Below, piece after piece: positions 1 to 64,000 of a stretch of DNA of 64,000 nucleotides. This DNA comes from Ruania zhangjianzhongii. Its GTDB lineage: Bacteria > Actinomycetota > Actinomycetes > Actinomycetales > Beutenbergiaceae. Each line of letters begins with the position of its first letter. Position 1 is the first letter of the stretch. The notes under the pieces were generated by a model that was not told the origin of the DNA, made no database searches, and saw only the letters and a program-made list of their open reading frames with translations. Both the position numbers and the translations under genes were made by a program. The stretch is taken from contig NZ_CP042828.1 in the NCBI RefSeq assembly GCF_008000995.1, positions 1,674,001 through 1,738,000 of the forward strand, written 5' to 3'.

Positions 1-222
1 GCGCCACACGCCGTCCATCCGCATATGCGTGTGCAGCGTGCGGCCATCGTCGAACCGGGTGAGCAGATGTTTGCCGTAGCTCACCGTGCCGGTGCTGCGG
101 CGACCGGTGAAGTCCGCCCCGGCGGCTTCGGGCCAGCGCAGGTCGGAACGGACCAGCACCTGATCGGCCAGGCTGCGGGTGAGCAGCCGCGCCAGCCGAG
201 CCAGCACGTCACCTTCGGGCAC
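1..222 (-). CDS. nei: Nei/Fpg-family DNA glycosylase, 5' part only (runs off the window start)
   Basis: The minus strand encodes the first 74 residues of an endonuclease VIII-like base-excision enzyme; the rest lies outside the window. The GTG start is followed by Pro-Glu-Gly-Asp, so processing would expose the catalytic N-terminal Pro2 with Glu3, the signature of Fpg/Nei glycosylase/AP lyases. Lys51 in SYGKHLL matches the conserved lysine, followed by LHTHMRMDG. The start lies 3 bases beyond the lhr stop codon, so the two genes look co-transcribed. A lhr-nei pairing is known in mycobacteria. The family is clear; the subfamily (Nei1, Nei2 or another) cannot be fixed from 74 residues. Confidence 0.82.
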   Translation of the reverse strand, partial: MPEGDVLARLARLLTRSLADQVLVRSDLRWPEAAGADFTGRRSTGTVSYGKHLLTRFDDGRTLHTHMRMDGVWR

Positions 223-225
223 CGC

Positions 226-3200
226 TCACCGCCTCGGGATCCGCAACCCGCTCGGTGCGGCGATGAAGCCGGCTTCGGTCAGCGCCGCCGCCGTTGCCGA
301 GGTGCTGCCCAGCGCGCGCTGCCCGTCGATCCGGGTCACGGTGAACCGGCCCAGCGCACCGCTGCCGGCCACCGCCACCAGCTCGGCCGCGGCGGCGGCT
401 AACGGCTCCGGCTCGGCGGTGAACGCGAGCACCGAGCGGGCGCCGCGCTCGAGGTAGAGCACCAGTTGCCCGCCGACCAGCACCACGCTCGCGCCCACTT
501 TGCGCCCGGGCCGGTGGCCGGTCGCCTCTCCCGCCACGGAGACTGGATCCGGCCAGCCCAGCGCCGCGCCGTAGGGGTTGGCCGGGTCGGTGGCGGCCAG
601 CAGCAGGGAACCCGCACCATCGGGCTCGGCGGCGCGGAGCGCATCCACCGCATCCGGAAGTGCGAACAGCGCCCCGCCCAGGCCTTCCACGAAATACCCG
701 CGCCGCACCTGCCCGGACTCCTCCAGCTGGCCGAGTACCCGGTAGGCGGTGGAGAAGCCGCCGGGCAGGCGATCGGCCGCACTGCCACGGGTGACCAGGC
801 CATCCCGGTCGATCAGCGCCAGCGCCGCCATCGTCGCCCGCCGGCCCGGTTCGCTGCGCGCCCGCACCAGCGACCAGCGACCCAATGCCTCGTCCGGTAT
901 GGAGCGCGCCGCACGCGCCCCACCCGCACGCAGCCCACCTGCACCCGCACCACCCGCACTCGCAGCTGAGATCATCGGCGCCCCCTGGTCCAGACTCGCC
1001 CCACGTAGCGCCAGGGCCCGCAACGAACGGCCCCGAGGCCGCGCCCGCCGGCGAGCGTTCGTCCCCGGGCGCGGGCGCGCCCCCAACCGGGCCCGTAACG
1101 GCGTGAGCGTGTCATTGGTGACCAGCCCGGCCCAGACGGTCTCCCACAGCGCATCCAGCAGCTCCGATTCTGACGGCGCCTGCTCACCGAGCTGCTCCAC
1201 CACACCGGCGGCCAGGTCCCGGAAGAACACCCCGCCACCACCGGCGAGCACCTCCAGCACGGCTGCCGGTACGGGCCCGGTGACCTCCTCCGGTTCCGGT
1301 GCCAGATCTGCGACCGCTTCGGCCGGCAGCAGCGCGACCAGGCCGTCGTTGCCCGGTCCGCCACCGGCCCCGACCCAGATCACCTCACCGGAGCTGGTCA
1401 GCTCATCGAGCATCTCCGGGGTGTAGTCCCGCACCCGCGCCGGCAGCACCATCGACTCCCACGCCGAGGCGGCCACGCCCGCCCCGGCGAGCTGGTCGAT
1501 CACCGCGAGTACGCCGTCGACCCCGCGCAGCGCCCGCACCTGGTGCCACCGCGGCAGGTAGACCGCGAGCTGTTCACCCGGGACCGCCTCCACCTCAGCG
1601 CGCAGCGCCGCCAACGAACGGCGCCGGATCCGGCGCAGCACGTCCGCATCGCAGTAGTCCGGACCGGGCAACTGCGCGCTAGCCGGGGTGTGGGCCTGCG
1701 CGGGGCGAAGCGTTCCGGCGGCGAGCACCGCGCGGCTGGTCAGATCGTCCAGCACTGGAGCCACCGCGCCGATTCCGAGGCCGTAGTGGCCGGCGAGCTC
1801 CTGCGCGCGGAACGGGCCGTGCGTGCGGGAGTACCGGCGGACCAGGTCCACCAGCGCGGACGGCACCGGCTCCAGCAGCTCCTCGGGCAGCCCCGGCGGC
1901 AGCGCCACGCCGAGCCCGTCCCGCAACCGGGCCGCGTCCTCCACTACTGCCCACCGTGCCTGGCCGCCGACCCGAACCTCGATCACCCGTCGTGCGGTCT
2001 GCAGCTCATCCAGCCAGCCGGTCACGGCCTCCGGTTCGGTGGCCCGCGCCGCCAACTCCTCACCGCTCACCGGTCCGAGGCGGCGCACCAGGTCCACCAG
2101 CCGCTCCGCGCCGTCGGCCCGGTAGGCCTCGGTGCGTAGCTCCACCTCGGCCTCCACCGAGGCAAGGGCCTCAGGATCGAGCAGATCGGCCACGTCCGCA
2201 CCGTCGCCGAGCAGATCCGCCACCAGGCCGGCGTCCAGGGTCAGCGCGGCGGCCCGGCGCTCTGCCAGCGGGGTGTCCTCGCCGTAGAGGAACTGGGCCA
2301 CGTACCCGAACAGCAGCGACTGCGCGAACGGTGAGGGTTTGGCGCTGCTGACCTCCACCACCCGGACCCGACGAGCGTGGATGCCCCGCATCAGCTCTGC
2401 CAGCGCGGCGGTATCGAAGTCGTCCTGCAGGCACTCGCGCACCGCCTCCAGCATCACCGGGAACTCTGGGTACTCCGCTGCCACGGCGAGCAGCTGGGCG
2501 GCGCGCTGGCGCTGCTGCCACAACGGTTGACGCTGGTCCGGGCGCCGTCGAGGAAGCATCAGCGAGCGGGCGGCTGCTTCCCGGAACCGGGCGGCGAAGT
2601 GCGGTGACGAGCTGAGTGCGGCCATCACATCCGTATCGATGCGCTCAGACTCGAGCAGCAGGTCCTCGATCGGCACCTCACCGGCCTCGGTGTCGGTCGG
2701 TGCGGTGAGGTCGTCGACCGTCATCGGTCCGAAGTCGTCCAGGACGGAGGCTGCGGCCTCGGTATCCGGCAACCGCAGCACGATTCCGTCGTCGGCGTGC
2801 ATCGCGGCTACGTCGAGCCCGAACCGCTCCCGTAGCCGCGCGGAGAGGATCAGCGCCCACGGCGCGTGCACCTTGGCGCCGTAGGGGGAGTGGATCACCA
2901 CCCGCCAGTCCCCGAGCTCGTCCCGGAAGCGCTCCACCACGATGGTCCGGTCATCCGGTAGCCGGCCGGTGGCCTCCTGCTGCTCGGCCAGGTAGGCGAG
3001 CAGGTTGTCCCGTGCCCAGTCGTCCAGCCCCCAGTCGGCGACGGCGTCGGCCGGGGTGGTCGCTTCGGTCACCGACCGCACCATCGCCCCGATCGCGGCC
3101 CCGAGCTCGGCCGGCCGGCCGGGAGCGTCCCCCTTCCAGAACGGCAGCCTCCCGGGCAGGCCGGGAGCGGGGGAGACCAGCACCCGGTCGGGGGTGATGT

Positions 3201-5028
3201 CCTCGATCCGCCAGGTGGAGGAGCCCAGGGTGAACGTGTCACCCACGCGAGACTCGTACACCATCTCCTCGTCCAGCTCGCCGACCCGTTTGCCACCACG
3301 AGCGCTGGATTCTCCGGCCACGTACACCCCGTACATTCCCCGGTCCGGGATGGTGCCGCCGCTCACGCTGGCCAGCAGCCGGGCCCCGGGCCTGCCGGTC
3401 AGCGTGCCGGCGACGCGGTCCCAGGTGATCCGCGGGCGCAGCTCGGCGAAGCTCTCGCTCGGGTACCGGCCGGAAAGCATGTCCAGCACGGCGGTGAGCA
3501 CCCGGTCGGTGAGCGTGGTGAACGGGGCGGCACGGCGCACCAGTGCGGCCAGGTCGGTCACTGTCCAGTCGTCGACGGCGCACATCGCCACGATCTGTTG
3601 CGCCAGCACGTCCAGGGGGTTGGTGGGGGTGCGGGTGGCCTCGATGTGCCCGGTGCGTGCGCGGGCGGAGGTGGTGGCGGCGGCAAGCAGATCACCGCGG
3701 TGGGTGGGTAGCACCACTCCGTGGGACAGGGCGCCGACCTGGTGCCCGGCGCGGCCGATGCGTTGCAGCGCACTGGCCACCGACGGTGGGGCACCCACCT
3801 GGATCACCAGGTCCACAGCGCCCATGTCGATACCCAGCTCCAACGAGGAGGTGGCCACCACCGCCGGGAGGGTGCCGTTCTTCAGCGCGGTCTCGGTGGC
3901 AGTGCGCTCATCCCTGCTCATCGACCCGTGGTGCGGGCGGGCGATGATCTCGGCCGGTCCGGTCTCATCTGTGATGCCCAGCGAGGTGCCGGACTGGGCC
4001 GGGACCTCGGCGGCCCACGCGGAGCCGGCGTCCAGCTCGCTGCCCGTGCCCTGCCGCTGCGCGTGCGCCTCGTTGATTCGCGCAGCCAGCCGTTCCGCCC
4101 CGCGTCGGGAGTTTGCGAACACGATGGTGGAGGAGTGGCTGGTGATCTCGTCGACCACCCGCTCGGTCACATGCGACCAGATCGAGGCAGCGCCGTGTTC
4201 CGGTGGCGCGGACCCCTGAGCGGGCGCTGCGGCGGCGATATCGCTGAGATCGGGCACAGGCACGGCCACGTCGATGCGCAGCTGACGGCTACCTGGGCGA
4301 GTGGCGTCGGGCTGCACGATCCGCGTGCTGCGCGAGCCCTCGGCCGGGCGCGCTTCTCCGGTCAGGTAGCGCGCCACCGACTCCGGCGGCCGTACGGTCG
4401 CGGACAGCCCGATCCGCTGCGCCGGCTGCTCCAGCAACGCATCCAGCCGTTCCAGGGAGAGGGCCAGGTGCGCGCCACGCTTGTTCCCCGCCAGCGCGTG
4501 CACCTCGTCGATGATCACCTGCTCCACCCCGCGCAGCCCCTCCCGGGCGCCGGAGGTGAGCATCAGGAACAGCGATTCCGGCGTGGTGATCAGGATGTCC
4601 GGCGGATGCGTGCCGAACCGACGCCGTTCGGCCGCCGGGGTGTCCCCGGTCCGTACTCCGACGGTGACCTCGCGCACCGGTGTGCTGGTCTCCTCGGCGG
4701 CGCGGGCCACCCCCACCAGCGGAGAGCGCAGGTTGCGCTGTACGTCTGCTGCCAGCGCCTTCAGCGGGGAGATGTACAGCACCCGGCAGCGGCGGGAGCC
4801 CTCGGCCGGCTCCGGGCCGGTGAGCAGGTGGTCCAGTGCCCAGAGGAACGCGGCGAGAGTCTTGCCCGAGCCGGTCGGCGCGACCACCAGCGTGTGCTCT
4901 CCGGAGGAGATCGACTCCCAGGCGCCACCCTGGGCGGCAGTGGGCGCGGCGAATGCTCCGGTGAACCAGGACCGCGTCGGCGCGCTGAATGCGCCGAGTG
5001 CCGCGTCGGGTTCTGGTGTCGATGCCAC
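226..5028 (-). CDS. lhr: Lhr-family ATP-dependent helicase (large helicase-related protein)
   Basis: A 1,600-residue superfamily 2 helicase of the full-length Lhr type, a 3'-5' ssDNA translocase and RNA:DNA unwinder in mycobacteria. From the chosen GTG start, Walker A APTGSGKT lies at 50-57 and the DEVH box at 174-177, followed by SATVRP and a QRIGRAGH motif VI. The long C-terminal half is as in full-length Lhr. The frame is open upstream to an ATG at 5247. The segment before 5028 is low in homology-like content and carries a 24-bp duplication, and CACAAT sits 6 bases before the GTG, so 5028 is preferred. ATG codons at 5085 and 5061 are alternatives. It is followed directly by nei, suggesting a repair operon. 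Confidence 0.92.
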   Translation of the reverse strand: MASTPEPDAALGAFSAPTRSWFTGAFAAPTAAQGGAWESISSGEHTLVVAPTGSGKTLAAFLWALDHLLTGPEPAEGSRRCRVLYISPLKALAADVQRNLRSPLVGVARAAEETSTPVREVTVGVRTGDTPAAERRRFGTHPPDILITTPESLFLMLTSGAREGLRGVEQVIIDEVHALAGNKRGAHLALSLERLDALLEQPAQRIGLSATVRPPESVARYLTGEARPAEGSRSTRIVQPDATRPGSRQLRIDVAVPVPDLSDIAAAAPAQGSAPPEHGAASIWSHVTERVVDEITSHSSTIVFANSRRGAERLAARINEAHAQRQGTGSELDAGSAWAAEVPAQSGTSLGITDETGPAEIIARPHHGSMSRDERTATETALKNGTLPAVVATSSLELGIDMGAVDLVIQVGAPPSVASALQRIGRAGHQVGALSHGVVLPTHRGDLLAAATTSARARTGHIEATRTPTNPLDVLAQQIVAMCAVDDWTVTDLAALVRRAAPFTTLTDRVLTAVLDMLSGRYPSESFAELRPRITWDRVAGTLTGRPGARLLASVSGGTIPDRGMYGVYVAGESSARGGKRVGELDEEMVYESRVGDTFTLGSSTWRIEDITPDRVLVSPAPGLPGRLPFWKGDAPGRPAELGAAIGAMVRSVTEATTPADAVADWGLDDWARDNLLAYLAEQQEATGRLPDDRTIVVERFRDELGDWRVVIHSPYGAKVHAPWALILSARLRERFGLDVAAMHADDGIVLRLPDTEAAASVLDDFGPMTVDDLTAPTDTEAGEVPIEDLLLESERIDTDVMAALSSSPHFAARFREAAARSLMLPRRRPDQRQPLWQQRQRAAQLLAVAAEYPEFPVMLEAVRECLQDDFDTAALAELMRGIHARRVRVVEVSSAKPSPFAQSLLFGYVAQFLYGEDTPLAERRAAALTLDAGLVADLLGDGADVADLLDPEALASVEAEVELRTEAYRADGAERLVDLVRRLGPVSGEELAARATEPEAVTGWLDELQTARRVIEVRVGGQARWAVVEDAARLRDGLGVALPPGLPEELLEPVPSALVDLVRRYSRTHGPFRAQELAGHYGLGIGAVAPVLDDLTSRAVLAAGTLRPAQAHTPASAQLPGPDYCDADVLRRIRRRSLAALRAEVEAVPGEQLAVYLPRWHQVRALRGVDGVLAVIDQLAGAGVAASAWESMVLPARVRDYTPEMLDELTSSGEVIWVGAGGGPGNDGLVALLPAEAVADLAPEPEEVTGPVPAAVLEVLAGGGGVFFRDLAAGVVEQLGEQAPSESELLDALWETVWAGLVTNDTLTPLRARLGARPRPGTNARRRARPRGRSLRALALRGASLDQGAPMISAASAGGAGAGGLRAGGARAARSIPDEALGRWSLVRARSEPGRRATMAALALIDRDGLVTRGSAADRLPGGFSTAYRVLGQLEESGQVRRGYFVEGLGGALFALPDAVDALRAAEPDGAGSLLLAATDPANPYGAALGWPDPVSVAGEATGHRPGRKVGASVVLVGGQLVLYLERGARSVLAFTAEPEPLAAAAAELVAVAGSGALGRFTVTRIDGQRALGSTSATAAALTEAGFIAAPSGLRIPRR

Positions 5029-5056
5029 GGCGCTATTGTGCCGCCTGCTACCGACA

Positions 5057-5104
5057 CCCATCGAGCGCACCGGCGCTGGACCCATCGAGCGCACCAGCGC
5101 TGGT
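5057..5104. repeat. Tandem direct repeat, 24 bp x 2, upstream of lhr
   Basis: Two adjacent 24-bp units (5057-5080 and 5081-5104) differ at only two positions (CACCGG/CACCAG and the last base). On the lhr strand each unit carries an in-frame ATGGGT, so the duplication repeats a potential start codon without shifting the frame. Confidence 0.85.
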
Positions 5105-5292
5105 CCAACGGTAACGACGGCAACGAGGTCAAGCTCCGGGATGTCACCAGCGGTTCTCTGTGCCGCTCGTTCCCGGAGATTGCCTCCGCTGATGCGTGCG
5201 GTGCGGCGCCCAGAAAAGAGAGTCGAGCCACCGGCATACGGCAACATGCGTGCGTGAGGTGACGCACGCCTGCAATCGCGCCTGACCGAGCG

Positions 5293-5315
5293 TTGTCGGT
5301 GCCTGGTGAGAGGCT
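5293..5315 (+). promoter_or_regulatory. PafBC/RecA-NDp-type DNA-damage promoter motif
   Basis: TTGTCGGTG at 5293-5301 matches exactly the first element of the LexA-independent actinobacterial damage promoter (TTGTCRGTG-N8-TAnnnT). Eight bases later is GAGGCT (5310-5315), one mismatch from TAnnnT. It reads toward the DUF222-HNH gene. The function is inferred from the motif. Confidence 0.55.
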
Positions 5316-5391
5316 ATGAATCAGTCGGACGGGTACCGGTTGTCTGTTGGGACGGTGCCCGTCCGGCGACATTCAGAGCGTGGCAAAGCCC

Positions 5392-5420
5392 TTGACATCA
5401 TCCACTCGAATTGGTACGTT
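5392..5420 (+). promoter_or_regulatory. Sigma70-type promoter of the HNH gene with overlapping LexA-like box
   Basis: TTGACA (5392-5397), a 17-bp spacer and TACGTT (5415-5420) form a near-consensus promoter. The ATG at 5427 lies 6 bases after the -10, implying a leaderless mRNA. GTAC-GTTT-GTTC at 5414-5425 is one base from the GAAC-N4-GTTC LexA core and overlaps the -10. Confidence 0.75.
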
Positions 5421-5426
5421 TGTTCT

Positions 5427-8003
5427 ATGGAGTTCGACGGCGAAGGTCCTGACCCGGAGGAGGCCTCTCCGGGCGATCAGGCGCGTTCGTCGAACATGGA
5501 AGAGGAGCGGCCGGAGCGTTTCGTGACCTTGCCGGTAGGCCCGGATGTCGGGCTGACCGAGGTGGTCGCAGCAGCGCAGGCAGTCGATCAGGCCCAGGCT
5601 GCTTGGCACCCGGGGATGATCTCCTCGCAGGTGGCTGAGGTCATCGCCGGAGCTGTGCCGGGAGCCTCGTTGGCGAGGACGCTGGAGGCGGCAGCGGGGC
5701 GAGACAGCGGCGAGCGGGATCAGGCGGCCAGGATCGAGCTGGTCGCCGCATGTGAGCGGATGATGGCTCATCTGGCCGGATTGCAGGCCGGATTCACGCA
5801 GGAGTTCCTCGATCAGCGGGGCCGCGGGTCCGGCGCGTTGACCGCTGTCCATGATGAGATCTCTGCTCGGTTGGCCACCACGTCCTATGCGGCCGGGTCG
5901 ATCATTACTCGCGCCGGAGCGCTGGACGAATCGCCTCGGCTGCGCGAGGGCCTGGCCTCGGGTGAGGTCTCGGCGCGCAAGGTGGATGTGATCGCTGCCG
6001 CCGTCTCCGGGCTGGGTCTGAAGGAGCGGGTGGTGCTCGAGGACTACGGCGTGGAGCTTGCGCCCACGCACACTCCGCCGCAACTGAAGAAGGCACTCGC
6101 TGCCGCGGTGATCGCCGCCGACCCGGCCAAAGCGGCAGAGCGGCACGACAAGGAAGTCGGGCAACGGTGCGTGAGCTTCGAGCCCGCGGCACACGGGATG
6201 TCCTGGTTGGGGATGTACCTGCCGGCCGAAGAGGGCCTGAGCATCTACACCTGCCTGGACTCGATCGCCGCCAGTAGGTCTGCCGACGACGAGCGGGGTA
6301 TTGATGCACGCCGTGCTGATGCGTTCACCGGGATCTTCACCCAGATCATGTCCTCCGGACGGTTGCCGGACGGGGCCGCGTTGCCCAGCCATCACGGGCA
6401 GGCCCCGCATCTGCGGCTATCGATCACCGCACCTGTGCTCGCAGGCGACGAGCACACCCCGGCCCTGCTGCACGGATACGGGCCGATCTGCGCCGACACC
6501 GCTCGCAAGCTGGCGATGCAGGCCGGAGCCCCAAGCGACTCGCTGATGGCGCCGGCGTTCTTCAAGCCCACATCCGCCACCCAGCAGGCGGCCACCGAAC
6601 CGACAACCGCCCAGCACGCCGGGACGGCGCCCGCGCACAACGGCAGCACGAATAACGGAACGAGGTCGACAGGTTCGTCGACTTCCGCTGCCAGGAGTGC
6701 CGCGTGCGGCACGAGCGGACTTGCGGCTCCGCCGACAATCGGTGATCCGACCGGAAATGCCGCCAGCTCAGCCGTGTGTCCAGCCACTGGCTCCCTAGCC
6801 GGAGACGCCGGCGGCCCAGCCACACCGCCCACCGGGGGCCCGGCAACCCTGGGCGGCGCGAGTTCGCCAAGTGTGCCTGGGATGAGTGTGCTCAGCGGTC
6901 CGTGCCAGGTTGCCCCCGGTGTCATCGTGAGCCTGGCCGCTCATCCGGGAGCGACCTGGAGTGAACGCTGTGACCTGGCCGAACGACTCGGCCCGGACGC
7001 CACGATGGAGCAGCTCGATGCGATCTACGGTCCGGCCCGTCCGTGGCCCGACCATCGGTCCCGGGCCGAAGACCTAGCGATCTGGCGCGAACTGCTCGGC
7101 GAGGAGCGACATCCGCCAGGTGCGCTGAGTCGGTCCACGAACATCGATTCCACGAGCATCAACCCCGGCGCCGATGATGTGGAGACCGCCGCCGGCACCG
7201 GCACCGGCACTGACGCCGGCACCGGCACTGATGCCGATGCTGAGTGGGACTGGATGTGCCGGTACCTGCCCGCCTTCGACCCGATGCGCGGCCTCTTGCC
7301 GCCGCCGCGGCCACCCCAGCTTCCCGACGGCACGGACGCCCAGGCGCTCATCGGTTGGCGGCAGCGCCACGAGCCGATCGCGGGCGGGGTCTGCCGCCAG
7401 GTTGAGGACGGCCTCGGAATGATCTGCACCGACGCCTACGCTCCATCCCGGCGGCTCCGGGCACGAATCGTCGAGCGGGATCAGACCTGCCGCTTTCCGA
7501 CCTGCCAGGTACCGGCGTGGCGCTGCCAGCTCGACCACATCGTGGCCTTCGATCCTCGCTTGCCTGCCTGGGCGCAGACCATCGAGACCAACCTGCACGC
7601 ATTGTGCGCACACCATCACCAGATCAAGACCGCTGGATTCTTCCGGGTCGAACGCGACTCGCGCAGTGGCATCACCACCTGGCATAGCCCCACCGGCCAC
7701 GTGTACGCGCGAAGCTCAGAGCACGCCGACTACACCGCAATCGCCCACCATCTGCGGGACGAGTACCACATGACGCTCTGTGAGGAGGGAGAGCGCCCGG
7801 TCACCGGCCTGGACACCGAGCGTCTGCACGCACTGTTGGCTGCAGCGCTCCCCGGCACCCCGGGAGGTCAGGCCGGCCAGACCGATCCCGCCCGTCAAGG
7901 ACGCAGCGCAACCGACCCCAGCGCAACAAACACCGGCGCAACCGGCGGCGCGCTGCCGACCCGGCCATTCACCTTTCCCGCCGACACGGAACCGCCTTTC
8001 TGA
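5427..8003 (+). CDS. DUF222 / 13E12-repeat family protein with C-terminal HNH endonuclease domain
   Basis: An 858-residue protein with an N-terminal DUF222 (13E12 repeat) region at about 30-330 and a long low-complexity Ala/Gly/Ser/Thr/Pro linker at about 385-480. A C-terminal HNH nuclease motif at about 688-733 has CRFPTCQ, a central QLDHIVAF and LCAHHHQIK, i.e. zinc-type cysteines plus HNH histidines. A second TGTGTD-type low-complexity patch precedes the nuclease. The family is multicopy in actinobacteria and several mycobacterial members are SOS-induced, but its physiological role is not established. ATG 5427 is chosen because it sits at the predicted transcription start; the frame is open back to 5316. 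The TGA stop begins a 33-bp tandem repeat. Confidence 0.9.
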   Translation: MEFDGEGPDPEEASPGDQARSSNMEEERPERFVTLPVGPDVGLTEVVAAAQAVDQAQAAWHPGMISSQVAEVIAGAVPGASLARTLEAAAGRDSGERDQAARIELVAACERMMAHLAGLQAGFTQEFLDQRGRGSGALTAVHDEISARLATTSYAAGSIITRAGALDESPRLREGLASGEVSARKVDVIAAAVSGLGLKERVVLEDYGVELAPTHTPPQLKKALAAAVIAADPAKAAERHDKEVGQRCVSFEPAAHGMSWLGMYLPAEEGLSIYTCLDSIAASRSADDERGIDARRADAFTGIFTQIMSSGRLPDGAALPSHHGQAPHLRLSITAPVLAGDEHTPALLHGYGPICADTARKLAMQAGAPSDSLMAPAFFKPTSATQQAATEPTTAQHAGTAPAHNGSTNNGTRSTGSSTSAARSAACGTSGLAAPPTIGDPTGNAASSAVCPATGSLAGDAGGPATPPTGGPATLGGASSPSVPGMSVLSGPCQVAPGVIVSLAAHPGATWSERCDLAERLGPDATMEQLDAIYGPARPWPDHRSRAEDLAIWRELLGEERHPPGALSRSTNIDSTSINPGADDVETAAGTGTGTDAGTGTDADAEWDWMCRYLPAFDPMRGLLPPPRPPQLPDGTDAQALIGWRQRHEPIAGGVCRQVEDGLGMICTDAYAPSRRLRARIVERDQTCRFPTCQVPAWRCQLDHIVAFDPRLPAWAQTIETNLHALCAHHHQIKTAGFFRVERDSRSGITTWHSPTGHVYARSSEHADYTAIAHHLRDEYHMTLCEEGERPVTGLDTERLHALLAAALPGTPGGQAGQTDPARQGRSATDPSATNTGATGGALPTRPFTFPADTEPPF

Positions 8004-8066
8004 CCGGGCATCTTGGCACCGGCACCGTGGGGCTGACCGGGCATCTTGGCACCGGCACCGTGGGCG
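8001..8066. repeat. Tandem direct repeat, 33 bp x 2, starting at the HNH stop codon
   Basis: Units 8001-8033 and 8034-8066 are almost identical (TGACCGGGCATCTTGGCACC and onward) and lie head to tail. The first three bases of unit 1 are the TGA stop of the HNH gene, so the copy repeats the stop codon and the following 30 bases. The second copy ends about 33 bases before the DUF3046 start. Confidence 0.93.
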
Positions 8067-8086
8067 GGTCCGTCGGTGGCGGCGAT

Positions 8087-8092
8087 TATCCT
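8087..8092 (+). promoter_or_regulatory. Candidate -10 element of the DUF3046 gene
   Basis: TATCCT lies 7 bases before the GTG at 8100 and fits TAnnnT. No -35 is recognisable. It implies a leaderless transcript, inferred from spacing only. Confidence 0.5.
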
Positions 8093-8099
8093 GGTCGCC

Positions 8100-8321
8100 G
8101 TGAAGCACTCCGAGTTCCAGCAGGCCATGCGCGACACCTTCGGCGCCTACGCCTCCTCTTTGGCTGAGGATATGGTGCTTGCCCCGTTGAGTAGCCGGAC
8201 TGCGAACCAGGCGCTCGCCGACGGCGCCCCGCCCGGGGTGGTCTGGGACGCGATCTGCACCGTCAACGAACTCGGCGAGGACGTGCGCTGGCGGCACCGC
8301 CGCGCGATCCGTGCAAAGTAG
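8100..8321 (+). CDS. DUF3046 family protein
   Basis: A 73-residue protein beginning VKHSEFQQAMRDTFG, with FGAYASSLAEDMVL and a VWDAICTVNELGEDVRW tail, the typical layout of DUF3046. This small actinobacterial family is usually encoded close to recA (for example Rv2738c beside M. tuberculosis recA); here recA starts 4.5 kb downstream. No function is known. The GTG at 8100 gives the usual family N-terminus. The upstream in-frame extension to 8046 would run through the 33-bp repeat and is disfavoured. Confidence 0.82.
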   Translation: MKHSEFQQAMRDTFGAYASSLAEDMVLAPLSSRTANQALADGAPPGVVWDAICTVNELGEDVRWRHRRAIRAK

Positions 8322-8351
8322 TAGCGCGCCAACTCCCGTGCCCCTGCATGT

Positions 8352-8357
8352 TAGATT
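8352..8357 (+). promoter_or_regulatory. Candidate -10 element of the ABC exporter operon
   Basis: TAGATT ends 6 bases before the ATG at 8364, giving a predicted leaderless start for the ATPase gene. No -35 match is visible. Confidence 0.55.
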
Positions 8358-8363
8358 GCTAGC

Positions 8364-9284
8364 ATGGCGTTGATCGAGGCATCCGGGCTGCACAAGACCT
8401 TCGGTGACTTCGTGGCCGTGGACGGCATCGACCTGCAGATCGAAGCGGGGGAGTCGTTCGGCTTCCTCGGACCGAACGGCGCCGGCAAGACCTCCACGAT
8501 GCGGATGATCGGCTGCACCTCACCGGTCAGCGGCGGCACGCTGCGGGTGCTGGGGATGGACCCGGCCGCCGACGCCGCGGCGATCAAAGCCCGGCTCGGC
8601 GTGGTTCCGCAGCAGGACGCGCTGGACGAGGAACTGTCGGTGGCCCAGAACCTGGCGGTCTTCGGGCGCTACTTCGGCATCAGCCGGGCCGAGGTGCAGC
8701 GCCGGACCACACCGCTGCTGGAGTTCGCCCAGCTCACCGAGAAGGCCGGCGCCCGGGTCGAGACCCTCTCCGGTGGGATGAAGCGCCGGCTGACCATCGC
8801 TCGCGCGCTGATCAACGAGCCGAGCATCCTGCTTCTCGACGAGCCGACCACCGGGCTGGACCCGCAGGCCCGGCACATCCTCTGGGACCGGCTGTTCCGG
8901 CTCAAGCGGGACGGTGTCACCCTGGTCCTCACCACGCACTACATGGACGAGGCCGAGCAGCTCTGCGACCGGCTGGTGGTGATGGACCAGGGCCGGATCG
9001 TCGCGCACGGCTCACCCCGTGACCTGATCCGCCAGCATGCCTCCCGGGAGGTGCTCGAAGTGCGCTTCGACGTGCCCGACCACGTGGAGAAGGCCGGCGA
9101 GGTCAGCGGTGTAGCCGACCGGGTGGAGGTGCTCGCCGACCGGTTGCTGCTGTACACCCATGACGGCGACGCCGCTCTGGACGCGCTCACCGCCCGGGGC
9201 GTGCATCCGCAGTCCACTCTGGTGCGCCGCTCCTCCCTGGAGGACGTGTTCCTGCGTCTGACCGGACGGAGCCTGATCGAATGA
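8364..9284 (+). CDS. ABC-2 type exporter ATP-binding protein (DrrA/NodI-like)
   Basis: A 306-residue ABC ATPase that would energise export by the two permeases that follow. Walker A GPNGAGKT lies at 36-43, then a VPQQ Q-loop, the LSGGM signature, Walker B LLLDEPTTGLDP and the TTHYMDEAE H-loop. The C-terminal extension ending in SLEDVFLRLTG is typical of the DrrA/NodI subgroup (drug, lipid or polysaccharide export). The substrate cannot be told from sequence. The 52-base gap to the first permease and the near-contact of the two permeases indicate one operon. The likely leaderless start agrees with the family N-terminus. Confidence 0.93.
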   Translation: MALIEASGLHKTFGDFVAVDGIDLQIEAGESFGFLGPNGAGKTSTMRMIGCTSPVSGGTLRVLGMDPAADAAAIKARLGVVPQQDALDEELSVAQNLAVFGRYFGISRAEVQRRTTPLLEFAQLTEKAGARVETLSGGMKRRLTIARALINEPSILLLDEPTTGLDPQARHILWDRLFRLKRDGVTLVLTTHYMDEAEQLCDRLVVMDQGRIVAHGSPRDLIRQHASREVLEVRFDVPDHVEKAGEVSGVADRVEVLADRLLLYTHDGDAALDALTARGVHPQSTLVRRSSLEDVFLRLTGRSLIE

Positions 9285-9336
9285 GGCCCGACCGAATGGC
9301 GACCTCCCCGCGCCGGCCGGCCGGAACCAGGCACCC

Positions 9337-10182
9337 GTGAGCGCCTCGGTGACCACCCGCACAGGTGAGCGGCGCACCTGGGCGCGCTCCGCCGTCGGCG
9401 GCGGTTGGCCCTCGGTGACCGGCTACTGGCTGACGGTCTACCGGCGGATCTGGAAGTCCACTGTGGCCTCCTCGCTGCTCGTGCCGCTGCTGTACCTGGC
9501 CGGGATGGGCTACGGGCTCGGCGCGATCATCGACTCACCGGGGCGCTCCGCTGTGCCCGGGGTGGCCTACGTGGGATTCGTGGCTACCGGGCTGGTCGCC
9601 GCGCAGACGATGATGACCGCCGTGGCCGAGACCACCTACAGCGTGTTCGGTGCGATCAAGTGGCAGCGCACCTATCACGCGATGCTCGCCAGTCCGCTGC
9701 AGGTGGCGGACCTGGTCCGCGGGCATCTCGCCTACCTGGCGTTGCGGCTGCTGATGGTCTCCACAGCCTTCGCCCTGGTGGCCCTGGCGATCGGGGCGAT
9801 GACCGGCTGGGCCGCACTGCTCACCGTGCCGATCGCAGTGCTCGGTGGGCTCGCGTTCGGGCTCCCGGTCTACGCCTACACGGTCGGGACCGCCAGCGAC
9901 GAAGGCTTCAACATGCTGAACCGGTTCGTGATCATGCCGCTGTTCCTGTTCTCCGGCACGTTCTTCCCGATCAGCCAGCTGCCCGCGGTGCTGGAGTGGC
10001 TCGCCTGGGCCTCACCCCTCACGCATGCGATCACCCTCACCCGCGCCGTCGGGCTCGGCTCCCCGGCGCCGCTGCCGGTCGAGGCCTGGCCGGCGGTCCT
10101 GCACGTGGCGTACCTGGTGGCTTGGGCGGTGGCCGGATACCTGCTCGGCGTGCGCCGGCTGCGCGCTCGGATGGTGGTCTGA
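9337..10182 (+). CDS. ABC-2 type exporter permease, first subunit
   Basis: A 281-residue membrane protein with about six predicted helices and the ABC-2 family signature region NMLNRFVIMPLFLFSGTFFP near 190-209. A cytoplasmic N-terminus of about 40 residues precedes the first helix. It starts at GTG 9337 and ends one base before the second permease gene begins, so the two subunits probably form a heterodimer driven by the ATPase at 8364. NodJ/DrrB-type permeases are the closest recognisable family. Confidence 0.9.
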   Translation: MSASVTTRTGERRTWARSAVGGGWPSVTGYWLTVYRRIWKSTVASSLLVPLLYLAGMGYGLGAIIDSPGRSAVPGVAYVGFVATGLVAAQTMMTAVAETTYSVFGAIKWQRTYHAMLASPLQVADLVRGHLAYLALRLLMVSTAFALVALAIGAMTGWAALLTVPIAVLGGLAFGLPVYAYTVGTASDEGFNMLNRFVIMPLFLFSGTFFPISQLPAVLEWLAWASPLTHAITLTRAVGLGSPAPLPVEAWPAVLHVAYLVAWAVAGYLLGVRRLRARMVV

Positions 10183-10183
10183 G

Positions 10184-10993
10184 ATGGCGACGGCGATCCC
10201 GACCCGGCGTAGGTCACTACCGTTCCCGATCGCGTTCAGTGCCTCAGCCGCGCTGGTCGAACGGAACATGCGGGCCGCGCGCTCGTACTGGCGCACGTTC
10301 GTCTCCGGGTTCTTCGAGCCGGTGTTCTACCTGTTCGCGATGGGGGTGGGCATCGGCGCACTGGTCGGGGACGTGCAGGTGGATGGCCGGGCCGTTCCGT
10401 ACGCGATCTTCGTCGCACCGGCGATGATGGCGACCTCGGCGATGAACGGTGCGATCTACGACTCCACAGCGAACGTGTTCGGCAAGCTGAAGCACTCGAA
10501 ACTGTACGAATCGGTGCTCGCCACTCCGTTGCGGCCGCTGGAGGTGGCAGTGGGGGAGATCTCCTGGGCGCTGCTGCGCGGACTGGTCTACTCCTGCGCC
10601 TTCCTGCTGGTGGCGGCGGTGGCCGGGTTCGTGCAGTCCTGGTGGGCGCTGCTGGCGATCCCGGTGTGCACCCTGATCGGGCTGGCGTTCGCCTCGCTGG
10701 GGATGGCGGCGACCACATTCATGCGGTCCTGGAACGATATGGACTACGTGCAGCTGATCATCCTGCCGATGTTCCTGTTCTCCGCCACGTTCTACCCACT
10801 GTCCACCTACCCGGACGTGCTGCAGGGGGTAGTGCAGGTCACCCCGCTCTATCACGGGGTGGCGCTGGTGCGCGCGCTGATGATGGGGGAGCTGAGCCTC
10901 GGGCTGGGTGTGCATGTGGCGTACCTGCTGGCGCTGAGCGCGTTCGGGCTGTGGGCCACCACCCGGCGGATCACCCGGCTGCTGATGACCTGA
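10184..10993 (+). CDS. ABC-2 type exporter permease, second subunit
   Basis: A 269-residue membrane protein, related to but distinct from the preceding permease. It has six hydrophobic segments, an N-terminal VERNMRAARSYW and the ABC-2 signature region DYVQLIILPMFLFSATFYPL. The ATG at 10184 lies one base after the previous stop codon, consistent with translational coupling. The frame is open upstream inside the first permease gene, but that extension lacks family features. It ends the exporter operon, 89 bases before the next gene. Confidence 0.9.
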   Translation: MATAIPTRRRSLPFPIAFSASAALVERNMRAARSYWRTFVSGFFEPVFYLFAMGVGIGALVGDVQVDGRAVPYAIFVAPAMMATSAMNGAIYDSTANVFGKLKHSKLYESVLATPLRPLEVAVGEISWALLRGLVYSCAFLLVAAVAGFVQSWWALLAIPVCTLIGLAFASLGMAATTFMRSWNDMDYVQLIILPMFLFSATFYPLSTYPDVLQGVVQVTPLYHGVALVRALMMGELSLGLGVHVAYLLALSAFGLWATTRRITRLLMT

Positions 10994-11082
10994 GCCCACC
11001 GTCGCCGTGAGTCCCCCCGAGGGGAGGGCGCAGGGGCGGATAGGCTGCGGTGGTTGAGAGGTGCCGAGAGGGGGGAACGAGG

Positions 11083-11811
11083 ATGGGCGAGGACCGGAAG
11101 GTGCCACGGCTGAGCGCTGATGTGACGCGCAGTGCGATCAGTGACTGGACCAGCCTGGCCGCCGCGCTGGTGGCCATCGTGGTCGTCGGCCTGGTGGAGC
11201 CGGACATGCTCACCGCGGCGCCCACCGTGGCGCCGAGCGTAGCGACGATCTACCTCTCCACCTGGTCCCTGCGCTGCCTGCTGTACTCCGTGATCACGTG
11301 GTTCACGTTCGTCCGGGCGGACGGCGACCTGCTGGCGCAGTGGCTCACCGAGGGTCGCACTGCCCGACGCAAGCGGGTGTCGATGGAGCGGCTGTCCCTG
11401 TCCAGCGGTCCGAGCGGCGCGGTGATGTTCTGCGCGTTTGCGCTGGTGGTGGTGGTCTACTGCGCCGCCGAACCGAACTTGCGGTCAAGTCCCGTGGTCG
11501 CAGCACTGGCCGCGCTCACCGTGGCCACGTCCTGGCTGCTGATCCTGATGGTGTACACCGTGCACTACGCACGAGAGGACACGAACAGGGGTGGCCTGAC
11601 CTTCGTCGCCGCCGAGCGCGACGGCGCGCCGATGTTCAGCGACTACTTCTACCTGGCTGTGCAGGTCTCCACCTCGTTCACTGCGGCCGACGTCACCGTA
11701 GGGAGCCGCGGGATGCGCCGCGCCGTCACCGTGCACTCCATCATCGGCTTCGTCTTCAGCACGGCGATCATCGCGCTCCTGGTGTCCTTCCTGATCGTCG
11801 CCGCATCCTGA
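11083..11811 (+). CDS. DUF1345-like integral membrane protein
   Basis: A 242-residue protein with about five hydrophobic segments. The central FSDYFYLAVQVSTSFTAADV and the following R-rich loop before the last helix resemble DUF1345, a family of unknown function. ATG 11083 follows a purine-rich AGAGGGGGGA ribosome-binding site. An upstream in-frame ATG at 11050 lacks one. It stands alone between the exporter operon and a GNAT gene. The family call is from motif resemblance only. Confidence 0.7.
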   Translation: MGEDRKVPRLSADVTRSAISDWTSLAAALVAIVVVGLVEPDMLTAAPTVAPSVATIYLSTWSLRCLLYSVITWFTFVRADGDLLAQWLTEGRTARRKRVSMERLSLSSGPSGAVMFCAFALVVVVYCAAEPNLRSSPVVAALAALTVATSWLLILMVYTVHYAREDTNRGGLTFVAAERDGAPMFSDYFYLAVQVSTSFTAADVTVGSRGMRRAVTVHSIIGFVFSTAIIALLVSFLIVAAS

Positions 11812-11879
11812 TGCGTGCTCCGCACCCGGGGTGCAAATCCGGTTGACTGTCCCGCCGAGGGGCTGCCACGGTCGCGGTC

Positions 11880-12482
11880 GTGGCCCACGTGAGCAGCGCC
11901 GTCGTGCGCATCGAAACCAGCGGAGACCGTGCGGCGGTCTCCGCCGTGATCGAGCAGGCCTTCGAAGCCGAGGCGGCCGGGGAGGGCGTCCGGGTCCGGG
12001 GGCTGGAGCAGGCGCTGCAGACCGCGATGGCGCCGCGCGACCGGCTTGCCCTGGTGGCCGAGCACGGCCGCCAGATCGTGGGCCAGGCCCTGCTCACCCG
12101 CGGCTGGGTGGACGCCGACCAGCGCCTGGTGCAGGCGTGGGTACTCAGCCCGATCTCGGTCCGCCCGGACCACCAGCACACCGGCATCGGGCGGGAGTTG
12201 CTGACCGGCGTGATCGCCTGTGCCACCCGCGCTGCGGCCGAGCGCCCGGCCGACGATCCGGAGCGCCGCGTACATATCTTCCTCGAGGGCGACCCGGGCT
12301 TCTACCGCAAGTTCGGCTTCGTACCCGGTGATCGGGCGGGCTTCACCGCGCCGTCGGTACGCATCCCACCGTCGGCGTTCCAGGTGCTGGCGGTTGCCGA
12401 GGCCCCGGGCGTGAGTGGCGCCCTGGTGTACCCGGACGTGTTCTGGGCCCACGACTGCGTCGGCCTCCGGCGCGGAGCCTAG
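11880..12482 (+). CDS. GNAT-family N-acetyltransferase
   Basis: A 200-residue protein with a GNAT fold: residues at about 75-115 carry LVQAWVLSPISVRPDHQHTG followed by IGRELL, the acetyl-CoA pyrophosphate loop. The later LEGDPGFYRKFGFVP is typical of the YhbS-like group. The substrate is unknown. Two GTG codons (11880 and 11889) could start it; neither has a strong ribosome-binding site. The downstream end borders a degenerate GC-rich tandem repeat. Confidence 0.85.
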   Translation: MAHVSSAVVRIETSGDRAAVSAVIEQAFEAEAAGEGVRVRGLEQALQTAMAPRDRLALVAEHGRQIVGQALLTRGWVDADQRLVQAWVLSPISVRPDHQHTGIGRELLTGVIACATRAAAERPADDPERRVHIFLEGDPGFYRKFGFVPGDRAGFTAPSVRIPPSAFQVLAVAEAPGVSGALVYPDVFWAHDCVGLRRGA

Positions 12483-12483
12483 T

Positions 12484-12583
12484 CTTGGCGGGCGCGGGGC
12501 AACGTCGGCGCGCACGCGCGCAACCTCGGTCCAGGCGTGCGACCTTGGCGGGCACGCGCGCCACCTCGGCGCACGCGCGCAAC
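12484..12583. repeat. Degenerate tandem repeat, about 40-bp unit, 60-bp period
   Basis: Units at 12484-12524 and 12544-12583 both begin CTTGGCGGGC and end CACGCGCGCAAC, with changes between. The repeat directly follows the stop codon of the GNAT gene (TAG at 12480-12482). Confidence 0.65.
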
Positions 12584-12618
12584 ACGCAGCGGCGTGTCGG
12601 GCGCGGCGTCCCCAGGTA

Positions 12619-12639
12619 GAACGGTTGTTCGGCTACTGT
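12619..12639 (+). promoter_or_regulatory. LexA box and first recA promoter
   Basis: GAAC-GGTT-GTTC at 12619-12630 is a perfect GAAC-N4-GTTC SOS box. TACTGT (12634-12639) is a TAnnnT -10 placed so that LexA would sit between -35 and -10. The function is inferred from the established actinobacterial LexA consensus. Confidence 0.82.
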
Positions 12640-12694
12640 GGATACAGCGCGAGGACGGGTGCGCTCATCCACAGATGGTGGCTGAGCCACCCGG

Positions 12695-12717
12695 ATGTCG
12701 GTGGTCGGACATAGCCT
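12695..12717 (+). promoter_or_regulatory. LexA-independent (PafBC-type) recA promoter
   Basis: ATGTCGGTG (12695-12703), exactly 8 bases, then TAGCCT (12712-12717) matches TTGTCRGTG-N8-TAnnnT at all but the first base. In mycobacteria this element drives most damage-induced recA transcription through PafBC. The predicted transcript start is near 12724, giving a leader of about 93 bases. Confidence 0.75.
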
Positions 12718-12816
12718 CCGTGTCAGGTTGCCGCCCGGAGAGGGCGGGTCCCTGAAGAGACCAGCCCACGTCCACAGGTGGCGGCTCGACCGCCCGAGAA
12801 CGAAGAAGGTGACACC

Positions 12817-13869
12817 ATGGCTGCTCCGGTAGCAGACCGCAGCAAGGCACTCGATGCTGCACTCAGTCAGATCGACCGGGCTTTCGGTAAAGGCTCGGTG
12901 ATGCGTCTCGGTGACGAGAACCGCCCACCGGTGGAGGTGATCCCCACCGGGTCGATCGCCCTGGATGTGGCCCTGGGCACCGGTGGCCTGCCCCGCGGGC
13001 GTGTGGTGGAGATCTACGGGCCGGAGTCCTCCGGTAAGACCACTGTGGCGCTGCACGCGGTGGCGAACGCGCAGAAGAACGGCGGGATCGCGGCGTTCAT
13101 CGACGCGGAGCACGCTCTGGACCCGGAGTATGCGAAGAAGCTCGGCGTGGACACCGATGCCCTGCTGGTCTCCCAGCCGGACACCGGTGAGCAGGCGCTG
13201 GAGATCATGGACATGCTGATCCGCTCCGGCGCACTGGACATCGTGGTGATCGACTCGGTCGCGGCCCTGGTGCCGAAGGCGGAGATCGAGGGCGAGATGG
13301 GCGACAGCCACGTGGGTCTGCAGGCCCGGCTGATGTCCCAGGCGCTGCGCAAGATCACTGGTGCCCTGAACTCCTCCGGCACCACGGCGATCTTCATCAA
13401 CCAGCTTCGGGAGAAGATCGGTGTGTTCTTCGGCTCCCCGGAGACCACCACCGGCGGTAAGGCGCTGAAGTTCTACGCGTCGGTCCGTATCGACGTGCGC
13501 CGGATCGAGACCCTCAAGGATGGCACCGACTCGGTCGGCAACCGGACCCGGGCAAAGGTGGTGAAGAACAAGATGGCGCCGCCGTTCAAGCAGGCCGAGT
13601 TCGACATCGTCTACGGCGTGGGCATCTCCCGTGAGGGCAGCCTGATCGACCTGGGGGTGGAGCACGGCATCGTGCGCAAGTCCGGTGCTTGGTACACCTA
13701 CGAGGGCGACCAGCTCGGCCAGGGCAAGGAGAACTCCCGCCGGTTCCTCAAGGACAACCCCGAGCTTGCCGTGGAGATCGAGCAGAAGATCAAGACCAAG
13801 CTCGGTATCGGCGTCAAGCTCGAGGCGGTGCCTGAGGCGGGGCCCGAGGACGTAGCCGTCGACTTCTGA
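12817..13869 (+). CDS. recA: Recombinase RecA
   Basis: A 350-residue RecA that forms the ssDNA filament, pairs homologous strands and triggers LexA self-cleavage. Walker A GPESSGKT is at 68-75, and the [10 protein letters not shown] and [10 protein letters not shown] segments are intact. No intein is present, unlike M. tuberculosis recA. ATG 12817 follows GAAGAAGGTGAC and gives the normal N-terminus [16 protein letters not shown]. Two damage-responsive promoter signals lie upstream and recX follows 100 bases downstream. Confidence 0.98.
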
Positions 13870-13876
13870 TCGGCCG

Positions 13877-13929
13877 GTGGCGCCGTCGCTGGTTCGAGCA
13901 CCCGCTGCTCCGGCCGGCGACGGCGCCAC
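13877..13929 (+). terminator. Hairpin between recA and recX
   Basis: Thirteen-base arms GTGGCGCCGTCGC (13877-13889) and GCGACGGCGCCAC (13917-13929) pair perfectly around a 27-base loop that is itself GC-rich. There is no T-tract. It could attenuate or process the recA-recX transcript, making RecX scarcer than RecA. Confidence 0.6.
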
Positions 13930-13969
13930 TTCCGTCTGGTCTGTCCACGCCACGGGAGGTGGGAGTTCA

Positions 13970-14539
13970 GTGAGGCAAGCACGACGGCGCAGCGCACCGG
14001 GGCAGGAGCCGCCCGCCTCGGGTGCGGCTGCTGAGGATGTTGAGCCGGATCCGGAAGGGGTGGCTCGTGCGATTGCGTTGCGGATGCTCACCGGGGCGCC
14101 TCGTTCCCGTGCTCAGATTGCCGAGCGGATGGCGCAGCGGGACGTGCCGGAGGAGGTCGCCGCGAGGGTGCTGGACCGGTTTACCGAGGTCGGGCTGATC
14201 GACGACACTGCCTTCGCGGAGATGCTGGTGCGCACCCGGCACAACGAACGCGGGCTGGCCGGGCGCGCCCTGGCGCAGGAACTGCAGCGCAAAGGCGTGG
14301 ACCGGGAGATCGCGAACGAAGCGCTGCAGGCCATCCAGCCCGAGGACGAGGCCGAGCGGGCCGTGGAGCTGGTCCGCCGCAAGGCCCGCAGCACCACCGG
14401 CGTCGATCCGGTCAAGCGGCGCCGCCGACTGATGAGCATGCTTGCTCGCAAGGGCTACGGCCCCGGTGTGGCGCTGCGAGCGATCGATCAGGTGCTCGGT
14501 GAGGAGGACGAGGAGCCGATCGAGGACTTCTCGCTGTAG
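13970..14539 (+). CDS. recX: Regulatory protein RecX
   Basis: A 189-residue RecX family protein that would cap or destabilise RecA filaments. The three-helix repeats are visible: ARAIALRMLTGAPRSRAQIAERM, the central VLDRFTEVGLIDDTAFAEML, and RRRRLMSMLARKGY. GTG 13970 is preferred because GGGAGGTGGGA lies 6 bases upstream. The in-frame region before it contains the recA-recX hairpin. It has an acidic C-terminal tail, EEDEEPIEDFSL. Confidence 0.93.
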   Translation: MRQARRRSAPGQEPPASGAAAEDVEPDPEGVARAIALRMLTGAPRSRAQIAERMAQRDVPEEVAARVLDRFTEVGLIDDTAFAEMLVRTRHNERGLAGRALAQELQRKGVDREIANEALQAIQPEDEAERAVELVRRKARSTTGVDPVKRRRRLMSMLARKGYGPGVALRAIDQVLGEEDEEPIEDFSL

Positions 14540-14567
14540 ACCGAGACGCCGGCGTCACCGATGGCGG

Positions 14568-14638
14568 TGCAGGGGAGCGCCGCGGGACGAGTGCGCCGGG
14601 CCATGCTGCAGGGGAGCGCCGCGGGACGAGTGCGCCGG
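14568..14638. repeat. Direct repeat, 32 bp x 2, 39-bp period, between recX and gluD
   Basis: Units 14568-14599 and 14607-14638 are identical over 32 bases (TGCAGGGGAGCGCCGCGGGA and onward) and are separated by 7 bases. They fill most of the 115-bp gap between the convergent recX and gluD genes. Confidence 0.93.
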
Positions 14639-14654
14639 AGCGCCTGTTCCCGCC

Positions 14655-15548
14655 CTAGCGCCCCTTCACCCCGAAGCTCGCGGTGACGTCCACGCCGCCC
14701 TTGAGCGCGCCCGGGCGCTGCGTCTTGCCCGAGGTGCGGCCGCCGATCCGCCGGGCCACCTTTCCGGCCACCCAGGCCAGGGTCGCGTTCAGCACGATGT
14801 AGATCACGCCGATCACGAAGAATGACTGCAGCACCGGGAACGGGGAGTCCGCACCGATCAGCCGGGCGGAGCGGAGCAGCTCGCTATAGGTGATGATGGC
14901 GCCCAGTGCGGAGTCCTTGAGCACCACCACGAACTGGCTCACCAGGGACGGCAGCATGGCCATCAGCGCTTGCGGGAGCTCGATCGAGCGGATCGACTGG
15001 CTGCGGGTCATCCCGATCGCCAGGGCGGCTTCCCGCTGCCCCTTGGGTAGGCCGTGCACCCCGGAGCGGACCAGTTCGGCAATCACCGAGCCGTTGTACA
15101 GGGTCAGGCCGATCACCACCCCGAGCAGGGGGCCGAGACTGGGATCGACGCGCAGAACCTGGGAGACGAAGATCCAGCCACCGATCATCATGATCAGCAC
15201 CGGTACCGCCCGGAAGAACTCCACCACCACCCCGCAGAACCAGCGGATGGCCCGATTGCTCGCCAGCCGGCCGATACCGAAGAGGAGGCCGAACACCAGC
15301 GCGAGCACGATCGAGTACGCGGCCGCCACCAAAGTGTTCTGCAGGCCGGGCAGGAAATAGTACAACCAGGTGCGCGCCTCGATCATCGGCGCCCACTTCT
15401 CCGGTGCGAGCTGGTCGTGCACCTGGAGCTGGTACACCACGAACGTCGCGATGCCCAGCACCACGAGGACGCCGACGATGTTCCCGATCAGCAGCCGGCG
15501 CCGCGCCCGGGGACCGGGAGCATCGAACAGGACCGATTGTGTGCTCAT
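14655..15548 (-). CDS. gluD: Glutamate-type amino-acid ABC transporter permease GluD
   Basis: A 297-residue polar amino-acid permease of the HisM/GltK family. After a 25-residue cytoplasmic N-terminus come about five to six helices and the EAA loop around ELVRSGVHGLPKGQREAALA, which contacts the ATPase. Its ATG at 15548 overlaps the gluC stop codon in an ATGA arrangement. The frame runs open upstream, but that part lies within gluC. Last gene of the gluABCD operon. Confidence 0.93.
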   Translation of the reverse strand: MSTQSVLFDAPGPRARRRLLIGNIVGVLVVLGIATFVVYQLQVHDQLAPEKWAPMIEARTWLYYFLPGLQNTLVAAAYSIVLALVFGLLFGIGRLASNRAIRWFCGVVVEFFRAVPVLIMMIGGWIFVSQVLRVDPSLGPLLGVVIGLTLYNGSVIAELVRSGVHGLPKGQREAALAIGMTRSQSIRSIELPQALMAMLPSLVSQFVVVLKDSALGAIITYSELLRSARLIGADSPFPVLQSFFVIGVIYIVLNATLAWVAGKVARRIGGRTSGKTQRPGALKGGVDVTASFGVKGR

Positions 15549-16219
15549 CGGGACACCGCCAGACGCTGGGAGAGGTAGGTGACCACGAGGCCGACCGGGA
15601 TCACGATGACCACGAAGCCGGCAGCAACGGTGAGGAAGATCGGGATCACGTAGTTGCCATGCGCTTCCACCATCCCCTTCATCAGCAGCGAGATCTCGCT
15701 GACCGAGATCGCTGCCGCCACGGTGGTGTTCTTGATCAGCGCGATGAAGGTGTTGCCCAGGGGTGCGATCGCACCCCGGAACGCTTGCGGCATGATCACC
15801 TGGCGAGCCGCCGGAAGGAAGGACAGCCCGATCGCCCGAGCCGCCTCCGCTTGGCCGAGCGGCACGGTGTTCACCCCGGAGCGGATCGATTCGCAGACGA
15901 ACGAGGCGGTGTACACCGACAGTGCCCACACCGCGAGCCAGAAGAAGTTGTCAGCGAACTTCTCGGCGAACTGCACACCGAGCTGGGGCCAGAGCACGAA
16001 GGCGGCGAACATCATCACCACGGTCAGTGGGATGTTCCGCACGACGTTCACGTAGGCGGCACCGGCCCACTGCAGCGAGGGCAGCGGCGAGATCCGCATC
16101 ATGGCCAGGATCGTGCCGAGGATCAGCGCGATGATCCCGGAGAAGAATGCCAGCTTGAGATTCAGCCAGTAGGCACCGGCAATGTCGTAGTTGGAGAGCA
16201 CTTCGAGGAAGTCACTCAC
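15545..16219 (-). CDS. gluC: Glutamate-type amino-acid ABC transporter permease GluC
   Basis: A 224-residue permease with about five helices and the EAA loop region SIRSGVNTVPLGQAEAARAI. GTG 16219 is chosen because GAGGTGG (16228-16234 on the complement) lies 8 bases upstream. The ATG at 16225 is only 2 bases from it, too close. It pairs with GluD as a heterodimer. The gene is separated from gluB by a strong hairpin and coupled to gluD by an ATGA overlap. Confidence 0.92.
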   Translation of the reverse strand: MSDFLEVLSNYDIAGAYWLNLKLAFFSGIIALILGTILAMMRISPLPSLQWAGAAYVNVVRNIPLTVVMMFAAFVLWPQLGVQFAEKFADNFFWLAVWALSVYTASFVCESIRSGVNTVPLGQAEAARAIGLSFLPAARQVIMPQAFRGAIAPLGNTFIALIKNTTVAAAISVSEISLLMKGMVEAHGNYVIPIFLTVAAGFVVIVIPVGLVVTYLSQRLAVSR

Positions 16220-16257
16220 GGGCATTCCACCTCGGCGTCATCAGCTGGGGGCAGGGC

Positions 16258-16296
16258 GTTCGCCGTGGCCGGTGGCACGCACCGGCCACGGCGAAC
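16258..16296 (-). terminator. Intra-operon hairpin between gluB and gluC
   Basis: Perfect 17-base arms (16258-16274 and 16280-16296) with a 5-base loop lie 18 bases after the gluB stop codon. There is no T-tract. In binding-protein operons such structures stabilise the upstream message or partly terminate, which keeps the binding protein in excess. Confidence 0.8.
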
Positions 16297-16314
16297 AGGG
16301 ACTGGCGGGTCAGA

Positions 16315-17211
16315 TCAGCCGCACTCGGCCGGAGTCGGCGGGTTCAGGTCGGCGTTCGGGGTGTAGCCGGTGCCCTCGGTGTTGGAGGTGATGAACTCCT
16401 CCCAGCTACCGTCCTCGATCATCGCGTTGATCGCATCGGTGACCGGCTGGCACATGTCCGAGTCCGGGGGCAGACCGACACCGTAGTTTTCCTCGGAGAA
16501 GGTGTTGCCCACCACCTGCAGCTCGCCACCGCCGTCGGCAGCAGCCAGACCGGCGAGGATGATGTCGTCAGTGGTGACCGCGTCCACCTGGCCACCGGTG
16601 AGGTACTGGATGCACTCCGAGTACCCGTTCAGCTCCACCAGCTGGGTGTCCGGGGAGAACTCGTCCTTGACGTTCTGCGCCGAGGTGGACCCGGCCACCG
16701 AGCACAGGTTCCGCCCGTCCAGCACATCCGGACCGGTGATCTCGCCGGCGTCCTCGGAGCGGATCAGCAGGTCCTGACCGGCCACGAAGTACGGTCCGGC
16801 GAAGTCCACCACCTCATCCCGCTCGTCGGTGATCGAGTAGGTGGCCACGATCATGTCCACCTGCTCGTTCTGCAGCATCGTCTCCCGCTGCGGAGAGGGG
16901 GACTCGATCCACTCGATCTGGTCCTCGCCGTAACCGAGCTGGTCGGCGATGTAGGTGGCCACGTCCACGTCGAACCCGGTGTAGGTGTCGCCATCCTGGT
17001 AGCCCAGGCCCGGCTGGTCGAACTTGATCCCGATCCGGATCGAGTCCCCGCCACCCTCGCCGGAGTCGCCGCCCTCGCCCGTGTCGCCGCCCTCGGCACC
17101 GGCGTCACCGCCGGTCTCCTCGTCGCCGGCCCCCGGCTCGGCGGTACAGGCGGCAAGGGTGAGGGCCCCCACGGCCGCCAGTGCGGCCAGCGCTGCTCGC
17201 GTTGTCTTCAT
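16315..17211 (-). CDS. gluB: Glutamate-type ABC transporter substrate-binding lipoprotein GluB
   Basis: A 298-residue family 3 periplasmic-type binding protein. It has a lipoprotein signal with lipobox LAAC (Cys22), then an acidic Gly/Glu/Asp-rich linker at about 25-56, then the binding domain starting IRIGIKFDQPGLGYQDGDTY with the family motif GFDVDVATYIA. It should capture glutamate or a related polar amino acid outside the membrane and deliver it to GluCD. The specificity is inferred from the gluABCD gene order. Confidence 0.92.
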   Translation of the reverse strand: MKTTRAALAALAAVGALTLAACTAEPGAGDEETGGDAGAEGGDTGEGGDSGEGGGDSIRIGIKFDQPGLGYQDGDTYTGFDVDVATYIADQLGYGEDQIEWIESPSPQRETMLQNEQVDMIVATYSITDERDEVVDFAGPYFVAGQDLLIRSEDAGEITGPDVLDGRNLCSVAGSTSAQNVKDEFSPDTQLVELNGYSECIQYLTGGQVDAVTTDDIILAGLAAADGGGELQVVGNTFSEENYGVGLPPDSDMCQPVTDAINAMIEDGSWEEFITSNTEGTGYTPNADLNPPTPAECG

Positions 17212-17259
17212 CCTGGTCTCCTTCGTTGGTTACTGAGGCGTATGAGTGCTCGTGAGCGC

Positions 17260-18057
17260 TCAGTGCGTGAGGATCTTGCCGAGGAAGTCCTGCGCCCGGT
17301 GGCTCTGCGGGTGGTCGAAGAACGTGTCCGGCTCGGCTTCCTCCACGATCTGCCCGTCGGACATGAACACCACCCGGTCCGCAGCCTTGCGGGCGAAACC
17401 CATCTCGTGGGTGACCACCACCATGGTCATGCCCTCCTTCGCCAGGCCCACCATCACGTCGAGCACTTCCTGGACCATCTCCGGGTCCAGCGCCGACGTG
17501 GGTTCGTCGAAGAGCAGCACCTTCGGCTTCATCGCCAGCGCGCGGGCGATCGCTACCCGCTGCTGCTGGCCGCCGGAGAGCTGCGCGGGCAGCTTCTCCG
17601 CCTGGTTCGCCACCCCCACGCGCTCCAGCAGCTCCATCGCCTGCTTCTTTGCCTCGGCGGTCTTGACCCGCTTCACCTTGATCGGGCCGAGGGTGACGTT
17701 CTCCAGGATCGTCTTGTGTGCGAACAGGTTGAAGGACTGGAACACCATTCCCACGTCTGCTCGCAGCCGGGCCAGCGCCTTGCCCTCGGCAGGCAGCGGC
17801 TGGCCGTCCAGAGTGATGGAGCCGTCATCGATCGGCTCCAGCCGGTTGATCGCGCGGCAGAGCGTCGACTTGCCCGAGCCCGAGGGGCCGATCACCACCA
17901 CCACCTCGCCGCGGTGCACGGTGAGGTTGATGTCCTGGAGCACGTGCAGCTCACCGAAGTGCTTGTTCACGTTGCTCAGCACCACCAGCGGTTCGTCGGT
18001 GGGCTTCGGAATGCCCCCGCCGTCGTCGCTGACAGGCTTGGCTGTGCTGTCGGTCAT
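17260..18057 (-). CDS. gluA: Glutamate-type ABC transporter ATP-binding protein GluA
   Basis: A 265-residue polar amino-acid ABC ATPase (HisP/GlnQ type): Walker [11 protein letters not shown]-loop VFQSFNLF, signature [16 protein letters not shown] and Walker [15 protein letters not shown]. First gene of a four-gene minus-strand operon in the gluA-gluB-gluC-gluD order known from corynebacteria. The ATG at 18057 is 6 bases from a TAGGTT -10, so the operon mRNA is probably leaderless. Confidence 0.95.
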
Positions 18058-18063
18058 AGAGGC

Positions 18064-18069
18064 AACCTA
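18064..18069 (-). promoter_or_regulatory. -10 element of the glu operon
   Basis: On the minus strand TAGGTT ends 6 bases before the gluA ATG, implying a leaderless transcript. The 124-bp gap is shared with divergent miaB. Confidence 0.6.
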
Positions 18070-18167
18070 ACGCCTCACGCGCGTTTCGGCGAAGAAGTTG
18101 CGGTAACAGTGCGGATACGATCGATTTCCGCCGGGGTGGGCCCGGCCAAGGGGTGCGGATCAGAACG

Positions 18168-18173
18168 TAGAAT
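18168..18173 (+). promoter_or_regulatory. -10 element of miaB
   Basis: TAGAAT lies 8 bases before the miaB ATG at 18182, consistent with a leaderless message. Confidence 0.6.
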
Positions 18174-18181
18174 CTTCTGCC

Positions 18182-19711
18182 ATGACCGACCACTCGCGTA
18201 CGTACCTGGTGCGCACTCTGGGCTGCCAGATGAACGTGCACGACTCCGAGCGCATGTCCGGCCTGCTCGAGGATGCCGGCTACACCCCGGCGGCCACTCA
18301 TGATGCCCGTTCATTGCTCGCTCAGGCCGAGGGCGCGGACGTGGTGGTGATCAACACCTGCGCGGTGCGGGAGAACGCCTCCGACAAGCTCTACGGCAAC
18401 CTCGGTCAGCTCGCCGGGCTGAAGAAGACCCACCCGGGCCTGCAGATCGCCGTCGGCGGGTGCCTGGCCCAGCAGGACCGGTCCGGCATCGTCGAGCGCG
18501 CCCCCTGGGTGGACGTGGTGTTCGGCACCCACAACATCGATGTGCTCCCGGCACTGCTGGAGCGCGCTCGGCACAACAACCAGGCCGAGGTGGAGATCGA
18601 GGAAGCACTCAAGGTCTTTCCGTCCACTCTGCCCACCAAGCGGGAGAGCGCCTACGCCGGCTGGGTATCCATCTCGGTGGGCTGCAACAACACCTGCACG
18701 TTCTGCATCGTGCCGCATCTGCGGGGCAAGGAACGTGACCGCAGACCGGGTGACGTGCTCGCGGAGGTGCAAGCCGTCGTCGCGCAGGGGGCGATCGAGG
18801 TGACCCTGCTCGGGCAGAACGTGAACTCCTACGGCGTGGGCTTCGGCGACCGCGGCGCGTTCGCGAAGCTGCTCCGCGCCTGCGGTCAGATCGAGCACCT
18901 GGAGCGGGTTCGGTTCACCTCCCCGCACCCGGCCGCCTTCACCGACGACGTGATCGAGGCGATGGCCGCCACGCCCAACGTGATGCCGCAGCTGCACATG
19001 CCGCTGCAGTCCGGGTCGGACGCGATCCTGCGCGCGATGCGCCGCTCCTACCGCAGCGCCAAGTTCCTCGGCATCCTGGACCGGGTACGCGAGGCGATCC
19101 CGGATGCGGCGATCACCACTGACATCATCGTCGGCTTCCCCGGGGAGACCGAGGAGGACTTCCAGGCAACCCTGGACGTCGTCGAGGCGTCCCGGTTCTC
19201 CAGTGCGTTCACCTTCCAGTACTCCCCGCGCCCGGGCACCCCGGCCGCCGACCTGCCCGATCAGGTGCCGGCCGAGGTGGTCACCGAGCGCTACCAACGG
19301 CTGATGGCCCTGCAGGACCGGATCTCGGCGGAGGAGAACGCCGCCCAGGTGGGCCGCCAGGTGGACGTGCTGGTGGCCGAGACCGAGGGGCGTAAGGACA
19401 CCGCCACCCACCGCATCTCTGGCCGGGCTGCCGACAACCGGCTGGTCCACCTGGCCCTCCCGGAAGGGCTCGCTGAGGCCGACACCCCGCGCCCGGGGGA
19501 CATGGTCACCGTCACGGTCACCGGTTCTGCTCCCTACCACCTGATCGCCGACTCCGCGCGTACGGGCGGCCAGTTCACCCTGCGCCGCACCCGGGCCGGC
19601 GATGCCTGGGCAGCCCGGGGCACGGCCTCGCACACCCACCCGACCGGGCCGGCCGAAGGCCCGGTGACCCTGGGCATGCCGGCGCTGCGAGTCGCCGCGC
19701 CGGGAGCTTGA
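18182..19711 (+). CDS. miaB: tRNA-2-methylthio-N6-dimethylallyladenosine synthase MiaB
   Basis: A 509-residue methylthiotransferase that adds the 2-methylthio group to i6A37 of tRNAs, acting after MiaA. The N-terminal domain carries the auxiliary cluster cysteines Cys15, Cys60 and Cys94. The radical SAM CxxxCxxC is Cys168, Cys172 and Cys175 (GCNNTCTFC). A TRAM domain follows at about 385-455. The C-terminal ~50 residues are poorly conserved and Pro/Thr-rich. miaA lies 2.3 kb downstream on the same strand. Confidence 0.97.
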
Positions 19712-19718
19712 GCCCGCC

Positions 19719-20555
19719 GTGAGCTCCCGCGGGATACCCGTACGCGGACCGCTGCCATCCTCCGGGCGTCGCCAGGGGGTGCGGCTCCTCCGGTTCGCGG
19801 TCGACGACGGCGCAGCCGCCGTGGTCCGACACGTCTGGGTGCCGCTGTGGTCTCTACCCCCAGGTGAGCAGGTGGTCCAGGAGACGTTGCAGTACCCAGG
19901 CGGGAACGTCGTCGTGATGGCCGACGAGGCCGGCTTCTACGGTGTGGACGCCGGTCTGGGCACCCGGACCCTGGCTGGCACCGGCTGGGGCGTGGGGGTG
20001 CTGCTGCGACCAGCCGCGGCCGCCCTGCTGCTCGCCGGTGAACCGGCGCGTGCGGTGCGGCCGGGACCGGGGCGGATGGACGTCGGCCCTGCGATCGGAG
20101 CCGAGCGCACCGATCTGGGTGAGGACTTCGCCACGGTGTGTACGCAGATCCGCGAGCTGATGCCCACCGATCCGCAGACCGCCGGCCGGGCGCTCACCGA
20201 CTGGGTGCGGACGCGGTGCGGGCCGGTCGACCCGGAGGGTGAGCTCGCGAATGCGGCCGCGGACCTGGCCGAGAGCGCAGCGGCGGACACCGTCGCGGAG
20301 CTGGCCGAACGGGTCGGGGTGGGCGAGCGGCAGCTGCAACGGATCTGTCGGCGGCGGATCGGGCTCAGCCCGAAGTGGCTGCTGCAGCGCCGCCGACTGC
20401 AGCAGGCCGCCGCGCAGCTGGGGGAGGAGGACGCGCCCGCGCTGGGCGATCTAGCCGCCGAGCTCGGCTACACCGACCAGGCACACTTCACCCGAGACTT
20501 CACCACTGTGGTCGGCCGTCCACCGGGCCGGTTCCGCCGGGAACAGCGCAGCTGA
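19719..20555 (+). CDS. AraC-family transcriptional regulator
   Basis: A 278-residue protein with a C-terminal AraC helix-turn-helix pair: VAELAERVGVGERQLQRICR then DLAAELGYTDQAHFTRDFTT and VVGRPPGRFRR. The N-terminal ~150 residues resemble the ligand-binding half seen in AraC proteins with a DUF6597-type sensor. It starts at GTG 19719, 7 bases after miaB. A VOC protein gene follows about 100 bases downstream and may be its target, which is inference. Its stop codon is duplicated by an 11-bp tandem repeat. Confidence 0.88.
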   Translation: MSSRGIPVRGPLPSSGRRQGVRLLRFAVDDGAAAVVRHVWVPLWSLPPGEQVVQETLQYPGGNVVVMADEAGFYGVDAGLGTRTLAGTGWGVGVLLRPAAAALLLAGEPARAVRPGPGRMDVGPAIGAERTDLGEDFATVCTQIRELMPTDPQTAGRALTDWVRTRCGPVDPEGELANAAADLAESAAADTVAELAERVGVGERQLQRICRRRIGLSPKWLLQRRRLQQAAAQLGEEDAPALGDLAAELGYTDQAHFTRDFTTVVGRPPGRFRREQRS

Positions 20556-20571
20556 GCCACAGCTGAGCCAC
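20550..20571. repeat. Tandem direct repeat, 11 bp x 2, over the AraC-type stop codon
   Basis: AGCTGAGCCAC occurs at 20550-20560 and again at 20561-20571. The first copy contains the TGA stop (20553-20555) of the regulator gene, so the duplication repeats the stop. Confidence 0.75.
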
Positions 20572-20656
20572 CGTGTGCACGGACTCCGGTTGAGGTACCT
20601 GCACGATGTCGGAAATCGACAAGATCTCCCACCCGGCCGGCGGGCAGGATCGAAGC

Positions 20657-21154
20657 ATGACGAACGACACCACTGCTGCAACCGCTACCGTCCGCCCGAT
20701 CCCCGCCGGCTACACCTCGCTGACCCCGTTCCTGGTGGTCACGGACGGCGCCGCCGCGATCGACTTTTACACCTCCGTGTTCGGCGCCCGGCTGACCAAT
20801 CGCACCGACGCCCCGGATGGTTCGGTGGCGCACGCCGAGCTCGACTTCGGCAACGGCCGACTCCAGCTCGGTGACGCGAACCCGGCCTTCGGCCTGACGG
20901 CACCGGCGGACGAGGCCGACGCGGTCACGCACTCGATCTGTCTCTATTGCGAGGACGTCGACGACGTGGTGGCCCGCGCCCGGGCCGCCGGTGCCACGGT
21001 CCGCGAGGAGGTCTCCACGTTCGTCACCGGTGACCGGTTCGGCTCCATCCTGGACCCGTTCGGGCAGCGCTGGGCGATCATGACCCGGGTGGAGGACGTC
21101 TCCGAGGAGGAGGCGCAGCGGCGCGTGGATGCGTGGATGGCCGAGCAGGGCTGA
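20657..21154 (+). CDS. VOC-family (glyoxalase/bleomycin-resistance fold) protein
   Basis: A 165-residue vicinal-oxygen-chelate fold protein of the PhnB-like group: YTSLTPFLVVTDGAAAIDFY, then FGARL, and a C-terminal DRFGSILDPFGQRWAI. The enzymatic activity cannot be assigned. ATG 20657 gives the usual family N-terminus and has GGCAGGA upstream; an in-frame ATG at 20606 is an alternative with GAGG 10 bases before it. It follows an AraC-type regulator. Confidence 0.87.
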   Translation: MTNDTTAATATVRPIPAGYTSLTPFLVVTDGAAAIDFYTSVFGARLTNRTDAPDGSVAHAELDFGNGRLQLGDANPAFGLTAPADEADAVTHSICLYCEDVDDVVARARAAGATVREEVSTFVTGDRFGSILDPFGQRWAIMTRVEDVSEEEAQRRVDAWMAEQG

Positions 21155-21179
21155 GGCCCCGCCAGGTGCTCCGCGGGCG

Positions 21180-21548
21180 TCAGTCGCTCGTCCGGAGCTG
21201 GATGACCATCTCCGACTCGCCCCATGCGCGATCGGCGGTGAGTACGGGGACGTCCAGCCGACGACCGAGTGCGAGGCAGAGCCGGTCACCGAGCGAGAGA
21301 CCGTTGCCGCGCTGCCACAACGCTGCTGCCTGTTCGCTGTCAGCCGGGCTGACTGCCTCGAGCCGGACTCCATAGCTGAGCAGCAGGCTGCGGGCGATCG
21401 CCGTGTCGGCGTTGCCGGCGCGCAGCTTCTGGAGCACTTCGGCCCAGTTGGCTGCACCGATGATCCCCTCGGGCAGCGCTCGTTCCACCTGGTCAGCTCC
21501 TCGCTCGCCCTGGAGGAAGGCAAGGACCGCGGAGGCGTCGAGGACCAT
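21180..21548 (-). CDS. PIN-domain toxin (VapC-like ribonuclease)
   Basis: A 122-residue PIN-domain protein, normally a Mg2+-dependent RNase acting as a toxin. The acidic residues expected in the active site are present: Asp4 (VLDASAVLA), Glu37, Asp88 (LSLGDRLCL) and Asp106 (LTADRAW). The start overlaps the antitoxin stop in GTGATGG, so either the GTG at 21551 or the ATG at 21548 can be used. The tight overlap downstream of an AbrB-type gene supports a VapBC-type module. Its RNA target is unknown. Confidence 0.9.
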   Translation of the reverse strand: MVLDASAVLAFLQGERGADQVERALPEGIIGAANWAEVLQKLRAGNADTAIARSLLLSYGVRLEAVSPADSEQAAALWQRGNGLSLGDRLCLALGRRLDVPVLTADRAWGESEMVIQLRTSD

Positions 21549-21793
21549 CACGCGGCGTCGTCGCGCTTTGCCTGTTCCCGGCGTTCGGTCAAGAGCTCAT
21601 CGACCAGGTTCGTGCCGGCCAACTGAGCGCGCAGGAGTGCCTTCGCCTGGTCTCTGGTCGCCAGGACCACACCGTGCGGAGTCTCGATGAAAAGCAGCGG
21701 TGTGCCTTGTTCCCAGTTCTGGCGCGTCCGAAGTCCGGCCGGCACCACTAAGCGTCCACGGTCGCCGAGCGGCGCACTGTATGTGGTATCCAT
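21548..21793 (-). CDS. AbrB/SpoVT-type antitoxin (VapB-like)
   Basis: An 81-residue protein with an N-terminal swapped-hairpin AbrB/MazE DNA-binding region, YSAPLGDRGRLVVPAGLR, and a charged C-terminus that would wrap the toxin. It probably represses its own promoter together with the PIN toxin. The ATG at 21793 is chosen because a TACGTT -10 ends 6 bases upstream. The longer frame to 21871 lacks support. Confidence 0.87.
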   Translation of the reverse strand: MDTTYSAPLGDRGRLVVPAGLRTRQNWEQGTPLLFIETPHGVVLATRDQAKALLRAQLAGTNLVDELLTERREQAKRDDAA

Positions 21794-21799
21794 CACCTC

Positions 21800-21805
21800 A
21801 ACGTA
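21800..21805 (-). promoter_or_regulatory. -10 element of the toxin-antitoxin operon
   Basis: On the minus strand TACGTT lies 6 bases before the antitoxin ATG, the same hexamer as in the DUF222-HNH promoter. It implies a leaderless mRNA. Confidence 0.6.
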
Positions 21806-21985
21806 CCATCCTGGCTGCGCCGGTGGGATAGCGGGGCATCGTCGACCCAGTTCCGTGGGTCGCCCACTCAACGGAGGCGACTTCCGGCATCCGAGGTGAG
21901 GTATATCCGGACTCCGATCCCGCAGGTTGCCTCCGTTGCGAGTGCCAGCGGGTCTGCGGACGGGTGGACCCAGCGACCGGGTAGG

Positions 21986-21991
21986 TACGCT
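21986..21991 (+). promoter_or_regulatory. -10 element of miaA-dapF
   Basis: TACGCT lies 8 bases before the miaA ATG (22000). Confidence 0.5.
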
Positions 21992-21999
21992 CGAGCATC

Positions 22000-22911
22000 A
22001 TGACCGCGACCCACCCCGCCCCGCCCGTGGTCGCGGTCGTCGGCCCCACGGCCACGGGCAAGTCCGACCTCGCCCTGGACCTGGCCGAGCACCTCGGCGC
22101 CGAGATCATCAACGCCGACGCGATGCAGCTCTACCGCGGGATGGACATCGGCGCCGCTAAGGTCCCCGTCGAGCAACGGCGCGGTATCGCGCACCACCAG
22201 CTCGACGTGCTGGAGGTGACCGAGGACGCCAGTGTGGCCGCCTTTCAGACCTACGCCCGCGCAGACGGGACCGCGATCCGGAACCGGGGTAACGCCGTCG
22301 TGATCGTGGGCGGCTCGGGACTGTACCTGCGCGCCCTGCTGGACCGGATCGACTTTCCCGGCACCGATCCGCAGGTGCGTGCCGCCTGGGAGGCGCGCGC
22401 CGCCGAGGATGGCCCCGGGGTGCTGCACGACGAGCTGGCCCGCCGCGATCCCGAGGCGGCGGCACGGATCGAGCGCGGCAACACCCGGCGGATCGTGCGC
22501 GCGCTGGAGGTCATCGAGCTCACCGGACGGCCGTTCTCGGCGAACTTGCCCGACCACACCTACGCCATCCCCGCCGTCCAGCTCGGCCTCGACCTGCCCG
22601 CCGCCGAGCTGGATGAGCGGATCAACGCCCGTGCCGAGCAGATGTTCACCGGCGGTCTGGTCGGTGAGACCGAACACCTGCTCACCCGTGGCCTGGAGCA
22701 GGGCCGGACCGCCGTGCGCGCCGTCGGCTACGCGCAGGCCCTCGCGCTGCTCCGCGGCGAGCTCAGCCAGGACGACGCCGTCGCCCAGACCGCGCTGGCC
22801 ACCCGGCAGCTCGCCCGCCGGCAGCGCAAGTGGTTCCGCCGCGATGAGCGGATCACCTGGCTCGAGCCCGGCGCGAAGCTGCTCGATCAGGCACGTAGGC
22901 TGACCGGGTGA
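22000..22911 (+). CDS. miaA: tRNA dimethylallyltransferase MiaA
   Basis: A 303-residue enzyme that transfers dimethylallyl to A37 of tRNAs reading UNN codons, providing the MiaB substrate. The P-loop GPTATGKS is at 15-22. The substrate segments INADAMQLYRGMDIGAAKVP and VGGSGLYLRALLD are intact, as is the C-terminal QLARRQRKWFRRD. Its TGA overlaps the GTG start of dapF. Confidence 0.97.
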   Translation: MTATHPAPPVVAVVGPTATGKSDLALDLAEHLGAEIINADAMQLYRGMDIGAAKVPVEQRRGIAHHQLDVLEVTEDASVAAFQTYARADGTAIRNRGNAVVIVGGSGLYLRALLDRIDFPGTDPQVRAAWEARAAEDGPGVLHDELARRDPEAAARIERGNTRRIVRALEVIELTGRPFSANLPDHTYAIPAVQLGLDLPAAELDERINARAEQMFTGGLVGETEHLLTRGLEQGRTAVRAVGYAQALALLRGELSQDDAVAQTALATRQLARRQRKWFRRDERITWLEPGAKLLDQARRLTG

Positions 22912-23801
22912 GACTCCCCACCGCCCTGCCCACGCTGACCAAGGGCCACGGCACCGGCAACGACTTCCTGCTCTACACCGACACCGATGGCACTGGTGAG
23001 CTGGCCCCCGAGACGGTCGCCGCGATCGCAGACCGGCACACCGGCTTCGGCGCCGACGGCGTGATCCGCGCCGTACCCGCCGAGCTCACCGATCCCCAGG
23101 CCGCCGAGCAGGGCGCGCAGTGGTTCATGGACTACCGCAACGGCGACGGGTCCGTCGCCGAGATGTGCGGTAACGGCATCCGGGTGTTCACCGCCTACCT
23201 GCGCCAGAGCGGCCTGCTCGACCTGGCCGACGGCGCCACCGCCCAGATCGGCACCCGCGCCGGCGTGCTCAGCGTGCGCCGCGAAGGCGAGGAGTACGCC
23301 GCGGACATGGGCACCTGGCGGGCCACCGGCGGGCCGGACGCGCTCGCGGCCGGCTTCGACGTGTCCGTGGTGACCGAAGGGCTCGACGAGCAGCGCCCTG
23401 GCCTCCGGCTGGAACTGCCCAACCCGCACACCGTCGTCGCCCTGCAGGACGAGGCGACCCTGCTCGACCTGAACCTGTCCGCTCCGCCCCGGGTGGACCC
23501 GCAGCCCGAGCACGGCACGAACGTGGAGTTCGTGGTCCCGCTCGGGGACGCCGAAGGGGACGTCCCCACCGGTGCGCTGCGGATGCGGGTGCACGAGCGC
23601 GGCGTCGGCGAGACCCTCTCCTGCGGCACCGGCGCCTGCGCCGCCGCCCTGGCGGTGCGCGCCTGGTTCGGCGAGGGCGCACCGGACCACTGGCAGGTCC
23701 AGGTGCCCGGCGGAACGTTGCGGGTCCGGGTGGACGGCGACCGGGTGGAGCTCGCCGGCCCGGCCGAGCTGGTCGGTGTGATCACTCCGCTGGGGCAGTG
23801 A
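22908..23801 (+). CDS. dapF: Diaminopimelate epimerase DapF
   Basis: A 297-residue PLP-independent epimerase converting LL- to meso-diaminopimelate for lysine synthesis. Both catalytic cysteines are present: Cys87 in MCGNGIR and Cys239 in SCGTGACA. The GTG start overlaps the miaA stop by 4 bases (GTGA). The 3' end overlaps the convergent methyltransferase gene by 20 bases. MurE in this window looks lysine-type, so DapF here may serve lysine production rather than direct wall incorporation. Confidence 0.96.
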   Translation: MRLPTALPTLTKGHGTGNDFLLYTDTDGTGELAPETVAAIADRHTGFGADGVIRAVPAELTDPQAAEQGAQWFMDYRNGDGSVAEMCGNGIRVFTAYLRQSGLLDLADGATAQIGTRAGVLSVRREGEEYAADMGTWRATGGPDALAAGFDVSVVTEGLDEQRPGLRLELPNPHTVVALQDEATLLDLNLSAPPRVDPQPEHGTNVEFVVPLGDAEGDVPTGALRMRVHERGVGETLSCGTGACAAALAVRAWFGEGAPDHWQVQVPGGTLRVRVDGDRVELAGPAELVGVITPLGQ

Positions 23802-24393
23802 CCACCAGGATCCGGTAGCCCTTCACGCTGGTGGTGCGTTCGGCCGGCAGCGCCAGCTCCGCAGTGATCCAGCGCTGCAGCGAGTCGGCACCGAGATTCT
23901 TCGCCACCACCAGCTGGGCGCTCGCCCCCGGCGCCAGCCGCGGCAACCAAGTGCGCAGCAGCTCGTGCAGTACCGCCTTGCCCACCCGGATCGGCGGGTT
24001 GGACCAGATCGCGTCCAGCACCAGGTCCGGCTCGGCGGCCAGCAGCGTCTCGGGGGTGAACGTCTCCACGTTGCGCAGCCCGAGGCGCTCGGCGTTCGCG
24101 GCAGTCAGCTCCAGCGCCCGGGTGTTCACATCCACGGCGAGCACCCGCACCTGTGGGCGGGCCATCGCTAGCGCCAGGCTGATCGGCCCCCAGCCGCAGC
24201 CCAGGTCCAGCACCGTGCCCGACGGCGGTGGGTCGCCGGCATGGCTCAGCAGCACCGTGGTGCCGGGGTCCAGGCGGGTAGCCGAGAAGACACCGGCGTC
24301 GGTGGTCACATCGACCTGCCTGCCGTGCAGGTTCACGGTCAGGGTGCGCGGAGCGCTCGCTGCTTCCGGCTCGTTGGTGAAGTAGTGACCCAC
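23782..24393 (-). CDS. Class I SAM-dependent methyltransferase (RsmC/RlmG-like)
   Basis: A 203-residue methyltransferase: SAM motif I VLDLGCGWGPISLALA, then an acidic VLAVDVN, and the catalytic NPPI motif (IWSNPPIRVGK) typical of the RsmC/RlmG N2-guanine rRNA methyltransferases. It has only the catalytic half of E. coli RsmC, the usual size for the actinobacterial homologues. GTG 24393 is favoured because TACGCT lies 8 bases upstream and the protein begins at VGHYFTN. The rRNA target is unproven. Confidence 0.88.
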   Translation of the reverse strand: MGHYFTNEPEAASAPRTLTVNLHGRQVDVTTDAGVFSATRLDPGTTVLLSHAGDPPPSGTVLDLGCGWGPISLALAMARPQVRVLAVDVNTRALELTAANAERLGLRNVETFTPETLLAAEPDLVLDAIWSNPPIRVGKAVLHELLRTWLPRLAPGASAQLVVAKNLGADSLQRWITAELALPAERTTSVKGYRILVVTAPAE

Positions 24394-24401
24394 AGGGCCC
24401 C

Positions 24402-24407
24402 AGCGTA
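24402..24407 (-). promoter_or_regulatory. -10 element of the methyltransferase gene
   Basis: Minus-strand TACGCT lies 8 bases before the GTG at 24393. The same hexamer precedes miaA. Confidence 0.5.
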
Positions 24408-24510
24408 GTGCCGCCCGGCGCCCCCGCCCTGAGCGAAATCCGTTGGCGGGCGGTGGTTCGGAGTGGGATCGTGGAAGAACACACTGACCGGCACTGCAGC
24501 AAAGGACACC

Positions 24511-26007
24511 ATGACCCGACCTACCCATCCGACTCCCGCCGAGCTGGACACCTCTACCGAGGCCCGCGCTCAGGACGTCGTGGACCGGATTCTGGCGAGG
24601 GCGGGCACAGCGATCCAGCAGGACTCCGACGAGCACACCGACTACGACGGCGACCAGCTCGACCTGGCCGAACGCGTGGCCCTGCAGCGTGTGGGCGGAC
24701 TGTCCACCGAGCTGGAGGACGTCAGCGAGGTCGAGTACCGGCAGCTGCGCCTCGAGCGGGTGGTGCTGGTCGGTCTGTGGACCCACGGCACCGCCGAGAT
24801 GGCTGAAGTCTCGCTCCGCGAGCTCGCCGCACTCGCCGAGACCGCCGGTTCCACTGTGCTCGACGGCATGCTGCAGCGGCGCTCCGCTCCCGATCCGGGC
24901 ACCTACCTGGGCTCCGGCAAGGCCGCCGAGCTGGCCGGCGTGGTCGCCGCGACCAACGCCGATACCGTGATCGTCGACTCCGAGCTCGCCCCGTCACAGC
25001 GGCGTGGGCTGGAGGACGTGATCAAGGTGAAGGTGATCGACCGCACCGCCCTGATCCTGGACATCTTTGCCCAGCACGCCAAGTCTCGCGAGGGCAAGGC
25101 GCAGGTGGAGCTGGCGCAGCTCGAGTACCTGTTGCCGCGCCTGCGTGGTTGGGGTGAGTCGATGTCCCGGCAGGCAGGTGGCCGGGTGGCCGGTGGTGCC
25201 GGCATCGGTTCCCGTGGACCCGGTGAGACCAAGATCGAGCTGGACCGGCGCCGGATCCGCACCCGGATGGCCAAGCTACGCCGGCAGATCGAGCAGATGG
25301 CCCCCGGCCGGGCCGCCCGCCGGCACTCCCGCAGTGCCGCCGAGGTCCCCTCGGTCGCGATCGCCGGCTACACCAACGCCGGCAAGTCCTCGCTGCTGAA
25401 CCGGCTCACCGACGCCGGCGTGCTGGTGCAGAACGCGCTGTTCGCCACCCTGGACCCGACAGTGCGCCGAGCGCAGACTCCGGACGGACGCGCCTACACC
25501 CTCGCCGACACGGTCGGCTTCGTGCGGAACCTGCCCACCCAGCTGGTGGAGGCGTTCCGCTCCACGCTGGAAGAGGTGGGGGCTTCCGATGTGATCGTGC
25601 ACGTGGTGGACGCCGCGCACCCCGACCCCGAGGGACAGATCGCCGCGGTCCGCGATGTGCTGCGGGATATCGAGGGGGCCCGGGACCTGCCCGAGCTGGT
25701 GGTGCTGAACAAGGCCGACCTGGCCGAACCGGAGACGATTGCCCGGCTGCGCACCCGCGAGCCGAACGCGATCGCGGTCTCCGCCCGCACCGGCGCCGGG
25801 ATCGAGGAGCTGCAGGCGGCGATCGCCGAGGCCCTACCGCGCCCGGCGGTGGAGGTGGACGTGGTGGTGCCCTACGACCGGGGCGACCTGGTGCACCGCG
25901 CACACGCCACAGGTGAAGTCATCTCCACCGAGCACCTGGAAGCCGGCACCCGCCTGGTCGCGCGGGTGGACGACGCGTTGGCTGCGGACCTGCGCAACGC
26001 CGGCTGA
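24511..26007 (+). CDS. hflX: GTPase HflX
   Basis: A 498-residue ribosome-associated GTPase that can split stalled or heat-damaged 70S ribosomes. The N-terminal HflX domain has the glycine-rich GGAGIGSRGPGETKIE segment that precedes the coiled region. The G domain has G1 GYTNAGKSSL near 288-297, G3 DTVGF and G4 NKAD. ATG 24511 follows AAAGGACACC, a good ribosome-binding site. An upstream in-frame ATG at 24463 lacks one. A weak hairpin lies just after the gene (26014-26033). Confidence 0.96.
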   Translation: MTRPTHPTPAELDTSTEARAQDVVDRILARAGTAIQQDSDEHTDYDGDQLDLAERVALQRVGGLSTELEDVSEVEYRQLRLERVVLVGLWTHGTAEMAEVSLRELAALAETAGSTVLDGMLQRRSAPDPGTYLGSGKAAELAGVVAATNADTVIVDSELAPSQRRGLEDVIKVKVIDRTALILDIFAQHAKSREGKAQVELAQLEYLLPRLRGWGESMSRQAGGRVAGGAGIGSRGPGETKIELDRRRIRTRMAKLRRQIEQMAPGRAARRHSRSAAEVPSVAIAGYTNAGKSSLLNRLTDAGVLVQNALFATLDPTVRRAQTPDGRAYTLADTVGFVRNLPTQLVEAFRSTLEEVGASDVIVHVVDAAHPDPEGQIAAVRDVLRDIEGARDLPELVVLNKADLAEPETIARLRTREPNAIAVSARTGAGIEELQAAIAEALPRPAVEVDVVVPYDRGDLVHRAHATGEVISTEHLEAGTRLVARVDDALAADLRNAG

Positions 26008-26194
26008 GCCGCCCGGCGCTGGCCCGGGCGCCGCACGGCCCGTTCGATACTTGCCGCACTTGGGCGATACCGCGGAGCACTACTCAGTGCGCCAACTAGC
26101 GACTGGATGGATTCACGCCCGGGGCTGGGCGCGGGTCAGGTCAGTGGGATGGTGCGGGCTGTGGACGCGGGGTCTCGCAGCCTCGCGGGCGCGA

Positions 26195-26200
26195 TACCGT
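26195..26200 (+). promoter_or_regulatory. -10 element of the DinG-type helicase gene
   Basis: TACCGT lies 6 bases before the GTG at 26207 that gives the expected N-terminus, suggesting a leaderless transcript. Confidence 0.55.
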
Positions 26201-26206
26201 CGGGGG

Positions 26207-28312
26207 GTGGGTGAGAGCGAGCAGGATGCGCAGCACGCCGGCTCGGTCGGCGAGGCTGGCGAAGCCGGCCCGGTCCGCCAGACGGCTACCGCCGCCGAGG
26301 GCGCGGAAGCGCACACCATCGACGCTGCCCTGGACCAGGTGGTCGGCGCGATGGGCGGCGCCCGTCGAGAGGGGCAGCACGAGATGGCCCGAGCGGTGGC
26401 GGACGCGCTGGACGACGGAGGGCATCTGCTCGTGCAGGCCGGCACCGGCACCGGGAAATCGCTCGCCTACCTGGTGCCCACGCTGATCAAGGCGGTCGAG
26501 TCCGGTCAGCGCGCGATCGTCTCCACCGCCACCCTCGCCCTGCAGCGGCAGATCCTCGGCCACGACCTGCCCGTGGTGCGGGAGAACCTCACCGGCCATC
26601 TGCAGCGGGAGCCCGACGTGGCCCTCCTCAAGGGCTGGCACAACTACGTCTGCAAGCACAAGGTTGCCGGCGGCTATCCCGACGACGAAGGTGCCCTGTT
26701 CGCCGCCACGGAAGCTGCGCCGTCATCGGCGGAGGAGCACCCCAGAGAAGCCGACGAAGGCCTGGGTGGCCAGGTAGTGCGGTTGCGGGAGTGGGCCGGC
26801 GAGACCGACACCGGCGACCGGGACGATCTGGTGCCTGGGGTCAGTGAACGCGCCTGGCGGCAGGTGTCCATCAGCTCGTTGGAGTGCCTCGGCCAGAAGT
26901 GCCCGCTGCTGGCGGAGTGCTTCCCCGAGCGCGCCCGCGCCCACGCCCGCGAGGCCGACGTGGTGGTCACCAACCACGCGATGCTTGGCATCGCCGCCGC
27001 CGGAAACCCCAAAGTGCTGCCCGAGCACGAGATCCTCGTGGTGGACGAGGCGCACGAACTACCCGATCGGGTCACCGCGCAGGCCACTGTGGAGCTGTCC
27101 GCGGCCGTGGTCGAACGCACCGCCCGCACTGCGCGCCGGCATGCCGGACTCCCGCTGAGCACCCTCGAGGAGGCCGCTGACGCGCTCCGGCCGCTGCTGA
27201 TGGCGGTTCCGGAGGGCAGGCTCCGGTCCGGGCTACCGGCCGAGCTTGCTCCGATCGTGCGCAGCATCGCCGAAGGCACCCGGGAAGGGATGACCGCGAT
27301 GCGCCAGCAGTCCTCTGCAGCCGGTGAGGCCGGGGCGAAGTCGATGGCGCACAGCGCACTGCTCGCCCTGTTCGAGGTGGCCGATCGGCTGCTCTCGGAC
27401 CGGATCGCCGACCATGTGGACGTGCTCTGGTGCGAACGCGGCCGGCGGCCGGGGGAGGCCTCGCGGCTGATGCTCGCCCCGCTGAACGTGGCCGGCCCGA
27501 TCGCGGGCGAGCTGCTCAGCGGACGCTCGGCCGTGCTCACCTCGGCTACGCTTGCCCTCGGTGGCACGTTCGAGGCCACCGCGCGCTCCTTGGGACTGGC
27601 CGACGGCGGCTACCGCAGCGAACTGGTCACCTCACCGTTCGACTATGGCCGGCAGGGCATCCTGTACGTGGCCTCCTCGCTCGCCGCGCCGGGACGGGAC
27701 GGGACCGACGAGAAGATGCTCGCCGAGATCGCCGAGCTGATCACTGCCTCCGACGGCGGGGCGCTCGGGCTGTTCTCGTCTCGCCGGGGTGCCGAGGCGG
27801 CCGCCGAAGCGCTTCGCGAGCAGGTGGACACCCCGATCCTGCTGCAGGGCGAGGACGTGTTGCCCACGCTGGTCCGCGAGTTCGCCGCCGACCCGCGCGC
27901 CAGCCTGTTCGGCACCCTCTCGCTCTGGCAGGGCGTGGACGTGCCCGGGCTGAGCTGCCGTCTGGTGTTCATCGACCGGATCCCGTTCCCGCGCCCGGAC
28001 GACCCGGTGAAGGCGGCCCGCACGGAGGCGATCGGGCGGGCTGGTGGCAACGGGTTCATGGCCGTCTCTGCCACTCATGCGGCCCTGCTGCTCGCCCAGG
28101 GTGCCGGTCGGCTGATTCGGTCGGTGACCGACCGGGGGGTGGTCGCAGTGCTCGACCCGCGGCTGCGCACCGCTCGGTACGGTTCCTACCTGGCGGCCAG
28201 CTTGCCTCCGCTGTGGCCGACCACCAATGCTGAGGTAGTCCGTGGTGCCCTGCGCCGGCTGGCCGCGGAGGCGGTGGCCGAGAGCGAGCCTAGAGTGAGC
28301 GGAGCACGCTGA
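26207..28312 (+). CDS. dinG: DinG-family ATP-dependent DNA helicase
   Basis: A 701-residue XPD/DinG-type superfamily 2 helicase with Walker A AGTGTGKS at about 78-85, VVDEAHELP at about 277-285 and C-terminal motif QGAGRLIRS. Four cysteines (one in NYVCKHK near 148, three in [14 protein letters not shown] near 226-238) fit the iron-sulfur cluster of this family. These enzymes unwind R-loops, D-loops and G-quadruplexes. GTG 26207 is chosen from its -10; the frame is open far upstream into hflX. The 3' end overlaps convergent lexA by 23 bases. Confidence 0.93.
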
Positions 28313-28982
28313 CCACGCGTCCGAGGATCTGTGCGTCGCTGCCGTCGATCGGGGCGTAGTTCTCGTTCGCCGGCAACAGCCACAGTGCGCTGTCGGTCTT
28401 CTTCAGCGACTTGACCGTGGCCTCACCGTCGATCATCGCCGCCACGATCTCGCCGTTCTCCGCGACGGCCTGGCTGCGCACCACGACCCAGTCGCCGTCG
28501 CAGATCGCGGCGTCGATCATCGAGTCACCGACCACCTTGAGCAGGAACAGCTCACCCTCGCCCACCAGCTGGCGGGGGAGCGGGAAGACATCCTCGACCG
28601 CCTGATCGGCCAGGATCGGGCCACCGGCGGCGATTCGCCCGACCACCGGCACATAGGCGGCGTGGCTGGTGTCCTGCTCGCCGTCATGGGTGGTGAACGT
28701 GGCGGCGTCACCGCGTACCTTGCGGGAGTCGTCGGAAACGATCTCGATGGCCCGGGTGGAGAGTGCATCGCGGCGAAGGAATCCCTTCTGCTCCAGCAGC
28801 TCCAGCTGGTACTTCACCGAGGACGGGCTGGCCAGGCCGACGGCGGTGGCGATCTCCCGCATCGTCGGTGGGTACCCCTTGGCCTCCAGGCTGGCGCGGA
28901 TCGAGTCCATGATCCGTCGCTGCCGGGGGCTCAGGCTGGCTGGGTCCGGGCGGTCGCTCGGGTCCTGTTGTGCGCGGGCCAT
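28290..28982 (-). CDS. lexA: SOS repressor LexA
   Basis: A 230-residue LexA. It has an N-terminal winged helix ([12 protein letters not shown] to about 70) with [19 protein letters not shown] as recognition region, a linker, and an S24 self-cleavage domain. The cleavage bond is Ala119-Gly120 in RIAAGGP, the nucleophile is Ser154 ([13 protein letters not shown]) and the base is Lys191 (TVKSLKK). ATG 28982 has a strong AGGAGGACACC in front. It is divergent from a LysM gene, sharing a 204-bp region with LexA-type boxes, so it should repress itself and the neighbour. Confidence 0.98.
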
Positions 28983-29060
28983 GGTGTCCTCCTGTTCCGC
29001 ATCGCCTGGAAATCCGCCGATGTCGGTGGTCGATGATCTGCTCGGTCTGTGGCGTTCTCC

Positions 29061-29100
29061 ACGATAGGCGCCACCACCCGAAAGACCAAACATGTGTTCG
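29061..29100 (-). promoter_or_regulatory. lexA promoter with LexA box
   Basis: On the minus strand TTGGTC (29084-29089), a 17-bp spacer and TATCGT (29061-29066) form the promoter. CGAAC-ACAT-GTTTG (29087-29100) is a near-perfect SOS box covering the -35. Autoregulation is inferred. Confidence 0.8.
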
Positions 29101-29127
29101 ACTGGCGTGTCGAACGAACAGATGTGC

Positions 29128-29162
29128 TACTGTCAGTACAGACGTTCGACGGACGGGTGTTC
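29128..29162 (+). promoter_or_regulatory. Promoter and LexA-like boxes of the LysM gene
   Basis: TACTGT (29128-29133) is a TAnnnT -10. It is followed by GTAC-AGAC-GTTC (29136-29147) and GGAC-GGGT-GTTC (29151-29162), each one base off GAAC-N4-GTTC. LexA binding downstream of the -10 would block transcription. Confidence 0.65.
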
Positions 29163-29186
29163 GACGAGTTTGAGGAGACGAGAACG

Positions 29187-29612
29187 ATGAGCGCACTGGC
29201 CTTCCCCACAGCGCCCCTGACCGTGCCCTCCCGCAGGCGGCACCTGAGGGCCGTCCCTGATCTGCCGGCCGCACCTCTGCCTGTGGCGGAGACGGAGTCT
29301 CGCCCGGCCGACACGAGTGCCGCCCTGCGACTGACCGTCCGTGGCCGTGTCGTGCTGGTGGCCCTGGCGTTCGCAGTTGCCGCCGCTGTCGGGGTGGGTG
29401 CCGGCCTGGCGTTCCCGGAGGCGGAGCCGATGCCCGAGCAGGTGCAGAGCGTGACCGTCGGCCCCGGCGAGAGTCTCTGGACCATCGCTGCGGACGTCGC
29501 GGCCGATGGGCAGGACGTGCGCGTGGTGATCGACCAGATCATGGCGCTGAATAACCTGTCCGCCTCGACAGTGCACGCCGGCGCAGAGCTGACCGTTCCT
29601 TCGGGGGAGTGA
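29187..29612 (+). CDS. LysM-domain membrane protein, ChiZ/YneA-like SOS division inhibitor
   Basis: A 141-residue protein with a cytoplasmic N-terminus, one transmembrane helix at about 54-76 and an extracytoplasmic LysM domain at about 87-138 (SVTVGPGESLWTIAADVAAD). The architecture and the position divergent from lexA match mycobacterial Rv2719c/ChiZ and the functionally similar Bacillus YneA, SOS-induced proteins that delay division. ATG 29187 is preferred for its GAGGAGACGAG ribosome-binding site. A hydrolase activity cannot be judged from this sequence. Confidence 0.87.
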   Translation: MSALAFPTAPLTVPSRRRHLRAVPDLPAAPLPVAETESRPADTSAALRLTVRGRVVLVALAFAVAAAVGVGAGLAFPEAEPMPEQVQSVTVGPGESLWTIAADVAADGQDVRVVIDQIMALNNLSASTVHAGAELTVPSGE

Positions 29613-29774
29613 CCTGATCGACCCGCCCGGCTGCCGCGGCCGGTCCAGGCCGGTCGATGGCACTTGCGCGAGTGGCCCTCGGATGTCTAAGTTGGGTACA
29701 TCTAGTAGTTACATGGATGTGATTGACCAACATGTGGTGCTTTCGCACGACGCCGGAGGGAAGGGAACCGCTAG

Positions 29775-30242
29775 GTGCACTGCCCGTTCTGCCGGCATGG
29801 CGACTCCCGGGTCGTGGATTCTCGCACGGCTGAGGATGGCGCGTCCATCCGTCGTCGCCGACAGTGTCCGGAGTGCGGCCGCCGCTTCACCACAGTGGAG
29901 ACCACCAGCCTGACGGTGATGAAGCGATCGGGTGCCGTCGAGCCGTTCAGCCGGGACAAGGTGATTGCCGGCGTGCGCAAGGCATGCCAGGGCCGCCCGG
30001 TCTCCGAGGACGATCTGGCGCTGCTCGCCCAGCAGGTCGAAGAAGTGGTCCGTGCCACCGGTGTGGCCGAGATGGACGCGCACGAGGTGGGGCTGACCAT
30101 CCTGGGCCCGCTGCGCGAGTTGGACGAGATCGCGTATCTGCGGTTCGCGAGCGTGTACCAGGGCTTCTCGTCCCTGGAGGATTTCGAAGCGGCGATCACG
30201 GCTCTGCGCGACGAGCGCAGCGCAGCCGAGCCGCTCGAGTAA
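29775..30242 (+). CDS. nrdR: Ribonucleotide reductase repressor NrdR
   Basis: A 155-residue NrdR that represses nrd genes according to ATP/dATP binding. The zinc ribbon cysteines are Cys3, Cys6, Cys31 and Cys34. An ATP-cone follows at about 46-136 ([20 protein letters not shown]). It starts at GTG 29775 after GGAGGGAAGGGAA. No nrd structural gene lies in the window. A strong hairpin follows the TAA stop. Confidence 0.97.
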
Positions 30243-30249
30243 TAGACGG

Positions 30250-30291
30250 CCGCCGGTGGCCCGGGAGGGGAAGCCCGGACCACCGGCGGCG
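30250..30291 (+). terminator. Hairpin terminator after nrdR
   Basis: GCCGCCGGTGGCCCGGG pairs with CCCGGACCACCGGCGGC around a short AG-rich loop, with one mismatch. It lies 7 bases after the nrdR stop, between convergent nrdR and the aldo-keto reductase gene. It lacks a T-tract. Confidence 0.75.
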
Positions 30292-30302
30292 AACCACTGT
30301 TC

Positions 30303-30362
30303 GTGGGATCGGCCCGCTATCAGTGGGATCGGCCCACTTTCAGCGGGGTCGGAGAGTGCTCA
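30303..30362. repeat. Tandem direct repeat, 20 bp x 3, ending at the aldo-keto reductase stop codon
   Basis: Units start at 30303, 30323 and 30343. The first two are near identical (GTGGGATCGGCCCRCTWTCA) and the third is diverged. Each ends in TCA; read on the minus strand each begins with TGA. The TCA at 30360-30362 is the true stop of the aldo-keto reductase, so the stop module is present three times. Confidence 0.88.
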
Positions 30363-31409
30363 GCGGTCGCTGGAGCGCGGCGCCCAGAGGTTCACTCCAC
30401 CGTCCCGGGCGTAGCGGTCGATCTCGGTCAGCTCAGCCTCGGTGAACTCCAGGTTGTCCAGCGCACCGAGGGTGTCATCCAGCTGACGCACGCTCGAGGC
30501 ACCCACCAGCGCGGTGGTGACCCGGGGATCGCGCAGCACCCACGCCACCGCCATCTGGGCCAGCGTCTGGCCGCGACCGGCGGCGATCTCGTTCAGCGAC
30601 CGTACCCGGGCCAGGTTCTCCTCGCTCAGGTACTCCTCCCGCAGCGGGCCACCCTTCGCACGGCGGGAGTCGGCCGGAACGCCATCCAGGTACTTGCCGG
30701 TGAGCATCCCCTGCGCGAGCGGGGAGAACACCACGGCACCCATGCCGGCATCGCCGAGCACGTCCAGCAGCGACTCGCCGGTGCCGGCCTGGTCGGGGTC
30801 CTCGATCCACCGGTTCAGCATCGAGTAGGACGGCTGGTGTACCAGCAGGTCGAGCCCGAGGTCCGCGGCCACCGCCAGGGCCTCCCGGGTGCGCTTGGCG
30901 TTGTAGGAGGAGATGCCCGCGTACAGGGCGCGGCCGGAGTCCACTGCCGTCTTCAGCGCCCCGAGGGTCTCGGTCAGCGGGGTGTCCGGGTTGTACCGGT
31001 GGCTGTAGAAGATGTCCACATAGTCCAGGCCCATCCGGCGCAGGGAGGCATCCAGCGAGGAGAGCAGATACTTGCGCGAGCTGCCGTCGCCGTAAGGCCC
31101 GGGGTGCATCGGGTAGCCGGCCTTGGTGGTGATCACCAGCTCGTCCCGCAGCGCGGCCAGGTCGGCGCGCAGCATCCGGCCGAAGTTCTCCTCCGCGCTG
31201 CCCGGCGGCGGTCCGTAGTTGTTCGCCAGGTCGATCTGGGTGATCCCGCGGTCGAAGGCGTGGTAGACGATCTCCCGCTGGGTCTGCAGTGGGTCGGTAT
31301 CCCCGAAGTTCTGCCACAGCCCGAGGGAGACTAGCGGCAGCTGCAGCCCGCTCTTCCCGCAGTGGCGCATCGGCATGTGGTCGTACCGGTTATCGGCAGG
31401 TGTGTACAT
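30360..31409 (-). CDS. Aldo/keto reductase, YghZ/GpaR-type
   Basis: A 349-residue NADPH-dependent reductase of the AKR14-like group, most similar in motifs to L-glyceraldehyde 3-phosphate reductase. The catalytic tetrad is visible: Asp60, Tyr65 (QIDLANNYGPPPG), Lys96 (ITTKAGY) and His137 (FYSHRYN). The GPPPGSAEENFG loop is characteristic of YghZ. TACTCT lies 7 bases before the ATG, a likely leaderless start. The stop codon sits inside a triplicated 20-bp unit. Confidence 0.93.
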   Translation of the reverse strand: MYTPADNRYDHMPMRHCGKSGLQLPLVSLGLWQNFGDTDPLQTQREIVYHAFDRGITQIDLANNYGPPPGSAEENFGRMLRADLAALRDELVITTKAGYPMHPGPYGDGSSRKYLLSSLDASLRRMGLDYVDIFYSHRYNPDTPLTETLGALKTAVDSGRALYAGISSYNAKRTREALAVAADLGLDLLVHQPSYSMLNRWIEDPDQAGTGESLLDVLGDAGMGAVVFSPLAQGMLTGKYLDGVPADSRRAKGGPLREEYLSEENLARVRSLNEIAAGRGQTLAQMAVAWVLRDPRVTTALVGASSVRQLDDTLGALDNLEFTEAELTEIDRYARDGGVNLWAPRSSDR

Positions 31410-31416
31410 GGTCCCG

Positions 31417-31422
31417 AGAGTA
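31417..31422 (-). promoter_or_regulatory. -10 element of the aldo-keto reductase gene
   Basis: Minus-strand TACTCT, 7 bases before the ATG at 31409; leaderless initiation inferred. Confidence 0.6.
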
Positions 31423-31500
31423 GTCCGTCGCTGCAGGTGGATGAGAGTGCGTCTCGCTCCGCCCGGAGAGTCCCCAGCACTGTGCGAGCCCCGGGTCTCT

Positions 31501-31596
31501 ATCGGTTCGAACTCATGCCCCCGCCGGCCGCGATGGGTCCGAACTCATGCCCGCGCCGGCCGCGATAGGTTCGAACCCATGACCCCTCGACGCCGC
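31501..31596. repeat. Tandem direct repeat, 32 bp x 3, carrying a -10 and start codon
   Basis: Units 31501-31532, 31533-31564 and 31565-31596 have an exact 32-bp period. Each contains a GGTYCGAAC block followed by ATG (31515, 31547, 31579). Only the last has a full TAnnnT hexamer (TAGGTT; the others have TCGGTT and TGGGTC), and its ATG is the start of the proline iminopeptidase gene. Because 32 is not a multiple of 3, the three ATGs are in three different frames. Confidence 0.93.
31566..31571 (+). promoter_or_regulatory. -10 element of the proline iminopeptidase gene, inside the third repeat unit
   Basis: TAGGTT is followed by 7 bases and the ATG at 31579. It implies a leaderless mRNA starting at the codon itself. 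Confidence 0.6.
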
Positions 31597-32574
31597 GACA
31601 GCCCCGACCTTCGCACCTTCTACCCGGAGATCGAGCCCCACGAGACCGGGTACCTGGGGGTGAGCGATGATCACGAGCTCTACTACGAGGTGAGTGGGAA
31701 TCCCGCGGGCAAGCCGGTGGTCTTCCTGCACGGCGGGCCAGGCTCGGGCGTGAGCCCTGCACAGCGGCGTGTCTTCGATCCGGAGCGCTACCGGATCGTC
31801 CTGTTCGATCAGCGGATGGCCGGCCGATCCCGCCCACACGCCTCGGCGCCGGAGGCCGATCTGAGCACGAACACCACCTGGCACCTGGTGGCCGATATCG
31901 AAGCGCTGCGCGAGCACCTCGGCGTCACGGCGTGGCAGGTGTTCGGCGGCTCCTGGGGCTCGTGCCTCGCTCTCGCGTATGCCCAGACCCATCCGAGCCG
32001 GGTCACCGAGCTGGTACTGCGAGGCATCTTCACCCTGCGCCGCAGCGAGCTGGACTGGATGTACGAGGGACCGCTGCGCAACGTCTATCCCGATGCCTGG
32101 GAGGACTACCTCGCCCCGGTGCCGCTTGAGCGCCGCATGCCCGGGCGGCTGCAGGAGGCCTTTCACGACCTCCTGTTCGACCCCGACCCGGCCGTCCATG
32201 TGCAAGCCGGCGCGGCGTGGACAGCCTGGGAGAACACGGTGATCTCCCTCTATCCCGACCCGGCAAACCTGGCCAAGGCAGCTGATGACGCCCATGCGGT
32301 CTCGTTCGCACGCATCGAGAACCATTTCTTCGTCAACCACGGCTGGCTCGAGGAAGGTCAACTCATCCGCGACGCCTACCGGCTGGCGGACATCCCGACC
32401 GTGATCGTGCAGGGCCGCTACGACATGTGCACTCCCGCGGTCTCCGCCTACGAGCTCGCCCAGGCCATGCCCCACGCCGAGCTGGTGATGACCCCAGACT
32501 CGGGCCACGCCTTCAGCGAGCCCGCCACTCTGGATGCGCTGATCCGTGCCACCGACTCGTTCGCCGCTGGCTAG
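31579..32574 (+). CDS. pip: Prolyl aminopeptidase (proline iminopeptidase), S33 family
   Basis: A 331-residue alpha/beta hydrolase that removes N-terminal proline. It has oxyanion-hole HGGPGSG at 51-57, DQRMAGRSRPHA (DQRGxGxS-type), nucleophile Ser125 in GGSWGS and the C-terminal DSGHAF histidine. The start PRRRDSPDLRTFYPEIEP fits the family. The ATG at 31579 is the third of three repeated start modules; longer frames upstream cross the repeat and are rejected. Length is slightly above the usual ~315. Confidence 0.94.
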   Translation: MTPRRRDSPDLRTFYPEIEPHETGYLGVSDDHELYYEVSGNPAGKPVVFLHGGPGSGVSPAQRRVFDPERYRIVLFDQRMAGRSRPHASAPEADLSTNTTWHLVADIEALREHLGVTAWQVFGGSWGSCLALAYAQTHPSRVTELVLRGIFTLRRSELDWMYEGPLRNVYPDAWEDYLAPVPLERRMPGRLQEAFHDLLFDPDPAVHVQAGAAWTAWENTVISLYPDPANLAKAADDAHAVSFARIENHFFVNHGWLEEGQLIRDAYRLADIPTVIVQGRYDMCTPAVSAYELAQAMPHAELVMTPDSGHAFSEPATLDALIRATDSFAAG

Positions 32575-32703
32575 AGCCGATACGGACGGCCGTTGCCGCA
32601 CCGTCGATCGGTAGTAATCGTTGGCGATGCCCGCGGCAACCGGGCAGAGTGGGCACACGGCATCGGGTCCCCCTGATGCCGACGACCGTCAGAGGGAGCC
32701 CTG

Positions 32704-32886
32704 ATGTCATCCGAGAAGTCCGACGATCCGATGGCCGACGCGAAGGCGAAGATGCGCGCAGCCCTCGACCGCAAGTCTGAGCGTGAGCATCTCACCGAGG
32801 AAGCCCCACCGAACACCGGACCGGTCCACGGTTCCGAGATCGACGGGCCCGGCGGGCGCCGACAGTTCCGCCGCAAGTCCGGCTGA
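32704..32886 (+). CDS. DUF5302 family small protein
   Basis: A 60-residue, highly charged, probably disordered protein (MSSEKSDDPMADAKAKMRAA, ending GRRQFRRKSG), matching the short actinobacterial DUF5302 family. The function is unknown. A GAGGGAGCCCTG segment precedes the ATG. It is followed 16 bases later by an exact 58-bp palindrome. Confidence 0.82.
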   Translation: MSSEKSDDPMADAKAKMRAALDRKSEREHLTEEAPPNTGPVHGSEIDGPGGRRQFRRKSG

Positions 32887-32902
32887 GATCGGCCCACCCC
32901 GC

Positions 32903-32960
32903 CGGTTTGCCGTGTTCTGTCGCTTCCCCGGCCGGGGAAGCGACAGAACACGGCAAACCG
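32903..32960. terminator. Exact 58-bp palindrome between convergent genes
   Basis: The 29-base arms 32903-32931 and 32932-32960 are perfect reverse complements with no spacer. It lies 16 bases after the DUF5302 stop and 43 bases before the serA stop on the other strand. A bidirectional terminator is the plain reading, although a loop-free perfect palindrome of this size is unusual and lacks T-tracts. Confidence 0.85.
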
Positions 32961-33003
32961 AGGGAGGGGGAGCGGCGATGGGGCGTCGGTCCTGCCCCGC
33001 GGG

Positions 33004-34221
33004 TCAGTCCGTGGCGTCCGGATCCAACGTGCGCAGCCGCACCGTCGCCTCCATCGCCTCGATCCGGGCCAGCGTCTGGGCCGATACGCTGCCACTGACA
33101 TCGGTGACCGCATAGCCCAGGCTTCCGGACGTCGCCAGCACCTGGCTCTCGATGTTCGCCCCGGCCGCGGAGAGTTCCTGGTTCGCCGCCGCCATCACCC
33201 CGGGCACGTTCTGGTGCAGGTGGGCGATCCGCCGGCTGCCGGCATGGGGCCGGTCCAGGATCAGCGCCGGTACGTTCACGCTCAGCGCAGTAGCACCGGC
33301 GTGCAGGTAGTCGCGGAGCTTCGCGGCCACGAACCGGCCGATGTCCTGCTGCGCCTCCTCAGTGGAGCCGCCCACATGCGGAGTGAGGATCACGTTCGGC
33401 AGCTCGCGCAGCTCGGAGTCGAACGGGTCACCCTGCGACTTCGGCTCGACCGGGAACACATCCACGGCCGCACCGCTGATCCGTCCGGCGAGCACCTGCT
33501 CGCGCAGCGCGCTGTAGTCCACCAGGAACCCGCGGGACAGGTTCAGGAAGATCGACCCCTGCTTCATCGCGGCGAACTCCCCGGCACCGAACATCCCCGC
33601 GTTCCCGGGCCTACCGTCCACGTGCAGCGTGACCACATCCGCCTCGGCGAGCAGCGCGTGCAGGCTCGGCATCCGCTTGGCATTACCCAGGGCCAGCTTC
33701 TCCGCGGTGTCGTAGAAGATCACCCGCATGCCCAGCGCCTCGGCCACCACGGACAGCTGGGTACCGATGTTCCCGTAGCCGACGATGCCCACTGTCCGCC
33801 CGCGCACTTCGTGCGAACCGTTCGCCGATTTGTCCCACACACCGGCGTGTAGCGACTTGTCCTTCTCGGTCAGCCGCCGGGTGAGCGCGATGATCTCGGC
33901 CAGCGCCAGCTCCACCACGGAACGGGTGTTGGAGAACGGGGCGTTGAACGCCACGACGCCGGCATGACCGGCAGCCTGCAGGTCGATCTGGTTGGTGCCG
34001 ATGCAGAACGCACCGATCGCCAACAGGTCCGGGGCATGCTCCAGCACCCGAGGGGTGATCTGCGTCTTGGATCGGATCCCCAGTACCTGTACCCCGTCCA
34101 GTGCGGCGATCAGCTCGTCCTCGTCCAGAGCGCCGGATCGGGTGGCCACCTCCACACCGGCAGCGTCGAGCACCTCGGTGCCCAGCGGGTGGATGTTTTC
34201 CAGAAGGAGTGCCTTGACCAC
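33004..34221 (-). CDS. serA: D-3-phosphoglycerate dehydrogenase, E. coli-type
   Basis: A 405-residue enzyme for the first step of serine synthesis (3-phosphoglycerate to phosphohydroxypyruvate, NAD-dependent). It has the NAD-binding GIVGYGNIGTQL, the NLSRG catalytic arginine region, the general-base HVGGSTEEAQ, and a C-terminal ACT domain from about 330 (HLHQNVPGVMAAAN) for serine feedback. The length and single ACT domain match the short E. coli type rather than the ~530-residue mycobacterial type. It starts at GTG 34221, 42 bases after helR on the same strand. Confidence 0.94.
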   Translation of the reverse strand: MVKALLLENIHPLGTEVLDAAGVEVATRSGALDEDELIAALDGVQVLGIRSKTQITPRVLEHAPDLLAIGAFCIGTNQIDLQAAGHAGVVAFNAPFSNTRSVVELALAEIIALTRRLTEKDKSLHAGVWDKSANGSHEVRGRTVGIVGYGNIGTQLSVVAEALGMRVIFYDTAEKLALGNAKRMPSLHALLAEADVVTLHVDGRPGNAGMFGAGEFAAMKQGSIFLNLSRGFLVDYSALREQVLAGRISGAAVDVFPVEPKSQGDPFDSELRELPNVILTPHVGGSTEEAQQDIGRFVAAKLRDYLHAGATALSVNVPALILDRPHAGSRRIAHLHQNVPGVMAAANQELSAAGANIESQVLATSGSLGYAVTDVSGSVSAQTLARIEAMEATVRLRTLDPDATD

Positions 34222-34263
34222 GGCCCTATCGTGCTCCTCAGCAGGCGTAGAACAAAAACGTGC

Positions 34264-36507
34264 TCAGTGGTTGGACTCCAGGGCTGCCGGGAGGTCGCCG
34301 GAGTGCACCAGGTGCAACCGCTGAGTAGCCCGGGTCATGGCGACGTACAGATCGGCCGGAGAACCGCCGTCGAGGATCGCCTGCGGTTCGGCCAGCACCA
34401 CCACATCGAACTCCAGACCCTTGCTGCCGGCCGCGTCGAGGACCACTACGTCGGCGCGCAGGTCGAGCCCGTCGCCGGCGCCGAGCGCCGCAGCGATCCG
34501 GTCCCGGTCCGCGGCGGCGGTGATCACCGCCAGCTTGCCGTCGGCACGGGCATCGGCCACCACTCGCGGCAGCTCCCCGGTCAGGTTCGCCACCTTCTCC
34601 CGCACGACGGCGCCAGGCAGGTCTCGTGCGGAGGTCACCGGGGCGGGCGGAAGATCAGGCATCCAGCGATGCATCGCCTCCTGGGCCAACGTCATGATCG
34701 AGGCCGGGGTGCGGTAGTTCACCGTGAGCGTCTCGGTCCGGAAGTTCCCACGCAGCGGGCGGGCCAGCATCTGGTCCCAGTCGCGGGCACCGGCCCGGCT
34801 GGAGGTCTGCCAGACGTCCCCGACGATGGTCATCGAGCGGCTCGGGTTGCGTCGCAGCAAGGACCGCCAGGCCATCGCGGACAGCTCCTGAGCCTCGTCG
34901 ACCACGACGTGCCCGTAGGTCCAGGAGCGATCCGCGGCAGCCCGTTCGGCAGTGGTCAGCCCGCTGCCTCCGCCGATGAAGCGCTGGGCCACCAGCTCCG
35001 CGGACACCAGACCGCCACCGGCGCCGGAGGCGGCGAGCATCTCCTCGGCGTAGGCCACCTCCTGGGCATGGCGGGCCCGTTCCGCCTGTTCGTGGGCCCG
35101 GGCGGCCTCGTCGTCGGCGCCGAGCAGCTCAGCGACCTCATCCAGTAGCGGTACGTCCGCCGGCGTCCAGGCCGAGCCGCGCTCGCGGACCAGCATCGAT
35201 CGCTCGGCAGCGGTCAGCCGCGGCGCCGCCTCGGCGAGCCGGTGCGGCTTCGCGTACAGGTCCTCGAGCAGCCCGGTCACGGTCAGCGGCAGCCAGCACA
35301 GGTTCAGCGCGACCCGCACATCCCGGGTCGTGCGCAGCTCGTCGACGATCTCCGCGTGGTCCTCGGTGCCCGCCTCCACCTTCTCCATGTACTGGCCGGC
35401 CAGTGCGGAAAGCATATGCCGCACGAACGTGACCCGGGCCAGGTTGTGCGGCTGGCGGGACCGGCGCGCGCGGGCCTGAGCCTCCTCCATGTCCTCGGTG
35501 CGCAGCCGCAACCGCAGTGATCCCACGCGCAGGTCCCGCTCCGGCAGGATGCGCTGCCGAGCCCGTACCGCGTTGGACAGGATCCGAGCCCAGGTCGAGC
35601 GGCCCTTGATCTCTGCGACGGCCGGGTCCTCAGTGGCCGGGGCCTCGATATCGGGCAGCAGGTCCCCGATCGTGGTGGCCACCACCCCGGTCTCGCCGAG
35701 GGCCGGCAGCACCTGCTCGATATAGCGCAGGAACACCCGCGATGGGCCGACCACCAGCACCCCGGAGCGTTCGATCCGGTCCCGGTGGGCGTAGAGCAGA
35801 TAGGCCGCACGGTGCAGCGCTACCGCCGTCTTTCCGGTGCCCGGGCCGCCCTCGACCACCAGCACGCCGTCCAGCGAGGAGCGGATGATCGCGTCCTGCT
35901 CGGCCTGGATCGTGGCGACGATGTCGCTCATCCGCCCGGTGCGCTCGGCGTTCAGCGCCGCGAGCAGCGCCCCCTCACCACTGAGCACCACATCACCGGC
36001 GACTGCGTCGGCGTCGAGCAGGTCGTCCTCCAGACCGATCACGGTGCGCCCCTTGGTCTGCAGGTGACGGCGCAGCACGACGTCCCCGGGATGGGCGGCA
36101 GTGGCCTGGTAGAAGGGCTGCGCGGCAGGGGCGCGCCAGTCGGTGAGCAGCGGCTGGTGCTCGGCGTCGGAGATGCCGATCCGACCGACGTAGCGGCGCT
36201 GACCATCCCGCAGATCGAGGCGGCCGAACAGCAGCCGGTCCTCCACCGAGTTCAGCTGGGCGAGGCGGTCCTCGTACAGGGTGGCGAAGGCATCCCGCTC
36301 CGAACGGTTCTGGTGGGTGCCCACGGCCCCGCCCCGGCGGACCTGCGTCAGCCGGTTGCGGGTATGCTCGCGGAGCTCGTCCAGACGCGTGTAGACGGCC
36401 CTGACGTGCTCCTGCTCCCGGTCCAGCTGGAGCTGCTGGTCGCGTTCGGAGTCCCGAGGCGCCCGGCCTGGCGCCGATGGGTCTGGTGACATGTCGCTAC
36501 TGGTCAC
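34264..36507 (-). CDS. helR: HelD/HelR-family UvrD-like helicase, RNA polymerase-associated
   Basis: A 747-residue superfamily 1 ATPase of the HelD class: an N-terminal coiled-coil arm (about 12-60, REQEHVRAVYTRLDELREHT), Walker A GGPGTGKTAVALH, DEAQELSAMAWR, VNYRTPASI, and a C-terminal VAMTRATQRLHL. Actinobacterial members (HelR) remove RNA polymerase from DNA and can dislodge rifampicin. GTG 36507 is chosen because GGGAGAG lies 7 bases upstream; TTG 36552, ATG 36549 and ATG 36492 are alternatives. I found no rifamycin-associated element upstream. HelR rather than UvrD/PcrA is supported by the arm and length. Confidence 0.88.
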   Translation of the reverse strand: MTSSDMSPDPSAPGRAPRDSERDQQLQLDREQEHVRAVYTRLDELREHTRNRLTQVRRGGAVGTHQNRSERDAFATLYEDRLAQLNSVEDRLLFGRLDLRDGQRRYVGRIGISDAEHQPLLTDWRAPAAQPFYQATAAHPGDVVLRRHLQTKGRTVIGLEDDLLDADAVAGDVVLSGEGALLAALNAERTGRMSDIVATIQAEQDAIIRSSLDGVLVVEGGPGTGKTAVALHRAAYLLYAHRDRIERSGVLVVGPSRVFLRYIEQVLPALGETGVVATTIGDLLPDIEAPATEDPAVAEIKGRSTWARILSNAVRARQRILPERDLRVGSLRLRLRTEDMEEAQARARRSRQPHNLARVTFVRHMLSALAGQYMEKVEAGTEDHAEIVDELRTTRDVRVALNLCWLPLTVTGLLEDLYAKPHRLAEAAPRLTAAERSMLVRERGSAWTPADVPLLDEVAELLGADDEAARAHEQAERARHAQEVAYAEEMLAASGAGGGLVSAELVAQRFIGGGSGLTTAERAAADRSWTYGHVVVDEAQELSAMAWRSLLRRNPSRSMTIVGDVWQTSSRAGARDWDQMLARPLRGNFRTETLTVNYRTPASIMTLAQEAMHRWMPDLPPAPVTSARDLPGAVVREKVANLTGELPRVVADARADGKLAVITAAADRDRIAAALGAGDGLDLRADVVVLDAAGSKGLEFDVVVLAEPQAILDGGSPADLYVAMTRATQRLHLVHSGDLPAALESNH

Positions 36508-36551
36508 CGATGGGCTCTCCCTCGCGTCTGGACCGAACAAGGCGAACATCA

Positions 36552-36557
36552 ATTATC
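36552..36557 (-). promoter_or_regulatory. Candidate -10 element of helR
   Basis: Minus-strand GATAAT, close to the TATAAT consensus, lies 44 bases before the preferred GTG start, giving a leader of about 38 bases with the ribosome-binding site in it. No -35 is evident. Confidence 0.45.
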
Positions 36558-36700
36558 CACGGTTTCTGCCCGGTGTGGTACGAGCGGCCAGGATTTCGGC
36601 GATCACGTCGGGCCCGCCGCGACCGCTGGAACTCGGGCTGCGACACTGGGAATGTCCCCTGGGCTGTTGGTGTTCACACCACCGAGGTGAGAAAGAGACG

Positions 36701-37630
36701 ATGAACGATCCACGAGAGCTGTACCGCTGGGCTGACGACGCCCCCGCTCCTGTCGAGGGGGAGGCGCCGGTACTGGTGCACGCCTTGCAGGGCTCGATGG
36801 ACGCCGGGAGCGCGGGTCGGCTGCTGGCCGAGCACTTGACCAGCAAGCTGCCGAGCACCCGGGTGCTCGGCTTCGACATGGACGCGCTGCTGGACTACCG
36901 GTCTCGGCGCCCGGCGATGACCTTCAAGGACAGCGCCTGGACCAGTTACGACGAACCGGAGCTGGTGCTGGACCTGGTCCGCGATGATGACGGCGCCCCC
37001 ATCCTGCTGCTGCACGGGCTGGAGCCGGACCTGCAGTGGGAGCGATTCGTCGCCGCCGTGCAGACGCTGGTGGAGGAGTTCGGGGTCCGGCTGACCGTGG
37101 GGGTGCACGGGATCCCGATGGGGGTGCCGCACACCCGGCCGATGACCGTCACTGCGCACGGCACCCGGCCCGAGCTGGTCGAGGCTTACCCGAACTACTT
37201 CTCTGCTGTGCAGGTGCCGGCCAGTGCGGCCGCTCTGCTCGAGCTCCGGTTGGGCCGGCGTGGCCGGGATGCGATGGGCTTCGCGGCGAATGTGCCGCAC
37301 TACCTGGCGCAGGCGGACTACCCGCAGGCGGCAGCCGAGCTGGTGCGCCAGGTGGCTCGCGCCGGGGACCTGAGCCTGCCGGTCGGGGACCTGGAGGCAG
37401 CGGGTGCCCAGGTGCGCGGCGAGATCGACCGCCAGGTCTCGGAGTCTGAGGAGGTCACCGCCGTGGTGGCCGCCCTCGAGCGCCAGTTCGACCAGTTCCG
37501 TGAGGCGGCCGGTGATCCCGGCCGCTCGGTCAGCGCCACCCCGATGGACGAGCTACCCAGCGCTGACGAGCTCGGCGCCCAGTTCGAGGCGTTCCTGGCC
37601 GGCAAGGACGGCGACGCCCCGGGGGAGTAG
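36701..37630 (+). CDS. PAC2 family protein
   Basis: A 309-residue protein of the PAC2 (proteasome assembly chaperone 2-like) superfamily: LVHALQGSMDAGSAGRLLAE at the start, then DYRSRRPAMTF, LLHGLEPDLQWERF and GVHGIPMGVPHTRP. Actinobacterial members are conserved and may act with the proteasome, but no function is proven and no proteasome genes lie here. ATG 36701 follows GAGGTGAGAAAGAGACG. The C-terminus is acidic. Confidence 0.9.
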   Translation: MNDPRELYRWADDAPAPVEGEAPVLVHALQGSMDAGSAGRLLAEHLTSKLPSTRVLGFDMDALLDYRSRRPAMTFKDSAWTSYDEPELVLDLVRDDDGAPILLLHGLEPDLQWERFVAAVQTLVEEFGVRLTVGVHGIPMGVPHTRPMTVTAHGTRPELVEAYPNYFSAVQVPASAAALLELRLGRRGRDAMGFAANVPHYLAQADYPQAAAELVRQVARAGDLSLPVGDLEAAGAQVRGEIDRQVSESEEVTAVVAALERQFDQFREAAGDPGRSVSATPMDELPSADELGAQFEAFLAGKDGDAPGE

Positions 37631-37949
37631 GCCCAAGGTACCGGCCGCTCGCCACGGCGGCGCAGCGCCGTCGTGGTGATCACCGCCGGGCGGTGGCGCC
37701 TTGCCGGGACGCACCGAAAACTCGATAGTGCTAGCGCGGTGCTCACCGGACATGCCAGACTGGCAGGCGTTGCAAGCGTTTGACTTACGTAGGACCCGGG
37801 GCACGCACACACCAGTGCAGGTCTCACGGGCGGCCATCGCATCCAGGTGGTGCCGGCCGCTCGCGCTGACGTGGGGCGAAGCATTGCGGCATCAGAAGGA
37901 GCGAGCACAAGGCTCGTCTCACAGAAGTCCCCGGAAGGACATGCACGAC
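37631..37949. other. Intergenic region: PAC2 terminator and long cold-shock leader
   Basis: This 319-bp stretch holds the hairpin at 37652-37676 and then about 270 bases before the cold-shock ATG, much longer than most leaders here. TTGCAA (37770-37775) and TACGTA (37786-37791) are promoter-like but badly spaced. A structured cold-shock 5'UTR is possible; no coding region is convincing. Confidence 0.6.
37652..37676 (+). terminator. Hairpin after the PAC2 gene
   Basis: CCACGGCGGCG (37652-37662) pairs with CGCCGTCGTGG (37666-37676) around CAG with one mismatch, 22 bases after the stop codon. Confidence 0.65.
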
Positions 37950-38153
37950 ATGGCACAAGGAACCGTCAAGTGGTTCAACGCGGAGAAGGGCTATGGCTTC
38001 ATCGCCCAGGACGGTGGCGGCGACGACGTCTTCGTCCACTACTCCGCCATCCAGTCCGAGGGTTACCGCACCCTCGAGGAGGCGCAGCGCGTCGAGTTCG
38101 AGATCACGCAGGGCCCCAAGGGCCCGCAGGCCGAGAGCGTCCGCGCTGTCTGA
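37950..38153 (+). CDS. Cold-shock domain protein (CspA family)
   Basis: A 67-residue single-domain nucleic-acid chaperone: [18 protein letters not shown] with RNP1 KGYGFI and RNP2 VFVHYSAI, and the usual end [16 protein letters not shown]. It melts RNA structure. ATG 37950 gives the canonical length; an in-frame ATG at 37941 would add three residues. GGAAGGAC lies upstream. A strong terminator follows. Confidence 0.96.
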
Positions 38154-38164
38154 GCCGATCGTGA

Positions 38165-38201
38165 CAACGGCCCGCATCCCGGATCGGGATGCGGGCCGTT
38201 G
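38165..38201. terminator. Bidirectional terminator between the cold-shock gene and the SpeE-like gene
   Basis: Perfect 16-base arms CAACGGCCCGCATCCC (38165-38180) and GGGATGCGGGCCGTTG (38186-38201) with a 5-base loop lie between convergent genes, 6 bases before the SpeE-like stop. Confidence 0.9.
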
Positions 38202-38206
38202 CTCGT

Positions 38207-39046
38207 TCAGGCGGCCTGGTCCGGCGGGTCGGTGAACGGCTGGAACGTCCCGATGAACTCCCGGGTCGCAGCCGCGTCCAGCACGGTGGCCGGGATCGGC
38301 AGTGAGCGCATCCGGCGGGCCAGATGGCGCGCGGGCAGGGGGTGGTGGGCGGCAGCGAGCACCACGTTCCCGTACCGGCGGCCCTTGAGCACTCCCGGCT
38401 CGGCGATCGCCAGGACGTGCTCGAACACCTCAGCGACGGTGGCCGCCTCCCGGCGCGCCAGGGTCAGCGGTGGGCGGTCCGCCGTGTTCACCAGGTAGAT
38501 CCCCTGTCCGGTCAGCGCCGAGGAAACCGCCTGGGTGAACTCGACGCTGCGTACGTGTGCCGGTGGCTGCCGGTCGACGAAGACGTCTCGCACCACCACA
38601 TCCTTGCTACCGGCGGGAAACGACTCGGTCGCCTCGCGTGCGTCGGCAACCCTGATCCGCAGCAGCGGTGACCGGGGCAGGTCGAACCACTCCCGCACGT
38701 AGCCGGCCAGCTGGGCATCCCATTCCACCGCGATCTGCCGCGAGTTCGGCCACTGCGCCTCGATCGCCCGCGCCAGGCTGCAGCCGGCTCCACCGAGGTG
38801 CACGGCGCGGAGCCGGTCGATCTCGATGGACTCCTCGAGCACTGCCATCATCTGCTGCATGTATTCGAACACCAGATGACTCGGGTCGGCCAGGTCCAGA
38901 TGTGAGCTCTCCGCACCGTCGATCAGCAGCATCACACCGTCCGGGTCCCCGCTGTCGGTGGTCAGCTCTACGGTGGCGTGAGTGGTGCTGATCGGGCCGA
39001 CAGGTAGATCGCGCGAGGCAGTCCGTTTCGACGGGTGACGGGGCAT
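38207..39046 (-). CDS. Spermidine synthase-like methyltransferase-fold protein
   Basis: A 279-residue protein of the SpeE-like family found beside cold-shock or repair genes in actinobacteria. The Rossmann part shows VHLGGAGCSLARAIEAQWP (GGGxG-like loop), then VEWDAQLAGYVREWF, and RDVFVDRQPP in place of the usual DxxDP segment. Whether it makes polyamines is doubtful: no SpeD or other polyamine gene is adjacent. The ATG at 39046 lies 6 bases from a TAGCGT -10. Confidence 0.83.
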   Translation of the reverse strand: MPRHPSKRTASRDLPVGPISTTHATVELTTDSGDPDGVMLLIDGAESSHLDLADPSHLVFEYMQQMMAVLEESIEIDRLRAVHLGGAGCSLARAIEAQWPNSRQIAVEWDAQLAGYVREWFDLPRSPLLRIRVADAREATESFPAGSKDVVVRDVFVDRQPPAHVRSVEFTQAVSSALTGQGIYLVNTADRPPLTLARREAATVAEVFEHVLAIAEPGVLKGRRYGNVVLAAAHHPLPARHLARRMRSLPIPATVLDAAATREFIGTFQPFTDPPDQAA

Positions 39047-39052
39047 ACCCCG

Positions 39053-39058
39053 ACGCTA
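39053..39058 (-). promoter_or_regulatory. -10 element of the SpeE-like gene
   Basis: Minus-strand TAGCGT, 6 bases before the ATG at 39046; leaderless start inferred. The divergent SOS promoter lies 33 bases away. Confidence 0.55.
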
Positions 39059-39090
39059 GCGCGAAGCCGAGGTCGGATCCGCATCCACTC

Positions 39091-39120
39091 TTGACAGAAG
39101 TAGAACGAATGTTCGATACT
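39091..39120 (+). promoter_or_regulatory. Promoter with perfect LexA box before the HEPN-dinB pair
   Basis: TTGACA (39091-39096), an 18-bp spacer and GATACT (39115-39120) enclose GAAC-GAAT-GTTC-GA (39103-39116), a perfect SOS core. LexA binding here would exclude RNA polymerase. Confidence 0.85.
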
Positions 39121-39152
39121 GGTTGGACGAACTGGAGTACGGAGGTCCCGAG

Positions 39153-39548
39153 ATGGCGATTATGAGCGCAGCTCGCTTGGTGCGCCGGGCCGAGGACGAG
39201 CTGGCCCACGTGACCTCCGGCCAGGATCCCCAGCAGGCGTTCCTGCACGCGCACATGGCGGCACTGCGGGCTGCCGCCGGCGTGCTGGAGGTCCAGGTGG
39301 TACCCGGTGGGCGCCGGCGCCGGGTGCGCAGCGTCTGGGAACAGCTCGCCGAGAGTGGCCCGGACTGGCAGGAGTGGGCCGGCTACTTCGCCCAGGGAGC
39401 CGACACCCGGGCCGCGATCGAGTCCGGCCGCTCCGTCCGGCTGACGCCGGGGGAGGCTGAAGAGCTGGTCGCCGCAGCTACCGATTTCGTCGGTCTGGTC
39501 CGGGACACGGTGACCGCATCGGCCCGGCCGACGCGACTGGCGTCGTGA
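39153..39548 (+). CDS. SAV_6107-family HEPN domain protein
   Basis: A 131-residue all-helical protein with the SAV_6107-type HEPN pattern: MSAARLVRRAEDELAHVTSG, FLHAHMAALRAAAGVL, then VWEQLAESGPDWQEWAGYF. The family is conserved next to dinB or dnaE2-type genes in actinobacteria; the molecular role is unknown. ATG 39153 has GGAGGT 7 bases upstream. It lies under a perfect LexA box, 19 bases before dinB, so it is probably a damage-induced partner or regulator of DinB (inference). Confidence 0.85.
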   Translation: MAIMSAARLVRRAEDELAHVTSGQDPQQAFLHAHMAALRAAAGVLEVQVVPGGRRRRVRSVWEQLAESGPDWQEWAGYFAQGADTRAAIESGRSVRLTPGEAEELVAAATDFVGLVRDTVTASARPTRLAS

Positions 39549-39567
39549 CCGCCGGAGCGGGGCGACG

Positions 39568-40815
39568 ATGAGCAGGGGTCCGCGTAGCGCCGCGGCCCGG
39601 AGGGACTGGGGCGGCGATGACTCCCAGACGCCGATCCTGCACGTGGACATGGACGCGTTCTTCGCGTCGGTGGAGCTGATCGACCGACCGGAGCTGCGCG
39701 GAAAGCCGGTGATCGTCGGTGGCCAGCACCGAGGTGTCGTGCTGGCCGCCACCTACGAGGCGCGGGCCAGTGGTGTGCATTCGGCGATGCCGATGACCCG
39801 GGCCCGGGTGCTCTGCCCGCAGGCGGTCGTGATCAGCCCGGACCACCACCGGTACCGGGAGATCTCCCGCGGGGTGATGGCCATCCTTGCCGAGGTGACC
39901 CCGGTGATGGAGCCGCTGAGCATCGACGAGGCGTTCCTGGACGTCTCCGGTGCCCGGCGCCGGCTCGGTGCGCCGGCGGCGATCGCTCGCCGGCTGCGCG
40001 AGCGGATCGCGGCCGAGCTGCGGGTGCCCGCCTCTGTCGGTGTCGCAGCCACCAAGTTCGTCGCCAAGCTGGCGTCCAGCCACGCCAAGCCCGACGGTCT
40101 GCTGGTGATTCCGAAGGAGGCGACCGTGCCGTTCCTGCACTCGCTGCCCGTCGGTGCCCTGTGGGGGGTGGGGGAGCGGACCGCCGAGCGTCTGTCCCGG
40201 TTGGCGATCCATACTGTGGCCGATCTGGCGCACACGCCCCCGGCTACGCTGCAGCAGGCAATCGGTCGCTCCGGCGGACAGCGGCTGTTCGATCTCGCCT
40301 GGGGACGGGACCCGCGGCCGGTCGAGCCGGTACACCGGGAGAAGTCGATCGGCCACGAGCAGACCTTCGGCACGAACCTCCTCCACCGCGCCGACCTTGC
40401 CGCCGTACTGCTCGACCAGGCGCACCGGTGTGCTGCCCGGCTGCGCGGCGGTGCGCTGCTTGCCGGCGGAGTCTCGATCAAAGTGCGGTATGCCGACTTC
40501 ACTACGCTGACCCGGTCGCGTTCGCTGGAGGCTCCCAGTGACGTGGCTCACCAGCTCTACCTGGTCGCCCGCGAACTGCTCGCCGGCGTGAGGATCCCGC
40601 CGGACGGCATCCGACTGCTCGGTCTGCGCTGTGACGCACTGAGCGATTCGGCGACCACGGCCGTGCAGGGGCGACTGGACGAGGACGACACCGGGCGACG
40701 CCTCGCCGAGCAGGCGATGGACGATGTCCGGCAACGATATGGCGTCGGTTCGCTCACAGTCGGGTCACTCGTTCGCGGTACAACTACCGAGAACGGCTCC
40801 GGGGACATATCCTGA
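39568..40815 (+). CDS. dinB: DNA polymerase IV (Y-family)
   Basis: A 415-residue translesion polymerase. Catalytic acidic residues are in HVDMDAFFASVE and in SIDEAFLDVSG; the steric region ATYEARASGVHSAMP is intact. A little finger domain follows from about 250, and the C-terminal tail lacks an obvious QLxLF beta-clamp motif, which may sit elsewhere. The start has GGAGCGGGGCGACG upstream. It is second in a LexA-boxed operon with a HEPN protein, so it is predicted to be SOS-induced here. Confidence 0.95.
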   Translation: MSRGPRSAAARRDWGGDDSQTPILHVDMDAFFASVELIDRPELRGKPVIVGGQHRGVVLAATYEARASGVHSAMPMTRARVLCPQAVVISPDHHRYREISRGVMAILAEVTPVMEPLSIDEAFLDVSGARRRLGAPAAIARRLRERIAAELRVPASVGVAATKFVAKLASSHAKPDGLLVIPKEATVPFLHSLPVGALWGVGERTAERLSRLAIHTVADLAHTPPATLQQAIGRSGGQRLFDLAWGRDPRPVEPVHREKSIGHEQTFGTNLLHRADLAAVLLDQAHRCAARLRGGALLAGGVSIKVRYADFTTLTRSRSLEAPSDVAHQLYLVARELLAGVRIPPDGIRLLGLRCDALSDSATTAVQGRLDEDDTGRRLAEQAMDDVRQRYGVGSLTVGSLVRGTTTENGSGDIS

Positions 40816-40865
40816 GGGGAGCAACCTCACACCGAGGCGGACCTGAACATGATTGGGAGGTGACC

Positions 40866-41243
40866 ATGCCTCTCTCCGAGTACGAGCAGCGCGTGCTGGA
40901 GCAGATGGAGCAGCAGCTGCGCTCCGACGATCCCAAGCTCGCGGACACGATCTCGGGGGCTTCAGTGCGGCGTCCTCGAAACGTCGTCCTGGGTACCCTT
41001 CTCGGGCTGGCTGGTATTGGACTGCTGGTCGCCGGAGCGGCCACCAGCTATGTGGTGCTGGGGATCGTGGGCTTCCTCGCCATGTTCGCCGGCGTCATGC
41101 TCGCGATCTCTCGGCCCAAGCACGCACCGGCGCCCCCGGCGCAGGCGAGCAACGTGCACGAGCTCAAGCGCAAGCAGAGCGGTGGCTTCATGTCCAAGCT
41201 CGAAGACCGGTGGGATCATCGGCGAGACGGGGACGGTCGCTGA
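40866..41243 (+). CDS. DUF3040 membrane protein
   Basis: A 125-residue protein with the DUF3040 opening MPLSEYEQRVLEQMEQQLRS, two transmembrane helices at about 43-83 and a basic C-terminus. It is typical of actinobacteria, where it often lies between dinB and the mraZ cluster. The function is unknown. ATG 40866 follows GGGAGG; the in-frame GTG at 40860 is less likely. Confidence 0.9.
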   Translation: MPLSEYEQRVLEQMEQQLRSDDPKLADTISGASVRRPRNVVLGTLLGLAGIGLLVAGAATSYVVLGIVGFLAMFAGVMLAISRPKHAPAPPAQASNVHELKRKQSGGFMSKLEDRWDHRRDGDGR

Positions 41244-41282
41244 CCGACTCGCTACGCCGCTGTCTGCCCGGACAGTTCACCT

Positions 41283-41378
41283 GACCGGCCCGGGCCTCCC
41301 GGCTAGAGTGCGTCGGCTCGTTCCTTAGGGCTCCGACCGGCCCGGGCCCCGGCTACGGTGCGTCGGCCCGTTCCTTCA
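41283..41378. repeat. Direct repeat, about 45 bp x 2, copying the 3' end of the transglutaminase gene
   Basis: Units 41283-41327 and 41335-41378 share most bases (GACCGGCCCGGGCC through GTGCGTCGG and CGTTCCTT). Unit 2 contains the last eight codons and TAG stop of the transglutaminase gene on the minus strand. Unit 1 is a diverged copy of that end, including the CTA (stop) trinucleotide. Confidence 0.88.
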
Positions 41379-43506
41379 TCTCGTCGCGATCCTTACGGTC
41401 GGACTTGATCTGCGTCACCCACTCCCGCACCGTCTGCGGGTCGGCGTCCCTGCCGCCGGGAGCGTACCGGGACCGTTCCACGGCGGCAGCGAGGGCATGC
41501 AGCGCTGAGCGTGCGGACTCGCTGCTGAGCACGTCGTCGCCGGCTGCGGCCACCGCCCGGGGTGTGGAGCCTGGCCGGACCTGCCCCCCGGCTGCCCGAA
41601 CGACGCCGACCGCCTGGTGCCATCCGGTCTCGAGCTCACCGCTGGAGCGCGCCCGATAGCGCCGGACCGCGAGAGCCCCACCGAGCCCGATCACCAGCAG
41701 TGCAGCCAGCACCACGATGCCGGGCAGTGCCGAGGAAGGATCGGCGGTGCCGGCCGCCTCGGTCCCGTCCTCGCTGCTGGCTTCCTCGCTACTCTCCTCC
41801 TCGGCGCTGGTGGTCGTGGAGGTCTCCTCCTCCGGTTCGGTGGTCTGCGTCGGCCCGGTGGTCGGCGGTTCCGGAGTCTGCGCAGCAGGTTCCGGCGCCC
41901 AGGATGGTGTCGTCCCGGCCTGCACACCCGGGGTGGGCTCGAACCGTACCCAGCCGACGTCCGGGAACAGCACCTGGGGCCAGGCATGGGCCTGGTGCGC
42001 GCTGATGCTGGCGGTCCCGTCCTCCTGAGTCTCACCGGGCAGGTAACCCACGGCCACTCGAGCAGGCAGATCCAGCGTGCGGGCCATCACCACCATCGCG
42101 GTGGCGAACTGTACGCAATAGCCGCGCCGGTCATGCAAGAAGTCCCACACCGCATCGCGGGTGCGGGCGCTGGTGACCGACTCGGTGTAGGTGAACAGCT
42201 CGGGGTCACGGAGATAGTTCTGGACCGCGAGGAGCTGTTCGTACGCGGTCTCGGCACCGGCGTCGGTCACGATCTCCTGGGTCAGCTCGGCGACATCGGG
42301 TCCGTAACCAGTGTCCGGGATCTGGAGCAGGGCGGGGTCTGCATCGAGCTCGGTGGGATCGAGGTCCGAGAGCGCGGCGGCACTCAGATCCCGGGTCCGG
42401 TACGTCACCCGGTAGGTCAGCTCGCCCGGTGCCGCCTGTTCCAGCCGGACTTCGTCGGCGGCGGCAGAGTAGGAGGTCGCACTGTCCACCTCGACGCGGC
42501 GCGGTTCGCCCGGGATCGGCAGGCGATCCTGTCCCAGGTCGGTGATCGTGATGGTCGCGCTCTCGCCCTCCTCAGTCTCCACCTGGTCCGGCCAGAGCAG
42601 TCGGTTGTCGGCGTTCTCCCACTCCTCGGGCGGCGTGCGGTCCCAGGTGGAGCCGTTGAAGGTGGTGAGCGTATAGGCGTGTAAGGGTCCCAGCTCACGC
42701 GGGCTCGCTCCCTCATAGGTCATCACCACAGCGTCCCGAGGGCGGTTCAGGTCCGAACGCAGATCCAGGCCCAGGTCGAGGCGGGTGGAATCGGCGTCCG
42801 CGAGCTCGGCCGGCGAGTGCCAACGCACCGGGCTGGGGATGGACAGCACCCAGGGTGCGGCGACCAGCGCGACGGCGAGCACACCAGCGGTCAGCACCGC
42901 CAGTGCTCCCATCCGGCGCGGACTCGTTCGCCCGGTCGGCTCCCGCCAGGCTTCGGCACCGGTCGCCAGCATGGCCAGGAAACCCACCCCGGTGGCCACG
43001 ATCGCCGGAGTACGCACCGGGGCCAGCAGCAGCACCGGGAGAGCCCAGATCGACAGGATCGGCAGCAACGCCCAGGCGGGCGACTTGCCCGGGACGGCGA
43101 GCAGGTCCGCGAGCAGGTAGACCAGGGCAATGGCGCAGGTGACCATCAACCCCACCCCAGGGGCGTCGTCGATCGGTGGCAGTGCCACCTCGATCGAGGT
43201 CAGTCCACGGCCGAACAGGAGGTACAGCGTGGTGACCGCGGACCTGGTCGGGAGGATGCCGAGGAGCGCATCGTCGTGCGCGTACCAGGCGGTGATGGTG
43301 AGCACGGCGGCCAGCGTCGCCACCAGTGACGGAAGCAGCGTGCGACGCGTCCAGCGGCGTAGCAGGGAGAGCACGGTGAAGATCACCACTACCGTGGTGG
43401 CCACCGGAGCGAGCCAGAGCGAGGGGGCGACCAACCGGTCCAGGGCGAACGTGCTCGCCAGTGCGGTGATCGCGGTGGCGAGGCTGAGCAGGACGGCGCG
43501 GATCAC
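41353..43506 (-). CDS. Transglutaminase-like membrane protein (TgpA-type)
   Basis: A 717-residue protein with about six N-terminal transmembrane helices (to about 225), a large extracytoplasmic part containing a transglutaminase-like core, a Thr/Glu/Ser-rich linker near 545-590, one more helix near 605, and a cytoplasmic DUF4129-like tail. The Cys-His-Asp triad fits RRGYCVQF (about 463), HAWPQVLF (about 505) and PDVGW (about 515). GTG 43506 overlaps the DUF58 stop (GTGA). It is third in a MoxR-DUF58-transglutaminase operon, a common unit of unknown surface role. Confidence 0.92.
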   Translation of the reverse strand: MIRAVLLSLATAITALASTFALDRLVAPSLWLAPVATTVVVIFTVLSLLRRWTRRTLLPSLVATLAAVLTITAWYAHDDALLGILPTRSAVTTLYLLFGRGLTSIEVALPPIDDAPGVGLMVTCAIALVYLLADLLAVPGKSPAWALLPILSIWALPVLLLAPVRTPAIVATGVGFLAMLATGAEAWREPTGRTSPRRMGALAVLTAGVLAVALVAAPWVLSIPSPVRWHSPAELADADSTRLDLGLDLRSDLNRPRDAVVMTYEGASPRELGPLHAYTLTTFNGSTWDRTPPEEWENADNRLLWPDQVETEEGESATITITDLGQDRLPIPGEPRRVEVDSATSYSAAADEVRLEQAAPGELTYRVTYRTRDLSAAALSDLDPTELDADPALLQIPDTGYGPDVAELTQEIVTDAGAETAYEQLLAVQNYLRDPELFTYTESVTSARTRDAVWDFLHDRRGYCVQFATAMVVMARTLDLPARVAVGYLPGETQEDGTASISAHQAHAWPQVLFPDVGWVRFEPTPGVQAGTTPSWAPEPAAQTPEPPTTGPTQTTEPEEETSTTTSAEEESSEEASSEDGTEAAGTADPSSALPGIVVLAALLVIGLGGALAVRRYRARSSGELETGWHQAVGVVRAAGGQVRPGSTPRAVAAAGDDVLSSESARSALHALAAAVERSRYAPGGRDADPQTVREWVTQIKSDRKDRDEMKERADAP

Positions 43507-44615
43507 TGGTGGCTCCAGGCTTCGAGCGTGCGGCTCCACATCGCTGAGATCTCTTCGCCGGAGTCGCAGCCATGCACCAGCCAACCCGCCGCGGCGAGCT
43601 CCGGGCCGGCCTCGCGGTCGGCATCCACCAGCAAGGCCAAGCACTGCCGGGCGGTGGTGAGGGCGCCGAGCTCGCGGAGCAGACCAGGTGACGGTTCTCG
43701 GAGCACCGCCACCAGTGCGCCGTGCCCGGTCGCCTCGGGAAGGGGCGGCCACCCGGTGCCGACCCGGGCGAAGGCGTCCAGGGTGGTCGGGACCTCGGTG
43801 ACCGGTACCGCCTCCCGGGCAGGCGCCAACGCCAGCTGGATCTCCTGTCCGTCGGCCAGCAGTGCCACGGCCAGCGAGGCGCAGGCGCTCACTGTCCACT
43901 CGGTCGCTGCCGCGGGGGAGGATTCCGTGGGCCCGAGGTCGAGCAGTAGCCCGAGGCTGGTATCGGCCATCGGGTCGTCCTGGCGGACCAGCAACTCACC
44001 GTGTCGTGCCGAGGAACGCCAGTGGATCCGGCGCAGGTCGTCCCCACGCCGATAGTCACGCAGGGTCAGGTCGTCCATGCTGCGTTCCGGCTGACCTGAC
44101 TCGCTCGGTCGCGGGTGGCGTTGCGGCCAGAGCTGGACCAGATCAGCGACGTCGGTGGTGGCCGGCCAGACCAGCACCTCCGTGCTGCTTCCGGCCACGT
44201 GCCGCCAACGCATCAGCTGGAGCGGGTCGGTGCGCAGCACGACAGCGGGCCCCAGCTGGAGCAGGCCGCGGCGCAGTGGACGCACCCGATAGCCGCTGCT
44301 GTTCCCACTGCCCCGTTCCACCTCACCGCGCAGCCGTTCGCGCAGGGTGGTCCACGCCGGAAGGCGCGCCGGGACGGACCGGAGCTGCACGTCTGCCCAC
44401 TGCCCGGTCACCGGGCGGCGGGGCTGGACGCTGCGGCGCAGGTCTACCCGGGGCCAGCCGACGCGGTGCAGCGCCACCCAGAGCAGAGCAACGACCGGTG
44501 CGGCGAGGGTGAGGGCAGCCAACGAGCCGAGCGTCGCCGAGTGCATCGAGGTCGCGAGGAACGCGAGGACCGCTCCGGCGAGCAGCAGGCCGAGACCACG
44601 AGCCGTGGGACGCAT
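43503..44615 (-). CDS. DUF58 family membrane protein
   Basis: A 370-residue protein with two N-terminal helices (about 8-48) and a cytoplasmic DUF58 region showing the family hallmark LTLRDYRRGDDLRRIHWRSSARHGELLVRQ at about 180-210, followed by a von Willebrand A-like fold. It works with a MoxR ATPase in the same operon, probably in metal-dependent assembly or activation of a partner, which is inferred from known MoxR systems. It is translationally coupled to the transglutaminase gene. Confidence 0.92.
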   Translation of the reverse strand: MRPTARGLGLLLAGAVLAFLATSMHSATLGSLAALTLAAPVVALLWVALHRVGWPRVDLRRSVQPRRPVTGQWADVQLRSVPARLPAWTTLRERLRGEVERGSGNSSGYRVRPLRRGLLQLGPAVVLRTDPLQLMRWRHVAGSSTEVLVWPATTDVADLVQLWPQRHPRPSESGQPERSMDDLTLRDYRRGDDLRRIHWRSSARHGELLVRQDDPMADTSLGLLLDLGPTESSPAAATEWTVSACASLAVALLADGQEIQLALAPAREAVPVTEVPTTLDAFARVGTGWPPLPEATGHGALVAVLREPSPGLLRELGALTTARQCLALLVDADREAGPELAAAGWLVHGCDSGEEISAMWSRTLEAWSHQ

Positions 44616-44633
44616 CGCTTGGCACCTACCTGC

Positions 44634-45785
44634 TCAGGAATCCACCGGAACCCGAGCGAGGATGTCGGCCACGACGTCTTCGGCCACCGTGCCCTCCACC
44701 CGAGCCGTGCGCGCCAGTGTGAGCCGGTGGGCCAGCACCGCCACACCGAGCGATTGCACGTCGTCGGGGAGCACGTAGTCACGGGCTTGCAGGTAGGCGA
44801 GCGCTTTGGCGAGCGCTACCAGGTGCAGGCCTGCGCGCGGGGATGCGCCGAGCTGGACACTCTCGTGCTCGCGGGTGGCGCGCAGGACGGTCATCAGATA
44901 GCGCAGTACCGAGTCCGAGACGTGCACCGCACGCACAGCTGCCCCAGCGGCCTTGACGTCTTCCGGGCTCATCACCGCCTCGATTCCGCTGAGCGGATCC
45001 CCGAATCCGCCGGTGGCGAGGATGGCGAACTCCTCGGCGTCGGGTGGGTAACCGAGACTCACCCGCGCCATGAACCGGTCCTGCTGGGCCTCCGGCAACC
45101 GGTACGTGCCGTCCATCTCCACGGGGTTCTGCGTGGCGATCACCATGAACGGTTCCGGCAGCCGGTGGGTGGTGCCGTCCACGGTGACCTGCCGCTCGGC
45201 CATGCACTCCAACAAGGCCGACTGTGTCTTCGGGGACGCGCGGTTGATCTCGTCCCCGATCACCACAGTGGCGAACAGCGGGCCGGGATGAAACTCGAAG
45301 GTGCCGGTCTCCTGCCGGTAGATGGTGACCCCGGTCAGGTCGCTGGGCAGCAGGTCCGGGGTGAACTGGATCCGGCCGAGCGTGCCGGACACCGATCTGG
45401 CCAGGGCCTTGGCCACTGTGGTCTTCCCGACGCCGGGGACGTCGTGCAGCAGCAGGTGGCCGTGGGCCAGGAAGGTGGCCAGGATCGTGCGGACGGTCTC
45501 TGGTCGACCGGGGAGCACCTGAGTGAGGTTCCCCTCGAGCCGTCGGATCGCCGCCACCGGATCCACATCTTTGCTCGCTGTCGGGGCTTGTCCGGTCGCG
45601 GCTGTCTCGCCGTCCCCGGGCCCCGGACCCGCCGCGCCCGCCGCATCGTCCCCGGGCCCCGGACCCGTCGCGCCCGTCGCGCCCGTCGCGCCGGCCCCGG
45701 CCACCGGCACTGGGGCCGACCGTACGGGCGGCACCGACGGGAGGGGGTGCTCGGGTGGAGTGGGCGGGGCGGGTTGGGCGGGCAT
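44634..45785 (-). CDS. MoxR-family AAA+ ATPase
   Basis: A 383-residue AAA+ chaperone: a Pro/Ala/Gly-rich N-terminus of about 75 residues with a repeated GATGATGPGPGDD-type pattern, Walker A HDVPGVGKTT (about 113-122), Walker B VVIGDEINRASPKTQ, sensor 1 ATQNP, and arginine finger region QQDRFMARV. First gene of the minus-strand operon. The ATG at 45785 lies 7 bases from a TAGGCT -10. The low-complexity N-terminus is longer than in most MoxR proteins. Confidence 0.94.
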   Translation of the reverse strand: MPAQPAPPTPPEHPLPSVPPVRSAPVPVAGAGATGATGATGPGPGDDAAGAAGPGPGDGETAATGQAPTASKDVDPVAAIRRLEGNLTQVLPGRPETVRTILATFLAHGHLLLHDVPGVGKTTVAKALARSVSGTLGRIQFTPDLLPSDLTGVTIYRQETGTFEFHPGPLFATVVIGDEINRASPKTQSALLECMAERQVTVDGTTHRLPEPFMVIATQNPVEMDGTYRLPEAQQDRFMARVSLGYPPDAEEFAILATGGFGDPLSGIEAVMSPEDVKAAGAAVRAVHVSDSVLRYLMTVLRATREHESVQLGASPRAGLHLVALAKALAYLQARDYVLPDDVQSLGVAVLAHRLTLARTARVEGTVAEDVVADILARVPVDS

Positions 45786-45792
45786 GAAGACG

Positions 45793-45798
45793 AGCCTA
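45793..45798 (-). promoter_or_regulatory. -10 element of the MoxR operon
   Basis: Minus-strand TAGGCT ends 7 bases before the ATG; leaderless start inferred. Confidence 0.6.
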
Positions 45799-45926
45799 AT
45801 CGTGGTGGGGGATCCGGCACGGCGAAAGGGGCGAGGCAACGCTGCTGAATAAGTCCTCCACTTCCCACCACCCGCTCTGACCTGCAGGTTCTCGCGGTCA
45901 GAGGACGGAAACATGCCCTGTTGGCG

Positions 45927-45960
45927 TTGCATGTGGGGGAATGTGGAGTAAAGTGGGGTC
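45927..45960 (+). promoter_or_regulatory. mraZ promoter with triple 10-bp-spaced MraZ operator
   Basis: GTGGGG, GTGGAG and GTGGGG start at 45933, 45943 and 45953, exactly 10 bp apart on one helix face, matching the direct-repeat operator that MraZ binds at its own promoter. TTGCAT (45927-45932) and TAAAGT (45949-45954) form a -35/-10 with 16-bp spacing, so the repeats cover the spacer and the -10. Confidence 0.82.
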
Positions 45961-45990
45961 ATCCGGAGCGCGTAGGAAGGGGGTGGAACC

Positions 45991-46419
45991 TTGTTCCTCG
46001 GTACGTATGAACCTCGATTGGACGACAAGGGCCGCCTGATCCTGCCCGCAAAATTCCGCGACCAGATGGCCGGCGGAATCGTCATCACCCCAGGTCAGGA
46101 CCGCTGTCTGTACGGGTATCCGATGGCCACCTTCGAGGAAATCGTGGCCGAGATACAGACGGCGTCGACCACGTCCAAGCGGAACCGAGACTTCATCCGC
46201 GTGTTCCTCTCCGGTGCCAACGACGAGATCCCGGACAAGCAGGGCCGGGTCACCCTCACCTCGAAACTGCGCCGATACGCAGGCCTGGAGCGCGAGCTCG
46301 CCGTCGTCGGTGCCGGCGGCAGGGTCGAGATCTGGGACCTCGAGGCCTGGAACACCTACCTCGCCGCCAACGAACAGTCTTTCGCCGATATCAGCGAGGA
46401 GGTGGTCCCCGGCTTCTGA
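45991..46419 (+). CDS. mraZ: Transcriptional regulator MraZ
   Basis: A 142-residue protein with two AbrB-like SpoVT domains ([20 protein letters not shown] and the second around [16 protein letters not shown]), forming a ring that binds direct repeats and represses the dcw cluster. The start is TTG at 45991, supported by the invariant family N-terminus and GGGGGTGG upstream. Its likely operator lies 31-58 bases upstream. Confidence 0.96.
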
Positions 46420-46528
46420 GCCTCCGCCCGACCTGGTCTCTCACCGCAGTCTCTGACGCACTTCCCCGGCGCCAGAGCAGGCGGGGAGAGTCCAGGCCGG
46501 GTGGCGGAACCAGATCCCAGCCGGGCTG

Positions 46529-46580
46529 CTCCACTTCGCTCCACCACAGCGCTCCTCCACTTCGCTCCACCGCAACGCTC
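46529..46580. repeat. Tandem direct repeat, 26 bp x 2, between mraZ and rsmH
   Basis: Units 46529-46554 and 46555-46580 (CTCCACTTCGCTCCACCRCA and onward) differ at two positions. They lie 110 bases after mraZ and 36 bases before rsmH. Confidence 0.88.
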
Positions 46581-46616
46581 CACCCAGCACCACCAGCGAC
46601 CCGATCCAGGAAGGCC

Positions 46617-47594
46617 ATGACCCAGATGACCACCCCCGCCAGGCACCTCCCCGTGCTGGCGCAGCGGTGCCTGGATCTTCTCGCCCCGGCGATCGGATCG
46701 GCGGGCGCGGTGCTCATCGACGCAACCCTCGGCCTCGGCGGACACGCAGAGGCCGCGCTGCGTAGGTTTCCCGAGCTGCACCTGGTGGGTATCGACCGCG
46801 ACCCGCACGCGCTGGAGCTGAGCAGTCAGCGGCTGGCACCGTTCGGTGACCGGTTCACCCCCGTGCACGCCCGTTACGACGCGATCGGTGAGGTCGCCCG
46901 ATCCCACGGCTCCGGCGCTCGCGTGCAGGGCATCCTGTTCGACCTGGGCGTCTCCTCGCTGCAGCTGGACGAGGCCGACCGGGGGTTCTCCTACGCTCAG
47001 GACGCTCCGTTGGACATGCGGATGGACCCGACCACCGGAGCCACCGCCGCTGAGCTGCTCGCCGAGACGGACGAGCGCGAGCTGCGCCGCATCCTGCACA
47101 CCTACGGTGAGGAGCGGTTCGCCGGCCGGATCGCCGGCGCGATCGTGCGGCGTCGCGCACAGCACCCGATCACTCGCTCCGGTGAGCTGGTCGAACTGGT
47201 CCGGGAGAGCATCCCGCACGCGGCCCGCCGCACCGGCGGCAACCCGGCCAAGCGCACCTTCCAGGCGCTACGGATCGCGGTGAACGCCGAGCTCGAGGCA
47301 CTCCAGAACGCTCTCCCGGCAGCGATCGGCGCCCTCGCCGTGGGCGGGCGGATCGTGGTGGAGTCCTACCAGTCGCTGGAGGACCGGTTGGTCAAGCGCG
47401 CGCTGGTGGAAGGGGCCACCTCCTCGGCGCCGCCCGGGCTCGTGCTTCCGCTGCCCGGTCATGAACCGTACCTGGAGCTGCTCACCCGCGGCGCCGAAGA
47501 AGCCGACGAGGCCGAGCGCGAGGCGAACCCCCGGTCGGCATCGGTACGCCTCCGGGCGGCGATGCGAGTCCGAGAAGGCGGGGTGAGGTCATGA
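46617..47594 (+). CDS. rsmH: 16S rRNA (cytosine1402-N4)-methyltransferase RsmH
   Basis: A 325-residue MraW-type methyltransferase acting on C1402 of 16S r[16 protein letters not shown] opening, SAM site [23 protein letters not shown], and [23 protein letters not shown] 46617 has AGGAAGGCC in front. It overlaps ftsL by 4 bases (ATGA). Confidence 0.97.
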
Positions 47595-47986
47595 GCGCAG
47601 TACCCGGGCGGTCAGCCGCACCCGCAGCAGTAAGGAGCTGGCGGCCACGCCTGCGCATCGTCCGTGCCCCGGCGGCGGGTCGCAGCCGGGTCGGATTCAT
47701 CCTGCTCTGCGTCACCATCCTGGTCGGTTCACTGCTCGGGGTGCTGATGCTGAACACCGCGATGGCCACCACGGCGTATGAGATCCACGATCAGCAGGTC
47801 CACCTGGCCCGGCTCTCCGAGACCGAGCAGTCGCTGGCCCAGCAGGTGGAGCGACTGTCCTCTCCGGTGCTGCTGCAGCAGCAGGCCGAGGAGCTGGGGA
47901 TGGAACCGGCCGACGGTATGCGATACATCACGTTGGCCGACAACGCGATCCTCGGTCGCGACGCACCGCTGGTCGGTGAGGACTAG
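47591..47986 (+). CDS. ftsL: Cell division protein FtsL
   Basis: A 131-residue bitopic protein: a basic cytoplasmic N-terminus of about 32 residues, one helix at about 34-58 ([20 protein letters not shown]) and a leucine-zipper-like coiled coil at about 65-100 ([19 protein letters not shown]). It links FtsQ to the FtsW-FtsI synthase. Assignment rests on topology and position between rsmH and ftsI, since FtsL diverges fast. Confidence 0.9.
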
Positions 47987-48003
47987 AACAGGCAGGAGGG
48001 CAG

Positions 48004-49773
48004 ATGTCGAACGCATTCACTCGGGTGGGGCAGCCGGAGAAGCGGCAGTCCGTGCTCCTGGCCGCCCTGCTGGTGGTCGTGCTGGCGTTTGCCGCGCGGC
48101 TGGTCTACGTCCAGCTGGTGGCCGGCCCGGCCCTCGCCGCGGCCGCCCAGGCCGAGCGCAGCCGTACCTACGTCGAGCACGGGCCCCGGGGGGACATCGT
48201 CGATGCGAACGGGAACGTGCTCGCCACCTCGGCGCAGACCTACCGGATCGCCGTGGACCAGCGGTTCGTGTCCGAGTACAAGGTGCGGGACGACGACGGT
48301 GAGGTGGTCGGCTACGGCGCTGCCGCGGCAGCCGAGCAGCTCGGACCGATCCTCGACCGGGACGTGAACGCACTCGGTGGGCAGCTGGTCGGTGACGACG
48401 GCTACGTCATCCTCGCCCGGAACGTGGCACCCGAGGTCTGGCGAGAGATCGCCGCACTGAACATTCCCGGCATCTCTGCCGAGGAGACCTTCGATCGGGT
48501 CTACCCGAACGGGAACACCGCCGGCCAGATCCTCGGCTGGGTGAACGCCGAGGGGGACGGCGCCGCCGGCCTGGAGTCCTCGCTGAACAACCGGCTGCTC
48601 GGTACCGATGGTGAGTTCAGTGTGGAGATCGGTGCGCAGGGTCAGGTCATCCCCACCGGTCAGCGCACCGGCAACGCCGCCATGCCCGGCTGCACGGTGC
48701 AGCTGACGATCGACACCGACCTGCAGTACTTCTCCCAGAACGTGGTGGACGAGGCCGTCGAGACCTATGGCGCAGAGTGGGGCGCCGCCGTCGTGCTGGA
48801 CCGGGACGGCAACATCCTCGCCCTAGCCGACTCCGACGCCGTCGACCCGAACGACCCGGACACCTCCGGCTACACCGGTGCGCACTCGATCCAGGACGTG
48901 TACGACCCAGGATCGACCGGCAAGGTGCTCACCGTGCTGACCGCACTGGAAGAGGGCGAGATCACCCCGACCACCCCCATCGAGGACCCCTACCAGCTGA
49001 CGACCGACAACGGTCAGGTCTTCCACGACCACACCGAGCACCCGGACCAGACGCTCACCACGACCGGGGTGCTGGCGCACTCCGCGAACACCGGCACGGT
49101 GAACATCGGCTCGATGGTCAGCGACCAGACCCGGTACGAGTACATGCAGAGGCTCGGCTGGGGCGAGCAGAGCGGGATCGCGATGCCGGGGGAGACGCGC
49201 GGTCTTCTGGAACCACCGGAGGAGTGGGACGGCCGGCAGCGATACACCACGATGTTCGGTCAGGGACTGAGCGTGAACCTGCTGCAGAACACGGGCGTGT
49301 TCGCGTCCATCGCCAACGGCGGTGTGCACCACTCGCCGCAGCTGGTGGCCGGCTATGACTGCAACGGCGAGCAGGTCGAGGCCGAGCGCAGCGAACCGGT
49401 CCGGGTGGCCTCCCAGGAGTCCTCGGACCAGATGATCCGGATGCTGGAGAGCGTGGTCGCCTCGGACGAGGGCACCGGTAGCCATGCCGCGATCGACGGC
49501 TACCGGGTAGCCGGCAAGACCGGGACCGCGCAGATGCCCGGACCGTCCGGCCAGCTGACCGAGGTCGCTGCCTCGTTCGTGGGGATCACCCCGGCGGACG
49601 ATCCGGCGATCACCGTCGGCGTGGTGATGTACAACCCGAACAGCGGAATCTACGGCGGGACCATCGCGGCGCCGGTGTTCCAGGAGATCTCCTCGTTCGC
49701 CCTGCAGTCCCTCGGTGTGCCACCCAGTGGTGAGCCGGCCGACCCGTATCCGCTCACTCCCGATGAGTCCTGA
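48004..49773 (+). CDS. ftsI: Peptidoglycan transpeptidase FtsI (class B penicillin-binding protein)
   Basis: A 589-residue septal transpeptidase with one N-terminal helix (about 20-42), a dimerisation/pedestal domain starting RTYVEHGPRGDIVDANG, and a penicillin-binding domain. The active-site motifs are Ser304-xx-Lys307 (PGSTGK), Ser360-Ala-Asn362 and Lys505-Thr-Gly. It works with FtsW at the septum. The start lies 17 bases after ftsL. Confidence 0.96.
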   Translation: MSNAFTRVGQPEKRQSVLLAALLVVVLAFAARLVYVQLVAGPALAAAAQAERSRTYVEHGPRGDIVDANGNVLATSAQTYRIAVDQRFVSEYKVRDDDGEVVGYGAAAAAEQLGPILDRDVNALGGQLVGDDGYVILARNVAPEVWREIAALNIPGISAEETFDRVYPNGNTAGQILGWVNAEGDGAAGLESSLNNRLLGTDGEFSVEIGAQGQVIPTGQRTGNAAMPGCTVQLTIDTDLQYFSQNVVDEAVETYGAEWGAAVVLDRDGNILALADSDAVDPNDPDTSGYTGAHSIQDVYDPGSTGKVLTVLTALEEGEITPTTPIEDPYQLTTDNGQVFHDHTEHPDQTLTTTGVLAHSANTGTVNIGSMVSDQTRYEYMQRLGWGEQSGIAMPGETRGLLEPPEEWDGRQRYTTMFGQGLSVNLLQNTGVFASIANGGVHHSPQLVAGYDCNGEQVEAERSEPVRVASQESSDQMIRMLESVVASDEGTGSHAAIDGYRVAGKTGTAQMPGPSGQLTEVAASFVGITPADDPAITVGVVMYNPNSGIYGGTIAAPVFQEISSFALQSLGVPPSGEPADPYPLTPDES

Positions 49774-49787
49774 GCCCGCTGGGGCGG

Positions 49788-49793
49788 TAGATT
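49788..49793 (+). promoter_or_regulatory. Internal -10 element before murE
   Basis: TAGATT ends 8 bases before the ATG at 49802, just after the ftsI stop. It suggests an internal leaderless promoter in the dcw cluster. Confidence 0.5.
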
Positions 49794-49801
49794 TCGACAT
49801 C

Positions 49802-51334
49802 ATGAACACCACGGGTAGTCCGGCGGTACGGACGACGGCGGAGCTTGCCTCTGCGTTCAACCTCACCACCTCCGGTGGTGCGGCTCAGATCACCGGTGTA
49901 GCCCTGGACAACCGTCGGGTGCACCCGGGTGACCTGTTCGCCGCCCTGCCCGGTGCACATCAGCATGGCGCTACCTTTGCGACCTCTGCTGTCGCGGCCG
50001 GTGCGAGGGCGGTGCTCACCGACCCCGCTGGGCGTGAGCTGCTCGGCGACGCGGCTGTCCCGGTGCTGGTCGCTGACGAGGTGCGCGCGGTGCTCGGCCG
50101 GGTGAGCGCGTGGATCTACGGCGAACCAGCCGCGCAGCTGCGCACCTTCGGCGTGACCGGAACCAACGGGAAGACCACCACCAGCTACCTGCTGGAGGAG
50201 ATCATCCGCCGCGCCGGGCGCACCACCGGACTGATCGGCACCGTGGAGCTCAAGGTCGGCGAGGAGCGGGTACCGGCTCGGCTGACCACTCCGGAGGCAC
50301 CGGCGATCCAGGCGCTGCTGGCCAGGATGCGGGAGTCGTCGGTCACCGACCTGGTGATGGAGGTCTCCTCGCACGCGCTGGCCCAGCATCGCGTGGACGG
50401 CATCGTCTACGACTTGGTCGGTTTCACGAACCTGACCGCTGACCACCTGGACTTCCACGGCGGGATCGAGAACTACTTCGCCGCCAAGGCCGAGCTGTTC
50501 ACCCCCGAGCGCGCCCGGCGTGGTGTGGTGCTCGTCGACGACGAGTGGGGGGTCCGGATGGCGGAGCAGGCGAGTATCCCGGTGGTCACCGTCTCCACCC
50601 GCCCAGATGGACCGGATGCTGACTGGCAGGCGTCGATCACCGTCGGGCGTGCGGACCACACCTCGTTCTCCCTCACCCACCGTGACGGGCACAGCCTGTC
50701 CACGGCGATCTGGATGCCCGGCCGGTTCAACGTGGCCAACGCGGCACTGGCCCTGGCGATGGCGTTGGAGTCGGGGCTGACCGCGCACACGCTGCACACG
50801 GTGCTCGGTGACGGCCTGCGGGCGCATGTCCCGGGGCGGATGGAGCAGGTGGCGGCCACGCCGCGGTGCATCGTGGACTTCGCCCACAACGCCGAGGCCA
50901 TGGAGCTGGTGCTGCGTGCGTTGCACCCCACGACGAAGGGCCGCCTGCTGGTGGTCTTCGGCGCCACCGGCGAGCGGGACAAGGCCAAGCGCGCGCAGAT
51001 GGGCCGGGTGGCAGTGGCCGGGGCGGACGTCGTCGTGGTCACCGACGACGACCCGCACGACGAGGACCCGGGAACTATCCGCCGTCAGGTGATGGCCGGC
51101 GCGCTCGGCGCGGTACCGGAGGCGCAGCGCGCGGGTCGGACGGTGGACGTGTTCGAGGCGGCGCCCCGTGCCGAGGCGATCCGCCGCACGGTGCTGACCG
51201 CCGGCCCCGCGGACACGGTGCTGATCGCCGGGCGCGGGCACGAGACCCTGCAGGAGATCGCCGGGGTGGACCACCACCTGGACGACCGGGAGGAGGTTCG
51301 CGCCGCTCTCGCTGAGCGCGACGCCGACCGATGA
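49802..51334 (+). CDS. murE: UDP-MurNAc-tripeptide synthetase MurE, probably L-lysine-adding
   Basis: A 510-residue Mur ligase adding the third stem residue. It has GVTGTNGKTTT (ATP loop), a DHLDFHG segment and the central VDFAHNAEAM. At the specificity position the sequence is Asp415-Asp-Asp-Pro-His419, so the DNPR of meso-DAP enzymes is replaced by DDPH, as expected for L-lysine-type enzymes. ATG 49802 is preferred because of the -10 upstream; ATG 49763 would overlap ftsI. It overlaps murF by 4 bases. Confidence 0.93.
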   Translation: MNTTGSPAVRTTAELASAFNLTTSGGAAQITGVALDNRRVHPGDLFAALPGAHQHGATFATSAVAAGARAVLTDPAGRELLGDAAVPVLVADEVRAVLGRVSAWIYGEPAAQLRTFGVTGTNGKTTTSYLLEEIIRRAGRTTGLIGTVELKVGEERVPARLTTPEAPAIQALLARMRESSVTDLVMEVSSHALAQHRVDGIVYDLVGFTNLTADHLDFHGGIENYFAAKAELFTPERARRGVVLVDDEWGVRMAEQASIPVVTVSTRPDGPDADWQASITVGRADHTSFSLTHRDGHSLSTAIWMPGRFNVANAALALAMALESGLTAHTLHTVLGDGLRAHVPGRMEQVAATPRCIVDFAHNAEAMELVLRALHPTTKGRLLVVFGATGERDKAKRAQMGRVAVAGADVVVVTDDDPHDEDPGTIRRQVMAGALGAVPEAQRAGRTVDVFEAAPRAEAIRRTVLTAGPADTVLIAGRGHETLQEIAGVDHHLDDREEVRAALAERDADR

Positions 51335-52740
51335 TCGCTCTGCGCCTTTCCGAGATTGCCGCGGCTGTCGGAGCCGCCCTGCCGGAGACCCCTGGGGACC
51401 AGCCGGTGGCCGGCCCGGTGGTGGTCGACTCCCGGCGCGCTGAGTCGGGCTCGTTGTTCGCCGCGATCGATGGTGAACACGTCGATGGGCACGACTACCT
51501 GGACGCAGCCGCTGCGAACGGCGCAGTGGCGGCCCTGGTGAGCCGGCCGGTACCGGATGCCCCGATCCCCACCCTGCTCGTCGACGATGTGCCGGGCGCC
51601 CTGGGCGACCTCGCCCGAGAGGTCCTGGCGCGGCTGCGCGAGCGCACGCACCTGCAGGTGGTAGCGGTCACCGGCTCCGTGGGTAAGACCACCACCAAGG
51701 ACGTGCTGGCCCAGATCCTGGGTGCCTCGGCGAAGGTGATTGCCCCGGTCGGTTCGTTCAACAACGAGATCGGACTGCCACTGACGGTGCTGCGGGCCGA
51801 TGAGCGTACCCGGGTGCTGGTGCTGGAGATGGGCGCCGATGCTCCGGGCAACCTCACCTACCTCACCTCGATCGCGCCACCGGACGTGGCAGTGGTGCTG
51901 ATGGTCGGCCGGGCCCACCTGGGCGGTTTCGGCAGCGTGGACAACGTCGCCACGGCCAAAGCCGAGCTGGTGCAGGGTCTACGCGCCGACGGCATCGCCG
52001 TGCTGAACGCCGACGACCCCCGGGTGGCCGCGATGGCAGCCGTGGCGGCGGGTCGCGCAGTGATCGACTACGGCACCGCGGCTACTGCGCAGGTGCAGGC
52101 GACGCAGGTGCACACCGACGCTGCCGGCCGGCTGGCCTTCACCCTGGTCACGCCGGAGGGGTCGGCACCGGTGAGCACGGCGCTGGTCGGGGAGCACCAC
52201 GTGAGCAACGTGCTCGCTGCGGCTACTGCGGCGCTGGCCCTGGGCAGGTCCGCCGAAGAGGTGGTCCACGCGCTGGCCGGCGCCCGAGCGCTGAGCCCCC
52301 ACCGCATGCAGGTCACCGAGATCGGTGGCGTCACGGTGGTCGACGATTCCTACAACGCCAACCCGGACTCGATGCGCGCAGCACTGCACACGTTGCCGCG
52401 GATCGCGAACGGTCGACGCACGGTGGCCGTGCTCGGTGAGATGCTCGAGCTCGGCGCCACCAGTGCGGCTGAGCACGCCGAGGTGGGAGCCGAGAGCGTG
52501 CGCAGCGGAGTGCAGGTGCTGGTGACGATCGGAGCCGGTGCCGCTCCGATTGCTGAGGGTGCGCGCGCGGCGGGCGCCGTTTCGGTGCACAGCACCGCTA
52601 GCCTCGAAGAAGCCGAGCAGCTGCTCGCGACGCTGATCACGGAGGGGGACGTCGTGCTGGTGAAGTCCTCCCACGGGGCGGGCCTGATGCGCCTGGCCGA
52701 ACGCCTCGCCGCGGGTGAGCTGCAGGAGGCGGGCCAGTGA
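51331..52740 (+). CDS. murF: UDP-MurNAc-tripeptide:D-Ala-D-Ala ligase MurF
   Basis: A 469-residue Mur ligase adding D-Ala-D-Ala to complete the pentapeptide precursor. ATP loop [25 protein letters not shown] and the central [13 protein letters not shown] are intact. The ATG overlaps the murE stop (ATGA) and its own stop overlaps the mraY GTG. Confidence 0.97.
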
Positions 52741-53831
52741 TCGCGATCCTCGTCTCCGGGGCTGTGGCGTTGATCGTCTCCCTGCTCGGCACCCCGTTGT
52801 TCATCCGGTTCCTCGTGCACCGCAACTATGGCCAGTTCATCCGTCAGGACGGCCCGACGGCGCACTTCACCAAACGCGGTACCCCCACCATGGGTGGGGT
52901 GGTCATTATCGTGTCCACGCTGGTGGCGTACGCGTTCGCCTCCGCAGTCACCGGCAACATGCCTAGCGCCTCCGGGCTGCTGGTGCTGTTCCTGATGGTC
53001 GGCCTGGGGGTGGTCGGGTTCCTGGACGACTTCACCAAGATCACCCGGCAGCGCTCCCTCGGGCTGAGCCCGCTGTGGAAGATCGTCGGCCAGGGCGTGG
53101 TCGGCGTGGTGTTCTCGGTACTGGTGCTGCAGTTTCCGAACGAACGGTTCCGCACGCCGGCGAGCACGCACATCTCCTTCACCCGCGACCTGTGGCTGGA
53201 CCTGGCTTTCGCCGGGGCCGGCCTGGGCCTGGTGCTGTTCGTGATCTGGGCGAACTTCCTCATCACCGCCTGGTCGAACGCCGTCAACCTCACCGACGGT
53301 CTGGACGGTCTGGCCACCGGGGCGAGCATCTTCGTGTTCGGCGCCTACACCCTGGTGACCTTCTGGCAGATGAACCAGAGTTGCCAGGTGCTCTCCGTGG
53401 TGGCCTCCGAAAGCGGTGCGAGCTGTTACGAGGTGCGAGACCCGCGGGACCTGGCCATCGTGGCCGCGGCGATCGTCGGCGCCTGCTTCGGCTTCCTCTG
53501 GTGGAACGCCTCGCCGGCGAAGATCTTCATGGGTGACACCGGTTCGCTCGCCCTCGGTGGTGCGCTCGCCGGACTGACCATTCTCACCCGGACCGAGATC
53601 CTCGGGGCGATCATCGGTGGCCTGTTCGTGGTGATCATCCTCTCCGACGTGATCCAGATCGGGTTCTTCAAGGCCACCGGCAGACGGGTCTTCAAGATGG
53701 CTCCACTGCACCACCACTTCGAGCTGCTCGGCTGGGGTGAGGTGACGATCGTGATCCGGTTCTGGATCATCGCCGCGCTGTTCGCGAGCCTGGGGCTGGG
53801 TCTGTTCTACGCCGAGTGGGTCACTGGATGA
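52737..53831 (+). CDS. mraY: Phospho-MurNAc-pentapeptide transferase MraY
   Basis: A 364-residue integral membrane enzyme making lipid I. About ten helices, with the conserved GTPTMGGV near 42-49, FLDDFTK, the [13 protein letters not shown] loop and a [12 protein letters not shown] motif, plus the C-terminal HHHFELLGW histidine loop. It starts at GTG 52737, coupled to murF. Confidence 0.97.
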
Positions 53832-53922
53832 GTGTGCCGAGCCCTCACGGAGGTAGGTCGAGGAACGAGATCTGCCGGAGCGAGGCACCGCATACCCCGG
53901 CCACGAACGGCACGGGTGGAGC

Positions 53923-55377
53923 ATGACTATCGACGAGTTCCGCGACCGCCGGGTACTCGTTGCCGGGCTGGGCGCCTCGGGGCGCTCCGCAGTCGCCGTG
54001 CTCACCGAGATCGGTGCCCGCGTCATAGCTGCCGACGCCGACCCGCAGGTGGCCGACCGGGTCGAGCTTCCTACGCAGGTGCCGCTGGTCGCCGAGGCGG
54101 ATCCGGACCGGCTTGCCGAGAGGGCGTTGGCCGCGGAACCGGACCTGATCGTGGCCTCGCCGGGCTGGAACCCGCGCACCCCGATGCTGGCCCGCGCCGC
54201 AGTGGAGGTGATCAGCGAGGTCGAGCTGGCGTGGCGGATCGCGCCGCCCGGTATCCGCTGGCTCACCCTGACCGGCACCAACGGCAAGACCACCACGGTC
54301 GGGATGCTCGCCTCGATGCTGACCGCACACGGCTGGAACGCCCCGGCAGTGGGAAACGTGGGCACCCCGATCGCCGAGACCGTGCTCGCCGCTCGCAGTG
54401 GTCCGGCGCCGCTCGATGCGCTCGCCGTGGAGCTCTCCAGCTTCCAGCTGCACTTCACCCACGCTCTCGCCCCAGTGGCCTCCGCCTGCCTGAACATCGA
54501 CGCCGACCACCTGGACTGGCACGGCTCGATGGACGCCTATGTGGCGGACAAGGCGCGGGTCTATGCCCGCACCGGGCTGGCCTGCGTCTACAACAGCGCC
54601 GATTCGCGCACCCGGCAGATGGTCGAGCAGGCGGAGGTGGCTGAGGGCGCCCGGGCGATCGGTTTCACTCTCGGCACTCCGGCCCTCGGCGAGGTGGGCC
54701 TGGTCGAGAATGTGCTCGCGGACCGCGCATTCGTGCCCAATCGAGCCAGCCACGCCGCAGAGGTGGGCACCCTTGCCGATCTGGCTCACCTGCACCAGGG
54801 GTCCGAGCACGACGTCCCGGGCCACCTGGTGGCGAACGCCCTCGCGGCGGCTGCGCTCGCCCGGGCCGCCGGAGTGGAGCCGGCGGACGTGTCCGCTGGG
54901 CTACGCGGTTACACCGGCGGCCCGCACCGGATGCAGCCGGTCGCCGAGATCGACGGTGTGCGCTACATCGACGACTCCAAGGCGACCAATGCGCACGCCG
55001 CCGCCGCCGCCTTGGCGGCGATGCCCGAGGGCGGGACGGTGTGGATCGCCGGGGGGCTGGCCAAGGGGGCCAGGTTCGACGAACTGGTGGCGCGCTTTGC
55101 GGCCAAACTGCGCTCCGCCGTCGTGATCGGTCTCGATCCGGAGCCTATCGAGAGTGCACTTGCCCGACACGCGCCCGACATCCCGCGCCACGTGGTGCCC
55201 GCTGGCGACACTGAGGTCATGAGCACTGCCGTGACCCGTGCCGCCGCCCTCGCCCAGCCTGGCGATGTGGTGCTGCTCGCGCCGGCCTGTGCGTCGATGG
55301 ACCAGTTCACCTCCTATGCGGCCCGCGGAGATGCGTTCGCCGCTGCTGTGGCACAGGTGGCCGGGGAGCGCAGATGA
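53923..55377 (+). CDS. murD: UDP-MurNAc-L-alanine:D-glutamate ligase MurD
   Basis: A 484-residue Mur ligase adding D-Glu: an N-terminal GLGASGRSAVAV UMAG-binding loop, ATP site TLTGTNGKTTT, LNIDADHLDWHGSM and the central YIDDSKATNAHA. The 91-base gap after mraY is the largest between murE and ftsQ and holds nothing I recognise. ATG 53923 follows GGGTGGAGC. It overlaps ftsW by 4 bases. Confidence 0.96.
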   Translation: MTIDEFRDRRVLVAGLGASGRSAVAVLTEIGARVIAADADPQVADRVELPTQVPLVAEADPDRLAERALAAEPDLIVASPGWNPRTPMLARAAVEVISEVELAWRIAPPGIRWLTLTGTNGKTTTVGMLASMLTAHGWNAPAVGNVGTPIAETVLAARSGPAPLDALAVELSSFQLHFTHALAPVASACLNIDADHLDWHGSMDAYVADKARVYARTGLACVYNSADSRTRQMVEQAEVAEGARAIGFTLGTPALGEVGLVENVLADRAFVPNRASHAAEVGTLADLAHLHQGSEHDVPGHLVANALAAAALARAAGVEPADVSAGLRGYTGGPHRMQPVAEIDGVRYIDDSKATNAHAAAAALAAMPEGGTVWIAGGLAKGARFDELVARFAAKLRSAVVIGLDPEPIESALARHAPDIPRHVVPAGDTEVMSTAVTRAAALAQPGDVVLLAPACASMDQFTSYAARGDAFAAAVAQVAGERR

Positions 55378-56687
55378 GCACGCTGACCACGGCGACCCGG
55401 AGTCGCCGGCCCGCACCGGCCCGCACCCGCAGCCGCCGCAGCGGCCCGACCCGGAAGAAGCGCCAGGCACCGTGGGCGCAGAGCGCCGCCTGGCAGTCTC
55501 CGGTGACCAGCTACTACCTGATCGGCGGGGTGACCATCCTGCTCCTGGTCCTCGGCCTGGTGATGGTGCTCTCCTCGTCTTCGATCTACGCGCTGAACGC
55601 GACCGAGGGTGCGAACCCGTTCGCCGACTTCGTCGGGCAGGCCAGCTACGCGCTGATCGCGATCCCGGTCGCCTTCGCGATGTCTCGGCTGCCGGTGCGT
55701 GCCTACCGGGCACTCGCCTGGGCGGCGATGATCGGCACGCTCGCACTGCAGGCGTTGGTGTTCACCCCGCTGGTGCTCGGCGAGGGCGGGAACGCGAACT
55801 GGGTGGCGCTCGGCCCGATCGTGCTGCAACCGTCGGAGTTCGCTAAGTTCGGCCTGGCGCTCTGGCTCGGTGCCGTGCTCGCCACCAAGGGCAAGCTGCT
55901 GGCGCACTGGTCGCACGTGATCTTCCCGGCCCTGGTGGTCTCCGCCGTCTTCCTCAGTACCGTGCTGTACTCCCACGACCTGGGCACCGCGCTGGTGTTC
56001 ATCGCGCTGATCGCCGGCTCCCTGTGGGTCGCCGGTGTACCGGTCTCGAAGTTCGTGGTGGCCGGATGCGCAGTGGTCGCCCTGGTGGCCTACCTGGCGG
56101 TCTCCTCGGAGAACCGGACCCAGCGCATCCTGCACTTCCTCGGTATGGGTGGCGAGGCTGATCCCAACGGCACCGGCTACCAGAGCGACCACGCACTGTG
56201 GGGGCTCGGCTCCGGCGGGCTGTCCGGTGTCGGGCTGGGCGCCTCGAAGGAGAAGTGGCTCTGGCTGCCTGCTGGGGACAACGACTTCATCTTCGCGATC
56301 ATCGGTGAGGAGCTCGGTCTGCTCGGCTGCCTGCTGGTGCTCGCCCTGTTCGTCGTCCTGGCGGTAGGGCTGTGTCGGGTGATCGCTCGGCACCCGGACC
56401 CGTTCGTGAAGATCACCACCGCAGCCGTCGCCTCCTGGATCGTCGGTCAGGCAGTGATCAACATCGGGGTGGCGATCGGGCTGCTCCCCGTGATCGGCCT
56501 GCCGCTGCCGCTGGTCTCCAAGGGTGGCTCCTCCCTGGTGACGACGATCGCCGCGCTGGCGATGGTGCTCGCCTTCGCGCGGGACGAGCCCGGCGCCCGG
56601 GAGGCGCTCGCCGCCCGGAAGGGGTCGATGCGCCGGTCCCTGGCCGTGATCTCCGGACGGTTGGGCTCGAGGAACGAGCGTGGCTGA
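55374..56687 (+). CDS. ftsW: Septal peptidoglycan glycosyltransferase FtsW
   Basis: A 437-residue SEDS polymerase with ten predicted helices. A basic cytoplasmic N-terminus of about 45 residues (rich in Arg/Lys) precedes the first helix. The conserved VLQPSEFAKFGLALWLG, SHDLGTALVFIAL, and the DNDFIFAIIGEELG loop with the catalytic aspartate region are present, as is GLPLPLVSKGGSSLV. It polymerises lipid II with FtsI. It overlaps murG by 8 bases. Confidence 0.96.
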   Translation: MSTLTTATRSRRPAPARTRSRRSGPTRKKRQAPWAQSAAWQSPVTSYYLIGGVTILLLVLGLVMVLSSSSIYALNATEGANPFADFVGQASYALIAIPVAFAMSRLPVRAYRALAWAAMIGTLALQALVFTPLVLGEGGNANWVALGPIVLQPSEFAKFGLALWLGAVLATKGKLLAHWSHVIFPALVVSAVFLSTVLYSHDLGTALVFIALIAGSLWVAGVPVSKFVVAGCAVVALVAYLAVSSENRTQRILHFLGMGGEADPNGTGYQSDHALWGLGSGGLSGVGLGASKEKWLWLPAGDNDFIFAIIGEELGLLGCLLVLALFVVLAVGLCRVIARHPDPFVKITTAAVASWIVGQAVINIGVAIGLLPVIGLPLPLVSKGGSSLVTTIAALAMVLAFARDEPGAREALAARKGSMRRSLAVISGRLGSRNERG

Positions 56688-57801
56688 GGTCTTCGTGCTC
56701 GCCGGCGGCGGCTCGGCCGGGCATGTCAACCCCATGCTCGCCACTGCCGCCGAACTACGCCGGCGCCGTCCGGACGCGGAGCTGGTGCTGCTCGGCACCG
56801 CTGAGGGGCTGGAGGCTGAGCTGGTGCCGGCGGCCGGATTCGAGCTCACCGAGATCGAGAAGGTGCCGCTGCCGCGCCGCCCCTCGATGGACGCGCTGCG
56901 CTTCCCCCGCCGGTGGCGGTCGGCCACGGCTACCGCCCGGGCGGCGATCGAGGGTGCCGCGGCCGTCGTGGGTTTTGGTGGGTACGTCGCCACCCCGGCG
57001 TACCTGGCCGGCCGGTCGGCGGGCGTACCGATCGTGGTGCACGAGCAGAATGCCCGGCCGGGGCTGGCGAACCGTCTCGGCGCCCGCTGGGCCGCCGCTG
57101 TGGGAATCACGTTCGACGGCACTCCGCTGCCGAAGGCGCGTCTGGTCGGCCTGCCGCTGCGGCCGGCGATCGCGGACCTGGTCCGGGACCGGGCCACCGA
57201 TGCAGTCGCACGCTCGGTCGCCGGTGCGCAGTTCTGCGGTCTGGACCCTGAGCGCACCACTGTGCTGGTGACCGGCGGGTCGTTGGGCGCCGCCCGGCTG
57301 AATGCCACCATCCCGCTGGTGGCCACTGCGCTCGTCGAGGCCGGCGCCCAGGTGCTGCACCTGACCGGGAAGGGGAAGTCGGCCGGAGTCCTCGAGCTGC
57401 TCGGCGCTGCACCTGCGCAGGTGAGCGCGCACTATCACGTGCGCGAGTACCTCACCGAGATGGAGCAGGCGCTGGCCTGTGCCGATCTGGTGATCAGCAG
57501 AGCCGGGGCCGGGATGGTCAGCGAGCTCGCCGCCCTGGGCATCCCCGCGGTCTATGTCCCGCTGCCGATCGGGAACGGGGAGCAGCGCCTGAACGCCCGC
57601 CCGGTGGTCAGCGCCGGTGGCGGGCTGCTGGTCGAGGACAGTGAGCTGAGCAGCACCTGGCTGCGCGAGCACCTGCTGCCGCTGGCCATCGATGCGGGTC
57701 TGCGCGCCCGGATGGGCGCCGAAGCCGCCGGGGCCGGGATCACCGACGGCGCCGCTCGATTGGCCGATCTCGTGCTCGAGGCGGGCGGAGGCCCCCGATG
57801 A
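56680..57801 (+). CDS. murG: Lipid II synthase MurG
   Basis: A 373-residue membrane-associated GT28 glycosyltransferase adding GlcNAc to lipid I: N-terminal GGGSAGHVNPML, GFGGYVATPAYLAG, HEQNARPGLANR, and the C-domain VTGGSLGAARLN and SRAGAGMVSELAALGIPAVYVPLP. It starts at GTG 56680 within the ftsW 3' end and overlaps murC by 4 bases. Confidence 0.97.
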   Translation: MAEVFVLAGGGSAGHVNPMLATAAELRRRRPDAELVLLGTAEGLEAELVPAAGFELTEIEKVPLPRRPSMDALRFPRRWRSATATARAAIEGAAAVVGFGGYVATPAYLAGRSAGVPIVVHEQNARPGLANRLGARWAAAVGITFDGTPLPKARLVGLPLRPAIADLVRDRATDAVARSVAGAQFCGLDPERTTVLVTGGSLGAARLNATIPLVATALVEAGAQVLHLTGKGKSAGVLELLGAAPAQVSAHYHVREYLTEMEQALACADLVISRAGAGMVSELAALGIPAVYVPLPIGNGEQRLNARPVVSAGGGLLVEDSELSSTWLREHLLPLAIDAGLRARMGAEAAGAGITDGAARLADLVLEAGGGPR

Positions 57802-59183
57802 GGGCGCACTTCATCGCGATCGGCGGCGCCGGAATGTCCGTGATCGCCGAGCTGATGCTGGCCCAGGGCACCGAGGTGAGCGGTTCGGACCAGGCTGACT
57901 CCCCGGTGCTGCAGCGGCTCGCGGCGCTCGGTGCCACCGTGCACGTCGGCCACGACGCCGAGCACGTGCACGGCGCGGACGTCGTGGTGGTCTCCACGGC
58001 GATCCGCCCGGACAACCCGGAAGTGCTCGCGGCCCGCGAGCTGGGGATCGAGGTGATCCATCGTTCCGAGGCGCTCGCCCGCGCGGCGCGGGAACAGGAT
58101 TTCGTCGCCGTGGCAGGAGCGCACGGGAAGACCACGACCTCGGCGATGCTCGCACTCGCCCTGGCCGATCTGGGCGCGGACCCGAGCTACGCGATCGGCG
58201 CACAGCTGCGCGGCCGGGGCAGCGGTGGCCACCTCGGCGAGGGCGGAACGTTCGTGGCCGAGGCGGACGAGTCGGACGGGTCCTTCCTCGCCTATCACCC
58301 CCGGGTCGCCGTGGTGACGAATATCGAGCCCGATCATCTGGACCACTACGGCACCGAGGAAGCCGTGCACCAGGCGTTCGCCGACTTCGCCGCTCGGATC
58401 GTGCCCGGCGGTCTGCTGGTGGCCTGCACCGATGATCCCGGTGCTGCTGCGCTCGCCCGCCGGGTGGCAGCCCAGGGGGTTCGGGTGCTCGGCTACGGTG
58501 CGGCACCGGTCGAGGGCCTGTCTCAGGTGCGGATCGAGGCGGTGGAGCTGGGCGCCGAGGGCTCGAGCGCGGTGCTGGTCGATGCCGGCTCCGACGAACC
58601 GCCCACGACGCTGGCCCTGGTGGTGCCCGGGGAGCACAACCTGCGTAACGCGACAGCTGCCTGGTGCGCCGGACGAGAGCTCGGAGCGCCGCCGGAGGCA
58701 CTGGCGCGGGCTTTGGGCACGTTCACCGGGACCGCACGCCGGTTCGAGGACCGTGGCAGTGCGGGCGGGGTCCGGGTAGTGGACGACTACGCCCACCACC
58801 CCACCGAGGTCGCCGCCCTGCTGGCCACCGCTCGGCGGGTCGCCGGCAGCGGGCGCGTGCTGGTGCTGTTCCAGCCACACCTGTTCTCCCGGACCGAGGC
58901 GTTCGCGGAAGCCTTTGCCGGCGCCCTGACCGCCGCCGATGCCGTAGTACTGACCGCGATCTACCCGGCCCGGGAGGAGCCACGGGCGGAGGTCACCTCC
59001 GCGCTGATCGCCGACCGGCTCCCCGGAGCGCAGTATCTACCCGACCATCAGCAGGCCGCGCATGCCGTCGCCGACCTCGCCGCGCCTGGCGACCTGGTGC
59101 TCACCGTAGGCGCCGGGGACGTCACCGCGCTCGGCCCGGTGATCCTGGCGCGACTGACCACTGGCGGGCAGGAGCAGCGATGA
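57798..59183 (+). CDS. murC: UDP-MurNAc:L-alanine ligase MurC
   Basis: A 461-residue Mur ligase adding the first stem residue: N-terminal GGAGMSVIAELML, ATP loop VAGAHGKTTTSAM, EADESDGSFL, NIEPDHLDHYG and VVDDYAHHPTEVAA. It lies in the murD-ftsW-murG-murC-ftsQ order usual for actinobacteria and overlaps both neighbours by 4 bases. Confidence 0.97.
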   Translation: MRAHFIAIGGAGMSVIAELMLAQGTEVSGSDQADSPVLQRLAALGATVHVGHDAEHVHGADVVVVSTAIRPDNPEVLAARELGIEVIHRSEALARAAREQDFVAVAGAHGKTTTSAMLALALADLGADPSYAIGAQLRGRGSGGHLGEGGTFVAEADESDGSFLAYHPRVAVVTNIEPDHLDHYGTEEAVHQAFADFAARIVPGGLLVACTDDPGAAALARRVAAQGVRVLGYGAAPVEGLSQVRIEAVELGAEGSSAVLVDAGSDEPPTTLALVVPGEHNLRNATAAWCAGRELGAPPEALARALGTFTGTARRFEDRGSAGGVRVVDDYAHHPTEVAALLATARRVAGSGRVLVLFQPHLFSRTEAFAEAFAGALTAADAVVLTAIYPAREEPRAEVTSALIADRLPGAQYLPDHQQAAHAVADLAAPGDLVLTVGAGDVTALGPVILARLTTGGQEQR

Positions 59184-60310
59184 GAGCGCCGACCCAGCCG
59201 CGGGTGCGGGCCGGCCAGAAGCGCCCGGAGCCCGGCCAGCAGACGACGACGGCTACGTCCGGTGGTGCTGCCAAGAAGACCGGCAAGTCCGGTAAGGGTG
59301 GCAAGGCTGGCAAGGCCAGCACTGCGACCAACGCCGGTACGGCGAGCAAGTCTGGCGCAGCTGGCAAGGCCAGCACTGCGACCAAGGCCGGTACGGCCAC
59401 GCCGACCGCCGAGAGCCCGAAGAGGGCCACATCAGCCGCGACGACCAGCACGGGCCGTACCTCAGCCAAGCCCGCGACCACGAAGGAGACCGGTACCCGC
59501 AGCACCGTCTCGGTGGCACCGCGGGCGCGCGAGCTGACAGCCCCGGGTCGCGAGCGAGGGCGGGTCACTGCGCAGTTCGCCGAGCGGCTGGCCGAACGCC
59601 GCGCGGCGGTGCGCCGGCTGCGCTGGCGCACGATCGCCCTGGTGGCCGGCGGTGCCCTGGTCCTCGCCGTACTCGCCTACGTGGTGCTGTTCTCTGCGCT
59701 GCTCGCGCTGCGCAGCGCAGAGATCGAGGTGACCGGTACCAACCAGATCGTCTCCGAGGAGGAGGTGCTGGACATCGTCGCCGCTGCGGACGGCACCCCG
59801 TTGGCCCGGTTGGACACCGCTGGGCTGGCGGAGGAGCTGACCACGATCGTCGGGGTCCGGGACGCTCATCTGGAGCGGGCCTGGCCGCACGGACTGCAGG
59901 TGGTGATCGAGCCGCGGGTCCCGGTGGCGATCGTGCAGGACGGCGACCGGTACGCCGTCCTCGATGGCGAAGGTGTGGTGCTGAGCCGGGCGGATGAGCC
60001 GGCCGAGGACCTGCCACAGGTGGCGGTGCCGCTGGGGGAGGAGAGTACCGCTGCCTCATTGACCGCCGTGCTGGAGGTGCTGGATGCTCTGCCCGAAGAC
60101 CTGCTCGCCGAAGTAGCCGCCGCCAGCGCGCCGTCGCCGAACCAGGTGAGTTTTGAGCTGCCGGACGGCGTCGAGGTGTTCTGGGGCAGCTCTGCGGAGA
60201 ATCCACTCAAGGTCGAAGTGCTGCAGACCATTCGGCAGGTGGAGGCGACCGGTTATGACGTCTCGGCGCCCCGTGCGCCGATCACGATCGGAGAACCGGA
60301 GAGCGAGTAG
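59180..60310 (+). CDS. ftsQ: Cell division protein FtsQ with long repetitive N-terminus
   Basis: A 376-residue bitopic protein. A cytoplasmic N-terminus of about 150 residues is rich in Ala, Lys, Thr and Gly and contains an 18-residue duplication (AGKASTATNAGTASKSGA / AGKASTATKAGTATPTAE). It is followed by one helix at about 153-177, a POTRA domain (LRSAEIEVTGTNQIVSEEEV) and the FtsQ beta domain. Most FtsQ tails are shorter. The ATG overlaps the murC stop. Confidence 0.93.
   Translation: MRAPTQPRVRAGQKRPEPGQQTTTATSGGAAKKTGKSGKGGKAGKASTATNAGTASKSGAAGKASTATKAGTATPTAESPKRATSAATTSTGRTSAKPATTKETGTRSTVSVAPRARELTAPGRERGRVTAQFAERLAERRAAVRRLRWRTIALVAGGALVLAVLAYVVLFSALLALRSAEIEVTGTNQIVSEEEVLDIVAAADGTPLARLDTAGLAEELTTIVGVRDAHLERAWPHGLQVVIEPRVPVAIVQDGDRYAVLDGEGVVLSRADEPAEDLPQVAVPLGEESTAASLTAVLEVLDALPEDLLAEVAAASAPSPNQVSFELPDGVEVFWGSSAENPLKVEVLQTIRQVEATGYDVSAPRAPITIGEPESE
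59307..59397 (+). repeat. In-frame direct repeat in ftsQ, 54-bp period
   Basis: A 37-base block (CTGGCAAGGCCAGCACTGCG and onward) at 59307-59343 recurs at 59361-59397, a 54-bp period equal to 18 codons. The repeat stays in frame and lengthens the cytoplasmic tail. Confidence 0.85.
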
Positions 60311-60311
60311 C

Positions 60312-60339
60312 CCGACACGCCCAGGGGCCGACACGCCCA
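60312..60339. repeat. Direct repeat, 12 bp x 2, just after ftsQ
   Basis: CCGACACGCCCA occurs at 60312-60323 and 60328-60339 (16-bp period), one base after the ftsQ TAG stop. Confidence 0.6.
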
Positions 60340-60434
60340 CCGGCGGTCGACACTCGCGACACACCCGCCGAGGTCATTGCCGAACCGGAAGGTGGCACCT
60401 AGCGTCATCAGTGCCAAAGAATGACATAACTCTA

Positions 60435-60451
60435 AACCTCAGGTTGAGGTT
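60435..60451. promoter_or_regulatory. Inverted repeat in the ftsZ leader
   Basis: AACCTCA (60435-60441), GGT, TGAGGTT (60445-60451) is a perfect 7-base inverted repeat, followed by a further GGGTTGAG. It lies 44 bases before the ftsZ GTG in the only AT-richer part of the 185-bp ftsQ-ftsZ gap, next to possible -10 sequences (ATAACT at 60426). It could be an operator; no regulator is identified. Confidence 0.5.
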
Positions 60452-60495
60452 GAGGGTTGAGAGAAGCAACCGAGCACCGAACGAGAGGGATCGAC

Positions 60496-61755
60496 GTGGC
60501 GGCACCGCAGAATTACCTGGCGGTCATCAAGGTGGTCGGCATCGGCGGCGGCGGCGTGAACGCCGTCAACCGGATGATCGAGGTCGGGTTGAAGGGCGTG
60601 GAGTTCATCGCCATCAACACCGATGCTCAAGCCCTGCTGATGAGCGACGCCGACGTCAAGCTCGACGTCGGCCGGGAACTGACCCGTGGCCTGGGCGCCG
60701 GCGCCGACCCCGAGGTCGGCAAGAAGGCGGCGGAGGACCACGCCGAGGAGATCGAGGAGGTCATCCGCGGCGCAGACATGGTCTTCGTCACTGCCGGAGA
60801 GGGGGGTGGCACCGGTACCGGCGGAGCCCCGGTGGTCGCCAAGATCGCCCGGTCCCTGGGCGCGCTGACCATCGGTGTGGTCACTCGACCGTTCACCTTC
60901 GAGGGCCGGCGCCGCGGCGTCCAGGCCGACGCCGGTATCGACGCGCTGCGCGCCGAGGTGGACACCCTGATCACCATTCCGAACGACCGGTTGCTGTCCA
61001 TCAGCGACCGCAACGTCTCCGTGCTGGACGCGTTCAAGTCGGCCGACCAGGTGCTGCTCTCCGGTGTCCAGGGCATCACCGACCTGATCACCACCCCCGG
61101 TCTGATCAACCTCGACTTCGCCGATGTGAAGTCGGTGATGCAAGGTGCCGGTAGTGCGCTGATGGGGATCGGGTCCGCCCGTGGTGACGACCGGGCTGTC
61201 CAGGCCTCGGAGCTGGCGATCTCCTCACCGCTGCTGGAAGCCAGTATCGACGGCGCACACGGGGTGCTGCTGTCCATCCAAGGTGGCAGCGATCTGGGTC
61301 TGTTCGAGATCCACGAGGCTGCTCGGCTCGTGCAGGAGGCCGCACACCCGGAGGCGAACATCATCTTCGGTGCGGTGATCGACGATGCCCTCGGCGACGA
61401 GGTGCGGGTCACCGTGATCGCCGCCGGGTTCGATTCCGGCTCTCCGACGAACGCCAAGCCGCAGCCTGCCATTCGGACCGCACCGCGGACCGAGGAGGCG
61501 CCGGCCGCGGCGCCCGCAGTTCCGCCGGCCCAGCCCAGCCGGCCCGCCCCACCGGCTCAGGTCGCACCGACCAGTGCCCCGAGCCCGGAGCCTGCCGTGA
61601 GCACCGAGCCGCCGCGCCAGCCGGTCCAGGCGACTCGGCCCGACCAGACGAACCAGCAGCCCGCCCAGGGAGCACCGGTCGAGGTGCCGCACGTCTTCGA
61701 CGAGGAACCGCGCCGCCGGGACGATGACCTGGACGTGCCCGACTTCCTCAAGTAA
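60496..61755 (+). CDS. ftsZ: Cell division GTPase FtsZ
   Basis: A 419-residue tubulin homologue forming the Z-ring. GTP-binding [13 protein letters not shown], signature [11 protein letters not shown]7 loop region [11 protein letters not shown], then a Pro/Ala-rich linker of about 95 residues and the C-terminal anchoring peptide [11 protein letters not shown] that binds SepF. GTG 60496 has GAGAGGGA upstream and gives the usual [15 protein letters not shown] start. pgeF begins directly after the TAA. Confidence 0.98.
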
Positions 61756-62466
61756 GTGCTGACCGCGGACCTGGGCCCGGGAACCTGGGCCACCTTCACC
61801 ACCCGTGCCGGTGGGTTGAGCGAGGATCCGTACGCCTCGCTCAACCTCGGCGCCGGGGTGGGCGATGATCCCGCGGCGGTCGCCCGTAACCGCGGTCGAC
61901 TCGCCCAGGCGGCGGACGCACCGGTGGCGTTCATCCGGCAAGTGCACGGCAGCGAGGTGTTCCACTGGGACGCCCAGGCAGTACCCCCGCTGGGGGAGGA
62001 GCCGGTAGCCGACGTGGTCGTGTCCACCACACCGGGCACGGCTGTGGCCGTGCTGGTCGCGGACTGCGTGCCCGTGCTGCTCGCCGGCCCGGGTGGCGTC
62101 GCTGCGGTGCATGCCGGCCGCAAAGGTGTCCTGGCGGATGTGGTGCCGACCGCCGTCGCGGCGCTGGCCGAGGCCGAGGTGCCGGTCACGCACGCGGCGA
62201 TCGGTCCGGCGATCTGCGGTCGCTGCTACGAGGTGCCCGATCAGCTCCGCAGCCAGGCCGCAGACCAGCTGCCCGAGCTGTGGTCGACGACCTCGTGGGG
62301 GACGCCGGCGCTGGACCTGGCGGCCGGGGTGCGCGCGCAGCTCGGCGACGCAGGGATCACCCAGATCGACCACCACCCGGTGTGCACGCTGGAGGACGAG
62401 CGGTTCTTCTCCTATCGTCGCTCCGGGGTCTGCGGCCGGTTCGCCGGAGTCGCCCGGCTGAGCTGA
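61756..62466 (+). CDS. pgeF: Purine nucleoside phosphorylase / laccase-domain protein (PgeF/YlmD family)
   Basis: A 236-residue DUF152 (laccase-domain) protein. Zinc ligands of the family are visible in [19 protein letters not shown] and VHAGRKGV. Family members are now assigned purine nucleoside phosphorylase or UDP-MurNAc-tripeptide proofreading activity; which applies here is open. It starts at GTG 61756, adjoining the ftsZ stop. The usual HAGWRG is HAGRKG here, as seen in other actinobacteria. Confidence 0.92.
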
Positions 62467-62477
62467 CCAGGACGAAC

Positions 62478-62502
62478 CGGCCGGCTCCGAGCAGACCGGC
62501 CG
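62478..62502 (+). terminator. Weak hairpin after pgeF
   Basis: CGGCCGG (62478-62484) pairs with CCGGCCG (62496-62502) around an 11-base loop, 11 bases after the stop. Confidence 0.45.
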
Positions 62503-62546
62503 CGACACGCCGTCGCTGATGCACGCATTGCTGGCAGCGCCTGGAC

Positions 62547-62552
62547 TAGCGT
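62547..62552 (+). promoter_or_regulatory. Candidate -10 element of sepF
   Basis: TAGCGT lies 53 bases before the sepF ATG; TTGCTG (62529-62534) is a poorly spaced -35 candidate. It suggests a separate sepF promoter. Confidence 0.4.
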
Positions 62553-62605
62553 CGGAATTGACCACTTCCCCACCCGGCGTCGGCCGGACCGAACGAGGAG
62601 CAGGC

Positions 62606-63088
62606 ATGGGAGCACTGCGCAAGACGATGCTGTACCTCGGCCTCTCCGAGGCCGACCCGGAGAACGAAGATCGTTACTCTGCGGACCGTTACACCGAGGC
62701 GTCCTACGAGCGGGACTACTCCGACTACGACGAGGTTGAGGAGACCCAGGACGTGCAGGAGGCTCAGGTGACCCCGATCAGCCAGGCGGCATCGCACAGC
62801 GCGCAGGGACTGCGCCGGATCACCACTGTGCATCCGCGCACCTACACCGATGCCAAGTCCATCGGTGAGGCGTTCCGCGGCGGTACCCCGGTGATCATGA
62901 ACCTCACCGATATGACCGATGCGGAGGCCAAGCGTCTGGTGGACTTCTCTGCCGGCCTGATCTTCGGTCTGCGTGGAACGATCGAGCGGGTGACGAACAA
63001 GGTGTTCCTGCTCTCGCCGGCGACGGTCGAGGTGGCCAGCGAGCAGCACGAGCCCGAGTCGAAGACGCGCTTCTTTAACCAGAGCTGA
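62606..63088 (+). CDS. sepF: Cell division protein SepF
   Basis: A 160-residue Z-ring membrane anchor that replaces FtsA in actinobacteria. An N-terminal amphipathic helix ([13 protein letters not shown]) binds membrane, an acidic linker (about 20-65) follows, then the SepF core with [20 protein letters not shown] and a C-terminal [12 protein letters not shown] 62606 has GAGGAGCAGG in front. It is followed 2 bases later by the YggT gene. Confidence 0.96.
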
Positions 63089-63090
63089 CG

Positions 63091-63384
63091 GTGGGCTGGC
63101 TTTTCGGCATCGCCTACCTGCTCGTCCTGCTGTTCGTCGTTGCCCTCCTGGTACGGATGGGTTTCGACTGGGTGATGTACTTCGCACGCGAGTGGAAACC
63201 GCGCGGCGTTGCACTCCTGGCTGCCGAAGCCGTCTTCACCGTCACCGACCCGCCCTTGAAGGCCCTGCGTCGGCTCATTCCACCGTTGCGGCTAGGCGGC
63301 ATCGCTCTCGATGTCGCCTTCCTGATCGTGTTGGTGGTGTGCTGGGTGCTCCTGGGTATCCTGGGCCAATTCATTCCCGTGTGA
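63091..63384 (+). CDS. YggT family membrane protein
   Basis: A 97-residue protein with two transmembrane helices (about 4-22 and 70-92) and the YggT loop FTVTDPPLKALRRLIPPLR. It is conserved between sepF and divIVA in Gram-positive bacteria and thought to help envelope or division functions. It starts at GTG 63091, 2 bases after sepF. Confidence 0.93.
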   Translation: MGWLFGIAYLLVLLFVVALLVRMGFDWVMYFAREWKPRGVALLAAEAVFTVTDPPLKALRRLIPPLRLGGIALDVAFLIVLVVCWVLLGILGQFIPV

Positions 63385-63490
63385 CGCGGCACAGGACGGA
63401 ATCCGCTACCGTACCTGTGGGATTAGTTGGAAGACTCGCGTCGGTGACACACTGTTGCTGACCCGACCTAAACAGACCGAGGTGACGACC

Positions 63491-64000
63491 ATGGCTCTGC
63501 TCACTGCAGACGACGTCCTCAACAAGAAGTTCCAGCCCACCAAGTTCCGTGAGGGGTACGACCAGGACGAGGTGGACGACTTCCTCGACGAGGTCGTCAA
63601 TACCTTGCGCGTGGTGGGCAACGAGAACGAGGAGCTGAAGGCCAAGCTGCAGGCGGCCGAGCAGCGGCTCGCCGAGCAGTCCGGTGGCGCTGCACCGGCA
63701 GCGGCAGCCGTGCCGGCGGCTGCGCCGGCAGAGCCTGGTGTGGAGGAGACCACACAGTTCAGCCCGGTGCAGGCACCGTCGGCCGAGCAGCCTGATGTCG
63801 AGCCGGCCGCCGAGGTGCCCGCGGACGAGTCCGCGGCAGCAGCTGTCGAGGCCGAGCCGGCCACCGAGGTGCCGATGACCCAGTCCGGCGCCGACCTGGC
63901 TGCCGCCGCCGGCGGGGCGAACGAGCCCGAGTCCGCGACCGGGATGCTGCAGCTGGCCCAGCGCCTGCACGACGAATACGTGAACAACGGGAAGAGCGAG
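63491..64000 (+). CDS. divIVA: DivIVA/Wag31 polar growth protein, cut by the window end
   Basis: The first 170 residues are present with no stop before the window ends. The N-terminal DivIVA domain MALLTADDVLNKKFQPTKFR with GYDQDEVDDFLDEVV is followed by a coiled coil (about 35-65) and an Ala/Pro/Glu-rich linker (about 67-150), with a second helix beginning at about 151 (MLQLAQRLHDEYV). It organises polar growth and envelope synthesis in actinobacteria. The 106-bp gap before it has TACCGT (63407-63412) as a possible -10. Confidence 0.94.
   Translation, partial: MALLTADDVLNKKFQPTKFREGYDQDEVDDFLDEVVNTLRVVGNENEELKAKLQAAEQRLAEQSGGAAPAAAAVPAAAPAEPGVEETTQFSPVQAPSAEQPDVEPAAEVPADESAAAAVEAEPATEVPMTQSGADLAAAAGGANEPESATGMLQLAQRLHDEYVNNGKSE

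Follow-up and report, generated by a model that had tools for sequence, protein, structure and literature searches.

Intergenic tandem duplications and a probable MIRU-like junction element in a 64-kb window of the Ruania zhangjianzhongii genome

The closest described counterparts of the short tandem duplications treated here are the intergenic minisatellites, or VNTR loci. Like these, the arrays in the window (the whole stretch of 64,000 nucleotides that was analysed) run head-to-tail in units of about 10-100 bp, with a spacer at 14568 and 60312; they are unrelated between loci and lie in the gaps between genes in 2-5 copies, although many have only about two, and copy number is here read from one strain. 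The archaeal Borg repeats, as described in PMC9879509, are similar in being independent and fast-evolving, in that about half are intergenic or start in gene ends, and in the divisibility by three of the units within ORFs; they are, however, perfect, A-rich and present in many copies, whereas the arrays here are GC-rich, often imperfect and mostly of 2-4 copies. The window also holds, at 53828, an element that resembles the mycobacterial MIRUs, repeats of 46-101 bp, as PMC12548453 and PMC3914561 present them: it is a dispersed short repeat that sometimes stands in tandem, and it carries a small ORF which overlaps the gene next to it with a spacing of -4 nt (ATGA). It differs from them in belonging to another genus and in having a covarying hairpin.

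Arrays in the window and in the wider sample

An earlier note on this DNA had listed ten sites of duplication, and a tandem or near-tandem duplication is present at all ten. TRF reports seven of them; the other three (14568, 41283 and 60312), absent from the TRF list, were tested by local alignment, with 500 shuffles as the reference. The arrays, to which no strand is assigned, are as follows.

5056-5103: 24-bp unit, 2.0 copies (TRF); left edge of a segment of about 3 kb missing here in G002 and G004
8000-8064: 33-bp unit, 2.0 copies (TRF); right edge of the segment of about 3 kb missing in G002 and G004; the unit includes the TGA stop of called gene 5496-8003
12484-12583: degenerate array, about 4 copies of units of about 20 bp, directly past the stop of called gene 11880-12482; the TRF call inside it is 12499-12583 (19 bp, 4.2 copies, 70% matches)
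14568-14638: exact 32-bp duplication with a 7-bp spacer, in a convergent gap (local alignment score 32, shuffled maximum 18)
20549-20571: 11-bp unit, 2.1 copies (TRF), spanning the TGA stop of called gene 19872-20555
30303-30352: 20-bp unit, 2.5 copies (TRF), in a convergent gap; most of it is without counterpart in G004 and G002
31504-31586: 32-bp unit, 2.6 copies (TRF), ending at the ATG of the gene called at 31579
41283-41377: unit of about 52 bp, 2 copies with a 2-bp indel; the second copy extends to the stop of the minus-strand called gene 41353-43506 (local alignment of 44 and 42 bases with one 2-bp gap, score 33, shuffled maximum 16)
45611-45676: 36-bp unit, 1.8 copies, in a divergent gap; absent from the earlier list
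46525-46581: 26-bp unit, 2.2 copies (TRF), between the mraW leader RNA (46418-46514) and rsmH (46617)
60312-60339: exact 12-bp duplication with a 4-bp spacer (16-bp period), right past the stop of called gene 59180-60310; the weakest of the ten (score 12, shuffled maximum 11)

Our in-house detector, which leaves out simple repeats with a sub-period below 10 bp, finds nine intergenic arrays in the window, namely eight of the ten listed sites and 45611-45676. It was applied to 824 kb of this genome (G000) in 39 stretches including the window, with genes called by a simple in-house caller and not taken from a curated annotation. The result was 57 intergenic arrays, 54 of them between two called genes, and 26 coding arrays, or 54.6 against 3.6 per 100 kb, which bears out the view that the arrays concentrate outside genes. 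They are denser in the window (9 in 5.9 kb) than in the remaining stretches (48 in 98.5 kb; P=0.0045), but the window had been read before this feature was chosen.

The further statement that coding sequence is almost free of repeats, with the tail of ftsQ as one exception, does not hold. TRF reports coding arrays with a period divisible by three in the window at 909, 7198, 17049, 51186, 59311 and 63799, among them:

7198-7236: in-frame coding array, 18 bp, 2.2 copies
17049-17095: in-frame coding array, 18 bp, 2.6 copies
59311-59389: in-frame degenerate coding array, 18 bp, 4.4 copies (the ftsQ exception)

The reading frame is preserved by 22 of the 26 coding arrays in the sample (binomial P=1e-7), and the period is divisible by three in 75 of the 78 reported by TRF.

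Origin of the arrays

We consider it quite likely that these are incipient intergenic minisatellites of the ordinary kind, formed by tandem duplication and sorted by selection; both the mechanism of duplication and the selective filter as the cause are what we infer from the pattern. Stretches of about 10-70 bp would be duplicated in tandem at any place on the chromosome, part of them through short direct repeats, at which replication slips or the template is switched, and another part by joining without homology. Within genes, almost only those arrays that keep the frame would survive selection; few would survive near starts and in divergent promoter regions, and most would survive in the gaps past stop codons. 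Duplications crossing a stop or a start would be tolerated, as the gene remains joined to an intact copy. The earlier proposal of slippage, with selection keeping the arrays outside genes, fits the pattern as a whole, but slippage alone does not cover all arrays, since six of the 14 near-perfect two-copy arrays have no more than 1 base of junction homology; the other eight share at least 4 extra bases at the junction, some of which may be partial third copies.

Those six arrays, and the fact that Ku is encoded in all eight genomes of the genus, speak for NHEJ (Ku/LigD), by which staggered breaks would be filled in and joined, short stretches being duplicated in the process. We regard this as unlikely, since microhomology is present in the other eight arrays, and since the Ku-bearing congeners range from 0 (G001, G007) to 54.6 (G000) arrays per 100 kb. 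Nor is there a clear relation across the order, where Ku-positive genomes have 0-70 and Ku-negative genomes 0-35 arrays per 100 kb, at 3-5 stretches each and with several genomes poorly gene-called: gene calling failed in G174 (70% called intergenic) and G193 (99.7%), which are unusable, and G125 (30%) and G126 (23%) are doubtful. As the source of the rate differences, Ku/NHEJ was rejected given its presence in all eight congeners. Extra Y-family polymerases were likewise rejected, two being found in seven of the eight congeners and one in G004, a genome 92% complete.

In other high-GC actinobacteria, 67 dcw loci contain 65 arrays in 127 kb of intergenic DNA, a rate similar to that of G000 (51.2 against 54.6 per 100 kb); these are the loci kept out of 80, the 13 dropped having a GC content of 0.66 or less, where the gene caller is invalid. 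Among arrays scoring at least 20, G000 exceeds the other genera, with 33 in 104 kb against 25 in 127 kb (P=0.048), which counts against the explanation preferred here. The nearest genomes are those of other species, at 82-87% nucleotide identity, and against the sampled congeners (17 arrays in 80 kb) the 57 arrays in 104 kb of G000 amount to an excess of about 2.6-fold (P=2e-4). The contrast is conservative, because all 12 arrays found in the syntenic stretches of the congeners were retained, including three (G003 1815497, G005 2623098, G006 126221) in which the junction element stands in tandem. The difference makes G000 and its congeners a natural pair in which to study what governs how often bacterial minisatellites arise. 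Such an excess of G000 over its congeners would not be expected if duplication were a uniform background process.

Placement relative to gene edges

The earlier note had seen in these arrays a process that duplicates DNA at gene edges, in association with stop and start codons. Stop codons are covered by nine of the 57 arrays, with 7.5 expected under random placement, and start codons are under-covered, by two arrays against 8.7 (P=0.003). The expected excess within 60 bp of gene ends is found in this genome on the stop side, with 25 of the 57 arrays against 13.3 (1.9-fold, P=5e-4) or, without the window, 20 of 48 against 10.9 (P=0.003), but the start side is depleted. Density is highest 30-120 bp past the stop and not at the stop itself, and in the 67 dcw loci of other actinobacteria the stop-side excess is not significant (18 of 65 against 15.1, P=0.23). 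With stop overlap at the random level, starts avoided and the peak displaced downstream, a process aimed at stops and starts is thus not supported.

Where a duplication runs across a gene edge, the gene stays attached to an unaltered copy, and thus the stop and start cases need no special system; as the protein stays intact, slippage or microhomology-mediated duplication together with purifying selection would explain the pattern. At 31504-31586, the 3'-most copy, which adjoins the gene start, is the sole copy that aligns to the congeners G004 and G002, and the matching gap of G004 holds another array, with a period of 20. The arrays show that selection alone can make random duplications seem targeted to gene edges, a useful caution for the reading of raw sequence. 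The stop-proximal excess in G000, which is not significant in the other genera, counts against our preferred explanation.

It could also be envisioned that duplication is tied to the ends of transcripts, through termination, R-loops or transcription-replication collisions, and so favours arrays after genes. Apart from the stop-side excess in this genome, this would agree with convergent gaps being densest (112.7 per 100 kb, 14 arrays), ahead of same-direction (61.9, 34 arrays) and divergent gaps (24.6, 6 arrays). Relaxed constraint predicts the same gradient, however, and besides the result from the 67 loci, the units, compared with the intergenic DNA around them, do not form significantly stabler folds (mean percentile 0.57, KS P=0.11, 57 arrays), so that we find the idea improbable. 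Duplication of hairpins or terminators was rejected on the same comparison of fold stability, which gave P=0.49 for the 65 arrays of other genera.

It is very hard to believe that the arrays stem from a single mobile family anchored at stops and starts, for instance that of the MIRU-like element at 53828. This genome does contain such a family, whose copies stand in tandem pairs with a period of 87-90 bp in congeners, but in the window its covariance model matches 53828-53893 alone significantly (E=1.6e-17; next match E=0.46), and none of the 57 arrays has a similar stretch anywhere else in the 824 kb. The units are mutually unrelated, as had been claimed, the two related pairs among the 57 each being overlapping arrays at one locus; a single family is thereby refuted for the arrays counted. 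Chance matching under the base composition of a GC-rich genome can be dismissed as next to impossible: although high GC increases random matching and 60312 on its own is weak, shuffles of the 824 kb gave 0.2 intergenic arrays against 57 observed, or with TRF as second detector 3.7 against 64 (coding, 20 against 78), falling short of the observed number.

The junction element between mraY and murD

Of more consequence than the arrays is the element at the junction of mraY and murD, which is not among the ten listed sites and is separate from them.

53828-53893, + strand: core of the MIRU-like element between mraY and murD, which is dispersed, anchored at ATGA and carries a hairpin
53828-53925, + strand: mini-ORF of the element, overlapping mraY at its start (the ATG shares an ATGA with the mraY stop) and murD at its end (the TGA shares an ATGA with the murD ATG)

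It begins within the ATGA that overlaps the stop of the upstream gene, and is the window's sole truly stop/start-anchored repeat. The family, with a core of 66 bp, has 72 matches in all eight genomes of the genus and is present in two of the 86 sampled genera of the order. Where a gene is called upstream of a full-length copy, the copy begins in the stop of that gene (ATGA or GTGA), in ten cases out of ten, and the reading frame is open across the core in all 14 full-length copies. MIRUs are not known to have dyad symmetry, and the hairpin sets this element apart. Plasmid and phage searches returned no match to it, and a literature search by genus names and repeat terms found no earlier report.

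It is probably a new family of the MIRU-like kind. Going further, we lean towards the view that it is an unreported mobile family, MIRU-like but outside mycobacteria, which would insert into the ATGA overlaps of co-directional genes, sparing both genes through its coupled mini-ORF; it would be kept for its hairpin rather than for its peptide, would have spread to two genera that belong to different families and would multiply in tandem where it sits, with the ten arrays as background duplications apart from it. A second family with the MIRU architecture would open the insertion mechanism, and the effect on coupled translation, to testing in laboratory hosts outside mycobacteria. As to kinship in sequence with the mycobacterial MIRUs, model R1 gave one weak match (E=3.8e-4) in 201 genomes of the family f6, inferred to contain Mycobacterium. 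At the mraY-murD overlap itself, both filled and empty sites occur within one genus.

Tandem duplications in the intergenic gaps

The earlier note had listed tandem duplications at ten sites in the window (5057, 8001, 12484, 14568, 20550, 30303, 31501, 41283, 46529 and 60312), and this observation, including its statistical core, is confirmed. Seven of the sites were listed directly by TRF. For the other three, local alignment gave scores above those of shuffled sequence, at 60312 by a narrow margin. A custom detector (scoring +1 per match and -3 per mismatch, over periods 10-100) found nine intergenic arrays in the window, i.e. eight of these sites and one at 45611. The 5.1-Mb, two-contig source genome, G000, was sampled as 37 stretches of 20 kb from the main contig, one from the small contig and the window, which spans 1674001-1738000 of contig C2; these 39 stretches cover 824 kb. 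Genes were called by a simple hexamer caller that we wrote. Across this sample our detector counted 57 arrays between genes (54.6 per 100 kb) and 26 within coding sequence (3.6 per 100 kb). Five rounds of first-order Markov shuffling gave 0.2 and 1.4, the intergenic count being far above the expectation from base composition. TRF as a second detector (score 50, period 10-100) gave 64 intergenic arrays vs 3.7 shuffled and 78 coding arrays vs 20. The period was divisible by 3 in 22 of the 26 coding arrays from our detector and in 75 of the 78 from TRF. The units do not form one family, in line with the earlier note: only two pairs among the 57 arrays were related, each consisting of overlapping arrays at one locus, and for none of the 57 was similar DNA found elsewhere in the 824-kb sample. 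Array density in the window is above average, at 9 per 5.9 kb against 48 per 98.5 kb (P=0.0045), and the last four pairs of the ten-site list match the behaviour of the remaining genome.

Array position relative to stop and start codons

The proposal that a process tied to stop and start codons duplicates DNA at gene edges was not confirmed. The density profile, the codon overlap and the gap-type counts together indicate that arrays avoid starts and genes and are tolerated after stops, with no attraction to the codons themselves.

Arrays per 10 kb by distance from the gene edge
Distance (bp): 0-30, 30-60, 60-120, 120-240, 240-600
Stop side: 7.7, 13.9, 10.8, 5.2, 3.1
Start side: 0.6, 7.4, 5.7, 5.0, 8.5

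Of the 57 G000 arrays, 25 lie no more than 60 bp from a stop (expected 13.3, P=5e-4) and 11 that close to a start (expected 16.3). At 67 dcw loci (the region that holds mraY and murD) from other genera, the corresponding figures were 18 of 65 arrays near stops (expected 15.1) and 9 of 65 near starts (expected 17.8, P=0.008 for so few). Stop codons were covered by 9 of the 57 G000 arrays, as in the null (7.5), and start codons by 2, below the null (8.7, P=0.003). Split by gap type, there were 14 arrays in the 12.4 kb of convergent gaps, 34 in the 54.9 kb between same-direction genes and 6 in the 24.4 kb of divergent gaps.

A likely reason why the edges look targeted is the following. A duplication crossing a stop codon would keep its first copy attached to the gene, with the protein unchanged, and one crossing a start would keep its last copy attached. 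The units at 8000 and 20549 contain a stop codon and the 31504 unit an ATG; at 31504 the last copy alone aligns with the nearest congeners, G004 (82-87% nucleotide identity over aligned pieces) and G002, as expected of a duplication over a start. By our own reasoning, then, gene-edge duplications would be harmless to the protein, the one direct support being this alignment.

Comparison with relatives and routes of duplication

The genus sample comprised eight genomes, G000 and its congeners G001-G007. For none of the eight alignable window arrays did G004 or G002 show a corresponding array, intergenic DNA aligning poorly at that distance and 14568 being comparable in G002 only; in G004 the gap of the 31504 site holds a different array, of period 20. 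Gaps in syntenic stretches of G001-G007 totalled 39.2 kb and held 12 arrays (G002 0, G004 1, G006 4), and random stretches of G001, G003, G005 and G007 had 5 in 40.6 kb, so that the congeners pooled had 17 in ~80 kb vs 57 in 104 kb for G000 (P=2e-4, or 0.0016 once the window is excluded). In G156, of the same order, five stretches (L263-L267) carried 12 arrays in 17 kb of gaps, or 70 per 100 kb, and the 67 dcw loci carried 51 per 100 kb; the G000 level, comparable to that of G156, is thus high within the genus and not unique. The most arrays among the 67 loci, eight in 3.0 kb of gaps, were in Wenjunlia tyrosinilytica (L104). As causes of the G000 excess, neither Ku nor Y-family polymerases separate G000 from its congeners.

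Near-perfect two-copy arrays differ in how far they continue beyond the second copy: in G000 (n=14), by at least 4 bases in 8 arrays and by no more than 1 in 6; in other genera (n=19), by at least 5 bases in 7, by 2-3 in 4 and by no more than 1 in 8. This split suggests two routes, slippage or template switching at microhomology for part of the arrays and homology-free joining for another part. Folding of the units showed nothing unusual.

A segment of ~3 kb (~5060-8050), with a gene called at 5496-8003, is missing at this place in G002 and G004, and related DNA sits elsewhere in both (G002:C7, G004:C323). Each edge has a different tandem duplication (5056, 8000), and the ORF 5316-8003 had no NCBIfam match. 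An mraW leader RNA (RF01746, 60.1 bits) lies at 46418-46514, immediately before the 46525 array and rsmH.

A dispersed element between mraY and murD

The arrays are ordinary, and the boundary-specific repeat of interest in the window is a separate element at 53828.

53828-53893: 66-bp stretch at the mraY-murD junction that recurs across the genus (from a BLAST with the dcw region)
53828-53925: dispersed MIRU-like element anchored on ATGA, with a covarying hairpin, between mraY and murD

Blast gave 72 matches over all eight genomes of the genus and none in three family members from other genera. We built a covariance model from 12 copies; at E<=1e-4 it matched 12 of 248 genomes of the order (the copy count in each genome being a lower bound) and 2 of 86 genera: seven genomes of this genus and five of g102, probably Isoptericola. 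For 12 genomes from the family's other genera the model was negative. With a DNA query against 296 genomes of the class, only G000 and G130 matched strongly, and 7 other matches were weak.

All ten full-length copies with a called upstream gene begin with ATGA (once GTGA) containing that gene's stop; the remainder comprise two second members of tandem pairs, two copies located at the edge of a stretch and one with its 5' half missing. All 14 full-length copies keep the frame from the element's ATG open across the core; seven close it with a TGA that overlaps the next ATG, and in the other seven it continues into a following ATG. Since third codon positions (variation 0.204) are not more variable than first (0.266) or second (0.215), the conserved feature is not the peptide. 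A two-hairpin structure, derived partly from the very sequences tested, has 83% of cells paired (75% in shuffles) and 14 double changes vs 5.2, reached in 0 of 500 shuffles. RNAalifold predicted 15 pairs, of which 5 show compensatory change. Taken alone, the copy in the window has only a moderately good fold (z=-1.61). The architecture is that described for MIRUs in PMC12548453 and PMC3914561; a search for MIRU kinship in 201 genomes of family f6, which probably includes Mycobacterium, gave a single weak match.

The mraY-murD site is empty in G001 and G007, where the two genes overlap in ATGA, and also in G002 and G004. It holds one copy in G000, two in G003 and G005, and one and a part in G006. 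In G003, ATGATC stands at both ends, the pattern that a target duplication would leave. The G005 stretch L217 has two identical copies in tandem (57-230), and the gene downstream itself opens with the initial bases of another copy.
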